Source of the DNA: an uncultured Pirellulaceae bacterium
Lineage (GTDB): Bacteria > Planctomycetota > Planctomycetia > Pirellulales > Pirellulaceae
Assembly (NCBI GenBank): GCA_938083195.1
Contig: CALKCK010000009.1
Span: forward strand, 310,001 to 374,000
Length of the DNA stretch: 64,000 nucleotides
Direction: 5' to 3'
Shown here piece after piece: positions 1 to 64,000 of the stretch (position 1 is the first letter of the stretch; each line of letters opens with the position of its first letter). The notes beneath the pieces are model-generated. The model did no database searches. It was not told the origin of the DNA and saw only the letters and a program-made list of their open reading frames with translations. A program made the position numbers and the translations under genes.

Positions 1-839
1 AGCATTTCAAACAAAACCATTCCAAGTGAAAATTGATCACTCTTTGGCCCCACACCTTTTCCACCAGCCTGCTCAGGAGACATATATTTTGGTGTGCCCA
101 TCATAGAGCCCACCTGCGTTTTCATCCCCTCACTACTTGCTGAAATATCATCTGAACCAAGTTTCACCTCAAAGCCGCCAACGGCAGATTCATCCTCCGG
201 TTCATCCAGCAGACGGGCAATCCCCCAATCCATGACGTACACCTCACCGTAAGCGCCAATCATTAAATTATCAGGTTTCAAATCACGATGAATCACTCCC
301 CGACTGTGACTGTAAGAAATGGCATCGCAGACGCGCAAGAAGTGTTCAATGCGACCCGTTTGGCCATGTCGCTCATGGTCGTATTCAGGCGTACCCAACA
401 CCGTTGAGCATTGCTTAATATATTCCGCAAATGTAATTCCACGAATCAACTTCATGGTTAGCGCAGGGCTCCCCTGATCCGTTTCCTCTAAACCATAAAC
501 TGGAATTACATTCGGATGAGACAGTTGCGCCGTGACCTGCGCTTCGCGTACAAAACGTGCCAAACCAACCTCTGCTTCACTCGAAAGCACTTTCACCGCA
601 ACTTCGCGATTCAACATGCCGTCACGCGCTGCAAACACTTCTCCCATTCCGCCCTTGCCCAATTTCGAAACAAGGGCAAAACGCCCTTCAAGGGGACGAA
701 TGGCATCTGCCGACGCTCCAGCAAGCTCCGCCAAATTTGTCTTTGATTTATCGCCGAGACCTTGCGCAACTGTAACTCCCTCAAGATCACCCGGGGAAGC
801 AGCAAGCGTCTTTTCGAATTCGTCTTCGGTAGATGTCAT
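1..839 (-). CDS. Hanks-type serine/threonine protein kinase, 3' end outside window
   Basis: Reading the minus strand from an ATG at 839 gives about 279 codons open to the window edge, so the C-terminus is missing. The kinase signature is clear: glycine-rich loop GKGGMGEV, a VKV lysine, catalytic loop HRDLKPDN, DWGIA in place of the usual DFG, activation segment GTPKYMSPEQA, and SDQFSLGMVLFEM near the edge. About 50 residues precede the kinase domain. The HRD and DWG motifs suggest an active bacterial Ser/Thr kinase. Planctomycete members usually carry a C-terminal membrane segment and a sensor or repeat region, which cannot be seen here. It is divergent from the spermidine-synthase-like gene. 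Its substrate is unknown. Confidence 0.93.
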   Translation of the reverse strand, partial: MTSTEDEFEKTLAASPGDLEGVTVAQGLGDKSKTNLAELAGASADAIRPLEGRFALVSKLGKGGMGEVFAARDGMLNREVAVKVLSSEAEVGLARFVREAQVTAQLSHPNVIPVYGLEETDQGSPALTMKLIRGITFAEYIKQCSTVLGTPEYDHERHGQTGRIEHFLRVCDAISYSHSRGVIHRDLKPDNLMIGAYGEVYVMDWGIARLLDEPEDESAVGGFEVKLGSDDISASSEGMKTQVGSMMGTPKYMSPEQAGGKGVGPKSDQFSLGMVLFEM

Positions 840-1170
840 CAACAGCTCATCTCATCTTTTACTACAGGAATGGTATTATTGTCAGCAATCGAACTCCAAC
901 CCCTCGACGCCTGAGCTTCCTGCAGGCAGCTCCAACAATTATCAAAAAACATAATAACATCTAACCAAGATCCCCGATCGCCGTTTGTCCACATCGCGAC
1001 AGTCCAAAACCCTCACCAACTGCACAATCGATAATACCGAAAATGATGCAGAAAAACATCAAGTCGATGCGCGATTTAAAGTCACGAGTCCCCCATGACA
1101 TCAATTCAGGGTCAATAGTTTTATACGAGATACGCTCCCCCTCTTCGTCTCAAATAACAAATTTACGATC
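840..1170. other. Divergent intergenic region, kinase / spermidine-synthase-like gene
   Basis: About 330 bases between two divergent genes. It must contain promoters for both, but I see no convincing -35/-10 pair, sigma-54 element, strong inverted repeat or coding potential. Confidence 0.5.
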
Positions 1171-3435
1171 ATGGCTCATCAAAACAACTCTTTAACGTCA
1201 CCCGATTCAAATACCCAACCATCCCCGGAACCTACTGATTCCAGAGAAAATAAAAATCTGACCAGCCATCCTGAAAAGGACTCAAAAATTGCACTGCTGT
1301 TCAGCATCTGGTGTGCAATCGCTATTTTGCTGTCAGCATTCCTCGTATTTCAAATACAGCCTGTCTTTTCAAAGATGATCCTACCGTGGTTTGGTGGCGG
1401 TCCGGCAGTCTGGACAGCGTGCCTGATGTTTTTCCAGTTGACGCTACTCGCTGGCTACGCTTATGCCTTTTCAATTAACCGGCTATTGCCAATTAAAGGG
1501 CAGGCCATCGCGCATCTTGCGTTGGTATTTGCCTCATTTCTTTTTCTTCCAATCATCCCTGTCGATTCCGCCAAACCAGTCGATGGCGCTTTCCCAATTT
1601 TACGTATTCTTTGGGTTTTAGTTTCCACGATCGGCTTGCCTTATTTCTTGCTGTCTTCGACCGCGCCACTTTTTCAAGCTTGGTATGCGGCCAAACTACC
1701 CGGGAGGATCCCCTATCGCCTGTACGCTTTGTCCAACGTGGGTTCGCTTGTCGCTCTGCTGAGTTTCCCCTTCCTGATTGAACCGATGATGAGCAGCACG
1801 TTCCAGGCTTACGCTTGGTCCGCGGGATTCATTACCTTTGGCGTATTTACTGGCCTGTTGACCATCGTAATTTTTAGAACGAGTGACGATGCGCTAATCC
1901 CTGTTCCCGAATCACTTTTATCCGCCAACCAGGATACCAACGCCTCCCAAATAACCTTGAAGAACTGGCTCGTTTGGATTTCCTTGGCCGCGATTGGTTC
2001 TTTTACACTCCTTTCAATCTCTAATCATCTCAGCCAAGAACTTACGGTCTCACCGCTGATGTGGGTCCTACCGCTAAGCCTTTATCTTATTACTTTCATC
2101 ATTAATTTTGACCGTCCACAATGGTACAACCGCCGGGCATGGGCAGTCGCAAGCCTGGTTAGTATTTTTGCCTTCGCATCACTAAAGAACGAACAACTCA
2201 ATGATCGATTTGATGATCTGTTTAATAACTTGGGAATTGAATTGTCAGTTGGCGATTATGAGTATGACGTCGTTGTCCAGTCCAGCTTCTCCTTGGCCTC
2301 ACTGTTTTTCATCTGCATGATCGCACACGGGGAACTTGTTCGAAACAAACCGGCAGCTAATCGGCTCACTAGTTTTTACATGGCGATGGCGACCGGTGGA
2401 GCTCTCGGCGGCATGACCGTTGCTATTCTCTGCCCATACATATTCACTACGTTCTTCGAAACTCCACTTACTCTGATCCTTGGCCTTGCACTGACTCTCT
2501 GGGTAATTGGTCAGACTGGATTTCACAAAAAACTGCCGGCCTCCACCGGCACTAGAATTGCCTGTGTCGTACTTGGTCTTTACCTTTCAGTCTTAATTCT
2601 CAAGTGTGAGTGGAGCGGGGTGAATGAAGATACATTTGCTAAATACCGAAATTTTTATGGTACCCTTCGCGTCGACATAGAAAATGTTGGCGACAGCGAA
2701 CTTCAGGGCTACGGCCTTTATCACGGAAATACTTTCCACGGATTTCAGTTTACAGATCCTGAAATGAGCACCCAGCCAACGACATACTACGCCCACAGCA
2801 GTGGTTTGGGTGCAGCCTTCAAACACCTTCAGAACAATAACGAATCTCTACGCGTTGGTATCGTTGGCCTTGGGACAGGAACAACTGCTATTTATGGTCG
2901 GGAAAACGACTACTTTCATTTTTATGAAATTAACCCAGACGTGATTTCAATCGCTAACAAAACTTTCTCGTATCTCGAAAGCTGCAAAGGGAAAGTTGAA
3001 ACAACACTTGCCGATGCAAGAATCGCAATGGAGCGAGAGGAAAACCAGAAATACGATTTAATTGTGTTGGATGCATTTAGCGGTGATGGAATCCCAGCCC
3101 ATCTGTTAACGACGGAAGCCTTTGACGTTTACAAAAAACACCTCACTCCGAACGGCATTGTGGCGGTCCATATTAGCAACCGCTACCTGAACCTATTTCC
3201 TGTCGTCGCCGGAACCGCAGGCCATCATAATCTCGAAATGGTCTACATTGAGTATATCCCGGACGATAATAGTGGCATGGAGGAAGCCTCATCCGATTGG
3301 ATACTCCTGACCAACAATCAGGATTTTATCGAAGATGAAGAAGTCCAGGAGCTTTCTCAAGATCCTCGCCAATGGTACGAATCGCCAATTAAATGGACCG
3401 ACCAATACAGCAACCTAATCGAGGTCATGAAGTAA
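1171..3435 (+). CDS. Fused membrane transporter-like / spermidine synthase-like protein
   Basis: A 754-residue protein. Residues 1-45 are hydrophilic and low-complexity. Residues about 45-480 hold 10-12 hydrophobic membrane segments. The cytosolic C-terminal third is a spermidine-synthase-like Rossmann domain: the AdoMet-type loop VGLGTGTTA, an acidic strand end (FYEINPDV), and YDLIVLDAFSGDGIPAHLL with the acidic active-site region. The family (fused MFS/spermidine synthase) is widespread and often annotated as a polyamine aminopropyltransferase, but the substrate is rarely proven, so aminopropyl transfer is only an inference. The start is an ATG with no strong Shine-Dalgarno. It stands alone, divergent from the kinase and 380 bases ahead of the secretion-like operon. 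Confidence 0.85.
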   Translation: MAHQNNSLTSPDSNTQPSPEPTDSRENKNLTSHPEKDSKIALLFSIWCAIAILLSAFLVFQIQPVFSKMILPWFGGGPAVWTACLMFFQLTLLAGYAYAFSINRLLPIKGQAIAHLALVFASFLFLPIIPVDSAKPVDGAFPILRILWVLVSTIGLPYFLLSSTAPLFQAWYAAKLPGRIPYRLYALSNVGSLVALLSFPFLIEPMMSSTFQAYAWSAGFITFGVFTGLLTIVIFRTSDDALIPVPESLLSANQDTNASQITLKNWLVWISLAAIGSFTLLSISNHLSQELTVSPLMWVLPLSLYLITFIINFDRPQWYNRRAWAVASLVSIFAFASLKNEQLNDRFDDLFNNLGIELSVGDYEYDVVVQSSFSLASLFFICMIAHGELVRNKPAANRLTSFYMAMATGGALGGMTVAILCPYIFTTFFETPLTLILGLALTLWVIGQTGFHKKLPASTGTRIACVVLGLYLSVLILKCEWSGVNEDTFAKYRNFYGTLRVDIENVGDSELQGYGLYHGNTFHGFQFTDPEMSTQPTTYYAHSSGLGAAFKHLQNNNESLRVGIVGLGTGTTAIYGRENDYFHFYEINPDVISIANKTFSYLESCKGKVETTLADARIAMEREENQKYDLIVLDAFSGDGIPAHLLTTEAFDVYKKHLTPNGIVAVHISNRYLNLFPVVAGTAGHHNLEMVYIEYIPDDNSGMEEASSDWILLTNNQDFIEDEEVQELSQDPRQWYESPIKWTDQYSNLIEVMK

Positions 3436-3818
3436 TTCACTCACTAACACTATGGGTGTAAATAAATTAACGGGCAACGAATTCCACCCCGCCGAGGTGG
3501 GCAATCCACCAACCCATAAACGCCAACTGACTAAGCTCCAAATCTCAATTCGCTCTAAGCGGAATTAGCTCTAAGCGGAATTAGCTCTAAGCGCCCCCAG
3601 CGCATCAAAGGCCATCACTTTTGGCACCCGAGCGCTAAAAAATTGCGAAAACCAGCGTGCGTCACTTTACACTGGGATCGACCTTCGGCTCATCAGCGAT
3701 TGCCTAGTCGGGGAAATCTATTTCTCCCACCCCCAAGATTACCTCCCGAGGGCAATCTAGTACCTCAAGGTACAGTTTATGTTAACATTCTGGAGCCAAC
3801 TTTCGACAACCATCGAAC
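3436..3818. other. Intergenic region before the secretion-like operon
   Basis: About 380 bases without a credible gene. It contains a short tandem repeat (3552-3593) and probably the promoter of the downstream operon. No clear promoter hexamers or terminator could be assigned. Confidence 0.5.
3552..3593. repeat. 16-bp tandem repeat, 2.6 copies
   Basis: The unit GCTCTAAGCGGAATTA is present exactly twice (3552-3567 and 3568-3583), followed by the first 10 bases of a third copy (3584-3593). It is non-coding and probably arose by slippage. A 16-bp period recurs in an unrelated tandem array at 27819-27894. Confidence 0.9.
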
Positions 3819-3824
3819 GTGACC

Positions 3825-4790
3825 ATGAATCAGACCAAAATCAAACAATTCAGCAATGACTTACGAGCAGCAATCCTTGTTGACTCACCGATTTTCGATC
3901 CTACCGAGATCAACCTAAAGCATCAGCTAGAACTAAATGATACAGTCGAAGAGCATCTTTTAAACCAATGGCTGGCAAACCAGCAACGACTCGAAAGTGA
4001 ACAGCCCAATGCCGAAAAAAATGACAAACCGAATCAAGGACAACCGGCTCAGTTTTTAAGTGTGCGTTACCAAGCGGCCGTTCGAGCACTGGATTTCCTG
4101 CATGAAACACCTCCCCTCCTCGACAGCCTTTCGGTCAAACATTTAGCGAAGGCTGATATTAAACAAGTCACTCGCCAACCGATGCATTATTTGTGCTTGA
4201 TTTTGGCAGCGTCTTTGGCCAGCCTAGCCATCTTCAAAATCAAAGTCCTGCCAGCCGTAGATAATTTACGAGCGGATATTGCGTTAGCTAATCGCGAAAC
4301 TCCACCTGCCCGATTCGACAGTTCTACACCACAAGATATTTTGCTATTCGGAATTTCGATGGTAACTATTCTCTTTATTGGCTGGCTGATCTTTGGCGGA
4401 ATTCAAAAGCTTACCATGCGGATTGGCGGAGCCCAGTACATTAACTTTCGCACATCAGCAACTGTCGTTGAAATGACACGGCTACTGGTTCAAGGGAATC
4501 TGGAAGCGGCTAAAGCAGCTTCTTTAAGCATGGATTTGAGTGGTCTCGATCACAGCTTTCGCAATGAGCTAAACAAATCCCTCGCCTCTGCCACCGATGA
4601 CAAAAATCTCGCTGCAACCAGCGATTACTATGCAACTGCCGCCGCGCTAAAATTTGACAATCTTGCAAACGAACGCACTCGAGTCACAGTCATTGGAATT
4701 GGGGGCTTCATTGCAGCTACGTCAATCCTTTCATATTGCGTCCCTCCGTTGTTCGCGGTTGCTCAAGATCTCATGAAAGCATCGTACTAA
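3825..4790 (+). CDS. Divergent GspF-like (T2SF) inner-membrane protein 1
   Basis: About 321 residues from the ATG at 3825; a GTG two codons earlier is an alternative. The N-terminal 110 residues are hydrophilic. Hydrophobic segments lie near residues 125-140 and 170-190, and a C-terminal segment follows a helix of the type seen before the last membrane span of planctomycete GspF-like proteins (ATSDYYATAAALKFDNL, then a membrane helix and VAQDLMKAS). It is the first of three consecutive genes of similar architecture, one base ahead of the next. In type II secretion and type IV pili, GspF/PilC is the inner-membrane platform that couples the ATPase to pseudopilus assembly. The family call rests on architecture and context; sequence similarity visible by eye is weak. 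Confidence 0.5.
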   Translation: MNQTKIKQFSNDLRAAILVDSPIFDPTEINLKHQLELNDTVEEHLLNQWLANQQRLESEQPNAEKNDKPNQGQPAQFLSVRYQAAVRALDFLHETPPLLDSLSVKHLAKADIKQVTRQPMHYLCLILAASLASLAIFKIKVLPAVDNLRADIALANRETPPARFDSSTPQDILLFGISMVTILFIGWLIFGGIQKLTMRIGGAQYINFRTSATVVEMTRLLVQGNLEAAKAASLSMDLSGLDHSFRNELNKSLASATDDKNLAATSDYYATAAALKFDNLANERTRVTVIGIGGFIAATSILSYCVPPLFAVAQDLMKASY

Positions 4791-4791
4791 A

Positions 4792-5835
4792 ATGGGTAAT
4801 TCAATAAAATTAGACCCTGCCTATGAAACCCTCCATTCGAGATGGCAAGAAATATGCAAGTCTAAATCTGAATTCGCAAACGAACTTACCAAACTCTCGG
4901 ACGAAACCGACGGAATTTTAAAACACAACCTCCTGCAAATCGCCACTTGGTTTAATCAAGACGCTAGTTTTGATGAACTCTTAGAACGCCCCGAAATTCT
5001 CGCTGCATGCGTGACTGCGTTGAAATCAGAGCAAAAATCAATAGAGCCGAAACTGGTTGAGCAAAGCGCTCGCAATGGTTTTTTCCAAATTGTCAGCAAC
5101 GCGTTTTCTCGACCTCAAATCATGAAACTGTTAAAATTCCGATTGGCTCTGCTGCTGACCATTGGAGTTCTTCTGACCATTTTCAGCGTTTCTCTGGCTC
5201 CCGCATTTCAAGAAATTTACGACGATTTTGGAATTGAACTTAATTCCGTAACAACACTTGTTTTTACAGCCAGTGACTTGATCCGTGCTACTTGGTGGTT
5301 ACTTCCGATCTTTGTAGTAGGATTTCTGGTTGGAAATTTCATCTGGTGTTGTTCGACCGCTGGCAAACAATCTTTGTCCAACAACTGGATTGACCACGAA
5401 TTTAAAAATACCCGCGGGGAACTTGGCAACTGGTGCTGGCACACCGCGATGCTACTTGAGCTTGGCTGGGCTCCCAAGAATGCCTACCTACTTGCAGGCA
5501 AATCAATCACCAAAAACTGGATTTCAAATTGGAGTGCTAGGCTCGCTCAAACCCCGCTGATTGACGCGACACCGCAAGAGGGAGACTGGCTCTTAAATGA
5601 CCGATACGATTTAATTAATCAAGCTATCCTAACCCCTTCGCACCAAAGTAAAATCGCGCTCCTCAAAGAGATCTCTAACTACTATTGGTCACGCAGCCAA
5701 ACGACCAGCCAATGGTGGATTCAGTTGATATTTAACATGCTCTTCTGGCTAATTGGACTACTTGCTCTCATCGCTGTTCTGGCCCTCGCCCTGCCGCTAA
5801 TTAGTCTTATTGGCATGATGACGGGCGGATTCTAA
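4792..5835 (+). CDS. GspF-like (T2SF) inner-membrane protein 2
   Basis: A 347-residue protein starting one base after the previous stop, so the two are probably translationally coupled. It shows the T2SF layout: a cytosolic helical region of about 110 residues, a membrane segment (LALLLTIGVLLTIFSV), a linker of the family type containing FGIELNSVT, a second membrane segment (WWLLPIFVVGFLVG), a second cytosolic part, and a final hydrophobic C-terminal helix (about 315-345). The linker between the first two spans is a recognisable T2SF feature. It is the clearest of the three platform-like proteins. Having three in one operon rather than one is unusual, and they may form a hetero-oligomer. Confidence 0.68.
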   Translation: MGNSIKLDPAYETLHSRWQEICKSKSEFANELTKLSDETDGILKHNLLQIATWFNQDASFDELLERPEILAACVTALKSEQKSIEPKLVEQSARNGFFQIVSNAFSRPQIMKLLKFRLALLLTIGVLLTIFSVSLAPAFQEIYDDFGIELNSVTTLVFTASDLIRATWWLLPIFVVGFLVGNFIWCCSTAGKQSLSNNWIDHEFKNTRGELGNWCWHTAMLLELGWAPKNAYLLAGKSITKNWISNWSARLAQTPLIDATPQEGDWLLNDRYDLINQAILTPSHQSKIALLKEISNYYWSRSQTTSQWWIQLIFNMLFWLIGLLALIAVLALALPLISLIGMMTGGF

Positions 5836-5885
5836 ACTCCCCTTTTATTTTTGAAATCGAGTCACTTTAATTCCCTAAAACTCAG

Positions 5886-6983
5886 ATGAACTCAACCGCA
5901 ACCAACTCAAGCCAACTGAACCGATTTCCAGGCGGTTTCGATAAAGCAACGATCGACTCCTTGGTCATCCAGTGCGCACCCAATCAACTAGCTCTTCTTC
6001 GACTGCTTGCCGTTTCCCATCAACAGAAAATTGAATTACTGCCACTTCTTTGCAGCCTTGGGATGGAACTGTCCAGCTTTGACAGGGGACGCATCTCAGA
6101 ATTATCGGCGGCCGTTGAATCTGGAACACCCTACATCGAAGCTCTGAGCCTCACGAAGGAGATCCTTCCCAAGAACTGCGTACTAGCTATCCAGCTCGCA
6201 GATCATGAAAACTCTCTCTCTGAATTTTTTGCTGCGATTTTGGCATACGGCAACTCCCTTCAGCTTACGTCTTACAATTCAGTCGAAAGCGAAGCTTCAC
6301 GCATCATTCGATTCGCCTTTCGAACATTATTTGTTGGACTTTCATTCACGTGGATCTCTTTGACAATTCTCCCCCAACTTTCTCTCATCATTTCAGAATA
6401 CGGCATCGAAGCCCCACCCACACTGCTAGTACTTAACGAGTTTCTGGAATACGGCTACGGTTTTTTCTGGATTGGAATCCCAGTATTATTTCTAATTCTC
6501 ACACCGCTTTGGTTTAATCTTGGTCATGCCTACCTCCGCACCTGGAATCCAATGCACTGGAAAAGGCCAATTTATTCGAAGCCGACAAAGGCGCGCACCA
6601 CACTTGCAATATTGAATCCACATCTTCAAGGTGATCTAGCAAATGACAGTCGTAGACTCGAAATCCTCAATGAGGCTATGCCTCAAGCAGGCGAACCAAT
6701 TTGGCAGACACCCCTGGATCCGAATTTATGGCAGGAACTCGAAAACAAACAAATATTATCCAAACGTGAAGCCCAAGCATTGAAATTAGCTTCCAACACT
6801 GCGACACAATCATGGTTACTACGCTGGTCGGGAAAGAAAATTCAACAGGCAAAGAATCGCCGAAGGTCTTTTTTCATTCATTGGTTTATTACATCCATCG
6901 ACGTTTGCATCGCTTTGTTTATCATTGCAGTTTTCAATACCGTTTTCCTTTACTATCTCGAAATAATTGCAGCGGCTGGTTAA
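5886..6983 (+). CDS. GspF-like (T2SF) inner-membrane protein 3
   Basis: A 365-residue protein with the same plan as its two upstream neighbours: a helical N-terminal domain of about 135 residues, a membrane span near 145-165, the linker IISEYGIEAPPTLLV that matches the T2SF pattern between spans 1 and 2, a second span near 190-215, a cytosolic domain, and a C-terminal span (about 335-360). It lies 50 bases after the second copy and 18 bases before the first pseudopilin-like gene. It is probably a platform component of the same machine. The three copies are too divergent in sequence to be recent duplicates. Confidence 0.66.
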   Translation: MNSTATNSSQLNRFPGGFDKATIDSLVIQCAPNQLALLRLLAVSHQQKIELLPLLCSLGMELSSFDRGRISELSAAVESGTPYIEALSLTKEILPKNCVLAIQLADHENSLSEFFAAILAYGNSLQLTSYNSVESEASRIIRFAFRTLFVGLSFTWISLTILPQLSLIISEYGIEAPPTLLVLNEFLEYGYGFFWIGIPVLFLILTPLWFNLGHAYLRTWNPMHWKRPIYSKPTKARTTLAILNPHLQGDLANDSRRLEILNEAMPQAGEPIWQTPLDPNLWQELENKQILSKREAQALKLASNTATQSWLLRWSGKKIQQAKNRRRSFFIHWFITSIDVCIALFIIAVFNTVFLYYLEIIAAAG

Positions 6984-7001
6984 TCCCAGCAGGCCAACCC
7001 A

Positions 7002-7547
7002 ATGCTAAAAAATTTGAAATTAAGAAGTGAAAAATTAGCAGGCGTCCAAATCAACCGTTCAGGTGTTTTGACAGTCGAGTTGTTGGTGACTGCGGTTGCG
7101 CTGATAAGCGTCATCACCTTTTTTACAACCTGCAGTTTTCAAATTCACTTAGTATGGAAAGACATTCGCCACCAACGAATTGGGATGGAGGAGTTAAATA
7201 ACCAACTTGAATCAATCACACTTTTAAACGAAGCAGAAGCCCAGTTAGCAATTGACACCCTAACCCCTTCAGCCACCTGTGAAAACTCTCTCCAGCACCC
7301 CGAGCTAACAGGTTCACTGAACCAAGACTTACTGGGTACCCGAGTAACTCTCCAATTGAATTGGGACAAACGGCACCCAGGAAAACCACTCGAAATCTCT
7401 GGTTGGATTCCCAACACCCCCCAAAAACTTAATCCTCAGTCGCAGTCCTCAATGTCCTTGCCAACCCCCAGGCAGCCCAGCCTGCAGTGGGTAAGTGTGC
7501 CGCAACGACATTCCAACTCTGTCAGTTCTAGAAAGGAGGCACCCTGA
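7002..7547 (+). CDS. Minor pseudopilin-like protein with type III (class III) signal
   Basis: A 181-residue protein. After a basic leader it has a prepilin-peptidase cleavage motif, RSG/VLTVELL, with glutamate at +5, followed by a single hydrophobic helix (residues 24-46) and a polar C-terminal domain. That is the layout of type II secretion or type IV pilus minor pseudopilins processed by GspO/PilD. The peptidase gene is not in this window. Its stop overlaps the next start (TGATG), which indicates coupling. The tail from about residue 135 is rich in Pro, Gln and Ser. It could correspond to GspH or GspI; I cannot assign which. Confidence 0.65.
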   Translation: MLKNLKLRSEKLAGVQINRSGVLTVELLVTAVALISVITFFTTCSFQIHLVWKDIRHQRIGMEELNNQLESITLLNEAEAQLAIDTLTPSATCENSLQHPELTGSLNQDLLGTRVTLQLNWDKRHPGKPLEISGWIPNTPQKLNPQSQSSMSLPTPRQPSLQWVSVPQRHSNSVSSRKEAP

Positions 7548-8107
7548 TGCGAACTCAAATGAATCGCCGTGGTGTTTCTTTACTCCAACTCACATTGTTA
7601 ATGCCAGCACTGATGGTTTTATTCTTGTTGGCAACGACTTGGATCCACCAGACGATGACTTTTTCATCGACGATCAAAAAACAACAGTCGCAACATCTCA
7701 GTTTAACGAGGCTTGCCGACCAATTTCGAAGAGACGTTCAACGGTGCCAGTCCGTTTCCGTCGTCAATGATCAGCAAGTCCAACTTCAGAACAAAGACTT
7801 GTCAAAGATCGTTTACAAGATCAGTGACCATTCGGTTCAATGCTGGCAAAATTCCTCTGCTGGACAACCCATTCGACAAGACGAGTTTGGTCTAGCGTCG
7901 GGCTCGATCTCAAAATTTGATGACTCTGAACTACCTAATTGGATTACTCTCGTCATCCGTCGGGATCCATTCCCTCGACAACAGTTAGAGCGGCAGACGT
8001 CGCAACTGAACGAGACGCTGATTACCGAACTCCACGTCCGCACCAGCCCCAATCGCTGGGGAGACAATTTATTGATGGATACAGAGTTGCTCCGAGGAGA
8101 ACAATAA
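7547..8107 (+). CDS. Minor pseudopilin-like protein (GspJ-like)
   Basis: A 186-residue protein with leader RRG/VSLLQLTLL and one N-terminal membrane helix. The +5 residue is glutamine rather than the usual glutamate, which matters for self-assembly in major pilins but is tolerated in some minor ones. The section LSLTRLADQFRRDVQRC resembles the helix after the membrane segment of planctomycete GspJ-like proteins. Start and stop overlap its neighbours (TGATG upstream, TAATG downstream), so translation is tightly coupled through three genes. Confidence 0.58.
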   Translation: MRTQMNRRGVSLLQLTLLMPALMVLFLLATTWIHQTMTFSSTIKKQQSQHLSLTRLADQFRRDVQRCQSVSVVNDQQVQLQNKDLSKIVYKISDHSVQCWQNSSAGQPIRQDEFGLASGSISKFDDSELPNWITLVIRRDPFPRQQLERQTSQLNETLITELHVRTSPNRWGDNLLMDTELLRGEQ

Positions 8108-8511
8108 TGAAACGATCAACCAGCCAATCTCGTCGAGGGACAGTTATAATTCCCGTCCTCGTCTGCATGGGCTTCACCACATCGGTGTTGCTTGGTTGTG
8201 TACACATGAGCTTGAACATGCGGCGCGGCCTTCGCCAGGACAAACAGATGGATCAAACGCACTGGCTACTCGAAGCGGGTATCCGTAAAGGATTTGAAAA
8301 TACGAAATCCAATCCAACGTACGAAGGTGAATTAATCATGCTCTCTCAATCGCTGGCAAATCTAGACCGCGCGGTAATTGAGATCAAAATACTACCAGCT
8401 ACCGATCTCGAAAAAGCTAAACGCATGAAAGTCGTAGCAACTATCCAAAAGAACACATCTAAACCAGAAACCACAACGGTACGTTCAATCACCCTACGAG
8501 TTAACGAGTGA
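8107..8511 (+). CDS. GspK-like / PilX-like membrane pseudopilin-like protein
   Basis: A 134-residue protein starting at the ATG that overlaps the preceding stop (TAATG). The N-terminus RRGTVIIPVLV has a glycine cleavage candidate but proline rather than glutamate at +5, as expected for GspK-type tip pseudopilins, which lack Glu5. After the hydrophobic helix comes MRRGLRQDKQMDQTHWLLEAGI, a pattern common to planctomycete minor pseudopilins of this operon type (a basic stretch, then W-L-x-E-A-G). The protein is much shorter than a full GspK (about 300 residues), so it may be a tip-like or PilX-like component. Confidence 0.55.
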   Translation: MKRSTSQSRRGTVIIPVLVCMGFTTSVLLGCVHMSLNMRRGLRQDKQMDQTHWLLEAGIRKGFENTKSNPTYEGELIMLSQSLANLDRAVIEIKILPATDLEKAKRMKVVATIQKNTSKPETTTVRSITLRVNE

Positions 8512-8539
8512 CTTACTAACGCAGCTACCGTAAATATTA

Positions 8540-8558
8540 CACGGCCAATTAGGCCGTG
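8540..8558 (+). other. Hairpin in the leader of the DUF1559 gene
   Basis: A perfect 7-bp inverted repeat, CACGGCC-AATTA-GGCCGTG, sits between the GspK-like stop and the next start, just before the AAAGGAAC Shine-Dalgarno region. There is no U-tract, so a simple intrinsic terminator is unlikely. It could be an mRNA-processing or stability element that uncouples the abundant pseudopilin-like gene from the rest of the operon. Confidence 0.5.
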
Positions 8559-8578
8559 ATTGATCAAAAGGAACAAAC

Positions 8579-9451
8579 ATGTCTCACTTATCCCAGACGC
8601 ACTTAAAAATTAGCCGCCGCTCGGCATTCACGCTTGTCGAGCTGCTCGTGGTTGTCGCCATTATTGGAATCCTGATCGGCATGTTGCTACCGGCTGTCCA
8701 ACAAGTTCGGGAAGCTGCCCGCCGCGTTAGCTGCTCAAACAACATCGCACAATTGGGAATCGCATTACACAACTATGAATTTGGTCATGAGCATCTCCCT
8801 CCTGGAGTCATCAACCCAACCGGCCCTATTCTCTCTCAGCCGATCGGACAACACGTCAGCTTCCTTGTTGAATTGTTGCCATATATAGAGCAGACTGGAA
8901 TAGCTAATCGCTTTGACAAATCACTGGGAACCTATGCTCCAGCCAACGCTCCAGCCTGCGAACAAAGCATCTCACTCTACCTCTGCCCGTCCAATTATTA
9001 TTCCAGAAGCTTCGACGGAACAGTAGGTTTGACTAGCTACGCTGGCTGCCATAACAGCACCGAAGCACCGATCGACATCGACAACGATGGCCTGCTATTC
9101 CTAAACAGCGAAATCAGATATAGCGACATACACGATGGAAGCAGTAACACAATCCTCATCGGAGAATTCTTGAGTGACGAATCAAGCGTTCTCGGTTGGG
9201 CATCAGGAACTCGGGCGTCGCTTCGCAACACCAGCCCGATTGTAACTATCGCTCCCCGGGCAGGAATTGCTGCAACCGCCACTGCGACTAATCTCAAAGA
9301 AGTTGGGGGCTTCAGTAGTCGACACCCCAGCATCACTAACTTCTGCTTTGCCGATGGACGCGTCTCATCCATCTCCGACAATATCGACCCCATCGTTTTT
9401 CAAAATTTGGGAAATCGTTCGGACGGAGCGATGATGGGAGAGAGCTATTAA
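8579..9451 (+). CDS. DUF1559 protein with prepilin-type N-terminus
   Basis: A 290-residue protein. Its N-terminus has the prepilin signature SAFTLVELLVVVAIIGIL with Glu at +5, then PAVQQVREAARRVSCSNNIAQLG and HNYE, both hallmarks of DUF1559 proteins, which are massively expanded in planctomycetes. The C-terminal FSSRHPSITNFCFADGRVS matches the family's H-x9-DG region. These are thought to form pseudopili or secreted structures, but the function is unproven. AAAGGAAC lies at good distance before the ATG. It ends the secretion-like operon and may be its major pseudopilin or cargo. Confidence 0.92.
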   Translation: MSHLSQTHLKISRRSAFTLVELLVVVAIIGILIGMLLPAVQQVREAARRVSCSNNIAQLGIALHNYEFGHEHLPPGVINPTGPILSQPIGQHVSFLVELLPYIEQTGIANRFDKSLGTYAPANAPACEQSISLYLCPSNYYSRSFDGTVGLTSYAGCHNSTEAPIDIDNDGLLFLNSEIRYSDIHDGSSNTILIGEFLSDESSVLGWASGTRASLRNTSPIVTIAPRAGIAATATATNLKEVGGFSSRHPSITNFCFADGRVSSISDNIDPIVFQNLGNRSDGAMMGESY

Positions 9452-9495
9452 TCGCAACTCTACCAATCGGCGTGCAGCTTAAACTCTTAGTATCT

Positions 9496-11052
9496 CTAAG
9501 ACTGCTCAATCGTTTCCGTGGATTGGAAGTTCAGAGAATCAAGAATGTCCTGCGTCATGAGCACGCATTGATTTCTACCGCTGGCCTTTGCTCGATAAAG
9601 ACATTTGTCAGCCATTTCAAACAATTCAACAACGGACTGAGCATTGGCAAATTCGGTGGAAACAACCCCCACCGAAATCGTCAACCGAATCAATTTGTCA
9701 TCAGTTTTCAATGGATTACTTTCCACTAATCCTCGCAATCGTTCAGCCACCGCCAACGACATTTCTTGATTACAGTCGCTTAAAGTAACGATAAACTCTT
9801 CACCACCATAGCGATAGACATTATCGTATTCACGCAAAACACTCGTGAGCAGTTTGGCAATATGAATCAATGCCTCATCACCGACTTGATGCCCGTAGGA
9901 ATCATTGCACTCTTTGAAATAGTCAATGTCGACCACGAGTAACGAGTAGAAACTCTTCACTCGACAACACCGTGCAAACGCCTGACTGGACTGCTCCTCA
10001 TAGGCTCGCCGATTTAGCACGTCCGTCAAAGGATCCCGGTAAACTGTCGTCCTCAACTTCTCATTCTCAGCAGCGATTTTCTGCTGTGCCTTTACATGCG
10101 AAATTGAAATCTCAGTCATTTTCGCTTTGGCAGCTAATTCGATTTCCCGCAGAGACATCGTAGTGCCATCGTGACGGAAACTCAAAAGCTTCGCATAGTC
10201 AATCCACTTTGTCTGAGCAGCCGCAAACAACAGCTCCAATGCCTCTTCATTAATTGCCAATTCCCCGTGAAACTTTTGCTTACACGATTGAACTTGCTCT
10301 AACGTTGCATCTGCTGAACTAAATAAATTGGCCAACTGCCACGACAAATCAGCTTGGCGGCGTTGTTTACCTGTTTGATCTTGATTGATGTCTTTGACAA
10401 ATTGAACAACCGCCTCAGGAAAATTCCAACGGCTTAAAATCTCAGCGCCAACCTCGAATCGGTTGAATCCAAGCGATTTATTCTCGTGCTCAATCACAGA
10501 CTCGATCGAGTTAACCTTTGGACCAGTCAACGCATCGTCTGGAGTCTGGCGATAAACAGCAATTTCACCAATATTTGTCATCAAGCCAGCAAGAAAACTC
10601 TCGTCCGGATTCATTTGGGTCAAATGAGAAATTGACTGTGTCGAAACAGCAAGTGCCAGCGATTTTGTCCAAAATGCCGAATAATCAAAACCGCCGTCCT
10701 CTTCCGCTACGTTGAATAGCGAGAAAGAAAGGGCAAGCATCCGAACAGCACCCATCCCCAGCATCACGATCGCGCCGTCGAGAGTTTCGATAGGTCGTGC
10801 CGCTTGAATCAATGGGGAATTGCAATATGAGACAATCTTAGCCGTCAGCGCTGGATCTACCTGAATGACCTTCGCGATGTCTTTCAATGCGACATTGGGG
10901 TCATCAAACAATTCAAGCAGCTTAACCGCCACGGAAGGAGGACTGGGAAGATCCTCGATATTTAATTTTTTTAGTTGAATGGATTCCATGAGCTTACCCT
11001 TTGGAACGTCCCCCCTGCCATGACTGGGATGAAACGCATATCTGTTGAGCAT
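9496..11052 (-). CDS. HDOD-GGDEF protein, probable diguanylate cyclase
   Basis: Up to 518 residues. Residues about 30-230 form an HDOD domain (LPSPPSVAVKLLELF, DPALTAKIVSYCNSP, LDGAIVMLGMGAVRML). Residues about 340-500 form a GGDEF domain with RDPLTDVLNRRAYEE, the active site GGEEF, and an inhibitory-site REYD five residues before it. It should make cyclic di-GMP with product inhibition. The more plausible start is the ATG at 10989, preceded by AAAGGG, giving 497 residues; the ATG at 11052 has no ribosome-binding site. It neighbours the stator operon, and cyclic di-GMP commonly controls the switch between motility and attachment, so a link is reasonable but inferred. Confidence 0.9.
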   Translation of the reverse strand: MLNRYAFHPSHGRGDVPKGKLMESIQLKKLNIEDLPSPPSVAVKLLELFDDPNVALKDIAKVIQVDPALTAKIVSYCNSPLIQAARPIETLDGAIVMLGMGAVRMLALSFSLFNVAEEDGGFDYSAFWTKSLALAVSTQSISHLTQMNPDESFLAGLMTNIGEIAVYRQTPDDALTGPKVNSIESVIEHENKSLGFNRFEVGAEILSRWNFPEAVVQFVKDINQDQTGKQRRQADLSWQLANLFSSADATLEQVQSCKQKFHGELAINEEALELLFAAAQTKWIDYAKLLSFRHDGTTMSLREIELAAKAKMTEISISHVKAQQKIAAENEKLRTTVYRDPLTDVLNRRAYEEQSSQAFARCCRVKSFYSLLVVDIDYFKECNDSYGHQVGDEALIHIAKLLTSVLREYDNVYRYGGEEFIVTLSDCNQEMSLAVAERLRGLVESNPLKTDDKLIRLTISVGVVSTEFANAQSVVELFEMADKCLYRAKASGRNQCVLMTQDILDSLNFQSTETIEQS

Positions 11053-11388
11053 AACAACTGTCTAGGTCACACAGCATCGGGCCCAAACTCAATCTGTGTA
11101 CCACAACTAACGTCTACTGAACTAATCTGGGGGCATCCTGCTCACACTTCACAATCCATCCAGGAACATCGCCGCTCAGCGAACGCCATTCCATATTTGT
11201 AATCGTTTAAACTTGCGTTACCTTGCGGCTAAGGTTACCGCAAACCGAAAAGAACTGCCGCCGTTGCAAAAAAATCAAACGATCTTGTCGGTTAACCCGA
11301 AGGGGAGGATGCGTTCCATCGGCCATCGATTCGATGTTGAAAAAAAGCATCAATTGGCGACTCCGTCCAAGACGAATCCAAGACGCTA
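11053..11388. other. Intergenic region between motB-like gene and HDOD-GGDEF gene
   Basis: No gene is supported. It holds an imperfect inverted repeat, TTGCGG at 11223-11228 and CCGCAA at 11238-11243 with a 9-nt loop, which lies downstream of the stator operon on the minus strand but lacks a U-tract. A GTTTAAAC palindrome lies just to its left. The promoter of the HDOD-GGDEF gene should be here. Confidence 0.45.
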
Positions 11389-12141
11389 CTAATTATCTAG
11401 CCGTGAGATGACAAACGAAATTCGAGGGCGGGTCGAGTTGGAAAACAACCACGGTTTTGCAGAAACGTTCATTCGTGATTTAACAGCCTCATTCAATCGA
11501 AAGCTACTATCAATCTGATTCCGAATCGCTTCTGCGGAGTCCATCGCTTCGACCAGACAACCCTGCGACGGCATTCGAGCCCAAACTACAATTTCCAACG
11601 AAAAATCGTCTCTCGCAAGCTTGGTGATGGCGGATGACGCGAGTTGGATTGCGTCCTTCTGAAGCGGCTCTCGCACCTTTCCTTCTTCGATCCGTTGAAG
11701 ATTTTCAAATGAATCAAACACGATTTGGCTGCGAGTGGGCGGCAACTCATCCACGTCAAATTCTCGACCGATATTCGTGAGAAACCGTTTGAATTCTTCC
11801 GTCTGCCTATCGATGATCAACTCTTTGTCATCCTCTTCATCCGGCCCAAAATGCGCTTTTAAGTCTTTCTCAATATTCTCGCTATGAACAGCGTAAATCG
11901 GGCTTGGTGCTTTTTTTGTAATCAACAATCGCGAGCGGTCGCCAGGCTCCCCTCCGGACAAAGCAATCGTCGCCTTCGCACTCATGAACGATCCCGTTCC
12001 TGCGTACATGTTTGCTCCCGTTTGCTCCTTCGCGAACGCGTTAAGAACAATAAAAAAGGCGAGCAGGGCGGTCATCGTATCGCCGAATGAGATAAGGTAA
12101 GCCTTACTCGGTTTAGTAATAGGCGTTTTCTTTCTGGCCAT
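11389..12141 (-). CDS. motB: Second MotB-like stator protein
   Basis: A 250-residue protein with a short basic N-terminus, one membrane span with the stator-type aspartate (Asp21 in FGDTMTALLAFFIV), and a periplasmic part of about 200 residues. The C-terminal half only loosely resembles the OmpA/MotB peptidoglycan-binding fold (IVFDSFENLQRI, then LEIVVWAR). It lies five bases after the other motB-like gene and shares its operon with motA. Having two B-type subunits for one A subunit suggests a mixed A-B1-B2 stator, or that one B is accessory. The membrane Asp implies that it can carry the ion. Family assignment is good; the subunit role is inferred. Confidence 0.8.
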   Translation of the reverse strand: MARKKTPITKPSKAYLISFGDTMTALLAFFIVLNAFAKEQTGANMYAGTGSFMSAKATIALSGGEPGDRSRLLITKKAPSPIYAVHSENIEKDLKAHFGPDEEDDKELIIDRQTEEFKRFLTNIGREFDVDELPPTRSQIVFDSFENLQRIEEGKVREPLQKDAIQLASSAITKLARDDFSLEIVVWARMPSQGCLVEAMDSAEAIRNQIDSSFRLNEAVKSRMNVSAKPWLFSNSTRPRISFVISRLDN

Positions 12142-12146
12142 TTGAG

Positions 12147-12839
12147 CTATTTCCTCAATCCAGTAGAGTAACCGCTCTGGGCGTTAGGAGTAAATCGCTC
12201 AATTACGATGCGCAAATTCGAACTCGCGACCTCGCCCTCCCGCATTAACGTCATGGCGACCTGCCCTGGACGAGTCATTTCAATGTGAAATAAATAGTCC
12301 ATCACCATCGATAGCCTGTCTGTCTCTTTCTTATTCGAAAACTGAAGGGAAGCGCGAAAAGGCAAATCTTGTAATTGCTTTGACAACATCGCACAGATTT
12401 CACGACCACGGAAAGTTAATCGGTCGTTTGAATCAAAAAGCAACGCCAGCGGAATATCAAACGCGTGAGAGGTAAGCTCATTCTGCTCAGATTCCTCATC
12501 CGTCAATGACTTTAATCCCTTCCCCCAGGTCTCAGTTGCCGGTTGCCTCAAAATAGGAGGCATGGTAGCCCCACGAATCGCGATCCGAGCCGCAGGCACT
12601 CGCAAGCGGCTAATGAACGAATCATGATCGTTGTGCTTGATTTTCTTCCCTGCAACACCGGTCGCCGAACCGTTGGAAAAAATCGTCGAAATTGTTTTTT
12701 CAAATCGCTCGGGTTCAGTGGTCGAAAAGGTTAGCAAGAGAATAAAGAAAGTCATCAGGAGCGTAATAACGTCGCTGTAAGTCATAAACCAGGCGGGAAT
12801 ATCACCTTTGGGCTCTGGTAATTTTTTTTCTTTCGCCAT
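12147..12839 (-). CDS. motB: MotB-like stator protein
   Basis: A 230-residue protein. PAWFMTYSDVITLLMTFFILLL is the MotB signature, with the proton- or sodium-binding aspartate at Asp23. The periplasmic part contains a diverged OmpA-like segment (LLFDSNDRLTFRGREICAML) in place of the canonical peptidoglycan-binding motif. It lies between motA and the second motB. In the family, MotB anchors MotA around the rotor and carries the ion-binding Asp. Confidence 0.9.
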   Translation of the reverse strand: MAKEKKLPEPKGDIPAWFMTYSDVITLLMTFFILLLTFSTTEPERFEKTISTIFSNGSATGVAGKKIKHNDHDSFISRLRVPAARIAIRGATMPPILRQPATETWGKGLKSLTDEESEQNELTSHAFDIPLALLFDSNDRLTFRGREICAMLSKQLQDLPFRASLQFSNKKETDRLSMVMDYLFHIEMTRPGQVAMTLMREGEVASSNLRIVIERFTPNAQSGYSTGLRK

Positions 12840-12921
12840 GGTACGTCACTGACTGAATGAATCGCAAAAACCAACTTGCCGCTAACTCGAAAGCAAACGC
12901 AAATCCGTTCTCAGCTTGAGG

Positions 12922-13707
12922 TTAGCTGGCATCCTTTTCCAATTGAAATACTTGCCTTGAATTCGGAGACAGATAGGCCACCAACACATCTTCTACGACG
13001 GGCGGAGCCAGACCTTTTGCAAGGGCCGTGATTCCAGTAATCATCAGCTCTCGACAAGCCACCTCTTCTTTGGAACGAGCTTCAAGCTTTCCAGCAAGTG
13101 GAATGCAAACAACATTCGCGATCACCGCACCATACAACGTCGTCAAGAGCGCCACTGCCATCCCTTTGCCAATCTTGCTGGGATCGTCCAATGACTGAAG
13201 CATTTGTACCAGACCGACGAGCGTACCAATCATGCCAAACGCTGGAGCCGCTGCACCCGTCGAGTCAAGCAGGTTTTTTCCGACCGCATGGCGATGCTCA
13301 ATCGATGCCAATTCCGTTTCGAGGACGTTCCTGACCTGATCCTCATCAGCACCACCAATTACGATTTCCAAACCTCGCTTCATAAACTCATCGTCAATGT
13401 TGTCGAGCTCAGATTCGAGTGCCAATAAACCGTCTTTACGGACGATGATTGCCAAGTTCTTGAACTGGGCAATCAGTGCTTTCGATTCCGGTAATTGCGA
13501 AATAAAACACTTCTTAATCACCGTTACTGTCGAAAGACAAGTCTTTAACGGGAAGTTAATAAGCAGGGCAGCAAACGAGCCGCCGACGGTAATCATTACC
13601 GAAGGGCCGTCGATAAACGGTTCAAGACCTTTGTCGCCTCCAATTTGAATGGCGGTAAAGATTAGGCCGAAACCGGCTAATAGACCTACAATTGTTGCTA
13701 TGTCCAT
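12922..13707 (-). CDS. motA: MotA/PomA stator protein
   Basis: A 261-residue protein with the MotA plan: two N-terminal spans (TIVGLLAGFGLIFTAIQIGG and PSVMITVGGSFAALLINFPL), a large cytosolic loop, then two spans in the conserved block PAFGMIGTLVGLVQML ... AVALLTTLYGAVIANVVCIPLA. Length is typical. It is the first gene of a three-gene minus-strand stator operon (motA-motB-motB), divergent from the flgB operon across 588 bases. The ion used cannot be decided by eye. Confidence 0.95.
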   Translation of the reverse strand: MDIATIVGLLAGFGLIFTAIQIGGDKGLEPFIDGPSVMITVGGSFAALLINFPLKTCLSTVTVIKKCFISQLPESKALIAQFKNLAIIVRKDGLLALESELDNIDDEFMKRGLEIVIGGADEDQVRNVLETELASIEHRHAVGKNLLDSTGAAAPAFGMIGTLVGLVQMLQSLDDPSKIGKGMAVALLTTLYGAVIANVVCIPLAGKLEARSKEEVACRELMITGITALAKGLAPPVVEDVLVAYLSPNSRQVFQLEKDAS

Positions 13708-14124
13708 CGGCGTTTATTACTAGGTTTAGATCAAATCGTTAGTGAATGAAGGCATCTCGCCTTTTTCATCATCGCCTCTATGAAATGCCTAAATCGATTC
13801 ACAGATCGTTTTACCGGTTATTTCAAACGTGCATGACTATTGGGAAGTATTGGTCATCACTGGGGAAACCGCTGTTTTTAATTTAATTTTTTTGATTTTG
13901 TTTCAGTTTCCAAGCCTATTGCGCGCCACGCGCAGCGAACCAGTAAACAGGAAAATCCGATTATCCAAATCGACGCCACCCAACTTAGGGGCTTTGATGT
14001 TAATCAAACTGATTATGACGCTTGTACGACATCCGTTTCTTTCTTCCGCTGAACAGGGACTGCGAACGAGATCGAACTGAAAACTCTCGTAGACCAACTC
14101 GTTGATGCCATTCTGCTAGCTTAA

Positions 14125-14145
14125 TGACAACCAGCATCTATCGAA
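14125..14145 (+). promoter_or_regulatory. Shared TGAC-N8-TCTATCGAA element upstream of flgB
   Basis: TGAC at 14125-14128, eight bases, then TCTATCGAA at 14137-14145. The same two blocks with the same spacing lie upstream of flgM (32856-32876), in the same orientation and at a similar distance from the start codon (about 150 versus 170 bases). It could be a promoter core or an activator site. It does not match a textbook sigma-70, sigma-28 or sigma-54 promoter. Confidence 0.5.
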
Positions 14146-14229
14146 TGGCTAGCATTTCTTTGGTTTGCCATCGAGCTCAGAGAGACGATGCCCCAATCAT
14201 GCTCAAGAAAACCATTCGGCAAACCTTGA

Positions 14230-14243
14230 TGCGGGAACCCGCA
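14230..14243. promoter_or_regulatory. 14-bp palindromic operator candidate upstream of flgB
   Basis: TGCGGGAACCCGCA, a 6-bp inverted repeat around AA, 53 bases before the flgB start. The same 14-mer (or its complement) is at 32925-32938 and 50464-50477, each in a flagellar control region. A 14-mer match in three intergenic regions is very unlikely by chance, so a dedicated regulator binding site is inferred. Confidence 0.68.
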
Positions 14244-14295
14244 ATCTTACTGCTACTTGTTCAGGGTTAAAGCCTACCCAACCGATCTAGGTAGT

Positions 14296-14646
14296 ATGAT
14301 CGGAAAAGTTGAACAATTCAGGGCGCTTCAAGAAGCAATTCAATTTGCCTCGCAGAACCATCGCGTCTCCAGTCAAAACCTTGCCAACATTAATACGCCG
14401 GGCTATCAAACCCGAGAGGTCAATTTTGACCAACTGTTGGCGAGACTAGACGGTGACACAAGCAAAATCACAACAACAAATTATGAAGTCAGCCAAGTCG
14501 ACGGCCTCGCCGAGCGACGTGATGGAAACAATGTTGATCTCGATCGCGAACTCGCTGCCTTAAAGAAAAACACATTGGCCTATCAGACTCTGACTCAACT
14601 GTTGGGATCGAAAATGGGAATCTTGAAACAAGCGATTAACGGTTAA
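14296..14646 (+). CDS. flgB: Flagellar proximal rod protein FlgB
   Basis: About 116 residues from the ATG at 14296, preceded by AGG at suitable spacing; an upstream in-frame TTG is less likely. It contains the rod/hook N-terminal motif variant SQNLANINTPGYQTREV and ends in a coiled segment (LAYQTLTQLLGSKMGILKQAI), typical of FlgB. FlgB is an early rod subunit just outside the MS ring, exported through the flagellar type III gate. It is first in a 12-gene plus-strand operon running to flhB. Confidence 0.95.
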   Translation: MIGKVEQFRALQEAIQFASQNHRVSSQNLANINTPGYQTREVNFDQLLARLDGDTSKITTTNYEVSQVDGLAERRDGNNVDLDRELAALKKNTLAYQTLTQLLGSKMGILKQAING

Positions 14647-14676
14647 GTCACCAGTCAACCTTGGGAAGTAGTTTAG

Positions 14677-15108
14677 ATGTTTAGCAACCTATTTTCAGCT
14701 GCCGATATTAGCGCATCGGGAATGTCCGCCGAGCGTCTGCGAATGGAAACGGTTGCCAACAACATTGCGAATGCAAACACAACCAGATCAGTCGACGGCC
14801 TTCCTTACCGCCGCAAACAACTTATTTTTTCAGAAATTCTTGACCCGCAGTCGGGCAGCACGTCAGGTCTACAGGGAGTTCGGATTCTCGGCATGGAAGC
14901 TGACCAGACTCCTTTTGAAACGGTACATAACCCTGGGCATAAGGACGCGGATGAAAATGGAATGGTAAAAATGCCCAACGTGCAAATCCCGAATGAAATG
15001 GTTGACTTAATCACCGCGAGTCGTTCTTACGAAGCAAACTTGAAAGCGCTTTCGTCTTTCAAAGACATGGTGGAACAAACGTTGACTTTACTGCGAGTCC
15101 CTAGATGA
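14677..15108 (+). CDS. flgC: Flagellar rod protein FlgC
   Basis: A 143-residue protein with the rod motif ANNIANANTTRSVDG near residue 30 and the conserved C-terminus NEMVDLITASRSYEANLKAL. Length is standard for FlgC, which forms the proximal rod with FlgB and FlgF. The ATG is preceded by a GGGAAG ribosome-binding site, and the stop overlaps the fliE start by four bases. Confidence 0.97.
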   Translation: MFSNLFSAADISASGMSAERLRMETVANNIANANTTRSVDGLPYRRKQLIFSEILDPQSGSTSGLQGVRILGMEADQTPFETVHNPGHKDADENGMVKMPNVQIPNEMVDLITASRSYEANLKALSSFKDMVEQTLTLLRVPR

Positions 15109-15416
15109 ACCCAATTGTACCGGCTTCGTCGATTCCTTCGCTGGATAATATTTCCAGTATTACCAATGGCAAAGGGGCAGCACGAAGTAACGGTGAAGGT
15201 GGTTTTTCAAAGCTGGTTGACAGCTTTGTACAGCAAACCAATGAAAACCAAGTGATCTCTGATCAGGCGATTGAAGACCTGGTGCAGGGAAAAACAGATA
15301 ACGTGCATCAAGTCGTATTGGCAGTCGCCAATGCCGAGATGTCATTTCAGCTATTTATGGAAATAAGAAATAAACTAATCGACTCCTATAACGATCTGAT
15401 GCGAATGCAATTTTAA
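15105..15416 (+). CDS. fliE: Hook-basal body protein FliE
   Basis: A 103-residue protein. It has a low-complexity N-terminus, the FliE-type core SKLVDSFVQQTNENQ, and a C-terminus VHQVVLAVANAEMSFQLFMEIRNKL that matches the family closely. FliE connects the MS ring and export gate to the rod. It overlaps flgC by four bases, and a 64-base gap separates it from fliF. Confidence 0.96.
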   Translation: MNPIVPASSIPSLDNISSITNGKGAARSNGEGGFSKLVDSFVQQTNENQVISDQAIEDLVQGKTDNVHQVVLAVANAEMSFQLFMEIRNKLIDSYNDLMRMQF

Positions 15417-15480
15417 TTGTCATTTGATTTTCGATTGGCATTGCCAATTTCCAGCGTAAGGATTCCGATTCGAGACACCT

Positions 15481-16991
15481 ATGCAAACTTTGAAATCCTT
15501 TCTAAACCAATCTCTCTTAATTTGGAGAGACTCTACAGGCGCTGGTCGAGTGGGGATTGCGTTGCTGCTCACGATCTGCGTTGGCGGTATTATTTCGGTT
15601 GGAATCTGGTCCGCCCAACCCAACTACGTTCTCCTCGCTCGCGACATCGATGACCCCACTCAAGCCGCAAAAATCATGGCGGCTTTAGATGCAGAAAACA
15701 TCACCTACCAGATCAAAGGATCCGGTACGATGATCATGGTAGGAGCGAGTAAATTATCTCGCGCGAGAATTGCCGCTGGAAAAGCCGGCCTTACTAGTTC
15801 CGGCAGCGAGATGGAAGAGATCTCTCCCTGGATGGATCCAGTCAGCCAACAGTATTACCTCAACACGAACCTTGAGCGTCGATTGAAAGTTGACATCGAG
15901 AAAATCAGGAGTGTTAAAACTGCGAATGTGCACTTAAGCATTCCCGAAAAACAGGCTTTCATCCGACAGTCCACCGATCCCACGGCGTCGGTTCTTATCG
16001 AAACGTCTCATCTTGAAAAATTCAATGAAGCGGATGCCGCTGCCATTGCTGACTTTGTCGCCTCCGCAGTTCCTGGACTTTTACCAAGTTCTGTTTCAGT
16101 TTCCGACACACTGGGAAACCAATACAGCACTGACACCGAGGGAATGAACCTCGGTAAAAAAGAAGAATTTGTTGCTGACCGAGAGAGCGCATTGAAGCGA
16201 AAGGCCGAGAATCAGCTCCGCAATCTTTTTGGATGGGGTAACTTTAATGTTGAAGTCACCGCTGATTACAAATTTGAAAATGCAGTTCAGGAGAGCCGCG
16301 AGCTGGGACCTGATAAATTTCTCATTCAGGAAAACATAAAACAGCAAATAGACATGGCAGCCGCGCCTGCTAACGGTATCGCGGGCACTGGTTCAAACCT
16401 TGTCCTTACACCCATCGGAACGGCCCCGCCCGCCGCGGCTAACAAGAGCCAACTAAGATGGAAGAGCAGGAAAGCAAATGGGATTTTTCAGAAAAAAAAC
16501 GAACCGAAACAATCGATGGCGCATTACTTAACTCGCTCTCAATTGCCGTCACGATCAACAAACAAGATCGGGATGCCACCCAAATCGCCGCGCTTAAAAC
16601 AACCCTCGAGTCCTCCATTGGCACCGCTTGCGGGGTGCGAATCGGCAAAGACCAAATCACCGTCGATTTCATCGACTTTGTTACCGAGGAACCGCTCGAC
16701 GCGGTGGTAACCAGCACGATTCCATGGGATCAAATCAATGAAATTTTGAAAAACATTTCGCTGGGCGTCGCTGCCTTGGTTGCCCTCTTTATCGCTCTTC
16801 GCACATTCAAAAAATTCCAACCCGATCCAATCGTCACGAGTGAAGCCGCTGCTGCTCCAACATCGCAATTGACACAATTAAGTGAATTGGTCAAACAGAA
16901 CCCTGAAGTATTCGCCAAGATCATTGATTCATGGGCCAGCCTCGAAACCGAGGCGGAAACCAAAGAAGAATCAACCACCGTAGCCGCCTGA
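15481..16991 (+). CDS. fliF: MS-ring protein FliF, interrupted by a frameshift
   Basis: The N-terminal part reads from the ATG at 15481: a membrane span, the ring-building YscJ-type domain (YVLLARDIDDPTQAAKIMAAL, SPWMDPVSQQ, LERRLKVDIEKI, NVHLSIPE) and the second ring-building region. From about 16443 the FliF similarity continues in the -1 frame (NSLSIAVTINKQ, then the C-terminal span LGVAALVALFIALRTF and a polar FliG-binding tail to 16991). The combined length, about 503 residues, is near normal. The original frame runs on for about 90 unrelated residues to 16710. The second frame is closed by a TAA at 16440-16442, so the change falls between there and about 16500. It is a one-base deletion, a sequencing error or recoding; an A8 run lies at 16492-16499. 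Confidence 0.9.
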
Positions 16992-17003
16992 GTCAAATAA
17001 GAC

Positions 17004-18017
17004 ATGTCATCGCTTTCAACAGAAGAACGACTCGCGCTATTGCTTAGCGTGCTAGGCCCCGATGCAGTTAACGCTGGATTGAAGAAGATGAACCCGACGC
17101 GCTCGAACTTCATCAAAAACTTGCTCAACGAATACAAAACCGATCCTCCCAGCGAAGAGGAAATCGAGTTTATTATCCGTGATTTCAGTCGATATTTTTC
17201 CTTCGCCATGAAGACGCTTGGCCCAGAAATCCATCAAGCTTCAACCGCACTTCGAATCGCGAAAAGAAAAAAACTCAAAAACCCAGAAAAACCGGTCACC
17301 CAATCGATCCCTTCTGAAGAACCCGTCGTCTTTGAAAAAATCGACGAGTCAGGCGACTATGTTCGTGACTTGAATCAACTCGATGCATTTCAAATCTCAA
17401 CTGCTCTCGCCGATGACAACGCCAAGACCGTAGCCCTCGTGGTCAATCTGCTGGAAACCCATCTCGCGGCCGAAATCATAAAAGAACTTGATGACCTCGT
17501 CCGAGATCAAGTCATTATTTACCTGAGTGAAGAAAGTGTGGTTCCCGAGAGAATCATCCAAGAGGTCCTAAAAACCACCTTCCAAAAAGCCAATGCGGTT
17601 ACGGTTAAAAAAGAAACCACCAATAGAATCGACACGCTGGCTGAATTGATGCGTTCGCTGCCCAAGGATATACGCAAAGGTCTCATTGAAAAACTCAATG
17701 AACGCGATGAGGAAATGGTACTCGCAATTCGAGCCAAACTTTATGTATTTGACGACATCCTTCGCCTGGATGACCGTGACACTCAAAAATTAATTGGCCA
17801 GACAAAATCTGAAATCCTTGCAGTCGCCCTCCAGCAGGCAGATCCTGACGTAGCAGAAAAACTATTTAAAAACGTTTCTAAACGTGCCCGCCAAGCAATC
17901 GAAGATGAAATGGAATACACCGTTGGGGCTAAAGGTCACGAAATCGAAGAAGCCCGTAAACAACTTGTCGATGCCATGGCCCGTTTAGATGAAGCAGGGG
18001 ACATTACATTGAACTAA
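17004..18017 (+). CDS. fliG: Flagellar rotor switch protein FliG
   Basis: A 337-residue protein of typical length. The N-terminal segment (STEERLALLLSVLGPDAVNAGLKKM) is the FliF-binding domain. The middle domain has the EHPQT-like region with LVVNLLETHLAAEII. The C-terminal armadillo repeats carry the charged torque helix region (FDDILRLDDRDTQKLI, then KLFKNVSKRARQAIEDEMEY), which contacts MotA. It is 12 bases after the fliF end and 2 before fliH. Confidence 0.96.
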   Translation: MSSLSTEERLALLLSVLGPDAVNAGLKKMNPTRSNFIKNLLNEYKTDPPSEEEIEFIIRDFSRYFSFAMKTLGPEIHQASTALRIAKRKKLKNPEKPVTQSIPSEEPVVFEKIDESGDYVRDLNQLDAFQISTALADDNAKTVALVVNLLETHLAAEIIKELDDLVRDQVIIYLSEESVVPERIIQEVLKTTFQKANAVTVKKETTNRIDTLAELMRSLPKDIRKGLIEKLNERDEEMVLAIRAKLYVFDDILRLDDRDTQKLIGQTKSEILAVALQQADPDVAEKLFKNVSKRARQAIEDEMEYTVGAKGHEIEEARKQLVDAMARLDEAGDITLN

Positions 18018-18019
18018 CT

Positions 18020-18559
18020 ATGATTGAACATCACGTACAATTCGGTCGCCAAGTCAAAAACTGCCGCTTTATCGATCGGTCAGCTCCGGCGACGCATACC
18101 GTCAATCCAGTCACCGCCGAAGTGGCGTCGGCGGCAGTCAATGAACGCATGAACGGGCTACTCGAGAACATAGCCACTGGAATTGACAGCATCGACCTCA
18201 AGACTGCCGAGTTTGCAGATGAAGTCGTTTCTCTTTCCATCTCCCTATCTCGCATCATCGTTGAAAATCTGATTGGTGAATCTCCGGAGCTCAAAGAAAA
18301 ACGCCTGACCAAAATCCTGTCCGAAGCACTCTCGCGTCCCGAAACACCCGTCGGTGTTTACGTCAATCCAATCAATCTGGATTCCATCAAAAAGAAAATC
18401 ACCGAAGACACGAACACCGAAGAAATAACCTTTCAAATTGACAACTCGATTGAGCCGGGGGAATGCCGGGTCGAGTTTGACACCTATGAACTACTTTCAC
18501 GAATGGAAACCCAGCTAGACGAAATCCAAGCTGGACTAACGGAGATCATTGATGAGTAA
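18020..18559 (+). CDS. fliH: Flagellar assembly protein FliH
   Basis: A 179-residue protein in the fliG-fliH-fliI position. The middle is helical and acidic (EFADEVVSLSISLSRIIVENLIGES), and the C-terminal domain contains VYVNPINLDSIKK and ECRVEFDTYELLSRME, a pattern typical of FliH/YscL stator-like proteins. FliH regulates the FliI ATPase and docks it at the C ring through FliN. It overlaps fliI by eight bases. Confidence 0.88.
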   Translation: MIEHHVQFGRQVKNCRFIDRSAPATHTVNPVTAEVASAAVNERMNGLLENIATGIDSIDLKTAEFADEVVSLSISLSRIIVENLIGESPELKEKRLTKILSEALSRPETPVGVYVNPINLDSIKKKITEDTNTEEITFQIDNSIEPGECRVEFDTYELLSRMETQLDEIQAGLTEIIDE

Positions 18560-19892
18560 ATTCTCCGAAACGGTTCTAAACCGATGCTCCGAAATCGTCA
18601 ACAATACGCGATCGCTCCAGCCTGTTGGTTGCCTCACCGTTGCTCAAGGAGCGATTACGGCATCATTGCCCGCGAGTGTGGGCGAGCTTGTTGAAATTGA
18701 AAACAAGTCGGGGCCAAACACCCTTGCCGAAGTCATTGGATTCTCAGATGACCTCGTCCAGCTAATGCCCTTTTCGCACAACAATCAACTTCAGCGCGGC
18801 GATCGAGTTTTTTCTCTTGGGCGCCCCATGAAAGTCCCCGTTGGCGACCAATTGCTTGGCCGGGTGATTAATGCCATTGGTGAGCCAATCGACGGGAACG
18901 GCAAGCTTGGAACACAGCGATTCAAGAGCGTTGTCCTCGATCCACCCAATGCACTCACCCGAAAACCAGTCGATGAAGTCTTTGCAACGGGACAAAAAGC
19001 GATCGACGGGATGCTGACAATTGGAAAAGGTCAACGCGTAGGATTATTCGCTGGCAGTGGAGTCGGCAAAAGTACCCTGCTAGGACAGATCGCCCGCTAC
19101 GCGAGCGCCGACCTCAATGTCGTCGCCTTGATTGGTGAACGAGGTCGAGAAGTACTGCCATTTATCAATGAATCGCTTGGTGCGGAAGGAATGGCCAAAT
19201 CAATCGTCATCGTTTCGACGGCGAACGAAAGTCCGCTGGCCAGAGTCCGTGCGGCAGAATCCGCCATTGCCATTGCCAACTGGCATCGACGGCAGGGAAA
19301 AAGCGTCTTTTTGATGTTAGACAGCCTAACCCGATTCGCGATGGCTCAACGCGACCTTGGGCTGATGCTTGGCGAACCTCCAACCACCCGGGGCTACACG
19401 CCCTCCGTTTTCCAAAAAATGGCAACACTGTTGGAACAACTTGGAAATTCAGATCGTGGCTCCATCACCGGATTGCTAACCGTTCTTGTCGATGGCGATG
19501 ACATGAACGATCCGATCGCCGACTCCGCCCGCTCAATTCTGGATGGACACATCGTCCTTGACCGCGATCTTGCCAACGCGGGGCACTATCCTCCAATCAG
19601 TGTCTTGCAAAGCCTAAGTCGACTATTCCAGGAACTAACCGAACCGGTACACTCATCCTCCGCTCTCGCTATTCGACAAATCATGGCCAAATATCAGGAC
19701 GTCATTGATCTCATTCAAGTTGGTGCCTACACCAAAGGTGCCTCTCCACAGACGGATATTGCCGTTGAAATGTATCCGAAAATTTGTCAGTTTCTCCAAC
19801 AACCGTTGCAAGCTCCCTGTTCCATCGAAGATACCAAACGGCACATGCAGAGACTCGTTGACATGCTCCAGCATCAATACCCACCGAACTGA
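18552..19892 (+). CDS. fliI: Flagellar export ATPase FliI
   Basis: About 446 residues from the ATG at 18552, inside the end of fliH. It is an F1-beta-like ATPase: Walker A AGSGVGKST near residues 167-175, the conserved ALIGERGREV, Walker B SVFLMLDSLTRFAMAQRD, and GYTPSVFQKMATLLEQLG. FliI hydrolyses ATP to unfold and load export substrates. All catalytic elements are intact. Confidence 0.98.
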   Translation: MSKFSETVLNRCSEIVNNTRSLQPVGCLTVAQGAITASLPASVGELVEIENKSGPNTLAEVIGFSDDLVQLMPFSHNNQLQRGDRVFSLGRPMKVPVGDQLLGRVINAIGEPIDGNGKLGTQRFKSVVLDPPNALTRKPVDEVFATGQKAIDGMLTIGKGQRVGLFAGSGVGKSTLLGQIARYASADLNVVALIGERGREVLPFINESLGAEGMAKSIVIVSTANESPLARVRAAESAIAIANWHRRQGKSVFLMLDSLTRFAMAQRDLGLMLGEPPTTRGYTPSVFQKMATLLEQLGNSDRGSITGLLTVLVDGDDMNDPIADSARSILDGHIVLDRDLANAGHYPPISVLQSLSRLFQELTEPVHSSSALAIRQIMAKYQDVIDLIQVGAYTKGASPQTDIAVEMYPKICQFLQQPLQAPCSIEDTKRHMQRLVDMLQHQYPPN

Positions 19893-19935
19893 TGAAATTT
19901 ACCGCGAGATGCGTCATTTGGGTTGAGAAGAACTA

Positions 19936-20382
19936 ATGAATCAAACCAAGAAAATTGAAAAACTCAACAAGGTTTTAGATTTCTATAAAAAAGAATTAGA
20001 TCAACAAAAATTTCAATTAAGTGAAAAGAGCAATCTGCTCAAAAAGATTGAAACAACTTTGCAAATCCACCAGGCAAAAATAAAAAATTCTCTCGCAGGA
20101 CTAGAATCCTCAAATGTGACAATCAGCAATTGCCTGATTCGAAAACCACTGATTGATCAATTACAAGTCGAACTCGAGTCAACTCAAGAACAACTCAAAG
20201 TAGCACAACTTGATTTTGAAAACCAAAAACAAATCATCAGAAAACAAATGTCCAAAATCGATTCAATGGAAAAATTGATCGAACGAAAATTAGCTGAATT
20301 AGTCTACGAAGAAACTAAACGCGAACACGCGACCGCTGATGAACGGTACCTGAATACCGATTTTAAAGGAACCAAAAGATGA
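19936..20382 (+). CDS. fliJ: Flagellar coiled-coil export protein FliJ
   Basis: A 148-residue, almost fully helical, Lys/Glu/Gln-rich protein with two predicted long coiled-coil arms, as in FliJ, which forms the stalk of the FliI ring and contacts FlhA. Position directly after fliI and length both fit. Sequence similarity within FliJ is always low, so the call is mainly by architecture and synteny. It overlaps the next gene by four bases. Confidence 0.82.
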   Translation: MNQTKKIEKLNKVLDFYKKELDQQKFQLSEKSNLLKKIETTLQIHQAKIKNSLAGLESSNVTISNCLIRKPLIDQLQVELESTQEQLKVAQLDFENQKQIIRKQMSKIDSMEKLIERKLAELVYEETKREHATADERYLNTDFKGTKR

Positions 20383-21134
20383 AATCAATTATTATTGCTG
20401 GACTCATTGGCACGCTCTTATTCAGCGTCTCTGCAATAGGCAGCTGGTTTGTCTTTAAACCGAAGAGTGAACCAGTAGCGTCGGATCCAGTTTCGGAATT
20501 TGATGGCAAACTTCCGATGGTAGATACAACCAAAGCTCAGGAACAAATGCCTCTAGGAATTCGACCAGATGTTCCGATGCCGCCCAGCGTCGCACTCGAC
20601 CTGATGAACTCAATCATCCAAAGCGAAAAGAAACTTCAGGAAAAAGAAGAGCGGCTTAAAAAGGAAGAAAAACGAATCTCCCTGCTCCGCGAAGATCTCG
20701 AAAGAGAACGGAGTGAACTCGATTCTTTTTCAAAAAAGATTGACTCCAAAATCAACGAGGCAAAAGAAGCAACTAACCTTCTTAAATTGGAAAAAGAAGC
20801 GGTCAAGAAAGAGGTGAAAGAGCTTTCGATGTATGAAAATCGATTGGGGAAAAAAGTGGGTGACTTGGCCAGTGAAGAATTGAAGCAGCAAGTCAATGGA
20901 TTGAAAGACATATTTCGAACGCTCGACCCGGCTAGGGCTGCAGAAATCCTCAAGGCCTACGCCGACCGCGGAAACCTTAACCTCGTCGCGAATCTCTTGG
21001 ACAGCCTGGAAGATCGGCAAAAGGCAAAAATCATTGCTGAACTCGACAGCCCAACTCTCACCGCAGAAATCATGGATACGCTAATCAATCCACGACCTGC
21101 TGGTGCAACTCCCATAAAGAGCTTTCGCAGATAA
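20379..21134 (+). CDS. MotE-like membrane protein with MgtE-N-type C-terminal domain
   Basis: A 251-residue protein with an N-terminal membrane span (IIIAGLIGTLLFSVSAIGSWFV), a long Lys/Glu coiled coil (residues about 75-165) and a C-terminal domain with DIFRTLDPARAAEILKAYA and IIAELDSPTLTAEIMDTL. That repeat-type domain is the MgtE-N/MotE fold known from flagellar proteins beside fliJ (MotE, YlxF), which chaperone MotC or act at the stator. It lies between fliJ and fliQ. Confidence 0.8.
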   Translation: MKSIIIAGLIGTLLFSVSAIGSWFVFKPKSEPVASDPVSEFDGKLPMVDTTKAQEQMPLGIRPDVPMPPSVALDLMNSIIQSEKKLQEKEERLKKEEKRISLLREDLERERSELDSFSKKIDSKINEAKEATNLLKLEKEAVKKEVKELSMYENRLGKKVGDLASEELKQQVNGLKDIFRTLDPARAAEILKAYADRGNLNLVANLLDSLEDRQKAKIIAELDSPTLTAEIMDTLINPRPAGATPIKSFRR

Positions 21135-21187
21135 CCGTTTCAGCTAACAAAGCAATCCCCACCCCAGCGGCGAACAAGGATCAAGAC

Positions 21188-21454
21188 ATGGAAGTCTCAG
21201 AAGCAATTGTGATCGGCAGAAACCTCTTTACAACTTCCTTGCTACTAGTGGCTCCCATTGTGATCGTCAGTCTCGTCGTTGGTGTCTTGATCAGTATCGC
21301 ACAAACGGTCACCAGCATTCAGGAGCAGACACTCACGTTCGCTCCCCGAATCGTCGCCGTTGTCGCCATCATTATTTTCCTGACGCCCTGGTACCTTTCG
21401 ACACTGAAAGATTTCACTGTCGAAATGTTTAGCTACATGAACCAAATTCTATGA
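21188..21454 (+). CDS. fliQ: Flagellar export gate protein FliQ
   Basis: An 88-residue protein with two membrane helices and the FliQ core (LVAPIVIVSLVVGVLISIAQTVTSIQEQTLTF). It forms part of the FliPQR gate. It overlaps fliR by four bases and has a good AAGGATC ribosome-binding region. Confidence 0.98.
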   Translation: MEVSEAIVIGRNLFTTSLLLVAPIVIVSLVVGVLISIAQTVTSIQEQTLTFAPRIVAVVAIIIFLTPWYLSTLKDFTVEMFSYMNQIL

Positions 21455-22218
21455 CGGCTGAGCATCAGTTATTTAATTTCATTTTGATTCTTGCACGCGT
21501 CTCAGCATTCGTCGCGTTTCTGCCAATTTTTGCGCAACGCCAGTTACCGCACCTGGTCAAAGCTGGTCTTGCAATGTCGTTAACCGTTTTTTGGTTCGGC
21601 GCTCTTCCGCAAGAATTGTTCTACGTCAATCAGATTGATATCGTGGTTTCAGCGTTATTTCTAGCGAAAGAAATCACAATTGGCTTTTTGCTGGCAATGT
21701 TACTGGGCTTCATGTTTGTTCAGGCTAAAATTGCCGGTGCCTATATTGGCCAAGAAGTTGGACTTTCTTTAGCTTCGGTTACCAGCCCTGGCACTTCAGA
21801 TTCATCCACACTCGTCACGACGATTTTCGAAACCTTTGCCGTCTTACTATTTTTCGGCTTAAACCTCCATCATTTCCTCGTACGGATAGTTCATTACTCG
21901 CTAATTCACCTCGCTGGCAAAATCGAAATCACAGACCTGCCAACAGAGCTATTGACTCAAATGGCCAGTTCACTTACTACACACGGAAGCATGATTGCGG
22001 CTCCGATCGGCGTCAGTCTATTTATTTTGACTATTGCCATCTCGCTCCTCAACAAAGCCGCACCCACGCTTAACCTGTTCTCCGTAGGTATGACATTACG
22101 AAGTGGAATTGGCATCCTGTGCCTCATTGTCTTTTTTCCGATCATCATTAAATCAATGGAAGCTCACTTTCGTATCTATCTATTTCAATTGGAACAATTT
22201 TTTACCTACTTTCAATAA
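21451..22218 (+). CDS. fliR: Flagellar export gate protein FliR
   Basis: A 255-residue, multi-pass membrane protein with FliR signatures (LARVSAFVAFLPIFAQRQLP; KEITIGFLLAMLLGFMF; GAYIGQEVGLSLA). It closes the FliPQR gate and contacts FlhB. Length is standard. It overlaps fliQ by four bases. Confidence 0.97.
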   Translation: MTAEHQLFNFILILARVSAFVAFLPIFAQRQLPHLVKAGLAMSLTVFWFGALPQELFYVNQIDIVVSALFLAKEITIGFLLAMLLGFMFVQAKIAGAYIGQEVGLSLASVTSPGTSDSSTLVTTIFETFAVLLFFGLNLHHFLVRIVHYSLIHLAGKIEITDLPTELLTQMASSLTTHGSMIAAPIGVSLFILTIAISLLNKAAPTLNLFSVGMTLRSGIGILCLIVFFPIIIKSMEAHFRIYLFQLEQFFTYFQ

Positions 22219-22245
22219 ATCGCAAACCTCTAAAATCAATCGGTA

Positions 22246-23310
22246 ATGTCCGAACGCAACGATCAACCGACAGAACAGCCAACACAGCGGCGCAAGGAAC
22301 GGGCGCTCGAAGACGGACAGCTGGCTTATAGCTCGGAGCTGGTTGGTGGACTGATCATTCTTGCAGCCATTGGTTTCTTTATGCTGATGGGAAATTGGTT
22401 TTTCAAGGCATTGCTCGACTCCATTCGAGAAAGCCTTACTTTCTTCAATCCTATGATCGAAAATCCTGATTCGATCCTAATCAGTTTACGGCGACACGTT
22501 ACCAAGGTTGGCGTTGCCTGCATGGGACTGATGCTGCCATTAATGGCAATGGTCATCATCGTCGGAGCACTACAAACTCGATTTAATATTTCTTTAAAAC
22601 CGCTGAACGTCAAATGGAATAAACTCTCACCAAAGTCCGGTCTTAAGCGGATCTTTTCCACGCGATCCGTCAACCGCGGCGCCGTTGCAATTTTAAAAAC
22701 CATTGCGATTATTGTTGCTGGTTACTGGATCACGATGGCACACTTTGAACAAATTGCCACGTCAGGATTTAGCAACTACCATCACATGCTGGCTATTGGA
22801 ACCAGCATTATTTTACAAATTGGGTTAGTGACGGCACTGCTTATGGTCGTGGTGGGAATCGGTGACCTTGGCTTTCAAATCTGGAAACAAAATAAAGATT
22901 TGATGATGACCAAGCAGGAAATTCGGGATGAGCAAAAGGACATTGAGGGAAGCCCTGAGTTAAAGGCCCGCATTCGGAAAATCCAGAATGAGATGTCCCA
23001 GAAACGGATGGCGAGAGAGGTTCCCGAGGCAACAGTGGTCATCACCAACCCGACCCACTTTGCCGTTGCCTTAAAATATGATCCACAAGTTTCTGCGGCA
23101 CCAATCGTCGTCGCCAAGGGTGCTGACCTCTTGGCTAAAAAGATTATCAACATTGCAAAGAGCAATGGCGTTGCTGTGATTGAACGCAAACCAGTTGCTC
23201 GCTTCCTGTACGCCAATGTCAAAATTGGCCACGAAATACCGCTTGAACTATATCAAGCGGTCGCGGAAATCCTCAACTACATCCAAAAGCTAAACCGCAA
23301 ATCGGCGTGA
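22246..23310 (+). CDS. flhB: Flagellar export switch protein FlhB
   Basis: A 354-residue protein with four membrane segments and a cytosolic C-terminal domain. The autocleavage motif NPTH is present at residues 268-271 (VVITNPTHFAVALKYD), so substrate-specificity switching should be intact. The N-terminal ERNDQPTEQPTQRR is typical. It is the last gene of the plus-strand operon begun by flgB and converges with flgE. Confidence 0.98.
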   Translation: MSERNDQPTEQPTQRRKERALEDGQLAYSSELVGGLIILAAIGFFMLMGNWFFKALLDSIRESLTFFNPMIENPDSILISLRRHVTKVGVACMGLMLPLMAMVIIVGALQTRFNISLKPLNVKWNKLSPKSGLKRIFSTRSVNRGAVAILKTIAIIVAGYWITMAHFEQIATSGFSNYHHMLAIGTSIILQIGLVTALLMVVVGIGDLGFQIWKQNKDLMMTKQEIRDEQKDIEGSPELKARIRKIQNEMSQKRMAREVPEATVVITNPTHFAVALKYDPQVSAAPIVVAKGADLLAKKIINIAKSNGVAVIERKPVARFLYANVKIGHEIPLELYQAVAEILNYIQKLNRKSA

Positions 23311-23363
23311 TCACTTTCGCCAACGATCTAACCAGCCAATCCGATGAACTCACCCCGATCCAG

Positions 23364-23395
23364 TGAGGGAGAGGCGTGAATTTACCGCTCCCTCA
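23364..23395. terminator. Hairpin between convergent flhB and flgE
   Basis: The inverted repeat TGAGGGAG (23364-23371) / CTCCCTCA (23388-23395), an 8-bp stem with a 16-nt loop, lies midway between two convergent operons. The U-tract is poor on both sides, so it would be a weak or factor-assisted bidirectional terminator. Confidence 0.5.
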
Positions 23396-23410
23396 AGACC
23401 GCGATGTTGT

Positions 23411-25051
23411 TTAGAAGATGTTATTCAATTCTTGCAAGACTTCCGTTGCAACCGTGATTGATCTCGCATTTGCTGAGAATCCACGCTGAGCAATAATCAA
23501 TTGAGTAAACTCGAGAGCGACATCAACATTCGACGATTCGAGGTGTTCTCCGCGAACCGCTCCTCTGCCGTTGGCGGCACCAACGCCGATATCGGGAGCA
23601 CCACTGTTCGCAGTTTGCCCGTAGTAGTTATCGCCAAGATTTTCGAGACCCTGTTGGTTTGAAAATCTTGCAATCGCGAGCTGGGCTACCTGAACTTCAC
23701 GTCCATTACTCGCGATCCCGGACACGACTCCGTCAGCAGACACATTCATCTTTACGATTGTTCCAGGAGAAAACCCATCCTGTTGAAACGTCGCGGAATA
23801 ATTTGTCGCCAGATGAGAGAGGCTGTTTAGAGAAACATCTATCTCCTGTGGTTCAACAATAGAGTCAATGAGTACTTCAATATTGGCGTCTCCCAATCCA
23901 GTACCATTCATAATTTGAAATGAACCGTCCTCTTTGAATCGAATCTCCGATATCAGCCCGTCGCTGAGAGAAACCAGCGGATCACTTGATGAAAAATTTG
24001 CCGCCCAAGTATTATTTCCTGTCTTCTCGAAAGTGACATTCAGTAAATGCGGTTCGCCCCGGGTATCGAAAATCTGCAAAGTCGAATTGACAGTGTCACC
24101 TGCCTTTCCATCGGTTTCAACAATGAAAATTGCATCCTCAAATTCAGTCTCTCCTACGTTCCCTGGATTGTCCGACAATTGCAAACTCAAGAGAGCGTCG
24201 CCTACATCATCGGCGGTGACCAATAAATTCCCCGTCGCGTCAAGCGTCACAGTAGCTCCGACAACACTTCCGTTTATAGAATTAACAAGATCGTCAACCG
24301 TGGTCGCAGGGCCAACCGGTAGGTTAGTCGAAAAAGAAGAACCATCTACATTGGTACCGATGATATCGATCGAATCACCAAGAATGTAATTAACGCCGTT
24401 GAAATCGAGGTCATTTAACAAAGTAGTTGGAACAGCGGGCACCCCCGAATCAGTCAGTGGATAAGACGTCGTGAGCACCTCGGCAAGAGGCGGCCCAGCT
24501 GAAGCGGGCAAGTTGCCAATTAACTCTGACGTCGTTGTCGCTTTCCCCGGCACGCTCGCCCCCAGCGGAATCTGAATCCTCGTGTCTCCTGGAATCTGAA
24601 ACCCAGGCTCTGTGGCCGTTGCTTCTCCGCTGGCACCAAAACGCTGAACGTATCCACCAGTCGATGGATCTACTAAATATCCGGACGAATCAACTGAAAA
24701 TGAACCGTCACGTGTGTAGGCCTGCTGATCTCCCTTGATTACAAAAAAACCATCACCGTCGAGTGCATAATCAAATTCACCACTACTCGCGTTGAGAACT
24801 CCCTGCGTAAAATTTTGCGAGACTTCAGCTACGCGAACACCGTTGCCGACTTGAATTGGATTCACGCCGCCGTCAACGTCTCCAGAAGCACCCACAGCAG
24901 GAGCTCGATCGGTGTAGATTAGGTCGGAAAACAAAACCCGTTGCGACTTGTATCCAGTCGTATTTAAGTTAGCAATATTACTCGCAACCACATCAAGTTT
25001 TTGCTGGTGAGCCAACAGCCCAGTCGCACCGGTAATTAAACTTTTACTCAT
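23411..25051 (-). CDS. flgE: Flagellar hook protein FlgE
   Basis: A 546-residue protein with the rod/hook N-terminal motif (KLDVVASNIANLNTTGYKSQRVLFSDLIY) and a C-terminal hook domain ending SNVDVALEFTQLIIAQRGFSANARSI, diagnostic of FlgE/FlgF/FlgG proteins. The long middle (about 140-390) forms the variable surface domains and makes it a hook protein rather than a rod protein. It is downstream of fliK and flgD in a minus-strand hook operon, a common arrangement. Confidence 0.95.
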   Translation of the reverse strand: MSKSLITGATGLLAHQQKLDVVASNIANLNTTGYKSQRVLFSDLIYTDRAPAVGASGDVDGGVNPIQVGNGVRVAEVSQNFTQGVLNASSGEFDYALDGDGFFVIKGDQQAYTRDGSFSVDSSGYLVDPSTGGYVQRFGASGEATATEPGFQIPGDTRIQIPLGASVPGKATTTSELIGNLPASAGPPLAEVLTTSYPLTDSGVPAVPTTLLNDLDFNGVNYILGDSIDIIGTNVDGSSFSTNLPVGPATTVDDLVNSINGSVVGATVTLDATGNLLVTADDVGDALLSLQLSDNPGNVGETEFEDAIFIVETDGKAGDTVNSTLQIFDTRGEPHLLNVTFEKTGNNTWAANFSSSDPLVSLSDGLISEIRFKEDGSFQIMNGTGLGDANIEVLIDSIVEPQEIDVSLNSLSHLATNYSATFQQDGFSPGTIVKMNVSADGVVSGIASNGREVQVAQLAIARFSNQQGLENLGDNYYGQTANSGAPDIGVGAANGRGAVRGEHLESSNVDVALEFTQLIIAQRGFSANARSITVATEVLQELNNIF

Positions 25052-25195
25052 CTGGATCTCTCTAATTGAAAGTTAAAATCGATTGAATTCCAACCGCTTC
25101 ACTTCACCTACCATCGGGAATAGCAAGTGAAGCAAAACATCAAGCAAAGTGACTATCATCTTGCTTATTGCGTTCGAAATCTGAATGGTTACAAA

Positions 25196-25555
25196 CTATA
25201 TCGTGACGCCGGAAATTAAATTCAAACCAACACGCTCGCCATTGATCATGAGATTGGCGGGGCCGCTGTTTGCAATTAATTCCTCAACAAGGCCTGACTT
25301 TTTCTCCCCCGTCACAGCATCCGTGTAAGAGGCCTGCTTACCTACGAGGTTCATCCCCTGCGTAAGCTGTGTGGTCTCCAACAACTGTTCGAAGTTAGAA
25401 TTCAACGCTTCGGTTTGCTCCAACTGCGAAAACTGCGCGAGTTGTGCAATAAAATCCTCTTGATTGACAGGTTCCATCGGATCTTGATTTTTTAATTGCA
25501 CTGTTAGCAAATTAAGAAAATCATTAGTTGCTACTTGCGATGTTATTCCTGGCAT
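25196..25555 (-). CDS. flgD: Minimal hook cap protein FlgD
   Basis: About 119 residues from the ATG at 25555, with a strong AGGAGG five bases upstream; the GTG just before is too close to it. The N-terminal export and assembly region is typical (TNDFLNLLTVQLKNQDPMEPVNQEDFIAQLAQFSQLEQTE split across residues 11-50). The protein then stops after a short domain. Canonical FlgD (about 220-230 residues) adds tudor and Ig-like domains that form the pentameric cap, so the cap body is missing or supplied elsewhere. This short form is known in several phyla. Confidence 0.92.
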   Translation of the reverse strand: MPGITSQVATNDFLNLLTVQLKNQDPMEPVNQEDFIAQLAQFSQLEQTEALNSNFEQLLETTQLTQGMNLVGKQASYTDAVTGEKKSGLVEELIANSGPANLMINGERVGLNLISGVTI

Positions 25556-25630
25556 CACGACCTCCTAAAGTTATTATTTTTTTTCTATCTTGAATTTAAA
25601 CCATGCCAACAGTTGATCTGAACGACGGAT

Positions 25631-26656
25631 TTACACCCGAATATCAATTATCGAGGTGCTATCTCGTGACACCGGTTGCTCGCTTGACTTCACTTCTTCT
25701 GACTCATTAAATAAATCCGAACTCATAAAACTTGACTCTGTCTCGCTCTCGCCACGCGGATCTGATTGCTCACTTTGATATCCAATATCAAGTGAATCGA
25801 AATCAATTCCATTTTCGGCAAGCGCCTGAACTAGTTGTGATTTATTCTGTTTCAGCAAGTCAGCCGCAACCATTTCGCTTGCCAAAATCTTGACTTGAAG
25901 CACATCCTTGTCCCAATCCAGTTGCAACGTGAGTTGCCCTAATTCAGCGGGATGGAGCTGCAAAGTCATTTGCTTCTGTTCACCTCGCTCGGTCAGGCGA
26001 ATCTGTTGAACTAAGTTTTCGGTGACAGTCTCAGTCACAGCTTCCATCTTGCCGGCAGTCAACGCCGTCGTTCTGGAGGCCCGGTTGAGCGGTGATGAAT
26101 CATCCTGAATGAGCCCCGAAAGCGCTGCCTTAAGATTGGGCTCCGAGGATTCAGAATCGTTTTCATTGCCTTGGGAAAACTCCCAACCACTTTCTCTCGC
26201 TCCGGCGATCGCCTGCAAACCGACCAGTAAATCTGAATCTACCCCTTCTGTTCCACCTGCCTGAAGAGCAGCGACCTCTTCGCTCATTGCGCTGACGACG
26301 GGAGCTTGCAACGGCATCGTTTCAACCATTGGTTTCTGCAGAGCATTTGTAGATGATTGCGTTAGGAGCGTTCCATTAGCCTGGACCAAAATAGAATTCG
26401 TTAATGAAAAATCAGCCAATTCTGGATCGACTCCGGCTGATTGAACAATCAAAGAAAACGCTGGATCAGCCTCGATATTAAGATCATCCAACTCTAACGT
26501 GGCGGCTATCTCGGAAACTCCATCGGGACCCGGACTAACCGACTCGGTGAAACTCGCAAAGTGAGTACCGGAGGGCAGGGAGCTATTGGAAGGTTCAGAC
26601 GCTACGGAATCAATTTCGCGCAGCGGTACATCGATAGGTAGGCTTGGTATATTCAC
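25631..26656 (-). CDS. fliK: Hook-length control protein FliK
   Basis: A 341-residue protein. The first 200 residues are Ser/Gln/Ala-rich low-complexity (ruler region). Residues about 215-300 carry the Flg_hook domain (MTLQLHPAELGQLTLQLDWDKDVLQVKI), which interacts with FlhB at hook completion. The start appears to be GTG at 26656, with a weak ribosome-binding site, about 40 bases after a good sigma-54 promoter. It is first in the fliK-flgD-flgE operon. Confidence 0.9.
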   Translation of the reverse strand: MNIPSLPIDVPLREIDSVASEPSNSSLPSGTHFASFTESVSPGPDGVSEIAATLELDDLNIEADPAFSLIVQSAGVDPELADFSLTNSILVQANGTLLTQSSTNALQKPMVETMPLQAPVVSAMSEEVAALQAGGTEGVDSDLLVGLQAIAGARESGWEFSQGNENDSESSEPNLKAALSGLIQDDSSPLNRASRTTALTAGKMEAVTETVTENLVQQIRLTERGEQKQMTLQLHPAELGQLTLQLDWDKDVLQVKILASEMVAADLLKQNKSQLVQALAENGIDFDSLDIGYQSEQSDPRGESETESSFMSSDLFNESEEVKSSEQPVSRDSTSIIDIRV

Positions 26657-27099
26657 TGTCAGCTTCAGAGGTAAGGGTCAAAAACGATTGCGGGATTAAT
26701 CCACTTAGCAAAGCGGATGCCACAGATTGCTTTTTCACTATTTTCTTCTTCCTACCAATAAAAACAGGGAAAACAAGCTGAATTAATTTCACCCATTTTT
26801 GGCGAAGATAGAAAGACTTTCACCGTCGGGGAAATTTTTGCCTTCAATTGATTCTGCGTAACGCAACTTAAATCTGCTAGCGGCCTCTGCCCCCAATCCC
26901 TCAGTGCCTACCGAATACGCCGAAAAGAAGCAGCTGGCGGCTGATTCCAATTCTTCAAAATCCAATTCTCTATTGACAGAATTCCTCGAATTTCGAACAA
27001 CCGTTTTTGGATAACGACCCAAGCCCTGAGAAGACAAACTTGAGCGTTGATTAATCCAACTAAACTCGACCCCACTCCATCCGTGGTACCAACGGCTCA
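26657..27099. other. Control region upstream of fliK and the response regulator
   Basis: About 440 bases between divergent genes. It contains a sigma-54 promoter for fliK (26706-26722) and a GCTAGC site (26876-26881) about 155 bases upstream of it. A 103-codon minus-strand reading frame lacks an ATG or GTG start and is not accepted as a gene. Confidence 0.55.
26706..26722 (-). promoter_or_regulatory. Sigma-54 promoter of the fliK-flgD-flgE operon
   Basis: Minus strand TGGCATCCGCTTTGCTA: -24 TGGCA and -12 TTGCT with exact GG-N10-GC spacing, matching consensus TGGCAC-N5-TTGCW closely. Transcription should begin about 12 bases downstream, leaving a leader of about 40 bases before the fliK start. 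The sigma-54 activator encoded at 27976-29043 is the obvious partner. Confidence 0.8.
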
Positions 27100-27786
27100 A
27101 TGATTTTCAGCACCCCAACGAATTCACTGATCATTTGCGCAACTGACGATCAGTCATTTGCGAATCGGATGAGCTATGCAGCCAAGTTGATTGATGCTGA
27201 GGCCTATTCTTCATCAACAATTGAAGAAGCCATCAACACCTCTAGGCAATATTTTTCACGCTGTTTAATCGTCGATTTTGATTTCTGGCACCGCGACCAG
27301 CTACATTTTTTAGACCGCTCAATTGCTAGAGAAACCCCTTTGCTGATCGCTACCCCATCCGGCGACATTAACGCTGCATTCATCGCGGGGGCGGCAGGCG
27401 CGATGGGAACCTTCGAAAAAGGTATTGAGCCCACTGAATTGGCACTGCTTTTCCAAGCTGCACTTCTCAGTGAACAAACGCTGCGAGAGACTCAACCCTA
27501 TGACAACCCAACGTTCAAAATCCTGAGCACTCGAGAAAAAGACGTCCTCACTTATTTAATGGCAGGCGAACCCAATAAGCGTGTGGCGTCTCTATTAGAT
27601 ATCGGACTTCGAACGGTAGAATCCGACCGCGCCCAATTAATGTCCAAACTCAAAGTCAATTCATTTACTGAACTAGTGAAAATGGTGACGGAGATTGAAA
27701 ATGACTTAGTTCTTACCCGTCAAAAAATATTCTGCGACATCTCACTTGGATTGATTACTTCCAACGTCGCCGCCACGGGTGAGTAA
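27100..27786 (+). CDS. FixJ/NarL-type response regulator
   Basis: A 228-residue protein. The N-terminal half is a slightly divergent receiver domain: acidic pair Asp16-Asp17, candidate phosphoacceptor Asp59 (LIVDFDFW), a TPSGD turn, and a Lys in GTFEKG. The C-terminal half is a LuxR-type helix-turn-helix (LSTREKDVLTYLMAGEPNKRVASLLDIGLRTVESDRAQLMSKL). No histidine kinase lies nearby. Its position in the flagellar control centre, divergent from fliK and convergent with the sigma-54 activator, suggests a role in flagellar transcription. The palindrome at 14230-14243 is a possible LuxR-type target. That link is inferred. Confidence 0.87.
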   Translation: MIFSTPTNSLIICATDDQSFANRMSYAAKLIDAEAYSSSTIEEAINTSRQYFSRCLIVDFDFWHRDQLHFLDRSIARETPLLIATPSGDINAAFIAGAAGAMGTFEKGIEPTELALLFQAALLSEQTLRETQPYDNPTFKILSTREKDVLTYLMAGEPNKRVASLLDIGLRTVESDRAQLMSKLKVNSFTELVKMVTEIENDLVLTRQKIFCDISLGLITSNVAATGE

Positions 27787-27818
27787 TACAGCTTCAGAGA
27801 TTGCTGGAGGAGTGGGGC

Positions 27819-27894
27819 GCAAACTGATCGGGTTACAAACTGATCGGGTTACAAACTGGCTGGGTTTATTAACTGGCGGGGTTACAAACTGGCG
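27819..27894. repeat. Degenerate 16-bp tandem array, about 4.7 copies
   Basis: Units of ACAAACTGATCGGGTT: 27819-27834 (first base G), 27835-27850 (exact), 27851-27866 (ACAAACTGGCTGGGTT), 27867-27883 (17 bases, TATTAACTGGCGGGGTT) and a partial 27884-27894. It lies between the convergent response-regulator and sigma-54-activator genes. It has no clear hairpin and is probably a slippage array, possibly serving as a spacer. Confidence 0.85.
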
Positions 27895-27975
27895 AGAGAC
27901 ACTTGACTCGGATCAAGTATTTATCGGTTGATCAAAAATTCAACCTTCTGAGCCACATCCTCAACCGTGCTCTCT

Positions 27976-29043
27976 CTACTCGATACCGCACTCTTCAGAA
28001 TAGACCTTTAATTTGTTCGAGAGCGTTCGGGCAGTCACCCCTAATTCTTCAGCGGCTAGTCTTTTGTTACCTTGAAATTTTGAGAGTGACGAAAGTATTA
28101 AACGACGCTCAACCTCAGCCAGCGTCAGGCCGGCAAGTCCGTCGACATCATTTTCTTTGGCTAGGTAATTTTTCTTTGCGAGGCAATTCATCCCGATCTT
28201 TCCATCTACCGCAATCACGCAAGCTCGATGAATAACATTCCGCAGTTCACGGACGTTACCTGGCCAATGATAATCACACATCCACTGCATCGCTTCCTTG
28301 TCCACCTGTAGAGTTCCCGTCCGCGATTCCGATTGAAACAGGTTCACAAAATGCATTACAAGCAAGGGAATATCAGAAACGCGATCCCGCAACGGCGGAA
28401 GATCGAGTTCAAGTACGTTCAATCGATGGAACAAGTCATCGCGAAACCGGCCCTCAGCGACTTCGACCGCAAGATCACGATTGGTAGTGGCGACAATTCT
28501 CACGTCAATTGGTCGAGCAACGTTACTTCCCACAGGTTGCACTTCCTGCTCTTCAATGACCCGCAATAGCTTGGCTTGCATCGCGAGTGGAATTTCACTG
28601 ATTTCATCCAGCAAAATTGTTCCTCCTTGGGCTTGTTCGAAGTAGCCTACGCGTCCTACCGAAGCCCCGGTAAACGCTCCCTTTTCATGCCCAAAGAATT
28701 CACTCTCGATCAGTGACTCAGAAACCGCAGCACAATTGACGGCCACAAATCTTTCCTCCGACCGACCACTTTGCTGATGAATGAGTCGACTAAAGAGTTC
28801 TTTTCCGCTGCCGCTTTCACCCGTCACCAGCACAGTAGCAGAGCTCTTTGCATAAAGTTTGGCCAACTCAAAGAACTCACTCATTATCTTCGATTGAAAG
28901 GAGATATTACGAGCTCGTGAAGCCGGGTTAGGAGCCGCACTTGTTTTCACCGAATCTGTTCCGGGAAAGACAACGCTAAATGCAGACACCGCATCCGAGG
29001 ACGCCGACAGTTCATCAATTCGATTATTTAATTCGGGGAGCAT
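27976..29043 (-). CDS. Sigma-54-dependent flagellar transcription activator (FlrC/FleQ-like)
   Basis: A 355-residue protein. Residues about 50-275 are the AAA+ domain with Walker A GESGSGKE (75-82), the sigma-54 contact loop GAFTGA (122-127) and [13 protein letters not shown] (Walker B). The C-terminal Fis-type helix-turn-helix ([24 protein letters not shown]) is present. The first 45 residues are a low-complexity stub with no receiver domain, so control of its activity must come through partners or expression. It is last in a minus-strand operon with three flagellar-locus genes. Sigma-54 promoters upstream of fliK and flgF are its likely targets. Confidence 0.95.
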
Positions 29044-29149
29044 ATGGTTTAAAACAAGGGCATGAAATTTATATTTTACTTTTCACTATCCAACCCGAAC
29101 CGATGGTCTACTGAGACCACATACCGGAAGTTGGAAGGGGCAAATCCGT

Positions 29150-29560
29150 TTACCCGCCGTACGCTTTCTGCATCTGATTCACTCGCACACTCTGATCGAT
29201 ACTGGGAACTAACTTTCGATGAGCTTCGCGGGCCTGCGATTCAAGAGAATCAATTTTCTTAATCGTCCCCAACAGCAGTTCAGCCGTTTGCTTCGTTAAG
29301 CTTGCAATGGCTGCCGACGCCCGTGGTTGAGTGTTTCGATACTCCTCTTTGAGTCCTCGCGACTGTTCTTCGATCTCCTGGATCTCACGCTTACCCTGAT
29401 TGAGTCGCTTCATTTGCTCCTCAATCGACTCGGAATTTGCTTGTCGCCGAAGCATTTCGTCGGCCAAACAATCCAAATTTTTATATTTTTCGAGGAGCTG
29501 CTCGATGGCCTGCTCAACCAACTGTTCCAGTTGCGCCGAATTATTTTTGTGTTGATTCAT
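29150..29560 (-). CDS. Coiled-coil protein of unknown function
   Basis: A 136-residue, almost entirely helical protein rich in Glu, Lys, Gln and Arg, with heptad-like runs (LEQLVEQAIEQLLEKY; EQMKRLNQGKREIQEIEEQ). I recognise no family. Its overlap with the preceding TPR gene (20 bases) and the following sigma-54 activator suggests co-expression. Size and helical character resemble flagellar export chaperones or FliT-like proteins, but that is only a guess. Confidence 0.6.
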   Translation of the reverse strand: MNQHKNNSAQLEQLVEQAIEQLLEKYKNLDCLADEMLRRQANSESIEEQMKRLNQGKREIQEIEEQSRGLKEEYRNTQPRASAAIASLTKQTAELLLGTIKKIDSLESQAREAHRKLVPSIDQSVRVNQMQKAYGG

Positions 29561-30449
29561 TATTTATCTCTAAAATCAAGGAATCCAATTCCGTTTCAAC
29601 CGCCTGAAAATCATCACGACGCTTGCGACGTTCTTCTAGATACTGCAAATTCCAAGTTGTATGCTTCATCAAAAAATCGCCAGCCCCTCGACGGTCCGCA
29701 ACATTCCGAAATATCGATTCTGCATTGGTATAATCATCCTGATAACGATAACAACAGCCCAACATTAAACGCAGCCAAGCGGCATCCTGATTATCCATTT
29801 TCTGTTTTAAAAGCATGCTGTAACTGCGAATAGCAGCAGGATAATTGGCGGTCATGTACAGGCTGTTCCCAAGCTCAAGTGAATTAATTGGCTCGGCAAG
29901 AACCTGCGAACCACCTGCAATCTCTGCAGGAACATCCGAGGGAGGCAGTGAATCGGACGCACCAGTAGACTCAGTTGCAGGATTAGTCACCGGAGCGGTT
30001 TCCGGGTTTGGAGGATTGCCGGATACTAATTCGCCTGGCGTTGGATTGGTAGCGGCATTCTCTGGCTCCGGCGCACTCCTGTCCTCTTCCATAATTTTGT
30101 TAAGCAACTTAATCCGGTCAAAAATCCCTTTGAGCCGAGGATCCTTTTCGGCAGAACCGTCTGACTGCAGTGGCACCTGATTAGCAGGCAACTGCAAGGA
30201 ATCCTGTACTTTCGATGTCACAGGGATGGGACTGGTGTCGAGTTGATTCAAAGGCGGTGCCGCAACAGCAGCCTCACCCCCAACCGAATTTGACGCCGGT
30301 GGCGACACTCCAGGCGTATAATTGGGGGCAGTTTGCCCCCAGACCGTCCCGGCTGCAAAGGTCACTCCACAAAAACAAATCACATGCAGAATGATTCGAA
30401 ATTTGAGTTTCCAATTGTTATTGTTGATTTCGTTCATAACACTATTCAC
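29541..30449 (-). CDS. Secreted TPR-containing protein
   Basis: About 302 residues from the GTG at 30449 (preceded by GGA at good spacing), or 298 from the ATG at 30437. A signal-peptide-like segment ends near TVWGQ. Then comes a long Pro/Ser/Asn-rich linker (residues 35-180), and a C-terminal tetratricopeptide-like region (LELGNSLYMTANYPAAIRSYSMLLKQ; DAAWLRLMLGCCYRYQDDYTNAESIF). It probably acts outside the cytoplasm. It overlaps the coiled-coil gene by 20 bases and follows the larger TPR gene by 29. Confidence 0.7.
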   Translation of the reverse strand: MNSVMNEINNNNWKLKFRIILHVICFCGVTFAAGTVWGQTAPNYTPGVSPPASNSVGGEAAVAAPPLNQLDTSPIPVTSKVQDSLQLPANQVPLQSDGSAEKDPRLKGIFDRIKLLNKIMEEDRSAPEPENAATNPTPGELVSGNPPNPETAPVTNPATESTGASDSLPPSDVPAEIAGGSQVLAEPINSLELGNSLYMTANYPAAIRSYSMLLKQKMDNQDAAWLRLMLGCCYRYQDDYTNAESIFRNVADRRGAGDFLMKHTTWNLQYLEERRKRRDDFQAVETELDSLILEINNESTQK

Positions 30450-30478
30450 TTTTTTCCATCACAAACTCCCGGAGTCGT

Positions 30479-32773
30479 TCAAAGTTCATCAGGAAGTAAA
30501 CCGGCAAAACAAAGTGCGGCCGCAAAATGTTTTCCTTGCTTTTGGTAAACTCCGCCCATCATTTGCAATGTCGCCTCTTTTTGCTGCTCATTCAAATTCA
30601 TCTTCCAAAGCGATTTGCACATCTCATAGCTCAAGTCTGTTTTGTCTAAGTCGATATAGATTTTCGCCAATTGAGCTAAGGCCCGAATTTTCCATTGATC
30701 ATCTTCGGTCGTTAAAGAATTCAACGTATTGATGGAGGCGTTGTAGAGCTCCGAATCTTTTTGAAGCATCGCTAATTCAAAAATAATCCGTCGTTGCCAA
30801 ATGCCAATATCAGGCTTCGCCAAAGCTCCGATGTACATTTCTCTTGCTCGGTCTCGAAATCCTAAATTCGCGTAACTTAAACCGGCAATGTAACAATCCA
30901 CAAATGAATTACACTGTTCTGAGCCAACCGTACTCACCGCTTCTAATAAACGTGCTCGTTCTCTCGCCAATTCACTCTTATTCTTCAAACCGATCGAACG
31001 GGCGTAGGACCCTAAAATAGCGGCGATGGAGCTTTCCAGTGTTTGCTTGGGAATCCATTTTTTATTCCGAAAGATACTGTCATTGCAAGTAAATGGATCC
31101 TTGTTCAGCAAATAAGCTCTCGCGAGGTTCAATGTCGATTTCGTTTTCTGATGAGTCGTTATCGCGGTGGCCAGGCCACGATGCGACGAACGAATGGCTT
31201 CCTTGAGATCTCCTTTGGAAATCTCCAATTCACTCAGTAAGCAATAACTACTGGATTGGATATCCGCATCTCGCGTCTGATCAATGGCACTGTAGAACAT
31301 TGGAATGGCTTCTTCAGGACGATCGAGCAACAAATTCAATTTTGCCAAATTGAAAAATAACTTTGCGTTGATCTCTCCACTAGGATTCGTTTGATGCAGC
31401 TCCTGAAATAGGTTGGCTGCAACATCGTAGTCCTGCTCAATAATTGCTAACCCAGCCCGAGAAAGCAGGGATGATCTTCGATAATTACTTTCGCTATATT
31501 CAATCTCGAATCGTTGAAATGCACGGTTCGCAGCATCATAGCGAAACTGGCAAGTGTCCGCCGGCCCCGCTTCAACCTCACTAACCACCGTGATCATGCT
31601 ATCCTTCTGATACCAGACCAATTGGTGCGGCACAAGAATTTCGTCTAACAAAACACCAATCGAGACTGAGTCTAAAACAACCGCCCGCGAACGACCACGC
31701 AAAGCCTCTTTTGCTTGAATACTAAATTTCATTTCCAATTTAGAACGGGCAGCAACCTCGCCGAGTACATTCAAAATTGGCTGAACATTGGTCGAAATGG
31801 AAGCTGTAATGGTTGTCGCCAGATTCGTTGGCCGCTGCAACAACGATAATGAAAATGAATCCGTACCGCTCAAAACTCTTGGCTGCTGAGAAACTGGATC
31901 ATCGACACTTGCAAGAAAGCTCTCGGGATCTGGGATGGGAGTGTCCACCGCCACCGACAACGGCCGCAACAAATCGAAGGATGCCAGTAAAAATCCACCG
32001 ACACTTGAAAACTGAGCAAATTCCTCCCGGTCTTCCGCAATCTTATCAGAAGAATTATCGCTACTGAAATAAGAGACATCATTAAGGGCGATGGTCTCCA
32101 ATATCTTGGCCCATTGAAAAGCCACTCGCGATTTCATTTCCTCAGGCAAGTCCGGATAGAAATCAATTTTTAGCATCTCACTTGAAATCAGGTCAATTGC
32201 TTCGACCATCCGTCCTTGAAAGGCCAGCACTCGAGAACAGCCGACTGTCGCAAGGAGCTTGTGATTTTCATTTTTACCAGATTGAAAAATTGCATCGTGA
32301 TAGGCATGGGATGCGGAATAATAGTCGTTGCTTAATTCGTAACAAATTGCTTTTCTAAGGAGAATTGAACTGCCACCGCTACCGAACTCTTTTTCGAACT
32401 TTTGATAGTTTCCCAACGCCAATGGGTAATTGCCCGCTATTAAGTAATGATCTCCATGTTGCAACAAATTGACCGATGGGCCTGTGGAATTCGCCGAACC
32501 AGCCTGTCCCATCGACTCGCGTCTGGCAGTCGGAGAATCACCGGCGCTCAAGTCGACCGCTTGACTCGGATCGCCAACAAAAGGACGGGGATTACCCATC
32601 TCATCCATTCCGAGTTGCGTAATTTTGGAATCAACTCTCTCTTCAGGCTTTTTAGATTCGCTCCAAAATACCTTCATGCACACAATCCCTACGAAGCTTC
32701 CGCATAAGAAGAGCGTGGCAAATTTCCACAATTGAAGTTGTTGCATAGCGAACGTCTCTATCCAGTGGAACAT
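30479..32773 (-). CDS. Membrane-anchored TPR protein with an embedded secretin-type STN-like domain
   Basis: A 764-residue protein. A membrane anchor lies at about residues 14-34 (WKFATLFLCGSFVGIVCMKVF). TPR-like helices run from about 105 to 245. A segment at about 330-400 (ILNVLGEVAARSKLEMKF ... VVLDSVSIGVLLDEILVPHQLVWYQKDSMITV) has the beta-alpha pattern of the STN domain found at the N-terminus of secretins and TonB receptors. TPR repeats follow to the end (for example AKLFFNLAKLNLLLDRPEEAIPMFYSAIDQ and NLGFRDRAREMYIGALAKPDI). It is first in the operon that ends with the sigma-54 activator. The STN-like domain is recognised from pattern only. Function unknown; probably periplasmic and perhaps part of the flagellum or a sensor. 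Confidence 0.72.
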   Translation of the reverse strand: MFHWIETFAMQQLQLWKFATLFLCGSFVGIVCMKVFWSESKKPEERVDSKITQLGMDEMGNPRPFVGDPSQAVDLSAGDSPTARRESMGQAGSANSTGPSVNLLQHGDHYLIAGNYPLALGNYQKFEKEFGSGGSSILLRKAICYELSNDYYSASHAYHDAIFQSGKNENHKLLATVGCSRVLAFQGRMVEAIDLISSEMLKIDFYPDLPEEMKSRVAFQWAKILETIALNDVSYFSSDNSSDKIAEDREEFAQFSSVGGFLLASFDLLRPLSVAVDTPIPDPESFLASVDDPVSQQPRVLSGTDSFSLSLLQRPTNLATTITASISTNVQPILNVLGEVAARSKLEMKFSIQAKEALRGRSRAVVLDSVSIGVLLDEILVPHQLVWYQKDSMITVVSEVEAGPADTCQFRYDAANRAFQRFEIEYSESNYRRSSLLSRAGLAIIEQDYDVAANLFQELHQTNPSGEINAKLFFNLAKLNLLLDRPEEAIPMFYSAIDQTRDADIQSSSYCLLSELEISKGDLKEAIRSSHRGLATAITTHQKTKSTLNLARAYLLNKDPFTCNDSIFRNKKWIPKQTLESSIAAILGSYARSIGLKNKSELARERARLLEAVSTVGSEQCNSFVDCYIAGLSYANLGFRDRAREMYIGALAKPDIGIWQRRIIFELAMLQKDSELYNASINTLNSLTTEDDQWKIRALAQLAKIYIDLDKTDLSYEMCKSLWKMNLNEQQKEATLQMMGGVYQKQGKHFAAALCFAGLLPDEL

Positions 32774-32855
32774 CTCGCGAACATCGTCGATTCAAACACG
32801 AATCGAGGGCCCAAAGCCTCCACCTAATCCATAGCTTCTGCGCAATCGTTAAAGT

Positions 32856-32876
32856 TGACTATTTCAGTCTATCGAA
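32856..32876 (+). promoter_or_regulatory. Shared TGAC-N8-TCTATCGAA element upstream of flgM
   Basis: TGAC (32856-32859), eight bases, then TCTATCGAA (32868-32876), as at 14125-14145 upstream of flgB and in the same orientation. A TTGACT sits at 32855-32860 but no -10 hexamer follows at standard spacing, and TAAA lies 4 bases before it, so it is partly like a sigma-28 promoter. Confidence 0.5.
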
Positions 32877-32910
32877 ACAAAAGGTCCGAAATCATAACCG
32901 GCATACTTCC

Positions 32911-32916
32911 GCTAGC
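32911..32916. promoter_or_regulatory. GCTAGC site in flgM control region
   Basis: The minus strand reads TTGCTAGCGG here. TGCTAGCGG recurs at the fliK (26876) and flgF/fliL (50314) control regions. It lies between the shared TGAC element and the 14-bp palindrome. Confidence 0.4.
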
Positions 32917-32924
32917 AAGGATTA

Positions 32925-32938
32925 TGCGGGTTCCCGCA
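32925..32938. promoter_or_regulatory. 14-bp palindromic operator candidate upstream of flgM
   Basis: TGCGGGTTCCCGCA, the complement form of the element at 14230-14243 and 50464-50477. It lies between the divergent TPR/STN gene (minus) and flgM (plus), so it could control both. Distance to flgM is 109 bases. Confidence 0.68.
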
Positions 32939-33046
32939 GGTGGAAAAGATCAAAAACACGTTCTCGATTTTTTTTTTGCTTTCTGAGAGCAAGTTTCCCC
33001 AAAGCCCTTCGATAACCCGCATGTCGGAAGAATATTAGAGGCAACT

Positions 33047-33304
33047 ATGGAAATTTATAATCACGGCAGCAATCCACGCGATCGTTTTCAAATCAACAAT
33101 TCCAGCGCCAAGCCGGAGAACGTTGAAAACGGAAAAGAAGTCGATCGGTCGGATGAGGTAAAACCGAGTCGACTTCTGGAACGTCTAGAAGGCGATATGA
33201 ATGTTCGTGAACGTTTACTTGTTGAGATTCAGGCAAAAGTCCAGGCGGGTGAGTATACGACTCGTGCCGCTGCGGAATCCGCCGCTCAGAACATTGTTGA
33301 CTAA
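33047..33304 (+). CDS. flgM: Anti-sigma-28 factor FlgM
   Basis: An 85-residue protein with a polar N-terminus and a C-terminal helical region (VRERLLVEIQAKVQAGEYTTRAAAESAAQNIVD) matching the FlgM family pattern (sigma-28 binding). It lies directly before the flagellin gene. FlgM holds FliA (at 56638-57348) inactive until it is exported on hook completion. Confidence 0.85.
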   Translation: MEIYNHGSNPRDRFQINNSSAKPENVENGKEVDRSDEVKPSRLLERLEGDMNVRERLLVEIQAKVQAGEYTTRAAAESAAQNIVD

Positions 33305-33410
33305 AACTGAAGACGACAAAGCTCAGAGGGAAGGATCCCGAAAATTTTGTTCAAGGATGCATGACCTTTACCCCCCCAAAACCAACACATTTTAATCGGA
33401 GCCCGCTCAC

Positions 33411-34820
33411 ATGTTAGGCATTCAAAACAACGTTAGTGCTCTTAACGCACAACACAACCTTAGCCGTTCACAAAGTAACCTTAATACTTCGATCGAACGA
33501 CTTTCTTCAGGCTTCAAAGTTAACCGCGGTGCTGATGGACCAGCGGCTTTGGTCATTTCTGAAAAGCAGCGAGCTCAGATCGCTGGTTTGAAAACTGCAA
33601 TCGACAACACTGACAAAGCTGTCGCCGTTGTTCAGACTGCAGAAGGTGCTCTAACTGAAATCAACAGCCTCTTGGTAAAGGCTCGATCACTTTCGATCGA
33701 TTCGGCAAACACCGGTGTCAACGATGCCGATGCACTTGCTGCAAACCAAGCTGAAATCGACAATGTTCTTGATACGATCAACCGTATTGCTGCCAACACA
33801 CAGTTTGGCGATTCAAACCTTCTTGATGGATCTTCTGGACTACAGGGAACCGCTGCCGACAGTGACGTTACCTTTTTGAAAGCAAGTTCAGCGACTTCAG
33901 CCGGATCATACGCCGTTGCAGTAACAACCGTTGCTGAACGAGCCAATACGACTGCAGGTTCTGCCCAAACTGCCGCTCTCACCGCAGCTGAAACGTTGAC
34001 TGTTAATGGAGTAAGCATTTCTCTTAATGCAGGACTTGACCAAAACGCAGTTGTCAGCCGAATCAATGAATTCAGTGGCCAGACCGGTGTTGTTGCTGAC
34101 ACTAACGCTGGTTCAACTCGTCTTCGAACTGAGTCATTCGGTACTTCAGCTACAATTGACGTCATTTCAGATACAGCAGCTGCAGGAACAAGTTCCGGTT
34201 TTGGAACTACGCTTGTTCAAGATTCTGGCGTAAACATCGCCGGTACTATCGGAGGCAACGCGGCAACTGGTTCTGGAAACGTTCTAACTGGCTCTGCTGG
34301 TTTGTCTGAAGGAATCATGGTCAGCATTGCTGAAGATGCAGCAAGTCTCACCCAAACTGTAACGGGTGCTCAAGGTCAGATCACAATTGCAGACAACTCA
34401 CTGATCTTCCAAATTGGAGCCAACCAAAATCAAACCGTTTCAATTTCAATTGATTCCGTTGATTCAAGTGGCTTGGGAATCGGCGTTGCGAACAACCAGT
34501 TCACCAGCTTGAATGACATCAGTGTTACTTCGGCTTCCGGAGCTCAAGACGCTCTTGGCGTCATCGACGCCGCCATTGATGAGATCTCAACTCTTCGTGG
34601 AACCTTGGGAGCTTTCCAAGGTAACACTTTGGAGTCAACAGCTACGAACATGCGTTCAACACTTGAAAACACTGTGAATGCCGAATCAGTCATTCGCGAT
34701 ACTGATTTCGCTGACGAAATTTCGAAGTTCACCAACAGCCAAGTTTTGGTTCAGGCAGGTGCTTCGGTTCTTTCGAGTGCAAACCAGTCATCTCAGTTGA
34801 TCCTTTCGCTACTTGGCTAA
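33411..34820 (+). CDS. fliC: Flagellin
   Basis: A 469-residue protein. The N-terminal D0/D1 region has NVSALNAQHNLSRSQSNLNTSIERLSSGFKVN and the C-terminal region DFADEISKFTNSQVLVQAGASVLSSANQSSQLILSLL, both diagnostic of bacterial flagellin. The middle 200 residues are a variable Ala/Thr/Ser/Gly-rich surface domain. It is the only flagellin seen here. It is 106 bases after flgM, with no obvious sigma-28 promoter in the gap, so it may be co-transcribed with flgM. A strong terminator follows. Confidence 0.97.
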   Translation: MLGIQNNVSALNAQHNLSRSQSNLNTSIERLSSGFKVNRGADGPAALVISEKQRAQIAGLKTAIDNTDKAVAVVQTAEGALTEINSLLVKARSLSIDSANTGVNDADALAANQAEIDNVLDTINRIAANTQFGDSNLLDGSSGLQGTAADSDVTFLKASSATSAGSYAVAVTTVAERANTTAGSAQTAALTAAETLTVNGVSISLNAGLDQNAVVSRINEFSGQTGVVADTNAGSTRLRTESFGTSATIDVISDTAAAGTSSGFGTTLVQDSGVNIAGTIGGNAATGSGNVLTGSAGLSEGIMVSIAEDAASLTQTVTGAQGQITIADNSLIFQIGANQNQTVSISIDSVDSSGLGIGVANNQFTSLNDISVTSASGAQDALGVIDAAIDEISTLRGTLGAFQGNTLESTATNMRSTLENTVNAESVIRDTDFADEISKFTNSQVLVQAGASVLSSANQSSQLILSLLG

Positions 34821-34922
34821 ATCAACCGAGAAAACATACGATTAACAGCTTCGTTGAACCGATGAAGCTTGATAGATAAACGAACTGGGCTCCCTGCGGG
34901 GAGCTGGTTCAACACAGCGACG

Positions 34923-34950
34923 ATGAAAGTCGGCTTCGGCCAACTTTCAT
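34923..34950 (+). terminator. Rho-independent terminator of fliC
   Basis: ATGAAAGT (34923-34930), a GGC-TTCG-GCC tetraloop stem and ACTTTCAT (34943-34950), with one mismatch, followed by TGTTTCGTTT. The TTCG loop and the 8-bp outer stem make it very stable. A second hairpin, GCTCCC-TGCG-GGGAGC (34889-34904), lies just upstream. The pair should separate fliC from fliD. Confidence 0.85.
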
Positions 34951-35008
34951 TGTTTCGTTTAATAAGACAAAAAAAAGTTTCATTTCCCTAGCCGCTGGGA
35001 GAATTTAC

Positions 35009-36985
35009 ATGTTTTCCATTGATGGACTCGTCAGTGGGCTCGACACCACGTCGATCATCGAAGGACTCGTCTCCCTTCAAAAATCTCAGGTCGATCGCCT
35101 GACGGTTAAGAAAAATGAGATTCTTACGGAACAAGCTGCGTTCCAGGGTGTCGAAGCGCGCCTCCTCTCACTCAAATCCAAAATGAGTCAATTGAACCGC
35201 TCGACGGGTTCCGTCTTTGACCAAACCACAGCATCGTCAAGCGACGAGTCTATTTTGACAGTGTCTTCAGAGTCCAAAGCGATCCCTGGCACCTACAATG
35301 TCAGAGTTAATTCACTGGCAAGAGCGCATCAGATTGGATCTCAAGGTTTCAACGATCCATCAACTACGATCTCAACCGGCACCATCTCTTTTCAGGTGGG
35401 CGACCGATCCGCGACTGACATCACGATTGATAACTCCAACAATACGGTGGAGGGACTTGTTGCCGCGATCAACACCCAATCAGGAGACGTCTCGGCCTCG
35501 ATTGTTTTTGATCAAGCCAATTCGGCACATCGAATTCTTCTAACATCGAAGTACACTGGCGAAGCCAATGAAATCAACATCACTAACAATTTAATCACGC
35601 CGACGGGCGCTGAAGTACTGCCTGATTTCTCCGGCGCCGCCATCCAAGACGCAACGAATGCTGAACTCCAACTTGGCTCCGGGGCAGGTGCCATTGTCGC
35701 AGCCTATGATTCTAACGTGATTGATGGATTGATTGAGAACGTCACATTAAATCTTGAGTCAGCAGACGCCTCAAAAGATATCAACATCAAAGTAACACGC
35801 GACACCGAAGCCGCCAAAGCGTCGATCGAGGGATTTGTCGAAAGTTACAATTCGATGATTCAATATATTGACGACCAATCCGCGTTCAACACTGCCACCA
35901 ACTCAGCTAGTCCACTTCTGGGTAATCGAACTGTATCGACGTTAAAGACCACCCTGAGTTCCATGGTGACCGAGAGCGTTCCCGGTATCTCCTCCTCCGT
36001 CAATCGCTTCTCGCAACTCGGAATCGACATCGACAATGGTGGGAAACTAATTATCAATTCTTCCGAACTTGATAGTGCTCTTCAAGGAAATACTGATGGA
36101 CTCGAACCCACAGACATCCAACGTGTCTTTGGTATGAGTGGTTTGAGTGACAACTCTGGCGTTAGCTTTTTGCTAGGCAGCACGCGAACAAAAACAAGCA
36201 CATCAAGCTACCAAGTGGATATTTTACAGTCTGCCGAACGAGGCTCTGTCACCGCAACCAACACACTCGGTAGTTCGATCGTCATTGATTCCTCGAACAA
36301 TCAACTACAACTTTCAATCGACAGCCTGGAAACAGAAACCATCACACTGGCCGCTGGCACATACACTCAAGAAGAAATAACAAGTCACCTCCAATCCAGG
36401 ATTAATGGATTAGACAGTCGAGATTTTGACGATGTGGACATCTCTCTGGAATCCGGATTCCTTGAAATCACGTCGCAAAGATACGGACGTTCATCAGAAA
36501 TATCTGGCATTTCAGGGACTGGCAGCAGCATCCTTGGTTTCGATGGTACAGAAACAGGCGTGGGGCAAGACGTAGCTGGCTCCTTTATCGTCGATGGGGT
36601 TGTCGAAACGGCGACGGGAACCGGGCGCGTCTTAATTGGAGACTCCGACAACGCCAATACGGCTGACCTGCAGCTACGTGTCACACTGACCTCAGGGCAA
36701 GTGTCGACCGGAGTTGAGGCGAACATGGATATCGCCCGTGGAATTACTTCATCTCTTGATAAATATTTTGGCGAGTTACTCGATGCCAGTGCCGGCACCA
36801 TCAAGACTGCCGAAGATAACTTCACGCTAAGAATCGAATCACTCGATGCTTCGATCGCCCGCGTGAATGCAATCAGCGAATCAAAAACGGAGGACCTAAT
36901 CGCTCAGTTCACCGCGTTAGAGAGAGTGTTGAGCGACTTGCAGGGCACAAGCAGTTTTCTAACCAGCCAACTGGCGTCGCTCTAA
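35009..36985 (+). CDS. fliD: Filament cap protein FliD
   Basis: A 658-residue protein. The N-terminal domain (SIDGLVSGLDTTSIIEGLVSLQKSQVDRLTVKKNEI) and the C-terminal coiled region (EDNFTLRIESLDASIARVN ... LIAQFTALERVLSDLQGTSSFLTSQL) are FliD signatures. It caps the growing filament and promotes flagellin insertion. It lies after the fliC terminator and 67 bases before fliS. Confidence 0.96.
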   Translation: MFSIDGLVSGLDTTSIIEGLVSLQKSQVDRLTVKKNEILTEQAAFQGVEARLLSLKSKMSQLNRSTGSVFDQTTASSSDESILTVSSESKAIPGTYNVRVNSLARAHQIGSQGFNDPSTTISTGTISFQVGDRSATDITIDNSNNTVEGLVAAINTQSGDVSASIVFDQANSAHRILLTSKYTGEANEINITNNLITPTGAEVLPDFSGAAIQDATNAELQLGSGAGAIVAAYDSNVIDGLIENVTLNLESADASKDINIKVTRDTEAAKASIEGFVESYNSMIQYIDDQSAFNTATNSASPLLGNRTVSTLKTTLSSMVTESVPGISSSVNRFSQLGIDIDNGGKLIINSSELDSALQGNTDGLEPTDIQRVFGMSGLSDNSGVSFLLGSTRTKTSTSSYQVDILQSAERGSVTATNTLGSSIVIDSSNNQLQLSIDSLETETITLAAGTYTQEEITSHLQSRINGLDSRDFDDVDISLESGFLEITSQRYGRSSEISGISGTGSSILGFDGTETGVGQDVAGSFIVDGVVETATGTGRVLIGDSDNANTADLQLRVTLTSGQVSTGVEANMDIARGITSSLDKYFGELLDASAGTIKTAEDNFTLRIESLDASIARVNAISESKTEDLIAQFTALERVLSDLQGTSSFLTSQLASL

Positions 36986-37052
36986 ATCTTCGCAATAAAA
37001 CAACGGCAATAGCCAAGCAAGAATTAAATTCTGTTTAAAAGGATGTAAACCA

Positions 37053-37463
37053 ATGGCGTATCAAAGTGATCAAGTGCTCGACAATATGATCAAGGGACTT
37101 TCGAGAATCGATATGCTGCTTGTCCTTTACGACCGTGCCATCGCATCCCTTGAAGCAGCAAACGTAGCGAAAGAAGCAGACGATCAAAAAATGCTGCAAC
37201 AGCATTGGTATGAGGCTAACAAATTGATCATGGGTATTCACAGCGGTCTCGACACAGAGAAGTACCCCGTTGCCGTTGATGTTGCCCGATTGTTGCTTTT
37301 CATCATGACGAGAATTGAACAACAAGATTTCTCAGAGGCCATTAAATTCACGAAGCAACTTCGTGAGAGCTATGCTCAAATCCGGGAACAAGGAGTGCAG
37401 CTCGAAACCAATGGAGAGATCCCACCGATCATCCAATCCGGCGGCGTAAACACAATCGCATGA
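37053..37463 (+). CDS. fliS: Flagellin chaperone FliS
   Basis: A 136-residue helical protein in the canonical fliD-fliS order. The core LSRIDMLLVLYDRAIASLEAAN matches the FliS pattern, as does VDVARLLLFIMTRIEQQDFSEAIKFTKQLRESY. It binds the flagellin C-terminus and keeps it unfolded for export. Confidence 0.93.
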   Translation: MAYQSDQVLDNMIKGLSRIDMLLVLYDRAIASLEAANVAKEADDQKMLQQHWYEANKLIMGIHSGLDTEKYPVAVDVARLLLFIMTRIEQQDFSEAIKFTKQLRESYAQIREQGVQLETNGEIPPIIQSGGVNTIA

Positions 37464-37496
37464 GTTAGTCTCAAGATCATTTTCGGAATTACTGGC

Positions 37497-37534
37497 CTCG
37501 CCTAAACCAAGCAGCGATTTGAATCGGGTGAGGT
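37497..37534 (+). terminator. Possible hairpin after fliS
   Basis: CCTCGCC (37497-37503) and GGTGAGG (37528-37534) could pair over 7 bp with one G-U pair and a 24-nt loop between fliS and asnB. There is no U-tract, so this is a weak candidate. Confidence 0.3.
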
Positions 37535-37619
37535 AGTGCCACCGCTCCGATGATTGATCTGTAGCAACGCTCGACTGGCAAACGATCTTGCAGCATCTAT
37601 CACTAATCAATGGATTGTT

Positions 37620-39530
37620 ATGTGTGGAATTCTGGGCATCATTACCGGCCCTAATGGCGACTTATTGGATGAGTCGAGGGTGCTTAGAATGCGCGACACG
37701 ATGGAGGATCGCGGTCCCGATGGAGCTGGATTTTTCCGTCACTCTCAGGTTACCTTAGCCCATCGCCGACTCGCGATTCGCGACATTGAACATGGTCAGC
37801 AGCCTTGGATTTCCCAAAATGGCAAATACGCCTTTGTTTATAACGGGGAAATTTACAATGACGATGAAATCACCAAATCACTTTCGGAAAATGGTGTCCA
37901 ACTTCGCACCCAATGTGACACCGAGGTCTTAGCCGAGGCTTGGTCTCTGTGGGGCAGGGCATGCCTTGACCGGATCCGTGGCATGTTCGCTTTTGCAGCG
38001 GTTGAACTCAGGACTGGCAAGACGTGGCTAGTACGTGATCGAGTCGGCATGAAACCGCTATTTTACGCTGCGATTGACGGTGACTTTGTATTCGCAAGCT
38101 CGATTGCCGCCATCAGAATGCACCCTCGATTTACATCGCAACCTAACCTGGCGACCATCTCTCACTACCTCCAAACGCTAAGAATCACCCTTGGACGAGA
38201 TACTGTTTTTCAAGGCATCTCCACTTTGCTGCCAGGTGAAATCGTCAGCTTCCAATACCCTGATTTAAATAGCGACTTCTACTGGGTTCCCCCCACGCAA
38301 ACAACAAAGCCCCGCCTCGAATTTGAAGACGCGGCGAACCAACTTGGAGATTCGCTAAAACAGACCGTTCAGCAACATCTGAAAAGCGATGTCACTGTCG
38401 GCATGATGATGAGCGGGGGCGTAGATTCCAACACATTGGCGACTTTGGTGAGACAAGAAACTGGCAGCAAAATGACAGGAGTCTGCGGAGGAGGAGTCGA
38501 CAACCTCTCTACCAATGAATCCGGTAGCGATTTTGAGTATGCACGCGTTTGCGCCTCTCACCTCGATTTTGACTATTCAGAAGTTCGCATCACCAGCCAA
38601 CAATATCTGGAAAGCTGGCAATCTCTCGTTGGCAAACTTCAATCCCCATTGGCAACCCCGACGGACACCATCATCTTTAATATCGCAAAGCACCTAAAAC
38701 AATTTTGCGGTGTTGCCCTTGGAGGCGAAGGGGCCGATGAAGCGTTTTGCGGTTACGCAACGCAACATTGGTCGGGCAACGACTTTGACCGCGCCCAGTG
38801 CATGGACCAATTAAACGACCAACAACAAATCGAATTTAAAAATGGCCTAAATCAGCAATATGGTCGAGACAATTTCAGCTCGTTGGCAGAGCACTATCTG
38901 GCATCCAATGGCTTGATTCCATGGAGTGCGCAAAAAGCACTCTTCCGACCAGAATATTATTCAGACGAAATCCCCCAGAGCATCAACTCCCATTACCAAC
39001 AGATGTTCGATGCCCATGGAAATATCCCTTCCGCAGAAAAATATGCCGGTGTGTTGATAAGTGTCAATCTCGAAAGCCTTTTAAGGCGGCTCGATACGGC
39101 GACGATGGCTGCCAGCCTCGAAGCCCGAGTGCCCTTTGCTGATCATGTCGTTATTGAAAATGCTGTCCAACTTCCCCACCATTACAAAATAGACCTCGCG
39201 CCGAGCGAAAAATCGCCGTGGCTTAACTCCCTCGCTTTATCCCAGCGCGGCAGTCTCCGTTCCAAACGAATCTTACGGTCGGTAGCGTCTGGCCTCATGC
39301 CCGCCGAACTCGCACAACGCCCAAAAATGAGCTTCCCAACTCCACTTCCGCGCTGGCTGAGCTCCGATTGGCAACCGTGGATCAAAGAGAAACTCGCAAG
39401 TAGCGATTTTGCAAACACTCTCTTTCGGCCCGAAGCACTTGCTGAAGTCGCGAACTTTCCCGATGGGCTTTCACTCTGGAAATGGCCGTTAATCAACACC
39501 ATCCTCTGGGGTGATCAGTGTTTCAATTAA
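37620..39530 (+). CDS. asnB: Glutamine-dependent asparagine synthetase
   Basis: The correct start is the ATG at 37620, which gives a class II glutaminase with catalytic Cys2 (MCGILGII); an earlier in-frame ATG would bury it. It has 636 residues. The glutaminase domain has GPDGAGFF, HRRLAIRD and YNGEIYN. The synthetase domain begins with the AMP-binding MSGGVDSNTLATL near residue 265, then GEGADEAFCGY. The reaction is aspartate + glutamine + ATP to asparagine. AsnB paralogues also act in surface-polysaccharide or amidation pathways. It lies 156 bases after fliS in the same direction; its role in the island is unclear. Confidence 0.92.
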   Translation: MCGILGIITGPNGDLLDESRVLRMRDTMEDRGPDGAGFFRHSQVTLAHRRLAIRDIEHGQQPWISQNGKYAFVYNGEIYNDDEITKSLSENGVQLRTQCDTEVLAEAWSLWGRACLDRIRGMFAFAAVELRTGKTWLVRDRVGMKPLFYAAIDGDFVFASSIAAIRMHPRFTSQPNLATISHYLQTLRITLGRDTVFQGISTLLPGEIVSFQYPDLNSDFYWVPPTQTTKPRLEFEDAANQLGDSLKQTVQQHLKSDVTVGMMMSGGVDSNTLATLVRQETGSKMTGVCGGGVDNLSTNESGSDFEYARVCASHLDFDYSEVRITSQQYLESWQSLVGKLQSPLATPTDTIIFNIAKHLKQFCGVALGGEGADEAFCGYATQHWSGNDFDRAQCMDQLNDQQQIEFKNGLNQQYGRDNFSSLAEHYLASNGLIPWSAQKALFRPEYYSDEIPQSINSHYQQMFDAHGNIPSAEKYAGVLISVNLESLLRRLDTATMAASLEARVPFADHVVIENAVQLPHHYKIDLAPSEKSPWLNSLALSQRGSLRSKRILRSVASGLMPAELAQRPKMSFPTPLPRWLSSDWQPWIKEKLASSDFANTLFRPEALAEVANFPDGLSLWKWPLINTILWGDQCFN

Positions 39531-39828
39531 ACAACACGTTGCCACAATCCTACGGCAGTAAAACCTGATAATCGATAAAACGAGTACAAGCAGCAACCCA
39601 AGCGATACCAAAAGGCGTTTGTCGATTTTTCAAAAACAATTAACACACCCAGATTCAAATTACTTCGATTTATTTACTATGAGAATTCGGGCAAGAGTGG
39701 CAACTCGAAAAAACTAAAAACCAACCGCCACCTGCCCATTAGCGTGTTCTATAATCTCGTAATACGCATGCTATATCTCAATTGAATTTTTCATCATCAA
39801 TGCGTTCCTAATCTAGTCGGAAATTATT
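39531..39828. other. Intergenic region asnB / HDOD gene
   Basis: About 300 AT-rich bases without a gene. No strong terminator or promoter could be identified. Confidence 0.5.
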
Positions 39829-40743
39829 GTGAATAACACGATCCTTAACCTCCCGAATACCGATTCGAAACGAAAGCTAACTGAACAACTCATACAAACG
39901 GCCCGAGACATCAAGATGCTCCCGGACATTGCCCTCAAGGCGATCGAAATTGCTGACAACCCCAACGCCAGCACTCAAGAATTCGCAAACATCATCGCTC
40001 AAGACCCACGGCTAACCCGAGATATTCTGTCGCTATCCAACAGCCCATTATTCCCCCGCGCCCCCGGCGTCAAACCTATTTCGTGTCTGAAAATGGCAAT
40101 CAACCGACTGGGTTCACGCCAAACCAAACAAATGATCCTCGTCTCATGCTATTCCAGCATGCTAAATCAAATGGACGTGGATGAAGTTCAGGTCCGTGAA
40201 ATCCTTGGCCGGCATAGTTTTCTAACTGGTGTGATCAGCACCAAATTGAACAAGCTATTTAATCTTGGAATTCAGGGTGAGGAATTCACCGCCGGCTTGC
40301 TACATGATGTCGGCAGAATCCTATTGGCCACCGCTGCACCAGAAGAATTCAAAGCACTCGATGCAATGGACTTCAGCGAACGCCATGACGTCATCCGTGC
40401 CGAAATTGAATACATTGGGACCTCGCACGCCGAAATTGGTGAGTGGTTCTTGCTTCGCAACCACCTCCCTGAAGAACTAGTCAGCGTCGCCCGGCATCAC
40501 CACAACCCTGCTGAGTCGGGAAAATTCAAACGATTCGTCGCCCTGATTTCGGTCGCCGACGATCTAGCCAATTACTATCAACGCAAAGAATTAGAAACAG
40601 AATACGACTGCTCTGACCTCGCAAGTCTTCGTCTTTTGGAGACCCTCGGGGTCACCGATCCAATCGCAAGACTAACCGAAGCATGGCCAGACATATTAAG
40701 TGATTCCGTCGACAGCTCCAGCCAACTTTCTCGGCTTTCGTAA
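39829..40743 (+). CDS. HDOD domain signalling protein
   Basis: A 304-residue protein with a GTG start, consisting of an HDOD domain (IAQDPRLTRDILSLSNSPLF ... CLKMAINRLGSRQTKQMIL ... AGLLHDVGRILLATAAP ... HAEIGEWFLLRNHLPEELVSVARHHH). HDOD proteins are linked to cyclic di-GMP and virulence or motility control in several bacteria. There is no catalytic GGDEF or EAL domain. It sits between asnB and the convergent flgL. This is the second HDOD gene of the window, the other being the HDOD-GGDEF gene near the stator operon. Confidence 0.88.
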   Translation: MNNTILNLPNTDSKRKLTEQLIQTARDIKMLPDIALKAIEIADNPNASTQEFANIIAQDPRLTRDILSLSNSPLFPRAPGVKPISCLKMAINRLGSRQTKQMILVSCYSSMLNQMDVDEVQVREILGRHSFLTGVISTKLNKLFNLGIQGEEFTAGLLHDVGRILLATAAPEEFKALDAMDFSERHDVIRAEIEYIGTSHAEIGEWFLLRNHLPEELVSVARHHHNPAESGKFKRFVALISVADDLANYYQRKELETEYDCSDLASLRLLETLGVTDPIARLTEAWPDILSDSVDSSSQLSRLS

Positions 40744-40807
40744 ATTAACGTCTCGATCACGATGTTGACGCTTGATTCGATTTGCCTCATTCTCGGGCGA
40801 ATCCTTG

Positions 40808-40829
40808 AATGTTCGATGTCAAGAACATT
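40808..40829. terminator. Hairpin between convergent HDOD gene and flgL
   Basis: The inverted repeat AATGTTC (40808-40814) / GAACATT (40823-40829) with an 8-nt loop lies between converging genes. A short AT-rich tract follows. It is probably a weak bidirectional terminator. Confidence 0.45.
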
Positions 40830-40865
40830 TACTCAACCGGCTAGTGTTCAGACAAGTGCCGTTCC

Positions 40866-42323
40866 CTACCGGAGAAAACTCAGTAGGCTGGTCGAAGTTA
40901 TTTGAGCGGTCACCGAGTAGGTGAACTCCAATAAAGACTGTTCATTTTGCAAACGCAGCACAGTTTCTGGGATGTTGGTTGACTTCACATTGCTTAACTG
41001 AGTTTCCACTTCCAGCTCAAGATCTTCGATTCGATACTCAAGTTCTTCCAAAGATTGCAATGACGCAGACTGGCGTCCCATCGTCACAAGAATGTGATCG
41101 GCAATCTCGTCCAAATCCCCAATTCGACGATCGAGAGCACTCCCATAGTCAGCATTACTCATGTCGCGATTATTTCGCAGGTCTTGAGCTAACTCATGAA
41201 GCACTTGAAAGGCGTTTGCAGTTCCCGGAAACTCTAGATAGTCCGTTCCTGGACGCGTGATTTGTTGTGTGTCGATATGAGCCTGGCCACCACTCGTAGA
41301 ATCGATAATGGTTTGGCTCGCGGAGAAATCAATAGCAAGGCTTGTATTACCCCCATCCACACTAATTGTCCCATCGGCCGTTAATCCGTCCGTGCCGGTA
41401 AACCCAGGAATGACAGAACTCATATCGAGAAAAATGTGCCGTCCATCGGAATCAACTACTTGCAAATCAACATCGGCATTGGTCCACGGAACGATAGCGC
41501 CACTGTTCAACTGAACAGTTCCAGACGTTCCAGTTCCGCTGGTATCCACAACCGTAATTTGGTTATCTCCCGAAGGGCCAATCACGGTATCTCCATCAGC
41601 AGAACTTGCTCCTGGTGAGACTCCAGATGATCCGTCAAACGTGGTCAATGTGTGTGAGACCAATAAATTAGCTCGACCGACCATGCTATCGGTTCCCGCC
41701 CCATTTTTGGCCCCCGTCTCTCCGTAGACCAGCATTTCACCCCGATCGCCATTTTCAAAAACTTCATCGCCGGCATAAAATGTCTCGATCGCCACCCTCG
41801 TTCCAATGTAGGCATAACTACTTTCCGAGGCACCTTGATAGTTGGCAACCAAAGGTCCACCTTCAACCTCAGGATCTCCAAAATCGTAAGGCGGTTGGTC
41901 GGCGCGAACGCCCGAGTACAAATACGAACCCCCTAATTGAGAGCTTGCTATGTCTTTCATATTTTCCAGCAGACTTTCAACTTCAATTGCAATTGCATTT
42001 CGAGCACTGGGCGTATTTGCTTGAACGCCCTGCTGCGCAAGCGATTTTGCCTGGATCAAAATGTCGTGAGATTGCTGCATATTGAGCACGCTCATGTTGA
42101 GCTTTGCCTCGGTATCGTTGACAGCCAATACATCCGACTGAAGATGCTGGAGCTGGGTCGACAAGGTTGTTACTTGCCGAAACGCAACCGGATCATCAGA
42201 TGCCTTTTCGAGGCGTACCCCCGATGAAATCTGACGCTGATATTTCGTAATATTTGAATTGAAATTCGAGACAAATCGAATTGCCTGATTCGTATTCGTT
42301 TGAGATGTCGTTCGAAAAAGCAT
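40866..42323 (-). CDS. flgL: Hook-filament junction protein FlgL
   Basis: A 485-residue protein. The N-terminus (YQRQISSGVRLEKASDDPVAFRQV) and C-terminus (YRIEDLELEVETQLSNVKSTNIPETVLRLQNEQSLLEFTYS) match the flagellin-like junction protein FlgL. The middle is a variable Gly/Asp/Thr-rich region. It is last in the flgF operon and starts 4 bases after flgK. Confidence 0.93.
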   Translation of the reverse strand: MLFRTTSQTNTNQAIRFVSNFNSNITKYQRQISSGVRLEKASDDPVAFRQVTTLSTQLQHLQSDVLAVNDTEAKLNMSVLNMQQSHDILIQAKSLAQQGVQANTPSARNAIAIEVESLLENMKDIASSQLGGSYLYSGVRADQPPYDFGDPEVEGGPLVANYQGASESSYAYIGTRVAIETFYAGDEVFENGDRGEMLVYGETGAKNGAGTDSMVGRANLLVSHTLTTFDGSSGVSPGASSADGDTVIGPSGDNQITVVDTSGTGTSGTVQLNSGAIVPWTNADVDLQVVDSDGRHIFLDMSSVIPGFTGTDGLTADGTISVDGGNTSLAIDFSASQTIIDSTSGGQAHIDTQQITRPGTDYLEFPGTANAFQVLHELAQDLRNNRDMSNADYGSALDRRIGDLDEIADHILVTMGRQSASLQSLEELEYRIEDLELEVETQLSNVKSTNIPETVLRLQNEQSLLEFTYSVTAQITSTSLLSFLR

Positions 42324-42327
42324 TGAA

Positions 42328-44286
42328 TTACCTGATCATCTGAAACAGTTCGTCGAGCATAGCTTCCATAGATCGCACAACTTGAACTGCAGCTTCGTAA
42401 GTTTTTTGATATTGGGTCAAGTTAATGAGTTCTTCATTAACATCAACTCCAGACACAGAATCGCGTTCGGATGCATATTGAAATTTCAAATCGGAAAGAC
42501 TGCTTTGCACACTAATCGAAGCTTGCACACGGAATCCAATTTCAGAATTTAGCTCCCCGAGGTAGTTCTCGAACGTAGCGCCTTCTCCATTGACGAATTG
42601 ATTTCGCATTTCGATAAAGCCCTTCAGATTGTCAGTGTCGGCCAAATCTCCCGATTGAGATGTGGCAATCGCATCTGGATTACCTTTTATTCTTGAATCC
42701 AAATCGATACTTTGTGCATCGTTTCCGGAAAAAAATGTATTCAAACCGACAGCTGAAAGTATTCCAGCGGTATCCGAATTGGAGACCATGACAACCTCGA
42801 AATTGTCACCTGCCACCAAATCACCCACGCCTAATTCCAACGATACCCCTTGGCCAAGTTCGAGAGGGTCTCCGGCGGCATAACCGTCTCCAACGGCGAT
42901 TTCGTCAATCACTGTACCACTGGCATCCGTGACCTGAACTTTTAATCCAGCGGTCTTACCAATCTCACCGGTTCCGATTGCAGTAATGGTGTAGGTTTGA
43001 TTTTGATCCCCTGTATAATCTCCAACCACACTTGGAATGGCGGTTCCCGCGACCCCCGCTAAATCAGGCGTATTCTCTAATCGACCGGTAAAATCAAAGT
43101 GATAACCAGGTTGGGCGATAACTGACATTTTCCCAGTATTGGCGTCTACAACCGCCTGAACATTGTTGATCGTTGTGATTTTAGTCGCGACGTCACGTAA
43201 CGAATCAGTAGCCGGATCAATGGAGATCCCGGTCGTTTGCCGTTCCCCCGAAGGAGAGGTAATCGTAACAAATAACTCGCCAGCCTCGATGGGGAAAACA
43301 GCCGACTCATCTAACGGCAAATCAACATCACTCACTGCCCGCGTTCCATGGAGTGTCTTAAACGGCCCATCGATTCCAATTCCCACGGCGTGCAACTGAT
43401 CCATCTGCGAGATTAGTTCTGCAGCAAAAGTATCCACCTGCCCTGCAAAGCCACCGATCATATTATTATGCACATCTAGAAGTGCGGCGATTCGCCCACC
43501 GGCAAACTCAACTGGCCGATCGCCCCCCTCCAGTTGAATCTGAATGTCGCCCGAAGCATCCGTCACCGTTTCAAAACGAATGGGCGTCATACCGATGTTC
43601 ACAGTACTTCCGGCCAGTCCAAGCCCCATATTATTTTGCACAAACTCAAATCGCTGCACATCGACCCGCTCGGCAATCTGATTCACCAGTCGATCACGTT
43701 TATCCATCAAGTCATTCGGGACTCTGTCATCCAATGTCGCGTTGATTTGGTTCTGCAAGCCTACCAGTTGCTCAATTTCAAGATTGAGGGTGTCGACCTC
43801 CAGTTGAATCTGCTGCTTCACACCATCTTTGATATCGACGAACTGATTAGAGGTCTCTCGTATCCGACTGGCTAAATTTCCAGCCTGATTCAAAACTGAA
43901 TTCCGCAATGAAATCTCTCCAGGATTTGCTGAAAGCCGAGACATTTCATCAAAAAGTCCATTAAGCGCATCCTGAATCGAGCCATCGCCTACTGTAAGAA
44001 TCGACTCAATTCGCGACTCCAGCATTAAACTCTGATCAATTCGGCTTAAATCGGAGGTAGAATTCGTATAAGCCGTTTCAGTAATATTATTTCGTATGCG
44101 CCGCAACTGACCGACATTGACGCCCGCCCCTGCCGCCTTTCCATCGACGATTGTCGAACGGCGAGTGTCCAACAAGACATCTTGGCGGTGATACCCTTCG
44201 GTACTCGCATTGGCCAGATTATGCGAAATGGTATTGATCGCAAACTGACTGGCTTGTATTGCCGATAGCCCAATGTTTAGATTCAT
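42328..44286 (-). CDS. flgK: Hook-filament junction protein FlgK
   Basis: A 652-residue protein. The N-terminal rod/hook motif (ASQFAINTISHNLANASTEGYHRQDV) and the C-terminal block (SGVDVNEELINLTQYQKTYEAAVQVVRSMEAMLDELF) are diagnostic. The middle carries a large variable domain. It lies between flgN and flgL. Confidence 0.94.
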   Translation of the reverse strand: MNLNIGLSAIQASQFAINTISHNLANASTEGYHRQDVLLDTRRSTIVDGKAAGAGVNVGQLRRIRNNITETAYTNSTSDLSRIDQSLMLESRIESILTVGDGSIQDALNGLFDEMSRLSANPGEISLRNSVLNQAGNLASRIRETSNQFVDIKDGVKQQIQLEVDTLNLEIEQLVGLQNQINATLDDRVPNDLMDKRDRLVNQIAERVDVQRFEFVQNNMGLGLAGSTVNIGMTPIRFETVTDASGDIQIQLEGGDRPVEFAGGRIAALLDVHNNMIGGFAGQVDTFAAELISQMDQLHAVGIGIDGPFKTLHGTRAVSDVDLPLDESAVFPIEAGELFVTITSPSGERQTTGISIDPATDSLRDVATKITTINNVQAVVDANTGKMSVIAQPGYHFDFTGRLENTPDLAGVAGTAIPSVVGDYTGDQNQTYTITAIGTGEIGKTAGLKVQVTDASGTVIDEIAVGDGYAAGDPLELGQGVSLELGVGDLVAGDNFEVVMVSNSDTAGILSAVGLNTFFSGNDAQSIDLDSRIKGNPDAIATSQSGDLADTDNLKGFIEMRNQFVNGEGATFENYLGELNSEIGFRVQASISVQSSLSDLKFQYASERDSVSGVDVNEELINLTQYQKTYEAAVQVVRSMEAMLDELFQMIR

Positions 44287-44295
44287 TTTTTCACT

Positions 44296-44898
44296 CTAAC
44301 AACTTGTTTTGAGGAAGCCGGAATCTGGAGATCCCTTTTGCGTTTGCCCCGAGGCATCATAAGAATTTAAACTTGACCGATCACCGGCCAGCATTTGATC
44401 AAAGTAATTCAAGGTGTACACAAGAACCGTTTGATTCCCCATGGCGATTGCTGAAAACTCGTTGTATTTAGATTTCACTTCATTTCGCAATGTCATCAAT
44501 TCGCTTTTTATTGGCTCTGCAAGTTTGCGTGACAACTGAGTTACTGAAACCGGGCTGTCCACTTGCATTTCTAGATCGTTTAAAAGGAGCGGCAATCTTT
44601 TACGTGCCTCAAGCACCGGATGAAACTTATGGGTAATCTCTGTATTTAAGCGATTTAACCGAGTGCGAACTGCCTCATTCTCGGCGTAATGGGCCCGCGT
44701 CATTTCCATCTTGTTTTTGGATTCAACTTCGCCGCCATCTGAGACCAACTCGTCCGTCTGTCGCTTCCGCTGGTCTTTCAAAATGGATTGAACTTCTAAA
44801 CTCGATTCAATCACCGCGTCGAGCAAAACAGATTCCTGTCGAAGATGCTGCATGATTTGCCGCGTCTTTTCAACCAGTTGCTTTTGTTGATTTTCCAT
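44296..44898 (-). CDS. flgN: Flagellar chaperone FlgN
   Basis: A 200-residue, mostly helical protein beginning with ENQQKQLVEKTRQIMQHLRQ and a central coiled segment (ENEAVRTRLNRLNTEITHKFHPV) typical of FlgN. It chaperones FlgK and FlgL and lies next to both, 9 bases before flgK. Family similarity is modest, so context carries much of the weight. Confidence 0.78.
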   Translation of the reverse strand: MENQQKQLVEKTRQIMQHLRQESVLLDAVIESSLEVQSILKDQRKRQTDELVSDGGEVESKNKMEMTRAHYAENEAVRTRLNRLNTEITHKFHPVLEARKRLPLLLNDLEMQVDSPVSVTQLSRKLAEPIKSELMTLRNEVKSKYNEFSAIAMGNQTVLVYTLNYFDQMLAGDRSSLNSYDASGQTQKGSPDSGFLKTSC

Positions 44899-45005
44899 TA
44901 GTCTCTCTTCACGGTAACTTTTGTAACTGCCTAAATACTTATTTAACTAATCAAAAATTCGAATCCCAATTTTGTCGCACCGCCTAATCGGCTTGGCCCA
45001 ATTCG

Positions 45006-45437
45006 CTACTCACCAACTGGTGAATTCTGGCTGTAGACTTCAGCAACCTTTGCGATTTCAACCTTTGCGATTTCAACCTTTGCGAGATCAACACCGCCCG
45101 ACACCCCTTCCAAGTGTGCCTTGATTGTGTCGCCAATCCCTAAAGGACGCGACTCTGAAAGATGTTGTCCCATGAACATATCAAACATACCACCATAAGT
45201 ATCACTGCCATCCCCGCCAAACAAACCACCTTCATCGCTGTCGAGAGTATTCCGCATTTCCTTTAGCATCAGCGAGAGAAAAACGGATTCAAATTCGTTC
45301 GCTGCTTTTTCGATGGCTGCATTTTCGGTTTCGGCTTTGATGCGACCCTTGGCCATCTGCAGAGCTTCGACATCCGCCCCAACCTGATTAGCCATCACCT
45401 GTGATAGGCCGATCGAATTTCCAACACCGTCAATCAT
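45006..45437 (-). CDS. flgJ: Rod-binding protein FlgJ (N-terminal domain only)
   Basis: A 143-residue protein with the rod-binding domain (EKAANEFESVFLSLMLKEMRNTLDSDEGGLFGG). There is no muramidase domain, as in many non-enterobacterial forms, so a separate lytic enzyme must clear peptidoglycan. The C-terminus contains a threefold repeat of VEIAK made by a 15-bp tandem repeat in the DNA. Confidence 0.88.
   Translation of the reverse strand: MIDGVGNSIGLSQVMANQVGADVEALQMAKGRIKAETENAAIEKAANEFESVFLSLMLKEMRNTLDSDEGGLFGGDGSDTYGGMFDMFMGQHLSESRPLGIGDTIKAHLEGVSGGVDLAKVEIAKVEIAKVAEVYSQNSPVGE
45045..45089. repeat. 15-bp tandem repeat inside flgJ
   Basis: Three copies of AACCTTTGCGATTTC (third slightly diverged) at 45045-45059, 45060-45074 and 45075-45089. 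In frame, it encodes a repeated VEIAK-type five-residue unit at the FlgJ C-terminus. Slippage could vary the copy number without breaking the frame. Confidence 0.9.
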
Positions 45438-45511
45438 TTTGAATCTCTCGTAATAAGTTTCACTTTGACGTTAACCTGAAACAACTCACTCTTCCAACCA
45501 CTGTTTTATCA

Positions 45512-46756
45512 CTACTCAATTATTAACTCTGCTTGCAAAGCCCCCATGTCTCTGGCTTGAAGCAGAATCGGAATAAGATTTCGCGGGGGCACTCCAAGCT
45601 GATTTAATAAAGTAGCTAAATCGCGAACCGTTGGTTGCTCTTCCATCAATGCGTAATTCCCTCCTGATTCGGTCACATTAATTTCGGTATTAGGAGTTAC
45701 TACCGTCTCTGCGCTTCTGGGGGCGAAAGCACCAGGCAGGTAAACATCGGGAGTTTCTCTGACCTTCACGACTAGATCCTCATAGCCAAAAGCAAACGTC
45801 GACAATTTGACGTTTTCACCAATCACAATCGCGCCGGTAGACTCATTCACGATGACAATGGCTTGGCTGTCGGTGGTCACTTTAAGCTGTTCGATTTGGT
45901 TGACAAACTTCAGCTTGTTATTTTCAAATTCAGCAGGAAAACAGACCTGAACGACCCCGCCATTGAGCCCTCGCGACGCTCGCGGGAAAACTGCATTGAT
46001 GGCTTCTTCGATCGCAACCGCGGTGCCTCGATCTTTGTTTAACAGTAATAAATCGAAAGTTTTTCCCGAAAATGGCGACTCATTTTGCAACGCCCGCTCA
46101 ATTTGAACCGTAACTTTCGCCTTGGTAGGATGATTCTTCGTGATGTCTGCACCATCTCCTTTAGCCGAGAACCCCCCAACGACCAATTCCCCGCTTGCGA
46201 CTGCATAGGCATCTTTACTACCTATGGGAAAAAGCAGAGCACTCTGTAAATATCCCCCAAACAATGACGTCGCCTCATCCAGCACTGACACCGTCCCGGT
46301 TAACGTCTCTCCTTCTTGGTAGTTGGCAGGCACGTCGACTGAGATGTTAACCAGCGCGACGCCACCCTCAGCTACATCAGCGATATTTAAACCCCATCGC
46401 TTGTAATAATTCCGTAGTTCCTGCGCCGTATCCTCCGAGTTACTCCCGCCCGCGCCCAATCCAGTGACCAAACCGCGGCCTTCCAAGGTATTGGTTCGAT
46501 CGGAACTAAGTCGCGTTATGTCCTTGACTCGGTGCCGTACTGGATCGACCGAGACTGATTTCTCCACATCCCGACTTCCGGCTTGAGGGGCCGAGGGGCT
46601 TTCCTCGAGAGCTTGTGGGGCCGAAGGGCTTTCCTCGAGAGCTTGAGGTGCCTGACCGTGGCATACCGGCCCTACCCAAGCGAAGACGCAGCAACCCAAC
46701 AATGCAAGCGTGAAACGAGTTGTAAGTAATTTGGTTATGAGCATCTTAGAATCCAT
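45512..46756 (-). CDS. flgI: Flagellar P-ring protein FlgI
   Basis: A 414-residue protein with an N-terminal signal peptide (LALLGCCVFAWVGPVCHG). The mature part has FlgI signatures: VKDITRLSSDRTNTLEGRGLVTGL, NYQEGETLTGTVSVLDEATSLFGGYL, and the C-terminal PTVRDLATLLNQLGVPPRNLIPILLQARDMGALQAELIIE. Between signal and mature domain, the ten-residue unit PQALEESPSA is tandemly repeated from a 30-bp DNA repeat (46581-46652). FlgI forms the P ring around the rod in the peptidoglycan. The presence of P and L rings implies an outer membrane. Confidence 0.95.
   Translation of the reverse strand: MDSKMLITKLLTTRFTLALLGCCVFAWVGPVCHGQAPQALEESPSAPQALEESPSAPQAGSRDVEKSVSVDPVRHRVKDITRLSSDRTNTLEGRGLVTGLGAGGSNSEDTAQELRNYYKRWGLNIADVAEGGVALVNISVDVPANYQEGETLTGTVSVLDEATSLFGGYLQSALLFPIGSKDAYAVASGELVVGGFSAKGDGADITKNHPTKAKVTVQIERALQNESPFSGKTFDLLLLNKDRGTAVAIEEAINAVFPRASRGLNGGVVQVCFPAEFENNKLKFVNQIEQLKVTTDSQAIVIVNESTGAIVIGENVKLSTFAFGYEDLVVKVRETPDVYLPGAFAPRSAETVVTPNTEINVTESGGNYALMEEQPTVRDLATLLNQLGVPPRNLIPILLQARDMGALQAELIIE
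46581..46652. repeat. 30-bp tandem repeat inside flgI
   Basis: Two full copies (46581-46610 and 46611-46640, two differences) plus 12 bases of a third. In frame, it duplicates a Pro/Glu/Ser-rich linker of FlgI. Confidence 0.88.
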
Positions 46757-46802
46757 TCCAGTTCATCTCATCTAGGTAAACGCGTCACTCATCGCGATCA
46801 AT

Positions 46803-47465
46803 TTAATATGGCCACCAGCGATTAAATTTCCGCCCTAACCATCCCTGATTAAAAAAGTGCTTCTCAACACCTTCTTTTGGATCGGTTGCATAACGTATTT
46901 CCAAATCTCCAATATCCTTCGACGAGATTTGATTACGCACGCTAATGTCGACAGAGCGAACAATCCCCGTAAGAATTAACTCCCGACCATCCCCCTCCAT
47001 TGAAACCATTCGTTTCCCGCGAATCAGTAGATTGCCATTTTGAAGACGGTCGACCACTGAAACGGTAAATCGATCCGAGAAATCTCGCTCACTCTTGTAT
47101 CTCGTGTCACCCTGAAAATCTCGATCGGCCGTGGCATTGGCATTAGCAGTCAAACCGCCAACGCCCGTTCCAATACCTCCTGCGAGAGCATAATCTCCTG
47201 AGTTCGAGGTGTTCGCCGAATTTGATTTCCGCAACAACCGATTGTCTTTATTTTCAATCTTGGATTTTTCTTCAATGACCACAGTTAATAAATCGCCCGG
47301 CTGCCTCGCCTTAACGTCACCGAATAGGCTGGCACCGCCTCCCCTTATTCCTCTTTCAAAAAATGAAGGCGTTTGAGCGACTGCTGAATCTAGCGAACCT
47401 CCCAAAACTGCGATGGCAAGTAGAGGGAAAATATAAAAAATCGTTCGAGAGTAGCTTTCGAACAT
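46803..47465 (-). CDS. flgH: Flagellar L-ring protein FlgH
   Basis: About 220 residues from the ATG at 47465, which has AGGTGAG upstream; the GTG at 47477 is less likely. It has the FlgH core (PGDLLTVVIEEKSKIENK ... GTGVGGLTANANATADRDFQGDTRYKSERDF ... LLIRGKRMVSMEGDGRELILTGIVR). The signal peptide ends AVAQ and there is no lipobox cysteine, whereas FlgH is usually a lipoprotein. The L ring may be anchored differently in this lineage. Confidence 0.9.
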   Translation of the reverse strand: MFESYSRTIFYIFPLLAIAVLGGSLDSAVAQTPSFFERGIRGGGASLFGDVKARQPGDLLTVVIEEKSKIENKDNRLLRKSNSANTSNSGDYALAGGIGTGVGGLTANANATADRDFQGDTRYKSERDFSDRFTVSVVDRLQNGNLLIRGKRMVSMEGDGRELILTGIVRSVDISVRNQISSKDIGDLEIRYATDPKEGVEKHFFNQGWLGRKFNRWWPY

Positions 47466-47522
47466 TGAATGTCTCACCTAAATAATAACCATTAAAAAAA
47501 GTCATACCCAACAATCAAAAAC

Positions 47523-48608
47523 TCAATCAATCAAAGCAGAGTACGCATCCAGAACTCGGGCCTTGGTTTTTCTCTTAGTTCGAGGATGAATGAACTCAAT
47601 CCTCTCTCCCAAAGCTCCGTCGGACAAAGCCTTTACATTTTTCAATTCCACACTCAAACTTCCGCTTCGAGCAATTACGTCGATAAGAGTGTTGCGTTTA
47701 ACTAGGATTCTCTCACTCGCTTTGATGCGACTTACACTTGAAGGCTTCAGCAATGCATACTTTTCTAAATCCTTGGTCGTTGTTTTCCCAAGTGCGTTTA
47801 CATAAGTCAGAAAGCTGCTGCTTGTTGTTCGTGTTGAAACCAATCGTCGCTCGGATTTAAGATTCTTAAAAGTCAGTTCGGTGCCCACGGGGATGTCTTC
47901 CTTTGCCACTGCAAAATCCCGGTACACCGACACTTTTGCTCGCACCCTAAAAACGACTTCTGACTTTGCCGTAGTATCAATCATCCCTGCAAACAGCTGA
48001 TTCCCCAGTGGCAACTCAGCTCGACCGATAGGTAGAATTTTCAGAGAACTCAAGCCGGCGATATCAGTTGGGAAATTCGTCACCTGTTCCACATTTACGT
48101 GTAAATCTGAGTCAGCAATCGAATACTCTTTTAGCAAGCTCCGCCGTAAAACATCGGCAAGGTATTTCTCAGGCTCAAACGCTTCAACGTCCAACGGTTT
48201 TACTGCATTAAGCTGCCTTGCCATGACTTCCACTGCTCTCGCGCCACCCGCTGTGACATGCTTCGCCTTGATCACCTTAACTGACGAAGGGCCAACAATT
48301 TCAAAATCGCTCAGTCGATAACCCGCAAGCCGCAAACGTATTCCCAGTTGGCTACTCGAGATCGACAATTCGTTCTCGGTACTCGAAAACTCATCGATAT
48401 CGATAGCGCCAATTCGGCTAGCAACCCCAACCTGCTCACACTCGATCTCGGCAATTTGATGAAGATGAATGATCGAATTGGGAATCGCGACCACATTGTC
48501 GGTTACTTTTAAACGAACCGGCGGCCTGCCTTCTTGCGCAAAGACGACGGCACCAAGACTGATAAGCCCAATGAAAATTTGCAGGATGAATCTTTTACTA
48601 CGCATCAT
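47523..48608 (-). CDS. flgA: P-ring assembly chaperone FlgA
   Basis: A 361-residue protein with a signal peptide, long for the family. The C-terminal half is the SAF-like FlgA domain (AVAKEDIPVGTELTFKNL; KYALLKPSSVSRIKASERILVKR; GSLSVELKNVKALSDGALGERIEFIHP). It aids FlgI assembly in the periplasm. It lies 9 bases after flgG in the operon. Confidence 0.9.
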   Translation of the reverse strand: MMRSKRFILQIFIGLISLGAVVFAQEGRPPVRLKVTDNVVAIPNSIIHLHQIAEIECEQVGVASRIGAIDIDEFSSTENELSISSSQLGIRLRLAGYRLSDFEIVGPSSVKVIKAKHVTAGGARAVEVMARQLNAVKPLDVEAFEPEKYLADVLRRSLLKEYSIADSDLHVNVEQVTNFPTDIAGLSSLKILPIGRAELPLGNQLFAGMIDTTAKSEVVFRVRAKVSVYRDFAVAKEDIPVGTELTFKNLKSERRLVSTRTTSSSFLTYVNALGKTTTKDLEKYALLKPSSVSRIKASERILVKRNTLIDVIARSGSLSVELKNVKALSDGALGERIEFIHPRTKRKTKARVLDAYSALID

Positions 48609-48617
48609 TTTCCTAAA

Positions 48618-49406
48618 CTATCGAACGATCTGGGCGGTGGTGGAAAGCATTTCGTCACCCGCCTTGATCGCGCGGGAGTTAATCTCATAAGCTCGCTGAG
48701 CTGTAATTAGTGAAACCATTTCCGAGACGACCTCGACGTTCGAACTCTCCAAACTCCGCGATTGAATATTTCCGAATCCATCAAGGCTAGGCGTCCCAGC
48801 AATCTCTTGACCGGATGCTTGGGTTGCTTCGTAGAGGTTTCCACCGGCTTGGCGCAAACCAGTTGGATTTGCAAAACGAAAAAGCTGAATCTGCCCAAGT
48901 TCAACAGGTTCAGGTTCACCCTGTTGCTGGATGCTTACAACACCACTGTTTGAGATGCTAATCTGCCCCCCCGTATTTGGAATAGTAATACCTGGGTCGA
49001 GTCGATAGCCTTGAGAATTGACCAGTTCTCCGAAGGCATTTTGTGTGAATGAACCATCTCGGGTGTAGCCAATCAAACTCCCAGAGTCTATCACTTTGAA
49101 GAAACCTTCTCCCTTAATAGCCATATGGGTATCAATGCCATCCTCAATGGGAGCACCCTGTGTGAAGACGTTGGTGGTTCCCGTGGCCCGAACACCATTG
49201 CCAATTTGCAGCCCGATGGGTGCCACTTGGCCATCGCCGATGGGAGCGCCGGGAACTTTAGAAACATCGTAGATCAAATCAGAAAACTCCACGTGACTCT
49301 TTTTGAATCCAGTGGTGTTTACGTTGGCAAGATTGTTGGCCGTATTATCGATCAACAATTCCTGAGCTCGCATTCCAGTTGCACTGGTAAAAAACGCTTT
49401 CAGCAT
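48618..49406 (-). CDS. flgG: Distal rod protein FlgG
   Basis: A 262-residue protein. It starts LKAFFTSATGMRAQELLIDNTANNLANVNTTGFKKS and ends SNVEVVSEMVSLITAQRAYEINSRAI, both textbook FlgG. Length is typical. It follows flgF, as expected. Confidence 0.97.
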   Translation of the reverse strand: MLKAFFTSATGMRAQELLIDNTANNLANVNTTGFKKSHVEFSDLIYDVSKVPGAPIGDGQVAPIGLQIGNGVRATGTTNVFTQGAPIEDGIDTHMAIKGEGFFKVIDSGSLIGYTRDGSFTQNAFGELVNSQGYRLDPGITIPNTGGQISISNSGVVSIQQQGEPEPVELGQIQLFRFANPTGLRQAGGNLYEATQASGQEIAGTPSLDGFGNIQSRSLESSNVEVVSEMVSLITAQRAYEINSRAIKAGDEMLSTTAQIVR

Positions 49407-49443
49407 AACTCAATCCTTACTATTAACACGCTTGTCTTCGTTG

Positions 49444-50193
49444 TTATGAATTAATGTTCTCTTTGACTGCATCTGAGATTGCGCGAATCGCTTTCTGAGC
49501 TGATTCGACTCCTCGTGATCCAACAATCAGACTGATCAGTTCCGTCACCGGGTGAGCATTGGAAAGTTCTCGGTAACCCTGCATGACTAACGGATTTTCA
49601 GCAGGCGTCAGCGTTGCTTCGCCAAGCTTAAAGTAAATTTGACTATTGGATTCAACTTCACCGGCATTCAGCAATTGATTGTTGTCGAACTGAACCACAT
49701 TCAACTGACCAATCTGTATTCCACCCCCAGCAATCGTTCCACCTGCAGAAATCGTGCCGTCCGGTTGGATCTGAATATCCCAATCCGAAACCTCTGGCGG
49801 AATCACGATAGGCTGGTTCCCCTCTCCCAATACTGGCAACCCGTCACCATTCACTAATTGCCCTTGGGAATCTCGAAATAGCACACCGTTACGCGAATAC
49901 AACTCCGCTTCTGCGCCCTGATAAACTAAAAAACCATCACCACCAATTGCAACATCAAGCTTTCGATCTGTTGATTTCTTAGGCCCCGCTTCAAAATCAG
50001 TCGCCACTGAACTAATACCCGAGCCAGGATAAGATCCCACCACTCCGTCTACCTCCGCAACATGCTCCTCAAACGTAAGCAACTGCCGCCTATAACCAGG
50101 GGTGTTCAAATGCGCAAGATTTGACGAGATCACCTCCTGCTGGCGGCTGTAGTTCTCAAGGGCCGTCGCGCCACTATAAATTCCGTTGAACAT
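49444..50193 (-). CDS. flgF: Proximal rod protein FlgF
   Basis: A 249-residue protein with the rod motif (QEVISSNLAHLNTPGYRRQLL) and the C-terminal HPVTELISLIVGSRGVESAQKAI. It is first in a nine-gene minus-strand operon (flgF, G, A, H, I, J, N, K, L). A good sigma-54 promoter lies 38-54 bases upstream of the start. Confidence 0.92.
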   Translation of the reverse strand: MFNGIYSGATALENYSRQQEVISSNLAHLNTPGYRRQLLTFEEHVAEVDGVVGSYPGSGISSVATDFEAGPKKSTDRKLDVAIGGDGFLVYQGAEAELYSRNGVLFRDSQGQLVNGDGLPVLGEGNQPIVIPPEVSDWDIQIQPDGTISAGGTIAGGGIQIGQLNVVQFDNNQLLNAGEVESNSQIYFKLGEATLTPAENPLVMQGYRELSNAHPVTELISLIVGSRGVESAQKAIRAISDAVKENINS

Positions 50194-50230
50194 TTTTTAC
50201 TCGTTTCCAATTGGTAAGCATCGCCACCAA

Positions 50231-50247
50231 TGCAATCGAGAGGCCAA
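50231..50247 (-). promoter_or_regulatory. Sigma-54 promoter of the flgF operon
   Basis: The minus strand reads TTGGCCTCTCGATTGCA: -24 TTGGC and -12 TTGCA with exact GG-N10-GC spacing. Start of transcription should be about 12 bases after the GC, giving a short leader before flgF at 50193. Its enhancer may be the palindrome group 70-260 bases upstream. Confidence 0.75.
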
Positions 50248-50313
50248 TGCAGGCCATATTGAGAATTTCAACGCAGATAATTTCAAAATCGCTTAGATCA
50301 AAGGAAATTGCCC

Positions 50314-50319
50314 GCTAGC
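50314..50319. promoter_or_regulatory. GCTAGC site in flgF/fliL control region
   Basis: The minus strand reads GTGCTAGCGG. The 9-mer TGCTAGCGG also occurs at 26875-26883 and, on the minus strand, in the flgM region near 32911. It is a candidate binding site about 70 bases upstream of the flgF sigma-54 promoter. Confidence 0.4.
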
Positions 50320-50463
50320 ACTGTTCACTTAAACGATTTGGTAAACCTTAACGATGGAAAGGATTTCCTTGATGAGGAAAACTTTACCTATTTGAGAAGA
50401 TCCACTCAAAACAGCCGCCCCAAACTAAGACCAGTCCGGAAAAATCAGTACATTCCTCCTAAC

Positions 50464-50477
50464 TGCGGGAACCCGCA
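50464..50477. promoter_or_regulatory. 14-bp palindromic operator candidate upstream of fliL
   Basis: TGCGGGAACCCGCA, identical to 14230-14243. It is about 175 bases before fliL and about 220 upstream of the flgF sigma-54 promoter, so it could act on either operon. Confidence 0.7.
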
Positions 50478-50651
50478 AAATCTATCGTCATGTACATTTC
50501 GGATACATGATTTTCCGCCATTCGTCGATCATCACTAGTGGTTAGGGTCACTTTAACGGTTACGTTAAATGCGAAAACCAAATTGCATGATGCAAATTTG
50601 GGTTACCAATTAACCACCCCTTTTCTTTTGTTTGCGAGCATTCCTAGAAGT

Positions 50652-51164
50652 ATGTCAGATCAAAATTCACAAGACGCCAATGAAGAGAGCCCCAAAAGCC
50701 GTCGGCGCGGCTTAATTTTGATTTTAAGCGTGGCAGTCATTGCAGTTGCTGGCGGCGGCGCGGCGCCCTTCCTTGCGAAATTTGTCAATTTGGACTTTAG
50801 CAAAGCCACCACGGTCAGCGCCGACGAGAGCGGTGCCAATGAAGAGGTCGACTATATCGACTTCCCTGAGATCACCGTCAACTTGAATGAAGCTCGCCAT
50901 GCAAGATTTTTAAGAATCCATTTCTCTCTACAGGTGCCTGCTTCTCAGAAGTACAAAATCGAACAGGACGTCACCAAGAAGGCTCCTAAGTTCAATAACT
51001 ACATCCAGGTTTACTTGTCGGACAAAACGCTTGAAGAACTTTCCGGCAGCTTTGGTCGCAATCGAGTTAGTCGCGAACTAAGAGACTATTTTAACGAAGT
51101 GCTTTTTGAGGACGGTATCGAACGCGTCCAAGATGTTTTATTTAATGATTTTCAAGTGCAATGA
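50652..51164 (+). CDS. fliL: Flagellar basal body protein FliL
   Basis: A 170-residue protein from the ATG at 50652; a longer in-frame form is unlikely. A basic N-terminus and one membrane span (GLILILSVAVIAVAGGGAAPFLA) are followed by the FliL domain (FLRIHFSLQVPAS ... ELRDYFNEVLFEDGIERVQDVLFNDFQVQ). FliL stabilises the stator around the rotor. It starts the plus-strand operon leading to fliA and overlaps fliM by four bases. Confidence 0.92.
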   Translation: MSDQNSQDANEESPKSRRRGLILILSVAVIAVAGGGAAPFLAKFVNLDFSKATTVSADESGANEEVDYIDFPEITVNLNEARHARFLRIHFSLQVPASQKYKIEQDVTKKAPKFNNYIQVYLSDKTLEELSGSFGRNRVSRELRDYFNEVLFEDGIERVQDVLFNDFQVQ

Positions 51165-52021
51165 GCCAAGCTCCCCTCGAACGCTATGATTTCGCCGCAT
51201 CCGAACGGGTCAAACGACCGTTACGGCAGCAGCTTGATATTTGGAGTGAAAAGGCCAGCGAAATTTTCATCCAGCAGTGGCAAACCGTTTCGGAATCAGA
51301 AATCCAAGTCTCAGCAAAAACAATCGACGCTCACTCTTTTGTGGATATCCAAGAATCCTGGGAGAATCCGTGCTCCGGGGCTGAAATTGGATTTCGACAA
51401 AATACGGTGAAAGGCCAGCTGATCATCGAGAACCAACAATTGAGGGTTCTGCTGATGGACATCCTCAAGGGAGACGACTCCGCTGACGGACATCGAGATC
51501 TGACGCCAATCGAATCGTCATTGGCAACGCTGATTTTCGAATTAATTGCTGTCAGTTTCAGCGAAGGCTGGCAAGAGCAAGAACCGCTTGCATTTGAGTT
51601 AAGAGAATTCGATCCGATGCCGGAACGAAACCGACTTTTCGCTGCAGACAAAAAAGTTTTAATTTGTGGATTGGAAATAGAGTTAAACGGTCGGACCGCC
51701 GTGATGCACCTCCTAATTGCCTGCAATGAAACGGCAGCATTTTTTAGAATTGACCCATCGGCTACTCCGGAAAAAAAGACGGGACAACGAATCTCGCCAA
51801 ACATGATTTCAAAAATTAACATCAAATTGGATGCTGAACTCGGATCCGCCAGATTGGATATGACCGACTTGGTTACCCTTTCCGTTGGCGACATCATTAT
51901 CCTCGAGCAGTCGGTACGTGAACCGGTTGCTGTTCGAGTTAACGGCGAGGTTTTATTCCACGCTTGGCCAGGTAAGCAGTTTAATCAGCAAGTCCTCAAA
52001 ATTGATTCGATGGTAGAGTAA
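51161..52021 (+). CDS. fliM: Flagellar switch protein FliM, short, without CheY-binding motif
   Basis: A 286-residue protein. The C-terminal SpoA domain (LDAELGSARLDMTDLVTLSVGDIIILEQS) identifies FliM/FliN. The middle domain resembles FliM only loosely. The N-terminus (YDFAASERVKRPLRQQLDIW) enters the FliM core at about residue 8, and no EIDAL-type CheY-binding peptide precedes it. Canonical FliM is about 330 residues. With no chemotaxis genes in the window, control of rotation direction may differ. Confidence 0.82.
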   Translation: MSQAPLERYDFAASERVKRPLRQQLDIWSEKASEIFIQQWQTVSESEIQVSAKTIDAHSFVDIQESWENPCSGAEIGFRQNTVKGQLIIENQQLRVLLMDILKGDDSADGHRDLTPIESSLATLIFELIAVSFSEGWQEQEPLAFELREFDPMPERNRLFAADKKVLICGLEIELNGRTAVMHLLIACNETAAFFRIDPSATPEKKTGQRISPNMISKINIKLDAELGSARLDMTDLVTLSVGDIIILEQSVREPVAVRVNGEVLFHAWPGKQFNQQVLKIDSMVE

Positions 52022-52025
52022 AACT

Positions 52026-52460
52026 ATGAGCCTTGATACCGAAAACCAGGAGCCAGCGGAAGGCGTCGCCGAACCAGTCGAAACCAGTGCTGGAGGATCC
52101 GCATCAGCCGAACCGGTTGGCTCTGAACAGAATGCCAATGAAACAGCTGATGTGATTTCGTCACCAGATATTAGCGTTCCCGAATATCAGGAATTCACTG
52201 ACACTTCGGGCAGCGGTCGTGCTGAGGATTTAGCACGGCTACAAAATATTCAGATCACCGTTTCGGCGGAACTGGGACGGGCAACCATTCCTATTCAGGA
52301 TTTAATGCAACTTGGAGAGGGCACTGTCTTGGAACTGAATCGGGAAATTGACAGTCCTGTCGAACTCATGGCACAAGGGGTTAAGTTAGCATCCGGCGAA
52401 GTGGTCGTGGTGGACGGTTGTTTTGCGATTCGCATCACCAAAGTAGAAGCTCAAAATTGA
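52026..52460 (+). CDS. fliN: Flagellar switch protein FliN
   Basis: A 144-residue protein. The first 70 residues are Glu/Ser/Ala-rich. The C-terminal SpoA domain (ITVSAELGRATIPIQDLMQLGEGTVLELNREIDSPVEL ... GCFAIRITKVE) is classical FliN. It forms the base of the C ring and binds FliH. It follows fliM by 4 bases. Confidence 0.95.
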   Translation: MSLDTENQEPAEGVAEPVETSAGGSASAEPVGSEQNANETADVISSPDISVPEYQEFTDTSGSGRAEDLARLQNIQITVSAELGRATIPIQDLMQLGEGTVLELNREIDSPVELMAQGVKLASGEVVVVDGCFAIRITKVEAQN

Positions 52461-52485
52461 GGCTGGCGCTTACGCCAAGAATCCA

Positions 52486-53379
52486 ATGATTTCAAAAATC
52501 TCAATCATCGCAGCGGCGTTACTGTGTTTGTGTTCGACAGTGACGCATGCACAGAATCAAAATAACGAATTCACTCCTCCTCTGCGGATGAACGCAAATA
52601 CGTTGAATTCGTCATTACGTCCGATACCAGTTCCTAAAAAACTACCGACCGACCTTCACGTGATCAACGCGACGCATCTCGAACCGTTAAAAACCAACAT
52701 GGACCCGGTCTTGGGTGTGCTCGATCAATTGAGCGAACGCATGGAAAGTCAAAAACCAGCTCCTCCAGCAACAGGCTTCAACGCTGGCCTAACTCCCGTT
52801 GCTAACGAATCACTAGCAACTCCGCTTGCGCCTGCAGAGCTCTCTACTGACTCGTCCAATCCAGAGGTTCGATCGGCTGATTTCACCACGCTCGTAAAAG
52901 ACCTAACCTACAATACCTTAATCGTACTCGCGTTCGGCGTGGGGTTCATCTTTGTGGCCAAAGTCTGGTTCACCAAAAAACCGCAACAGCAATCACCGGA
53001 AACAGCTGTAAATTTTGACGTTCTCAGCACGCTCAAAATTGCGCCCAAATGCAACCTGATGCTGATTCAAATCGGCCAGGATCGACTTGTCGTTGCCACC
53101 GACACTCTCGGCGTAAAATCTGTGGTGCGGCTGACCGATTCATTTGGCAGTCAACTCGACTCCTTTGACACCGAACCGAGTGATCAAGAAGCCGAAATCC
53201 CAACTCCAAAGATACATCGAAACGATGGCCCCGCTGCCCCAACTTACTCGCTTGCTTCGATTGGCAAGCCCAACTCAAGTCAAAGAAAACTGCCGCCAAG
53301 ACAGGCGAAGTCAGAAAAAGAAATACAAAAGGATATGGAAGCCGCATTAAAAAAATTCGGCCTCACTGACCTGATGTAA
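52486..53379 (+). CDS. fliO: Flagellar export gate assembly protein FliO
   Basis: A 297-residue protein with a signal-like N-terminus (IAAALLCLCSTVTHAQ), a long polar region, one membrane span near residue 140 (LIVLAFGVGFIFVAKVWF) and a cytosolic FliO-like domain (LKIAPKCNLMLIQIGQDRLVVATD). FliO helps assemble FliP. It is longer than the usual 100-150 residues because of the N-terminal extension. Its position before fliP supports the call. Confidence 0.78.
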   Translation: MISKISIIAAALLCLCSTVTHAQNQNNEFTPPLRMNANTLNSSLRPIPVPKKLPTDLHVINATHLEPLKTNMDPVLGVLDQLSERMESQKPAPPATGFNAGLTPVANESLATPLAPAELSTDSSNPEVRSADFTTLVKDLTYNTLIVLAFGVGFIFVAKVWFTKKPQQQSPETAVNFDVLSTLKIAPKCNLMLIQIGQDRLVVATDTLGVKSVVRLTDSFGSQLDSFDTEPSDQEAEIPTPKIHRNDGPAAPTYSLASIGKPNSSQRKLPPRQAKSEKEIQKDMEAALKKFGLTDLM

Positions 53380-53423
53380 ACAGTCACTTCATTGCAAGAG
53401 ACTGGTCGGCAAGGAGGCTGACA

Positions 53424-54128
53424 ATGGACATCCAAATATTACTCGCTCAAGTTGAAGCCACCGATGCGTTCGGTGAGCTTGCGCCCCCGATGCAAATTGC
53501 GATTTTGCTCGGCGCGTTGAGTTTCGCGACGGCCGCTTTAGTAAGTTTAACAGCGTTCACACGAATCATCATCGTACTTTCGTTTGTAAGACGAGCACTT
53601 TCCACGACGGAAATACCGCCGAACCAGGTCATGCTGGGCCTCTCTTTCTTTTTGACGCTGTTCGTAATGGCTCCTACTCTCGAAGCAATTAATACGCGAG
53701 GTGTCCAGCCCTACCTCGCAGCGCAACAGTCAGAAGGAACTGCGCCAGAGTTTGGGATAACAGAACTTGTAACCGTTGCCACCGAGGAAATTCGGCGTTT
53801 TATGACGGTGCACACGCGAGGCAACGACCTTCAGCTTTTCGTTGATCTGGCTAATCTCCCCGAAACAACCATCGCAGAGGAAACGCCTTTAAAAGTACTA
53901 ATACCTGCTTTTATCATCAGTGAATTAAAAACCGCATTCATCATGGGCTTCTGTATTTATATCCCGTTTTTATTAATCGACTTAGTCATTTCCACGATTC
54001 TGATGTCTCTGGGAATGATGATGATGCCACCGGTCATCGTTTCAACTCCCTGCAAGTTACTGTTGTTTGTGCTCGTAGATGGTTGGCAACTTATCTCCAA
54101 AGCACTCGTCAGTAGTTTCGTAATTTAG
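53424..54128 (+). CDS. fliP: Flagellar export gate protein FliP
   Basis: A 234-residue protein with typical FliP blocks: RIIIVLSFVRRALSTTEIPPNQVMLGLSFFLTLFVMAP, PAFIISELKTAFIMGFCIYIPFLLIDLVISTILMSLGMMMMPPVIVSTPCKLLLFVLVDGW. It makes the pentameric core of the export gate. Confidence 0.97.
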   Translation: MDIQILLAQVEATDAFGELAPPMQIAILLGALSFATAALVSLTAFTRIIIVLSFVRRALSTTEIPPNQVMLGLSFFLTLFVMAPTLEAINTRGVQPYLAAQQSEGTAPEFGITELVTVATEEIRRFMTVHTRGNDLQLFVDLANLPETTIAEETPLKVLIPAFIISELKTAFIMGFCIYIPFLLIDLVISTILMSLGMMMMPPVIVSTPCKLLLFVLVDGWQLISKALVSSFVI

Positions 54129-54207
54129 GCGAAATCATTCCCAGCGAATTTATCATCCAAACAAGAACAACTTTTAAACGAAAGTCCAGCACTCACAACT
54201 ACTTTTA

Positions 54208-56352
54208 ATGGCAAACCAAGCAACCAACAAATCGAAAACTAATTTTAGTTTTGCCCAGCAAAGCGAAACGTGGCTCTCCGCCGCATTTCTGTTGACGCTC
54301 GCGGTGTTGATTGTGCCGTTGCCAGTTTTTTTACTGGACATGTTTCTAGCGACCAACATCGCAATTGCTGTTTTGCTTCTTCTGGTCACACTCAATGCAA
54401 AACGTCCTCTCGACGTTTCTGTTTTTCCGTCACTCCTGCTACTGATGACGCTCTACCGCTTAGCATTAAATGTAGCAACCACGCGTTTGATCTTACTTAA
54501 CGGCGATGCCGGGATGATTGTCGACGCGTTTGGTGGTTTGGTGGTCGGAGGCAATCTTGTTGTCGGTGGTGTGGTCTTTCTAATTCTAGTCACCATTCAA
54601 TTTATTGTGATCACCAAAGGTGCAACACGTATCTCCGAGGTGAATGCGCGATTTACGCTTGATTCATTGCCTGGTAAGCAAATGGCCATTGATGCTGAAC
54701 TTAACATTGGTGCCATTAACGAAACCGAAGCAAAAAAACGTCGAGACGACTTAGCTGCCGAATCAGAATTTTTCGGAGCCATGGATGGTGCCAGTAAGTA
54801 TGTCCGTGGTGACGCCATCGCCGGCTTGGTCATTATGGCGGTCAATGTTCTTGGCGGTGTAATCCTCGGCATGAGTAACGGCCAGGGACTCATGGAAGCA
54901 GTTCAGGTTTACACAATCTTGACCATTGGCGATGGCTTAGTCTCCCAAATCCCGGCTTTATTGATTGCCTCAAGCGCTGGTGTTCTAGTTACGAAGTCAT
55001 CCTCTGACGCGAATCTGGGGGAGGAAATTGGCAGTCAGTTTGTCAAAAGTTATCGCGCCATGTTTACCGGTGCGGTCATCCTATTGTTCATTGCCTGTGT
55101 TCCCGGCCTGCCCAAAACTCCCTTCATTGGCATCGCCTTAGCCATCTTTTTAATGGCTCGTTCGGCGAAAAATAATACAGAAAAAGAAAGCCTGCGAGAT
55201 TTACAAGAACAGGATGAAAGCCAACAAGAACCGCCTTCTCCAGATGAGCAAAACCTTGACAACTTCCTTCAAAATGACCGCATCGTCATCGAGGTTGGGG
55301 TCGGCCTTATCAATCTCGTTGAACCAAAAATCGGCAAAAGTATTGTCGATCGCATCTCGACGCTCCGAAAGGATCTTGGCACTCAATTTGGATTCTGGAT
55401 TCCGAAAGTTCGAATTCACGATAACCTAAAAATCAATGTCCTCGAGTATCGAATTAAAATTGGTGGTCGGCTCGTTGGCAAAGGTGAGATCCAGCCCAAC
55501 GAGTACCTCGCGATCAACCCAGGCAACGTGCACCTGCAAATCGAGGGAAGAGACACCACCGACCCGGCTTTTGGATTGGCCGCCAAATGGGTCACTGAGG
55601 CCAACAGGCGAAGTGCTGAGATCGCTGGGTTTACAGTCGTTGATGCCGCAACCGTTTTAACAACTCACTTGGGGGAATGCTTGAAACGACATGCCGATGA
55701 ACTACTAAGCCGTGAAGACATGCAAAAGATGTTAGATAAACTTAAGGAAGTTTCACCGACCGTTGTTGGGGAAATTAAACCAGAAGGCCTGAGTGCGAGC
55801 GTCCTTCATCAGGTTTTGATCCGGCTTCTCAAAGAATCCGTTTCCATTTCTTCTCTCGAACGAATCATAGAATCCTGCTCGCATCACTATGGGCACGCTA
55901 AAACAACCGCTGATCTCACAGAATATGTGCGGGGTGACATCGGCGCTCTAATCGTAGAACATTTCCGTGATGAAACCGGAAGGGTCTGTGTGGTTCTTTT
56001 GGAACCTAAAGTCGAACATCAATTCCGCCAATCTTCCAATGGGGAAATGATCGCAATGCAACCCGAGCATTTGGCCAATTTGGTAGATAAATTCAAATCA
56101 ACTTGGGAACTAGCTTCGATGCAAAACAAACCCACCGCAATCCTGGTGGACTCATCCTTGCGTCTTGCGATGCGGCAAACCATCCATCGCTCGCTCCCTC
56201 AAATATCAATCATTTCATACAACGAAATCCCCGGGGATCTCTTGATAGAACCAGTGGCCGTAATTCGCAGCGAAGATATTTTTGGAACTGAATCCAACCC
56301 CGTCGATCCGCCAAATTCGATGGACCCTAACGCACAGGAGCAATTCTCTTGA
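54208..56352 (+). CDS. flhA: Flagellar export gate protein FlhA
   Basis: A 714-residue protein with eight membrane segments, then the FHIPEP-family loop (KRRDDLAAESEFFGAMDGASKYVRGDAIAG) and a C-terminal cytosolic domain of about 350 residues that docks chaperone-substrate complexes. Length is typical. Its stop overlaps the TTG start of the next small gene. Confidence 0.98.
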   Translation: MANQATNKSKTNFSFAQQSETWLSAAFLLTLAVLIVPLPVFLLDMFLATNIAIAVLLLLVTLNAKRPLDVSVFPSLLLLMTLYRLALNVATTRLILLNGDAGMIVDAFGGLVVGGNLVVGGVVFLILVTIQFIVITKGATRISEVNARFTLDSLPGKQMAIDAELNIGAINETEAKKRRDDLAAESEFFGAMDGASKYVRGDAIAGLVIMAVNVLGGVILGMSNGQGLMEAVQVYTILTIGDGLVSQIPALLIASSAGVLVTKSSSDANLGEEIGSQFVKSYRAMFTGAVILLFIACVPGLPKTPFIGIALAIFLMARSAKNNTEKESLRDLQEQDESQQEPPSPDEQNLDNFLQNDRIVIEVGVGLINLVEPKIGKSIVDRISTLRKDLGTQFGFWIPKVRIHDNLKINVLEYRIKIGGRLVGKGEIQPNEYLAINPGNVHLQIEGRDTTDPAFGLAAKWVTEANRRSAEIAGFTVVDAATVLTTHLGECLKRHADELLSREDMQKMLDKLKEVSPTVVGEIKPEGLSASVLHQVLIRLLKESVSISSLERIIESCSHHYGHAKTTADLTEYVRGDIGALIVEHFRDETGRVCVVLLEPKVEHQFRQSSNGEMIAMQPEHLANLVDKFKSTWELASMQNKPTAILVDSSLRLAMRQTIHRSLPQISIISYNEIPGDLLIEPVAVIRSEDIFGTESNPVDPPNSMDPNAQEQFS

Positions 56353-56573
56353 GCATTAAAAATCAAATCACCAATCGACGAATTAAACGGATTGGGCCGA
56401 TCGGGAAAATCATTGGACTACTGACCGCGAGTTTCGTCGCATTGATTGGGCTGGCGATGGGATTAGAACCACAAATTATCCTGTGGCGTGCTGTGATTGC
56501 CTCCTTTCTGATTGGCTCGGTCGTCGCCTTTGGAGTGAGCGTCATTCAGGTCGCAAATAATAAAAGGAGCTAA
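56349..56573 (+). CDS. Small membrane protein between flhA and fliA
   Basis: A 74-residue protein starting at a TTG that overlaps the flhA stop (TTGA), with AGGAG eight bases upstream. Two hydrophobic helices (GKIIGLLTASFVALIGLAMG and ILWRAVIASFLIGSVVAFGVSVI) follow a basic N-terminus. I recognise no family. The site usually holds flhF and flhG, which set flagellar number and place; here they are absent. It may be a gate-associated or small regulatory membrane protein. Confidence 0.72.
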   Translation: MSIKNQITNRRIKRIGPIGKIIGLLTASFVALIGLAMGLEPQIILWRAVIASFLIGSVVAFGVSVIQVANNKRS

Positions 56574-56637
56574 TCCACCCCTCGAAATATATTTTCTAAA
56601 CTCACGAGTAACAAAAACGAACTAAGTTTTCAATAAC

Positions 56638-57348
56638 ATGGACCAGGCGATTAAAGCATATCGAGAAGCCGCCGTTGAGCAGTTGCGCAATCAACTGATA
56701 CTCGACAACGTCGATTATGTGCGCAAAATCCTAAGTACCATGACCTCTGTCTTGCCCAACAATTACGATCGAGAGAACCTGGAACAGGCTGGAATTGTTG
56801 CCCTGGTAGAAACCGCTAATTCATTCGAGCCCGAACGCGGCATTAAGTTTCGCACTTACTGTTTCCCGAGAATCCGCGGTGCGATCGTAGATGAAATGCG
56901 CAAGAATTCGCCCGTTCCCCAGCAAATGCTGACCCACATTAAGACCGTCAAAAATGCTTACATGACCTTGGAACCGCCGGTCACTCCGGAAAAGCTTGCG
57001 GAAACTACGGGCCTTGGGATTGAAAAGATCTTACAAGTGCTCGAAGCCATGCGGTTTTCGAAACCGCAAAACTGGAATGACCTTTATTGCAACATCCATT
57101 CGACTTGGCGGTCGGGCGAAGACAGTCCAGATTCGGCATTAGAAAACGAGGAACTCAAGGGACTCGTAGCCGATTGCATTGAAAAACTCCCAGAACGAGA
57201 ACGGCTCGTGTTGACGCTTTACTTCACCGAAGATTTGAGCCTTACGGAAATTGGCCAAGTAATCGGTGTTTCCGAATCAAGGACATCTCGTATTTTGGCG
57301 GCTGCAAAATTCCGCCTCAAAGAACTGGTCAAAGTAAATATCGAGTGA
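56638..57348 (+). CDS. fliA: Flagellar sigma factor FliA (sigma-28)
   Basis: A 236-residue protein with sigma-70-family regions: region 2 (YDRENLEQAGIVALVETANSFEPERGIKFRTYCFPRIRGAIVDEMRK), region 3 (VTPEKLAETTGLGIEKILQVLE) and region 4 (LPERERLVLTLYFTEDLSLTEIGQVIGVSESRTSRILAAA). It directs late flagellar genes and should be held by FlgM, encoded at 33047-33304. Confidence 0.95.
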   Translation: MDQAIKAYREAAVEQLRNQLILDNVDYVRKILSTMTSVLPNNYDRENLEQAGIVALVETANSFEPERGIKFRTYCFPRIRGAIVDEMRKNSPVPQQMLTHIKTVKNAYMTLEPPVTPEKLAETTGLGIEKILQVLEAMRFSKPQNWNDLYCNIHSTWRSGEDSPDSALENEELKGLVADCIEKLPERERLVLTLYFTEDLSLTEIGQVIGVSESRTSRILAAAKFRLKELVKVNIE

Positions 57349-57408
57349 TTGCAACGAATCGTTGAGGCCTTCGCAGATCGCCTACACAATCTATCAAGGA
57401 AGACAATC

Positions 57409-57627
57409 GTGAGTACTGAAGAGAAGCCCATCAAAGGCAACATCCTGAGATCAAAAACGGCAAGCGGAACGACCGCAAAACATGTCATTGGCCCCGCGTC
57501 AACTAACATCATTAATGACCCCAAAGGCCATTCAATCAAAGTCAATAAACTTAACGGCACCGTCGACTCGATCGAAGTGAATTGCTCGTGCGGTGAGCGA
57601 ATTATTGTGAAGTGTGATTATGAATAA
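57409..57627 (+). CDS. Small conserved Cys-containing protein after fliA
   Basis: About 72 residues from the GTG at 57409, preceded by AAGGAAG. The C-terminus reads VNCSCGERIIVKCDYE, a CxC...C cluster that could bind metal. The N-terminus is basic and the middle (DPKGHSIKVNKLNGTVDSIEV) looks like a small beta fold. I do not recognise a named family. It overlaps the following lipoprotein gene by eight bases. Confidence 0.68.
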   Translation: MSTEEKPIKGNILRSKTASGTTAKHVIGPASTNIINDPKGHSIKVNKLNGTVDSIEVNCSCGERIIVKCDYE

Positions 57628-58696
57628 AAAATTTCGAAATCTGAAATGCAGTGCGGGACGTAATTCAAACAAGTCCCCATTTAAACATTTCTGTAACCAA
57701 TCCAATCGACATTTATCACGCGTCCTCTGTTTCTTAACAGTCGGCAGTCTCGTGTGGTTTAGTGGCTGCGCCTCAAATCCAATGCAATTCCTCGAAAGCA
57801 TGTCGCAACCATCGTCCATGCTCGAGTTCCCAACCAGCAACAAGGGCTCAAAACAAAAATCCCTTGTGGCAACCCAAACGAAATCTAAGGCTGAAACCAA
57901 ACCAAACTCCAGCACAGAGACCAAATCGCCCGTTTCAAAGGCAAGTTTTGAATCGACAAATCCTGCAACAACTAAACCTCTCCAAGATGAGAACCAGGCG
58001 ATGTCACTTCTCCCGAAGGCAGAAACACCACCCGCTGCTGCACCCACGCCGACACAAGCTTTATCGCCACAACCCGCTGACACCACTGAACCGGGATTGT
58101 CGGACAGTTCTGAGATTCCCAAAAGCATGGAAATGCCAGACCGTCCTCAGAGTATGAGCAGGTGGCCAAAATCAAGTAGAGAGACTCCCTGCGATACAGG
58201 CCCCGACACCTCCACAAATATTTCTTTACCCTCAGTCGCTTTCACTTCATCAACGGTTCCCGATCCCAATTGCGAGCCCGGAGGCTTCGCCTCGCTTAGC
58301 ATCGGAATGAACCCTCAATTCCCAGGACGCAGCTACTTAAATGGTAGTGAATTCCGACGCGACCCACGCACCGGCACCGAAATCGCAATCCAGCTGAAAC
58401 AACAAAACAAAAAGCTGATGTTGGAAAAAGAGTACCTGAAAGACACAGCCGAAACCCTCAAAATTCAACTTACAACCGAGCAAGCGGCCCGCAAATTAGC
58501 CCAAACTAAATTTGACGAAATTCAAATTGAAAACAAAGACCAACGAAAAGTAATTGCTCAACTTCAACTTGCCTATGAAAACCTTGCCACCCAGAAAATA
58601 GAAGTCGAAAAAACATACGACAAGAAGTTGCGTGAAATTGAGTCAACGCTCGACAAGGCTTTGCTTGAAGCGATGTACGATTCGAATAAAAAATAA
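57620..58696 (+). CDS. Lipoprotein with C-terminal coiled coil
   Basis: About 358 residues from the ATG at 57620. The signal peptide ends in a lipobox-like VWFSGC (Cys50). A long Pro/Ser/Thr/Gln-rich linker (55-235) follows, then a coiled coil near 255-355 (EIAIQLKQQNKKLMLEKEYLKDTAETLKIQ). Function is unknown. It could be an outer-membrane or envelope-spanning element, plausibly flagellum-associated by position. Confidence 0.68.
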   Translation: MNKKFRNLKCSAGRNSNKSPFKHFCNQSNRHLSRVLCFLTVGSLVWFSGCASNPMQFLESMSQPSSMLEFPTSNKGSKQKSLVATQTKSKAETKPNSSTETKSPVSKASFESTNPATTKPLQDENQAMSLLPKAETPPAAAPTPTQALSPQPADTTEPGLSDSSEIPKSMEMPDRPQSMSRWPKSSRETPCDTGPDTSTNISLPSVAFTSSTVPDPNCEPGGFASLSIGMNPQFPGRSYLNGSEFRRDPRTGTEIAIQLKQQNKKLMLEKEYLKDTAETLKIQLTTEQAARKLAQTKFDEIQIENKDQRKVIAQLQLAYENLATQKIEVEKTYDKKLREIESTLDKALLEAMYDSNKK

Positions 58697-58817
58697 TAAC
58701 TCATGATCTCGGCACAGCGTGCTTGCCAACCTTGTCATAAAACAGCAAACGACAATTAACACAATTGCCTGAGAAAATTTAATTCAACGCGACGCGACGC
58801 GAAAACCAAAATGGGAA

Positions 58818-58839
58818 TTCAGTTTTTACTTAAACTGAA
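58818..58839 (+). other. Inverted repeat in the leader of the second lipoprotein gene
   Basis: TTCAGTTT (58818-58825) / AAACTGAA (58832-58839) with a 6-nt loop, ending nine bases before the ATG at 58849. It would sequester the ribosome-binding region in the transcript or mark an operator. Confidence 0.5.
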
Positions 58840-58848
58840 AATCAAAAC

Positions 58849-59565
58849 ATGTTGAACAATTTGACAAAACCGGATGCCGGCAATGCATTTTGCGAACCCT
58901 CGCGACGCAGCGTACTTTTGACGCTGCTAGGCCTCGCGCTTTCCAGTGGGTGCAGTCATTTTTCAACAACGAAAAAATTACCTTTCCGACGAAAAAAATC
59001 CGCAGCGCCGGTGCAACCGCCAAAAAACTGCCACGCCTATTTCAACCCAATAATCCCACAGGTTCTTTCCCAACGGGTCTTGATCATCCCCTCTGGCCCA
59101 GAACTAACAAATTTTGATTCCCATCAAAAAATAATCAATGAGCTTGCAGCAACCATTAAGACCTCGCAACTGTGTGACGTCGCTACCCAGCAAGGCTTTC
59201 AATTAGAGGCCCAAATCGATGCAGTACTGCAAGGCAAATTTGACGAACGAGAAATTGCAACTGTAGCTCGCGAGTTTTCTGTAGACTCAATCGCTCTGAT
59301 TCGCATCAATGAATTCAGAACCGTCACACCGTATCAAATCAGTCTATCGCTTGTATTTATTGATACCGGCGAATCAGTCGTCTCCTGCAGCGTTGATGGC
59401 ATCTGGAACTTAGGAGATCCGGCGACTCGGAATTCTTATCTAAAATTCCTATCAAACTCTCTCGGAGCGCCTCAGCCTCAAGATTCGATCTATCTCCAGT
59501 CGCCGCATTATCTTTCTAAATTCATTGCCAGTGAAATTACTACGGCAATTCAAAGCCCGAGTTAG
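58849..59565 (+). CDS. Lipoprotein of unknown function
   Basis: A 238-residue protein with an RR-containing signal (SRRSVLLTLLGLALSSGC) and lipobox Cys35. The mature part is alpha/beta (RVLIIPSGPELTNFDSHQKIINELAATIKTSQLCDV ... VDSIALIRINEFRTVTPYQISLSLVFIDTGESVVSCSVDGIWNLGD), a layout reminiscent of CsgG/LpoB-like or FlgT-like lipoproteins that bind partners in the envelope. I do not assert that family. Expression may depend on the hairpin just upstream. Confidence 0.65.
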   Translation: MLNNLTKPDAGNAFCEPSRRSVLLTLLGLALSSGCSHFSTTKKLPFRRKKSAAPVQPPKNCHAYFNPIIPQVLSQRVLIIPSGPELTNFDSHQKIINELAATIKTSQLCDVATQQGFQLEAQIDAVLQGKFDEREIATVAREFSVDSIALIRINEFRTVTPYQISLSLVFIDTGESVVSCSVDGIWNLGDPATRNSYLKFLSNSLGAPQPQDSIYLQSPHYLSKFIASEITTAIQSPS

Positions 59566-59628
59566 AAAATAACTGGGTTTCTAAGTGGACGCACACTCTC
59601 GGCTCAAACGGGTCTCTTGGGCGCTAAG

Positions 59629-60591
59629 TTAATTGGATGTGGTAATTAATCGCCCTCGTTTTGAACTTACGCGATAACCGAGGCAGTAAAATACCGACAG
59701 TATTAGCAACTCACCTATCAGCACCACATTAAAAAAAGCGAACCACTGGCACGCCTCAACCGAATAAAGGCTGTAGGCAACGTTAGGGTCGGAAGAGAAG
59801 AAGCCAGTCATTGGCCCGAGTACAGCAAATGCAATTGCCCAAAACAGAAGCAATAAGGCGATTCTCCAGCGATATTTCTTTGAGAAGACGGCGCCAAACG
59901 CGAATAGACTGATCAACGATACACAAACCCCAACGACTAAAAATCTAGTAATCGCCTCGACCATCTCTGAAGGATTCATAGTCTCCTGGTAAATTGCTGG
60001 CGACTTATTGGCGGCGACAAGCTCGAGGACGATCTGCGTAAATACAATCAATAACGCAGCATGAAATAACAATACGAAAAGATCTCGAATTTTAAAATGA
60101 GAAGCCAGATTTCGAGTTGAAATCAAACAATGAGGAGCGATCGATAACTTATAGAACATTCGAATGACAATCAGCGGCAACTGGACTAATAAGAAAACAG
60201 CAAACACTCCCATAAAAACAACATTCACCTCCCCGTTATTTAAACTAGACCGCCCCACACTTAATGCCAGTATCCAGTTGTTGATCAACAAAAGAAGTGA
60301 GGTGATGGCCAAAGGAATACGCCAAATGCCTTTCTGCCCGCCCAGGCTACACCAAATCGCAAGCAGGCAAACTTGCGCCGCAAGAATTCCCGATACCGCT
60401 CCAAACACCACCGCCTCGGTGAAAAAAAGGATCGGCTCCACGTCGGCGAAAAGTAAAACTCCAAAGTAATCAAACACATGAGCGGCAATGGACAGCATTA
60501 AGATAGCAATCGCCGCGATAAGAGATACTTCAGTCCTCAGTTGACGACTTTTCAAGAATTCGACATGACGCTTTGTTAATTGCGAATTCAT
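59629..60591 (-). CDS. Multi-pass membrane protein of unknown function
   Basis: About 320 residues from the ATG at 60591, with eight or so hydrophobic segments. Nothing in the sequence lets me name a family. It converges with the lipoprotein gene and precedes the DUF1501 locus. Confidence 0.6.
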   Translation of the reverse strand: MNSQLTKRHVEFLKSRQLRTEVSLIAAIAILMLSIAAHVFDYFGVLLFADVEPILFFTEAVVFGAVSGILAAQVCLLAIWCSLGGQKGIWRIPLAITSLLLLINNWILALSVGRSSLNNGEVNVVFMGVFAVFLLVQLPLIVIRMFYKLSIAPHCLISTRNLASHFKIRDLFVLLFHAALLIVFTQIVLELVAANKSPAIYQETMNPSEMVEAITRFLVVGVCVSLISLFAFGAVFSKKYRWRIALLLLFWAIAFAVLGPMTGFFSSDPNVAYSLYSVEACQWFAFFNVVLIGELLILSVFYCLGYRVSSKRGRLITTSN

Positions 60592-60682
60592 AAACGCTAT
60601 GCCATTTTTCAGCGAGTCAACCAAAAACAAAAATAAGACGCCGAATGGATGCTAACAAAATCTAATCCAACAGCGAACACAC

Positions 60683-62155
60683 CTAAACGATGATCTCATG
60701 GGCGACAGTGCCATGCACGTCAGTCAATCTAAAGTCGCGGCCAGCATAATGGTAAGTCAAACGCTCGTGATCCAATCCCATTAAGTACAACATCGTTGCG
60801 TGAAGATCATGAATTGTCATTCGCCCCTCAATTGCATAGTAGCCAAAGTCATCTGTCTTTCCATAGCGAAATCCACCTTTGACTCCGCCACCGGCCATGA
60901 ACATGGTAAACCCTTCTGGATGGTGATCGCGTCCAATCGTCTGCGGGCTTCCAACTTGTGCGGTGGGCGTTCGGCCAAACTCTCCCCCCCAAAGAACAAG
61001 GGTATCATCGAGTAAACCACGGCGTTTTAAGTCTTTAATGAAACCTGTGATCGGTTTATCTATCTGACCAACATTGATTTCATGGCCTTGCTTAATGTGT
61101 GAATGTTGATCCCACTGTTCATTATTGAACGGCAGTGAACCAGCATGACTCACCTGGACAAACCGAGTGCCCGCCTCAGAGAAACGGCGGGCAAGCAATA
61201 ATTGATGAGCAAAGTTTTTCGTTTTAGGATCATCATAACCGTATAGCCTCAGTGTTTCCTCCGTTTCACCACTGAGGTCGAGTACGGCTGGAGCCTCGGA
61301 TTGCATTCGAAAAGCCATCTCATAGGACTGCAGACGCTCATCCAATTCACCGTCCACTCCAATCCTTGTTTCATAGTCGCGGTTCATCCGTTTTAATTGA
61401 TTCAACATCAGTCGCTGCTGCTCTCGGCTAACACGATTATTTTTCAAAAACTCAAATCGTGCTTTTGCGGCAGGCGTATTGGGATATCCGGGTGTACCTA
61501 AGGGAACACCTCGATGCACATTCGGTAAGAACGCAGATCCAAAATTGTCGACGCCCCCATGTAGACTCGTTGGGCAAATGGTGACATAACTCGGCAGGTT
61601 TTGATTTTCGGTTCCCAGGCCATAACTAACCCACGACCCCATACTTGGCCGAACCAAAGATTCCGAGCCGGTGAACAACTTCATACAAGCTCCACCATGC
61701 GCAACATTCGTATCACACAATCCGTGGAGCATACATAACTCATCGGCAACTTCCGGTAAATGTTGCCAAAGCTCACTCATAGGGATGCCCGATTTACCAG
61801 TCCGCCTGAATTTCCAGGGAGACGCCAGTAAGTTTCCACGTTCACCAAACTGCACTCTCGTCCTTTCAAAAGGCGGAGCTTTCCCATCGTATTTATTTAA
61901 CATTGGCTTGGGATCAAACAAATCGACATGGCTGGGCCCGCCATGCATAAACAAAAAAATCACTCGCTTAGCTCGCGGAGCAAAATGTCTTACCTGAGTA
62001 CGAATTGACTCGTCTGCATTCTGCTCAGCCACTAATTTTTTGGCCAGCATGGAATTCAATGCCAATCCGCCAAACCCCATGCAGCCGGTTCGCAGCAACT
62101 GCCGCCGATCGATCTTAAAATTGTCTATTGGGGTTGGCATCCTATTTCCCGCCAT
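60683..62155 (-). CDS. DUF1501 family secreted protein
   Basis: Up to 490 residues with a Tat-like N-terminus (RRQLLRTGCMGFGGLAL) and family signatures: RVIFLFMHGGPSHVDLFDPKP, GACMKLFTGS, VLWGGEFGRTPTAQ, GRDHHPEGFTMFMAGGGVKGGFRYG, IHDLHATMLYLMGLDHERLTY. DUF1501 proteins have an alkaline-phosphatase/sulfatase-like fold, and in planctomycetes they almost always pair with a DUF1549/DUF1553 (PSD1) partner, as here. The partner gene is upstream in the same operon. The start may be the internal ATG at 62140, which has GGAAATAGG before it. Confidence 0.95.
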   Translation of the reverse strand: MAGNRMPTPIDNFKIDRRQLLRTGCMGFGGLALNSMLAKKLVAEQNADESIRTQVRHFAPRAKRVIFLFMHGGPSHVDLFDPKPMLNKYDGKAPPFERTRVQFGERGNLLASPWKFRRTGKSGIPMSELWQHLPEVADELCMLHGLCDTNVAHGGACMKLFTGSESLVRPSMGSWVSYGLGTENQNLPSYVTICPTSLHGGVDNFGSAFLPNVHRGVPLGTPGYPNTPAAKARFEFLKNNRVSREQQRLMLNQLKRMNRDYETRIGVDGELDERLQSYEMAFRMQSEAPAVLDLSGETEETLRLYGYDDPKTKNFAHQLLLARRFSEAGTRFVQVSHAGSLPFNNEQWDQHSHIKQGHEINVGQIDKPITGFIKDLKRRGLLDDTLVLWGGEFGRTPTAQVGSPQTIGRDHHPEGFTMFMAGGGVKGGFRYGKTDDFGYYAIEGRMTIHDLHATMLYLMGLDHERLTYHYAGRDFRLTDVHGTVAHEIIV

Positions 62156-62165
62156 TCATTACCAT

Positions 62166-64000
62166 CTAGTTAACATTGATCATTTCGTTCGACAGCAGAA
62201 CTAAATGACAAAACGCAATCCATGCATCCTCAAGACTCGCTTCTTCCGACTGACAAAATTCGGAAATAAAATCAAGTGCCGAATCCACCTCTTGAGCCGT
62301 CGCTTTTCTAGCAAAAGCCAAACGATAGGCATATTTAACACGGTCGCAATCATCAGACGATTGCTCAAACAACCTCGCAGCCATTTTCCTGGCAATCTCG
62401 GCAACCCATTCATGATTCATCATTAACAAGGACTGGGTCGGCACCGTGGTTGCATTTCGATTGCCTGTTGGAAATGCCGGATTGGGAAAATCAAACAAAG
62501 AAAACATCTGATACACATTAGTCCGAACGATGGGTAGGTAAACCGAACGTCGGGTCGACGCTTCATAGATCTCTCGGTTGCGCTTCAAAGCCTCCGGAGA
62601 TGGACTAAGAGTCGTAATCCCCTCCAACACGCCCCGCTCAATTTCTAGATCTAACTCACCGGACATCATCAACAGAGAATCTCGAATTGCCTCGGCCTCC
62701 AATCGTCGCGGAGCGGAACGCCAATACCATCGGTTCTCTCGATCGCGGCTGGATGAATCCTGATCAAAACGAAAGCCCATTCGGTAGGTACTCGACTCCA
62801 TGATATGCCGATGGAGTTTTTTTATATTCCAATCGTTTTGAACGAAATAGCGAGATAGATAGTCCAGCAATCCTGGGTGAGTCGGTTGAGCTCCGGAACT
62901 TCCAAAATTCTCTGTTGATTCAACAATTGCTTTTCCAAAATGCCATCGCCAAACTCGGTTTACCATCACGCGAGCAGCCAATGGTACTTCAGAGTCTGTA
63001 ATCGCTCGAGCTAACTGGAGTCGCCCGCTGACGGTGCCTGCTCCAAAGTCCTCCAGCTTCGGAGCGACAATACGAGGGGCTCGCCGATTGACCAAGGCTC
63101 CTTTCTGAAGATGGTTGCCACGGATAAACACGTGCGTATCACCGACGGGGCCATCCGCAACTGCCATCGCGACCGACTTTTTCAGTTTCATCAATTCCTG
63201 GCGAATCTGAAGCATCCGCTCTGTAAAAAAACCGTCCCGTTCCGCAAGCTGACCATGAAGCTCTTCTGCAGCGGCAGGTTCTGACAATCGCTTGAAATCT
63301 TCTTTTCCTGCAAAATCCAATAGTTTTTTCGAAGTTAATGCTTGATCGCTCAAACTGCCTACCACGGCAGCATCCGTCAGCTTCCGACGTCGTATTAATT
63401 TCGCCCAACGCCTGAGAACAACCGGGTTCAACTCCCGTTCGCTCGCAATCTTTTCAGGTGATCGAAACTTACCTTCTTCCTCGACTCGCACTAATCTCAG
63501 TTTATCCAAATGAACCGAAACATTATTAATCTCCAGACGAACACGATGACGATTGCCCGTTAAATTGACACTAGCCTGCGTGAACCATTTTTGATGCTCC
63601 GGCATCCACCCCCCAGTTAACTCTGAACACGCCTCATTATTTAAGATCGCTTCATCTAACTTTAAAACCATTGGCCTCTGCTCGTTCGCTGCGTACCGCA
63701 ACTGCAACAAATATCTTCCCGGCAGCGGGGCAGGGGAGTCGAGCAAATATTCAACAAAACTGGGACCTCCCTGTCGCGACGTTGCAGCGATACCTACTCC
63801 TGCTCCGTATCCAGCATCGAGTCTTTCAAAATCCCCTTCTGTAAAATCCTCAGCCTCTACTTCCCAAAAACTATCTTCAATTACTTTGGAAACTGCTATT
63901 TGGTCAATATGAGACATCACGTTCTGAACTTCAAAACGCAAGACGTTTTTCCCTTGGATAAACTGAAATCGTCCAGCAACATGCCATCGCTGGTCTTCGG
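62166..64000 (-). CDS. DUF1553/PSD1-type secreted protein, 5' end outside window
   Basis: The reading frame stays open to base 64000, so the N-terminal part (including any DUF1549 or cytochrome-like domain) is missing. Visible from the edge: a carbohydrate-binding-like beta domain (EVEAEDFTEGDFERLDAGYGAG; RYLLQLRYAANEQRPMVLKLD), then the DUF1553 domain (LARAITDSEVPLAARVMVNRVWRWHFG ... APRRLEAEAIRDSLLMMSG ... NATTVPTQSLLMMNHEWV). It forms the standard planctomycete pair with the DUF1501 gene eleven bases downstream. The pair is thought to act in polysaccharide processing, unproven. Confidence 0.92.
   Translation of the reverse strand, partial: EDQRWHVAGRFQFIQGKNVLRFEVQNVMSHIDQIAVSKVIEDSFWEVEAEDFTEGDFERLDAGYGAGVGIAATSRQGGPSFVEYLLDSPAPLPGRYLLQLRYAANEQRPMVLKLDEAILNNEACSELTGGWMPEHQKWFTQASVNLTGNRHRVRLEINNVSVHLDKLRLVRVEEEGKFRSPEKIASERELNPVVLRRWAKLIRRRKLTDAAVVGSLSDQALTSKKLLDFAGKEDFKRLSEPAAAEELHGQLAERDGFFTERMLQIRQELMKLKKSVAMAVADGPVGDTHVFIRGNHLQKGALVNRRAPRIVAPKLEDFGAGTVSGRLQLARAITDSEVPLAARVMVNRVWRWHFGKAIVESTENFGSSGAQPTHPGLLDYLSRYFVQNDWNIKKLHRHIMESSTYRMGFRFDQDSSSRDRENRWYWRSAPRRLEAEAIRDSLLMMSGELDLEIERGVLEGITTLSPSPEALKRNREIYEASTRRSVYLPIVRTNVYQMFSLFDFPNPAFPTGNRNATTVPTQSLLMMNHEWVAEIARKMAARLFEQSSDDCDRVKYAYRLAFARKATAQEVDSALDFISEFCQSEEASLEDAWIAFCHLVLLSNEMINVN

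Follow-up and report, generated by a model that had tools for sequence, protein, structure and literature searches.

A palindrome in three flagellar control regions of a Pirellulaceae bacterium, a candidate operator of a FixJ/NarL-type response regulator

Introduction

The palindrome TGCGGG-N2-CCCGCA, found in three flagellar control regions within the 64-kb stretch of Pirellulaceae DNA analysed here (the window), is very probably the operator of a dedicated flagellar regulator, to judge from its conservation. We propose, with a probability of about three in four, that its reader would be the FixJ/NarL-type response regulator encoded in the same flagellar island (27100..27786, forward strand). 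This is probably a fresh example of a familiar type of gene control, in a marine bacterium. To our knowledge, the switching of planctomycetes between swimmer and attached cell has hardly been described at the level of regulators. With a candidate operator, a candidate protein and a natural control in the form of relatives lacking both, the circuit is directly testable; the case is also compact, regulator and sites appearing together within one genus. In a limited search of the open literature we found no flagellar operator for planctomycetes, no report on the DNA binding of a planctomycete flagellar LuxR transcription factor and no paper giving both half-site strings as a palindromic binding site; the accessible part of PMC2754498 has expression data that include rpoN and some of the flagellar genes, and does not mention a flagellar operator.

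Three sites between divergent operons

The palindrome is present three times in the window. The first site, TGCGGGAACCCGCA (14230..14243; no strand is assigned to any of the three), lies between motA (reverse strand) and flgB (forward strand), 52 nt before the likely flgB start, for which the ATG at 14296 is a better choice than the TTG at 14257; the site is upstream under both. The second, TGCGGGTTCCCGCA (32925..32938), separates a TPR gene (reverse) from flgM-fliC (forward), and the third, again TGCGGGAACCCGCA (50464..50477), separates flgF (reverse) from fliL (forward). A preliminary description of this DNA had reported these three copies as intergenic, each beside the first gene of a flagellar operon, and so they are, each between two divergent operons. 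It had called the -TT- form the complement of the -AA- form; it is the same site read on the other strand, that is, the reverse complement.

Two of its gene names were only partly borne out. Pfam finds a TPR domain in the "TPR/STN gene" and no STN domain. The flgM call is weak by Pfam FlgM (E = 0.1 for the protein of the window and 0.0069 for the ortholog of the more distant relative G010, both below the curated cut-off), but consistent with the location of the gene ahead of flagellin and with a conserved sigma-28-like promoter. This promoter, AAGTTT-N11-TTCGATAA (32991..33015, forward strand), has its expected start about 90 bp downstream of the second site, and its elements are conserved in all seven close genomes, and for the most part in G010. 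The textbook sigma-28 pattern, with three mismatches allowed, was not found for any of the three rightward operons, flgM-fliC included. One sigma-28 promoter type common to all three was also considered and rejected, as it is convincing and conserved at flgM-fliC only; the upstream regions of flgB and fliL share just a CGAT core, and no promoters are claimed there.

The view that a 14-mer of this kind would hardly occur three times by chance is confirmed. In 100 dinucleotide shuffles of the window the palindrome occurred on average 0.01 times and at most once. With up to two mismatches the matches in the window are still the same three, a count that by itself is unremarkable (shuffle mean 1.9). 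In the genome assembly to which the window belongs (G000; 4,805,638 bases, 68 contigs, about 92% complete) the exact palindrome occurs at these three flagellar places and nowhere else, so that the many random copies which would speak against an operator are not seen; the reversed pattern, taken as control, occurs once. Were three copies scattered at random over the genome, the chance that each of these intergenic regions received one would be about 3e-12. Single exact copies are present in 7 of 27 other genomes of the genus without a detected FlgB (G002, G006, G009, G012, G014, G015 and G016), at loci where tblastn matched no flagellar gene of the window. One stray copy is thus not rare, and three within one flagellar island are. 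These strays are what could be said for a chance repetition or a genomic repeat, a reading that is hardly credible and already contradicted by the shuffles, by the exclusively flagellar location of the three genome copies and by their conservation in relatives.

No wider regulon emerged. In G000 the relaxed pattern TGCGG-N4-CCGCR matches 9 times on each strand and its reversed control 5 times on each. In the seven other site-bearing genomes pattern and control counts are of similar order, with the control ahead in G010 (3 + 3 versus 14 + 13), where the flagellar sites deviate from this pattern. The eight-letter core GCGG-N4-CCGC occurs 49 times in G000 versus 55 times for its control and is therefore informative only at orthologous spots, not genome-wide. 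The three flagellar sites are the only defensible members of the regulon.

Conservation of the sites in relatives

In all seven close flagellated genomes, that of the window included, the three spots are occupied by the exact palindrome or by one with a single change. The first site is identical in the seven, the second differs in the other six in its last base only (A to G), and the third is exact in four, the remaining three each having a single change, located at position 6 or 9. G010 has TGCGGTAGTCCGCC and TGCGGGGGACCGCC at the spots aligned with the first and third sites, and AGCGGTCCACCGCA in the same intergenic region as the second, about 80 bp further upstream. Just one full TGCGG arm is kept at each of its sites, and the core is present in all three regions, for which the chance is about 6e-8. 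The motA-flgB region of G010 also contains one copy of GCTAGC.

Over three regions and eight genomes the core is kept in 24 of 24 sites, with T at position 1 in 23 and A at position 14 in 16. Because all 24 keep it, the palindrome is very probably an operator, as the preliminary description had suggested from the three copies. Besides being unique to the flagellar regions of its genome, it occupies orthologous spots in the close relatives, is present in diverged form in the eighth genome and has its core missing from 18 of the 19 flagellin loci of relatives without the regulator; the lack of conservation that would have counted against the suggestion was not encountered.

The same invariance bears on whether the palindrome could act as an RNA hairpin, in a leader or a terminator, instead of as a DNA site. 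TGCGG-N4-CCGCA could fold into a 5-bp stem with a 4-nt loop, and the folding z-scores of the three sites with 15-nt flanks (−2.3, 0.0 and −1.8) indicate weak or no excess of structure. The four core base pairs are unchanged in the 24 sites, the letters themselves being kept with no compensatory change, the flgM site is upstream of the promoter there, none of the stems is directly followed by a T-run, and a terminator scan of the flgB region, the sole region scanned, gave no terminator-like site. We regard the hairpin as very unlikely indeed.

The response regulator

As possible readers of the palindrome, the preliminary description had named the response regulator at 27100..27786 and a sigma-54 activator (27976..29043, reverse strand). 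The former has a receiver-like N-terminus and a C-terminal GerE/LuxR helix-turn-helix (PF00196, residues 141-196, E 7e-15, 54.8 bits versus a gathering score of 23.5), as is characteristic of NarL/FixJ response regulators. Its N-terminus gave no Pfam receiver match at E <= 0.001; the profile of the protein aligns along whole response regulators, namely 1yio (query residues 13-201) and FixJ 5xso (55-196), and by eye D16/D17, D59, T85 and K107 would fit the acidic pair, phospho-acceptor Asp, Thr/Ser and Lys expected of a receiver. Across the eight orthologs D59 and K107 do not vary; T85 is replaced in G003 and G010, and D16/D17 in G010 too. All eight share the recognition helix GLRTVE[SG]DRA.

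Among solved structures FixJ is the closest to the regulator (E 4e-14 with the single sequence, 9e-18 with the profile), whereas ComA is a weak profile match (E 0.025). With 70.9 bits versus a cut-off of 255 in the NCBIfam FixJ equivalog model (PRK09390), the protein is FixJ-type, not FixJ. FixJ controls nitrogen fixation, and the FixJ target sites known to us are unlike the palindrome.

Orthologs of the regulator (E <= 1e-97) were found, among 35 flagellin-bearing genomes tested, in exactly the eight that bear the sites, and there as part of the flagellar cluster; in the others no profile match is better than E 4e-21. Within 1.5 kb upstream of flagellin the core is present in 7 of 7 genomes with a regulator ortholog versus 1 of 19 without (26 genomes tested for both; Fisher p 1e-5, not corrected for kinship), and for this reason we favour the regulator over the activator. 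The co-occurrence may reflect a single evolutionary event, so that 7/7 versus 1/19 is not independent sampling. The core is missing from four additional flagellin loci, whose genomes were outside the regulator search. In G025 the activator and the hook promoter are kept, and the regulator and all three sites are absent.

Linkage of regulator and sites is no proof of binding, and bacterial genomes encode many regulators, unlinked control of flagellar genes being common. Another dimeric regulator encoded outside the island might thus bind the palindrome. The genome that is the 1 of the 19, G035, lacks the linked regulator and has similar words, GGCGGGCACCCGCC upstream of flgB and GGCGGGGACCCGCC between the TPR gene and fliC; with 930 core words in this G+C-rich genome they may be due to chance. 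Since sites and linked regulator are nearly co-distributed in the genomes tested, and since the type of site suits the DNA-binding family of the latter, we consider a reader from outside the island a minor possibility.

The sigma-54 activator and its probable sites

The second named candidate is an FlbD-like sigma-54 activator with a GAFTGA motif and a Fis-type helix-turn-helix. Activators of this type bind palindromes, and the island encodes this protein, which is conserved throughout the eight site-bearing genomes; the palindrome could hence be its enhancer (upstream activating sequence). However, the activator is also encoded on the flagellin contig in G025, G075, G082, G101, G104, G118, G133, G228 and G239, all without an ortholog of the regulator, and in none of these nine is the core present within 1.5 kb upstream of the examined flagellin gene (G101 has one core word 1.7 kb from flagellin, within the TPR homolog). 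The activator's recognition helix, [GS][VI][ST].R[TS][LI]..K[LIVM], is similar across the 11 relatives from which it was extracted, 10 of them without the regulator; 8 of the 19 loci did not enter this comparison.

The distribution of promoters points the same way. The best sigma-54 promoter, TGGCATCCGCTTTGCT (26707..26722, reverse strand), belongs to the hook operon fliK-flgD-flgE and has counterparts at the equivalent position in G010, G025, G075, G101, G228 and G239. The flgF operon has a sigma-54 promoter-like sequence, TGGCCTCTCGATTGCA (50231..50246, reverse strand), with the −24/−12 bases kept in 7 of 7 close genomes. A scan of the window with two mismatches gave 33 matches versus 33 expected, and therefore only these two conserved promoters were used. 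Sigma-54 promoters beside the palindromes were sought on the flgB and fliL sides, where the strict pattern has no match; when applied to relatives, a stricter pattern, for which there is no shuffle control, also matched away from the hook operon in several of the stretches covered (e.g. L096, L192 and L194). The hook operon lacks the full palindrome and carries instead tandem palindrome-like repeats related to GAAAG/CTTTC, GAAAGACTTTC / GGGGAAATTTTTGCC (26811..26842, no strand assigned), about 90-120 bp upstream of its promoter. Similar tandem repeats, GGAAAGGATTTCC / GAGGAAAACTTTACC (50356..50388, no strand assigned), lie about 110-140 bp upstream of the flgF promoter. By position and conservation both are probable candidate sites of the activator, the likeness in G010 having been seen by eye on alignments. 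Elsewhere in the window GGAAA-N1-4-TTTCC occurs at 2725 and GAAAG-N0-3-CTTTC at 583, 15042 and 20816; in G010 and G025 neither pattern was found in the control region of the hook operon or of flgF.

As a sigma-54 enhancer the palindrome does not qualify, the full site being absent both from the hook operon and from upstream of flagellin in relatives that have the activator and lack the regulator. We judge that the activator acts on the hook and flgF operons, not on the palindrome, and consider it quite unlikely as the reader.

Just downstream of the hook promoter there is a lone half-site-like word, TTGCGGGAT (26688..26696, forward strand), whose TGCGGGA is kept in 7 of 7 close genomes and which is possibly a weak single-arm site. 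The regulator's own promoter has no full site.

Comparison with known systems

In the portion of PMC4797271 available, the ComA box of Bacillus subtilis is given as two inverted TTGCGG hexamers with a 4-nt spacer, and ComA is placed in one family with NarL. The sites of the window, TGCGG-N4-CCGCA, match the core of this box, TTGCGG-N4-CCGCAA. The outermost A of the right arm is present in two of the three and the outermost T of the left arm in none, so that full hexamers are not reached; the comparison covers the inverted pair, beside which ComA has adjacent direct-repeat half-sites. The proposed reader, a putative binder, has the same type of helix-turn-helix as ComA, which serves the quorum response in another phylum, while the sites of the window are flagellar.

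VisN and VisR of rhizobia and Agrobacterium are flagellar master regulators of the LuxR-FixJ superfamily, which, as far as the excerpt of PMC4018554 goes, are thought to act as a pair and indirectly through Rem, and have N-termini unlike those of other LuxR-family regulators. The window differs in having a single protein with a receiver-like N-terminus and candidate sites directly at the structural operons. With systems of the FlbD or FleQ type the island shares an FlbD-like activator and sigma-54 promoters at hook and flgF; the distribution of this activator and its probable sites differ from those of the palindrome.

Proposed regulation

We propose that a dimer of the response regulator, via its LuxR-type helix-turn-helix, would read two inverted TGCGG half-sites four bases apart, and that it would bind once in each of the divergent control regions motA-flgB, TPR-flgM-fliC and flgF-fliL, thereby co-ordinating the rod/motor/export, the flagellin and the switch/export/FliA operons. 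The trigger would be a phosphorylation signal to the regulator. Most likely the regulator would activate rather than repress, because in the flgB region a conserved block extends from some ten bases ahead of the site all the way to the gene. The sigma-54 activator would take the main part at the hook operon, and flgM-fliC would additionally use its sigma-28-like promoter. Taken together, this has the appearance of a small regulon, specific to the lineage, that was superimposed on an older flagellar cascade run by sigma-54 and sigma-28.

On a more specific history our opinion is evenly divided: in a Mariniblastus-like clade of the Pirellulaceae a lineage-specific rewiring may have placed a FixJ-type regulator beside the hook operon, ComA-box-like operators may have arisen at exactly three divergent hubs, and an environmental phosphorelay would so have been set atop the older sigma-54/FliA cascade. 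Under this rewiring the three hubs would take in almost every other flagellar operon of the island, and sister lineages (e.g. G025) would run the cascade without the regulator.

The palindrome and its control regions

The 14-bp palindrome TGCGGG-N2-CCCGCA is found at positions 14230–14243, 32925–32938 and 50464–50477, as reported in the preliminary description, and the window holds no further copy even when two mismatches are allowed; in shuffled sequence the mean was 0.01 exact copies per window. The copies are indeed intergenic and beside flagellar operons, each within a divergent region: motA(−)/flgB(+) (13708–14295), TPR gene(−)/flgM-fliC-fliD-fliS(+) (32774–33046; the flgM gene call is weak) and flgF(−)/fliL-fliM...(+) (50194–50537). 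The flgM palindrome lies about 90 bp ahead of the expected start of a sigma-28-like promoter. GTG 50538 is probably too early as the start of fliL, because in a relative (G022) that stretch is interrupted by a stop codon.

Throughout the assembly (4.8 Mb in 68 contigs, about 92% complete) the palindrome occurs only at the same three places, with no scattered copies; a reversed-pattern control occurs once. The probability that three copies placed at random would fall one into each of the three intergenic regions is about 3e-12. The exact palindrome is present in 26 of the 60 genomes searched, this one included. The six other close flagellated genomes contain nine exact copies, all at flgB or fliL, and a single stray exact copy occurs in each of seven genomes of the same genus that yielded no FlgB.

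The island's fourth divergent region, between the hook operon(−) and a response regulator gene(+), has no full copy. It contains a lone half-site word, TTGCGGGAT (26688–26696), which equals one arm of the palindrome and sits a short distance downstream of the hook sigma-54 promoter; the TGCGGGA within it is kept in all seven close flagellated genomes (this one included).

Between motA and flgB, a stretch of some 140 bp (13760–13900) is conserved in seven genomes and is overlapped by an 83-amino acid reading frame (13829–14080); it could be the motA promoter region, or a gene for a small RNA or small protein.

Conservation of the sites

A search of 37 genomes found FlgB in 12, of which 9 were among the 28 from the same genus group. 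Sites are present in all three regions of the seven close genomes and of the more distant G010. At flgB the palindrome is exact in 7/7 close genomes, and the conserved block there starts about ten bases ahead of it and extends to the gene, the preceding stretch being largely unconserved. At flgM it is exact in one of the seven, the genome under study, and differs only in the last base in the other six; at fliL it is exact in four and altered at a single position, 6 or 9, in three. G010 has the core GCGG-N4-CCGC in all three regions, for which the chance probability is about 6e-8 (43 such words in 4.1 Mb); two of its sites are at the aligned spot, and that of flgM is about 80 bp further upstream. 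The core is invariant across all 24 sites. The palindrome is very probably a real operator.

The response regulator as probable reader

Two candidate readers had been named, a FixJ/NarL-type response regulator (27100–27786, plus strand) and an FlbD-like sigma-54 activator (27976–29043, minus strand). The former, which co-occurs with the sites, is favoured; the latter is widespread in genomes without the core upstream of flagellin.

The response regulator has a good LuxR-type helix-turn-helix and a receiver-like first half. An ortholog is encoded in the flagellar cluster of all eight site-bearing genomes, each with the recognition helix kept; of the 35 flagellin-bearing genomes tested, the remaining 27 gave no ortholog. 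Thirty flagellin loci were examined for the core, 26 of them from genomes also tested for the response regulator. The core was present within 1.5 kb upstream of flagellin in 7/7 loci with the response regulator versus 1/19 without it (G035), counts that are not independent trials because the genomes are related; it was present in none of the four remaining loci, from genomes outside the response regulator test. The cleanest contrast is G025, placed in the same genus by the grouping, in which activator and hook promoter are present and response regulator and all three sites absent; its fetched cluster has a single core word, near flgA (L092:18898). We consider the response regulator the reader of the operator with a probability of roughly three in four.

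In G035, which lacks an orthologous response regulator, GGCGGG-N2-CCCGCC is found ahead of flgB and in the TPR/fliC intergenic region (contig stretches L097:12953 and L098:2026). As this genome is G+C-rich, these words may be chance occurrences; alternatively, they may be a variant operator bound by another protein.

The ComA box, TTGCGG-N4-CCGCAA (PMC4797271), has as its core two TGCGG half-sites inverted about a 4-nt spacer, and the palindrome has the same core. The ComA DNA-binding domain gives a weak profile match (E 0.025) to the response regulator, which is of the same family. The likeness is one of site geometry and suits the family; it is no ground for calling the protein a ComA. Small NarL/FixJ-type regulons over flagellar genes are already known in kind, as described for VisNR (PMC4018554); for this regulator, its site and its restricted distribution no description was found in the literature searched.

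Also inside the flagellar island are genes for an asparagine-synthase-like amidotransferase (37554–39530) and an HDOD-domain protein (39829–40743).

The sigma-54 activator and its probable sites

That the activator reads the palindrome is the less supported alternative, since this protein is more widespread than the response regulator. It is encoded on the flagellin contig of G025, G075, G082, G101, G104, G118, G133, G228 and G239, all without a response regulator ortholog, and in none of these nine does the 1.5 kb upstream of the examined flagellin gene contain the core. Its recognition helix, extracted from 11 of 19 loci (10 from genomes without the response regulator), is alike in relatives lacking the palindrome. 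G035, G080, G083, G163 and G241 gave no strong match to the activator (E ≤ 1e-80).

The hook operon has a sigma-54 promoter ahead of it (26707–26722, minus strand), and G010, G025, G075, G101, G228 and G239 have matches at the equivalent position; by the strict pattern none was found there in the stretches from G104, G118 and G133. Ahead of flgF is another, less perfect one (50231–50246). Tandem GAAAG..CTTTC-like repeats (26811–26842 and 50356–50388) lie 90–140 bp upstream of the two promoters; they are conserved in close relatives and recognisable in G010 by eye only. Probably these repeats, as putative upstream activating sequences, rather than the 14-mer are the activator's sites.

Proposed mechanism

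A response regulator dimer would bind at each divergent hub and most likely activate the rightward operons, namely those for rod, MS ring and export, for flagellin (the operon with the sigma-28-like promoter) and for switch, export and FliA; the leftward operons might be activated too. The hook operon would follow mainly the sigma-54 activator. At flgB, 52 nt separate the site from the start codon and the conserved block sets in close to the site, an arrangement that suits an activator bound beside a promoter core. Repression by the response regulator is a possible alternative sign of control.

A second word in the control regions

Of the six copies of GCTAGC in the window, a number in line with chance, five fall within the four divergent flagellar control regions, which make up 2.6% of the window: at 14115–14120, 14148–14153, 26876–26881, 32911–32916 and 50314–50319. 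G010 has one copy in the motA/flgB region (L095:5175) and none in the other control regions; the control regions of G025 have none. Each control region has at least one copy that is invariant across the seven close genomes. CCGCTAGCA (on either strand) is common to three of the control regions, and no 7-mer except GCTAGCA is conserved in all four; among 1000 letter shuffles, none produced such a 7-mer. GCTAGC may be bound by a further regulator.
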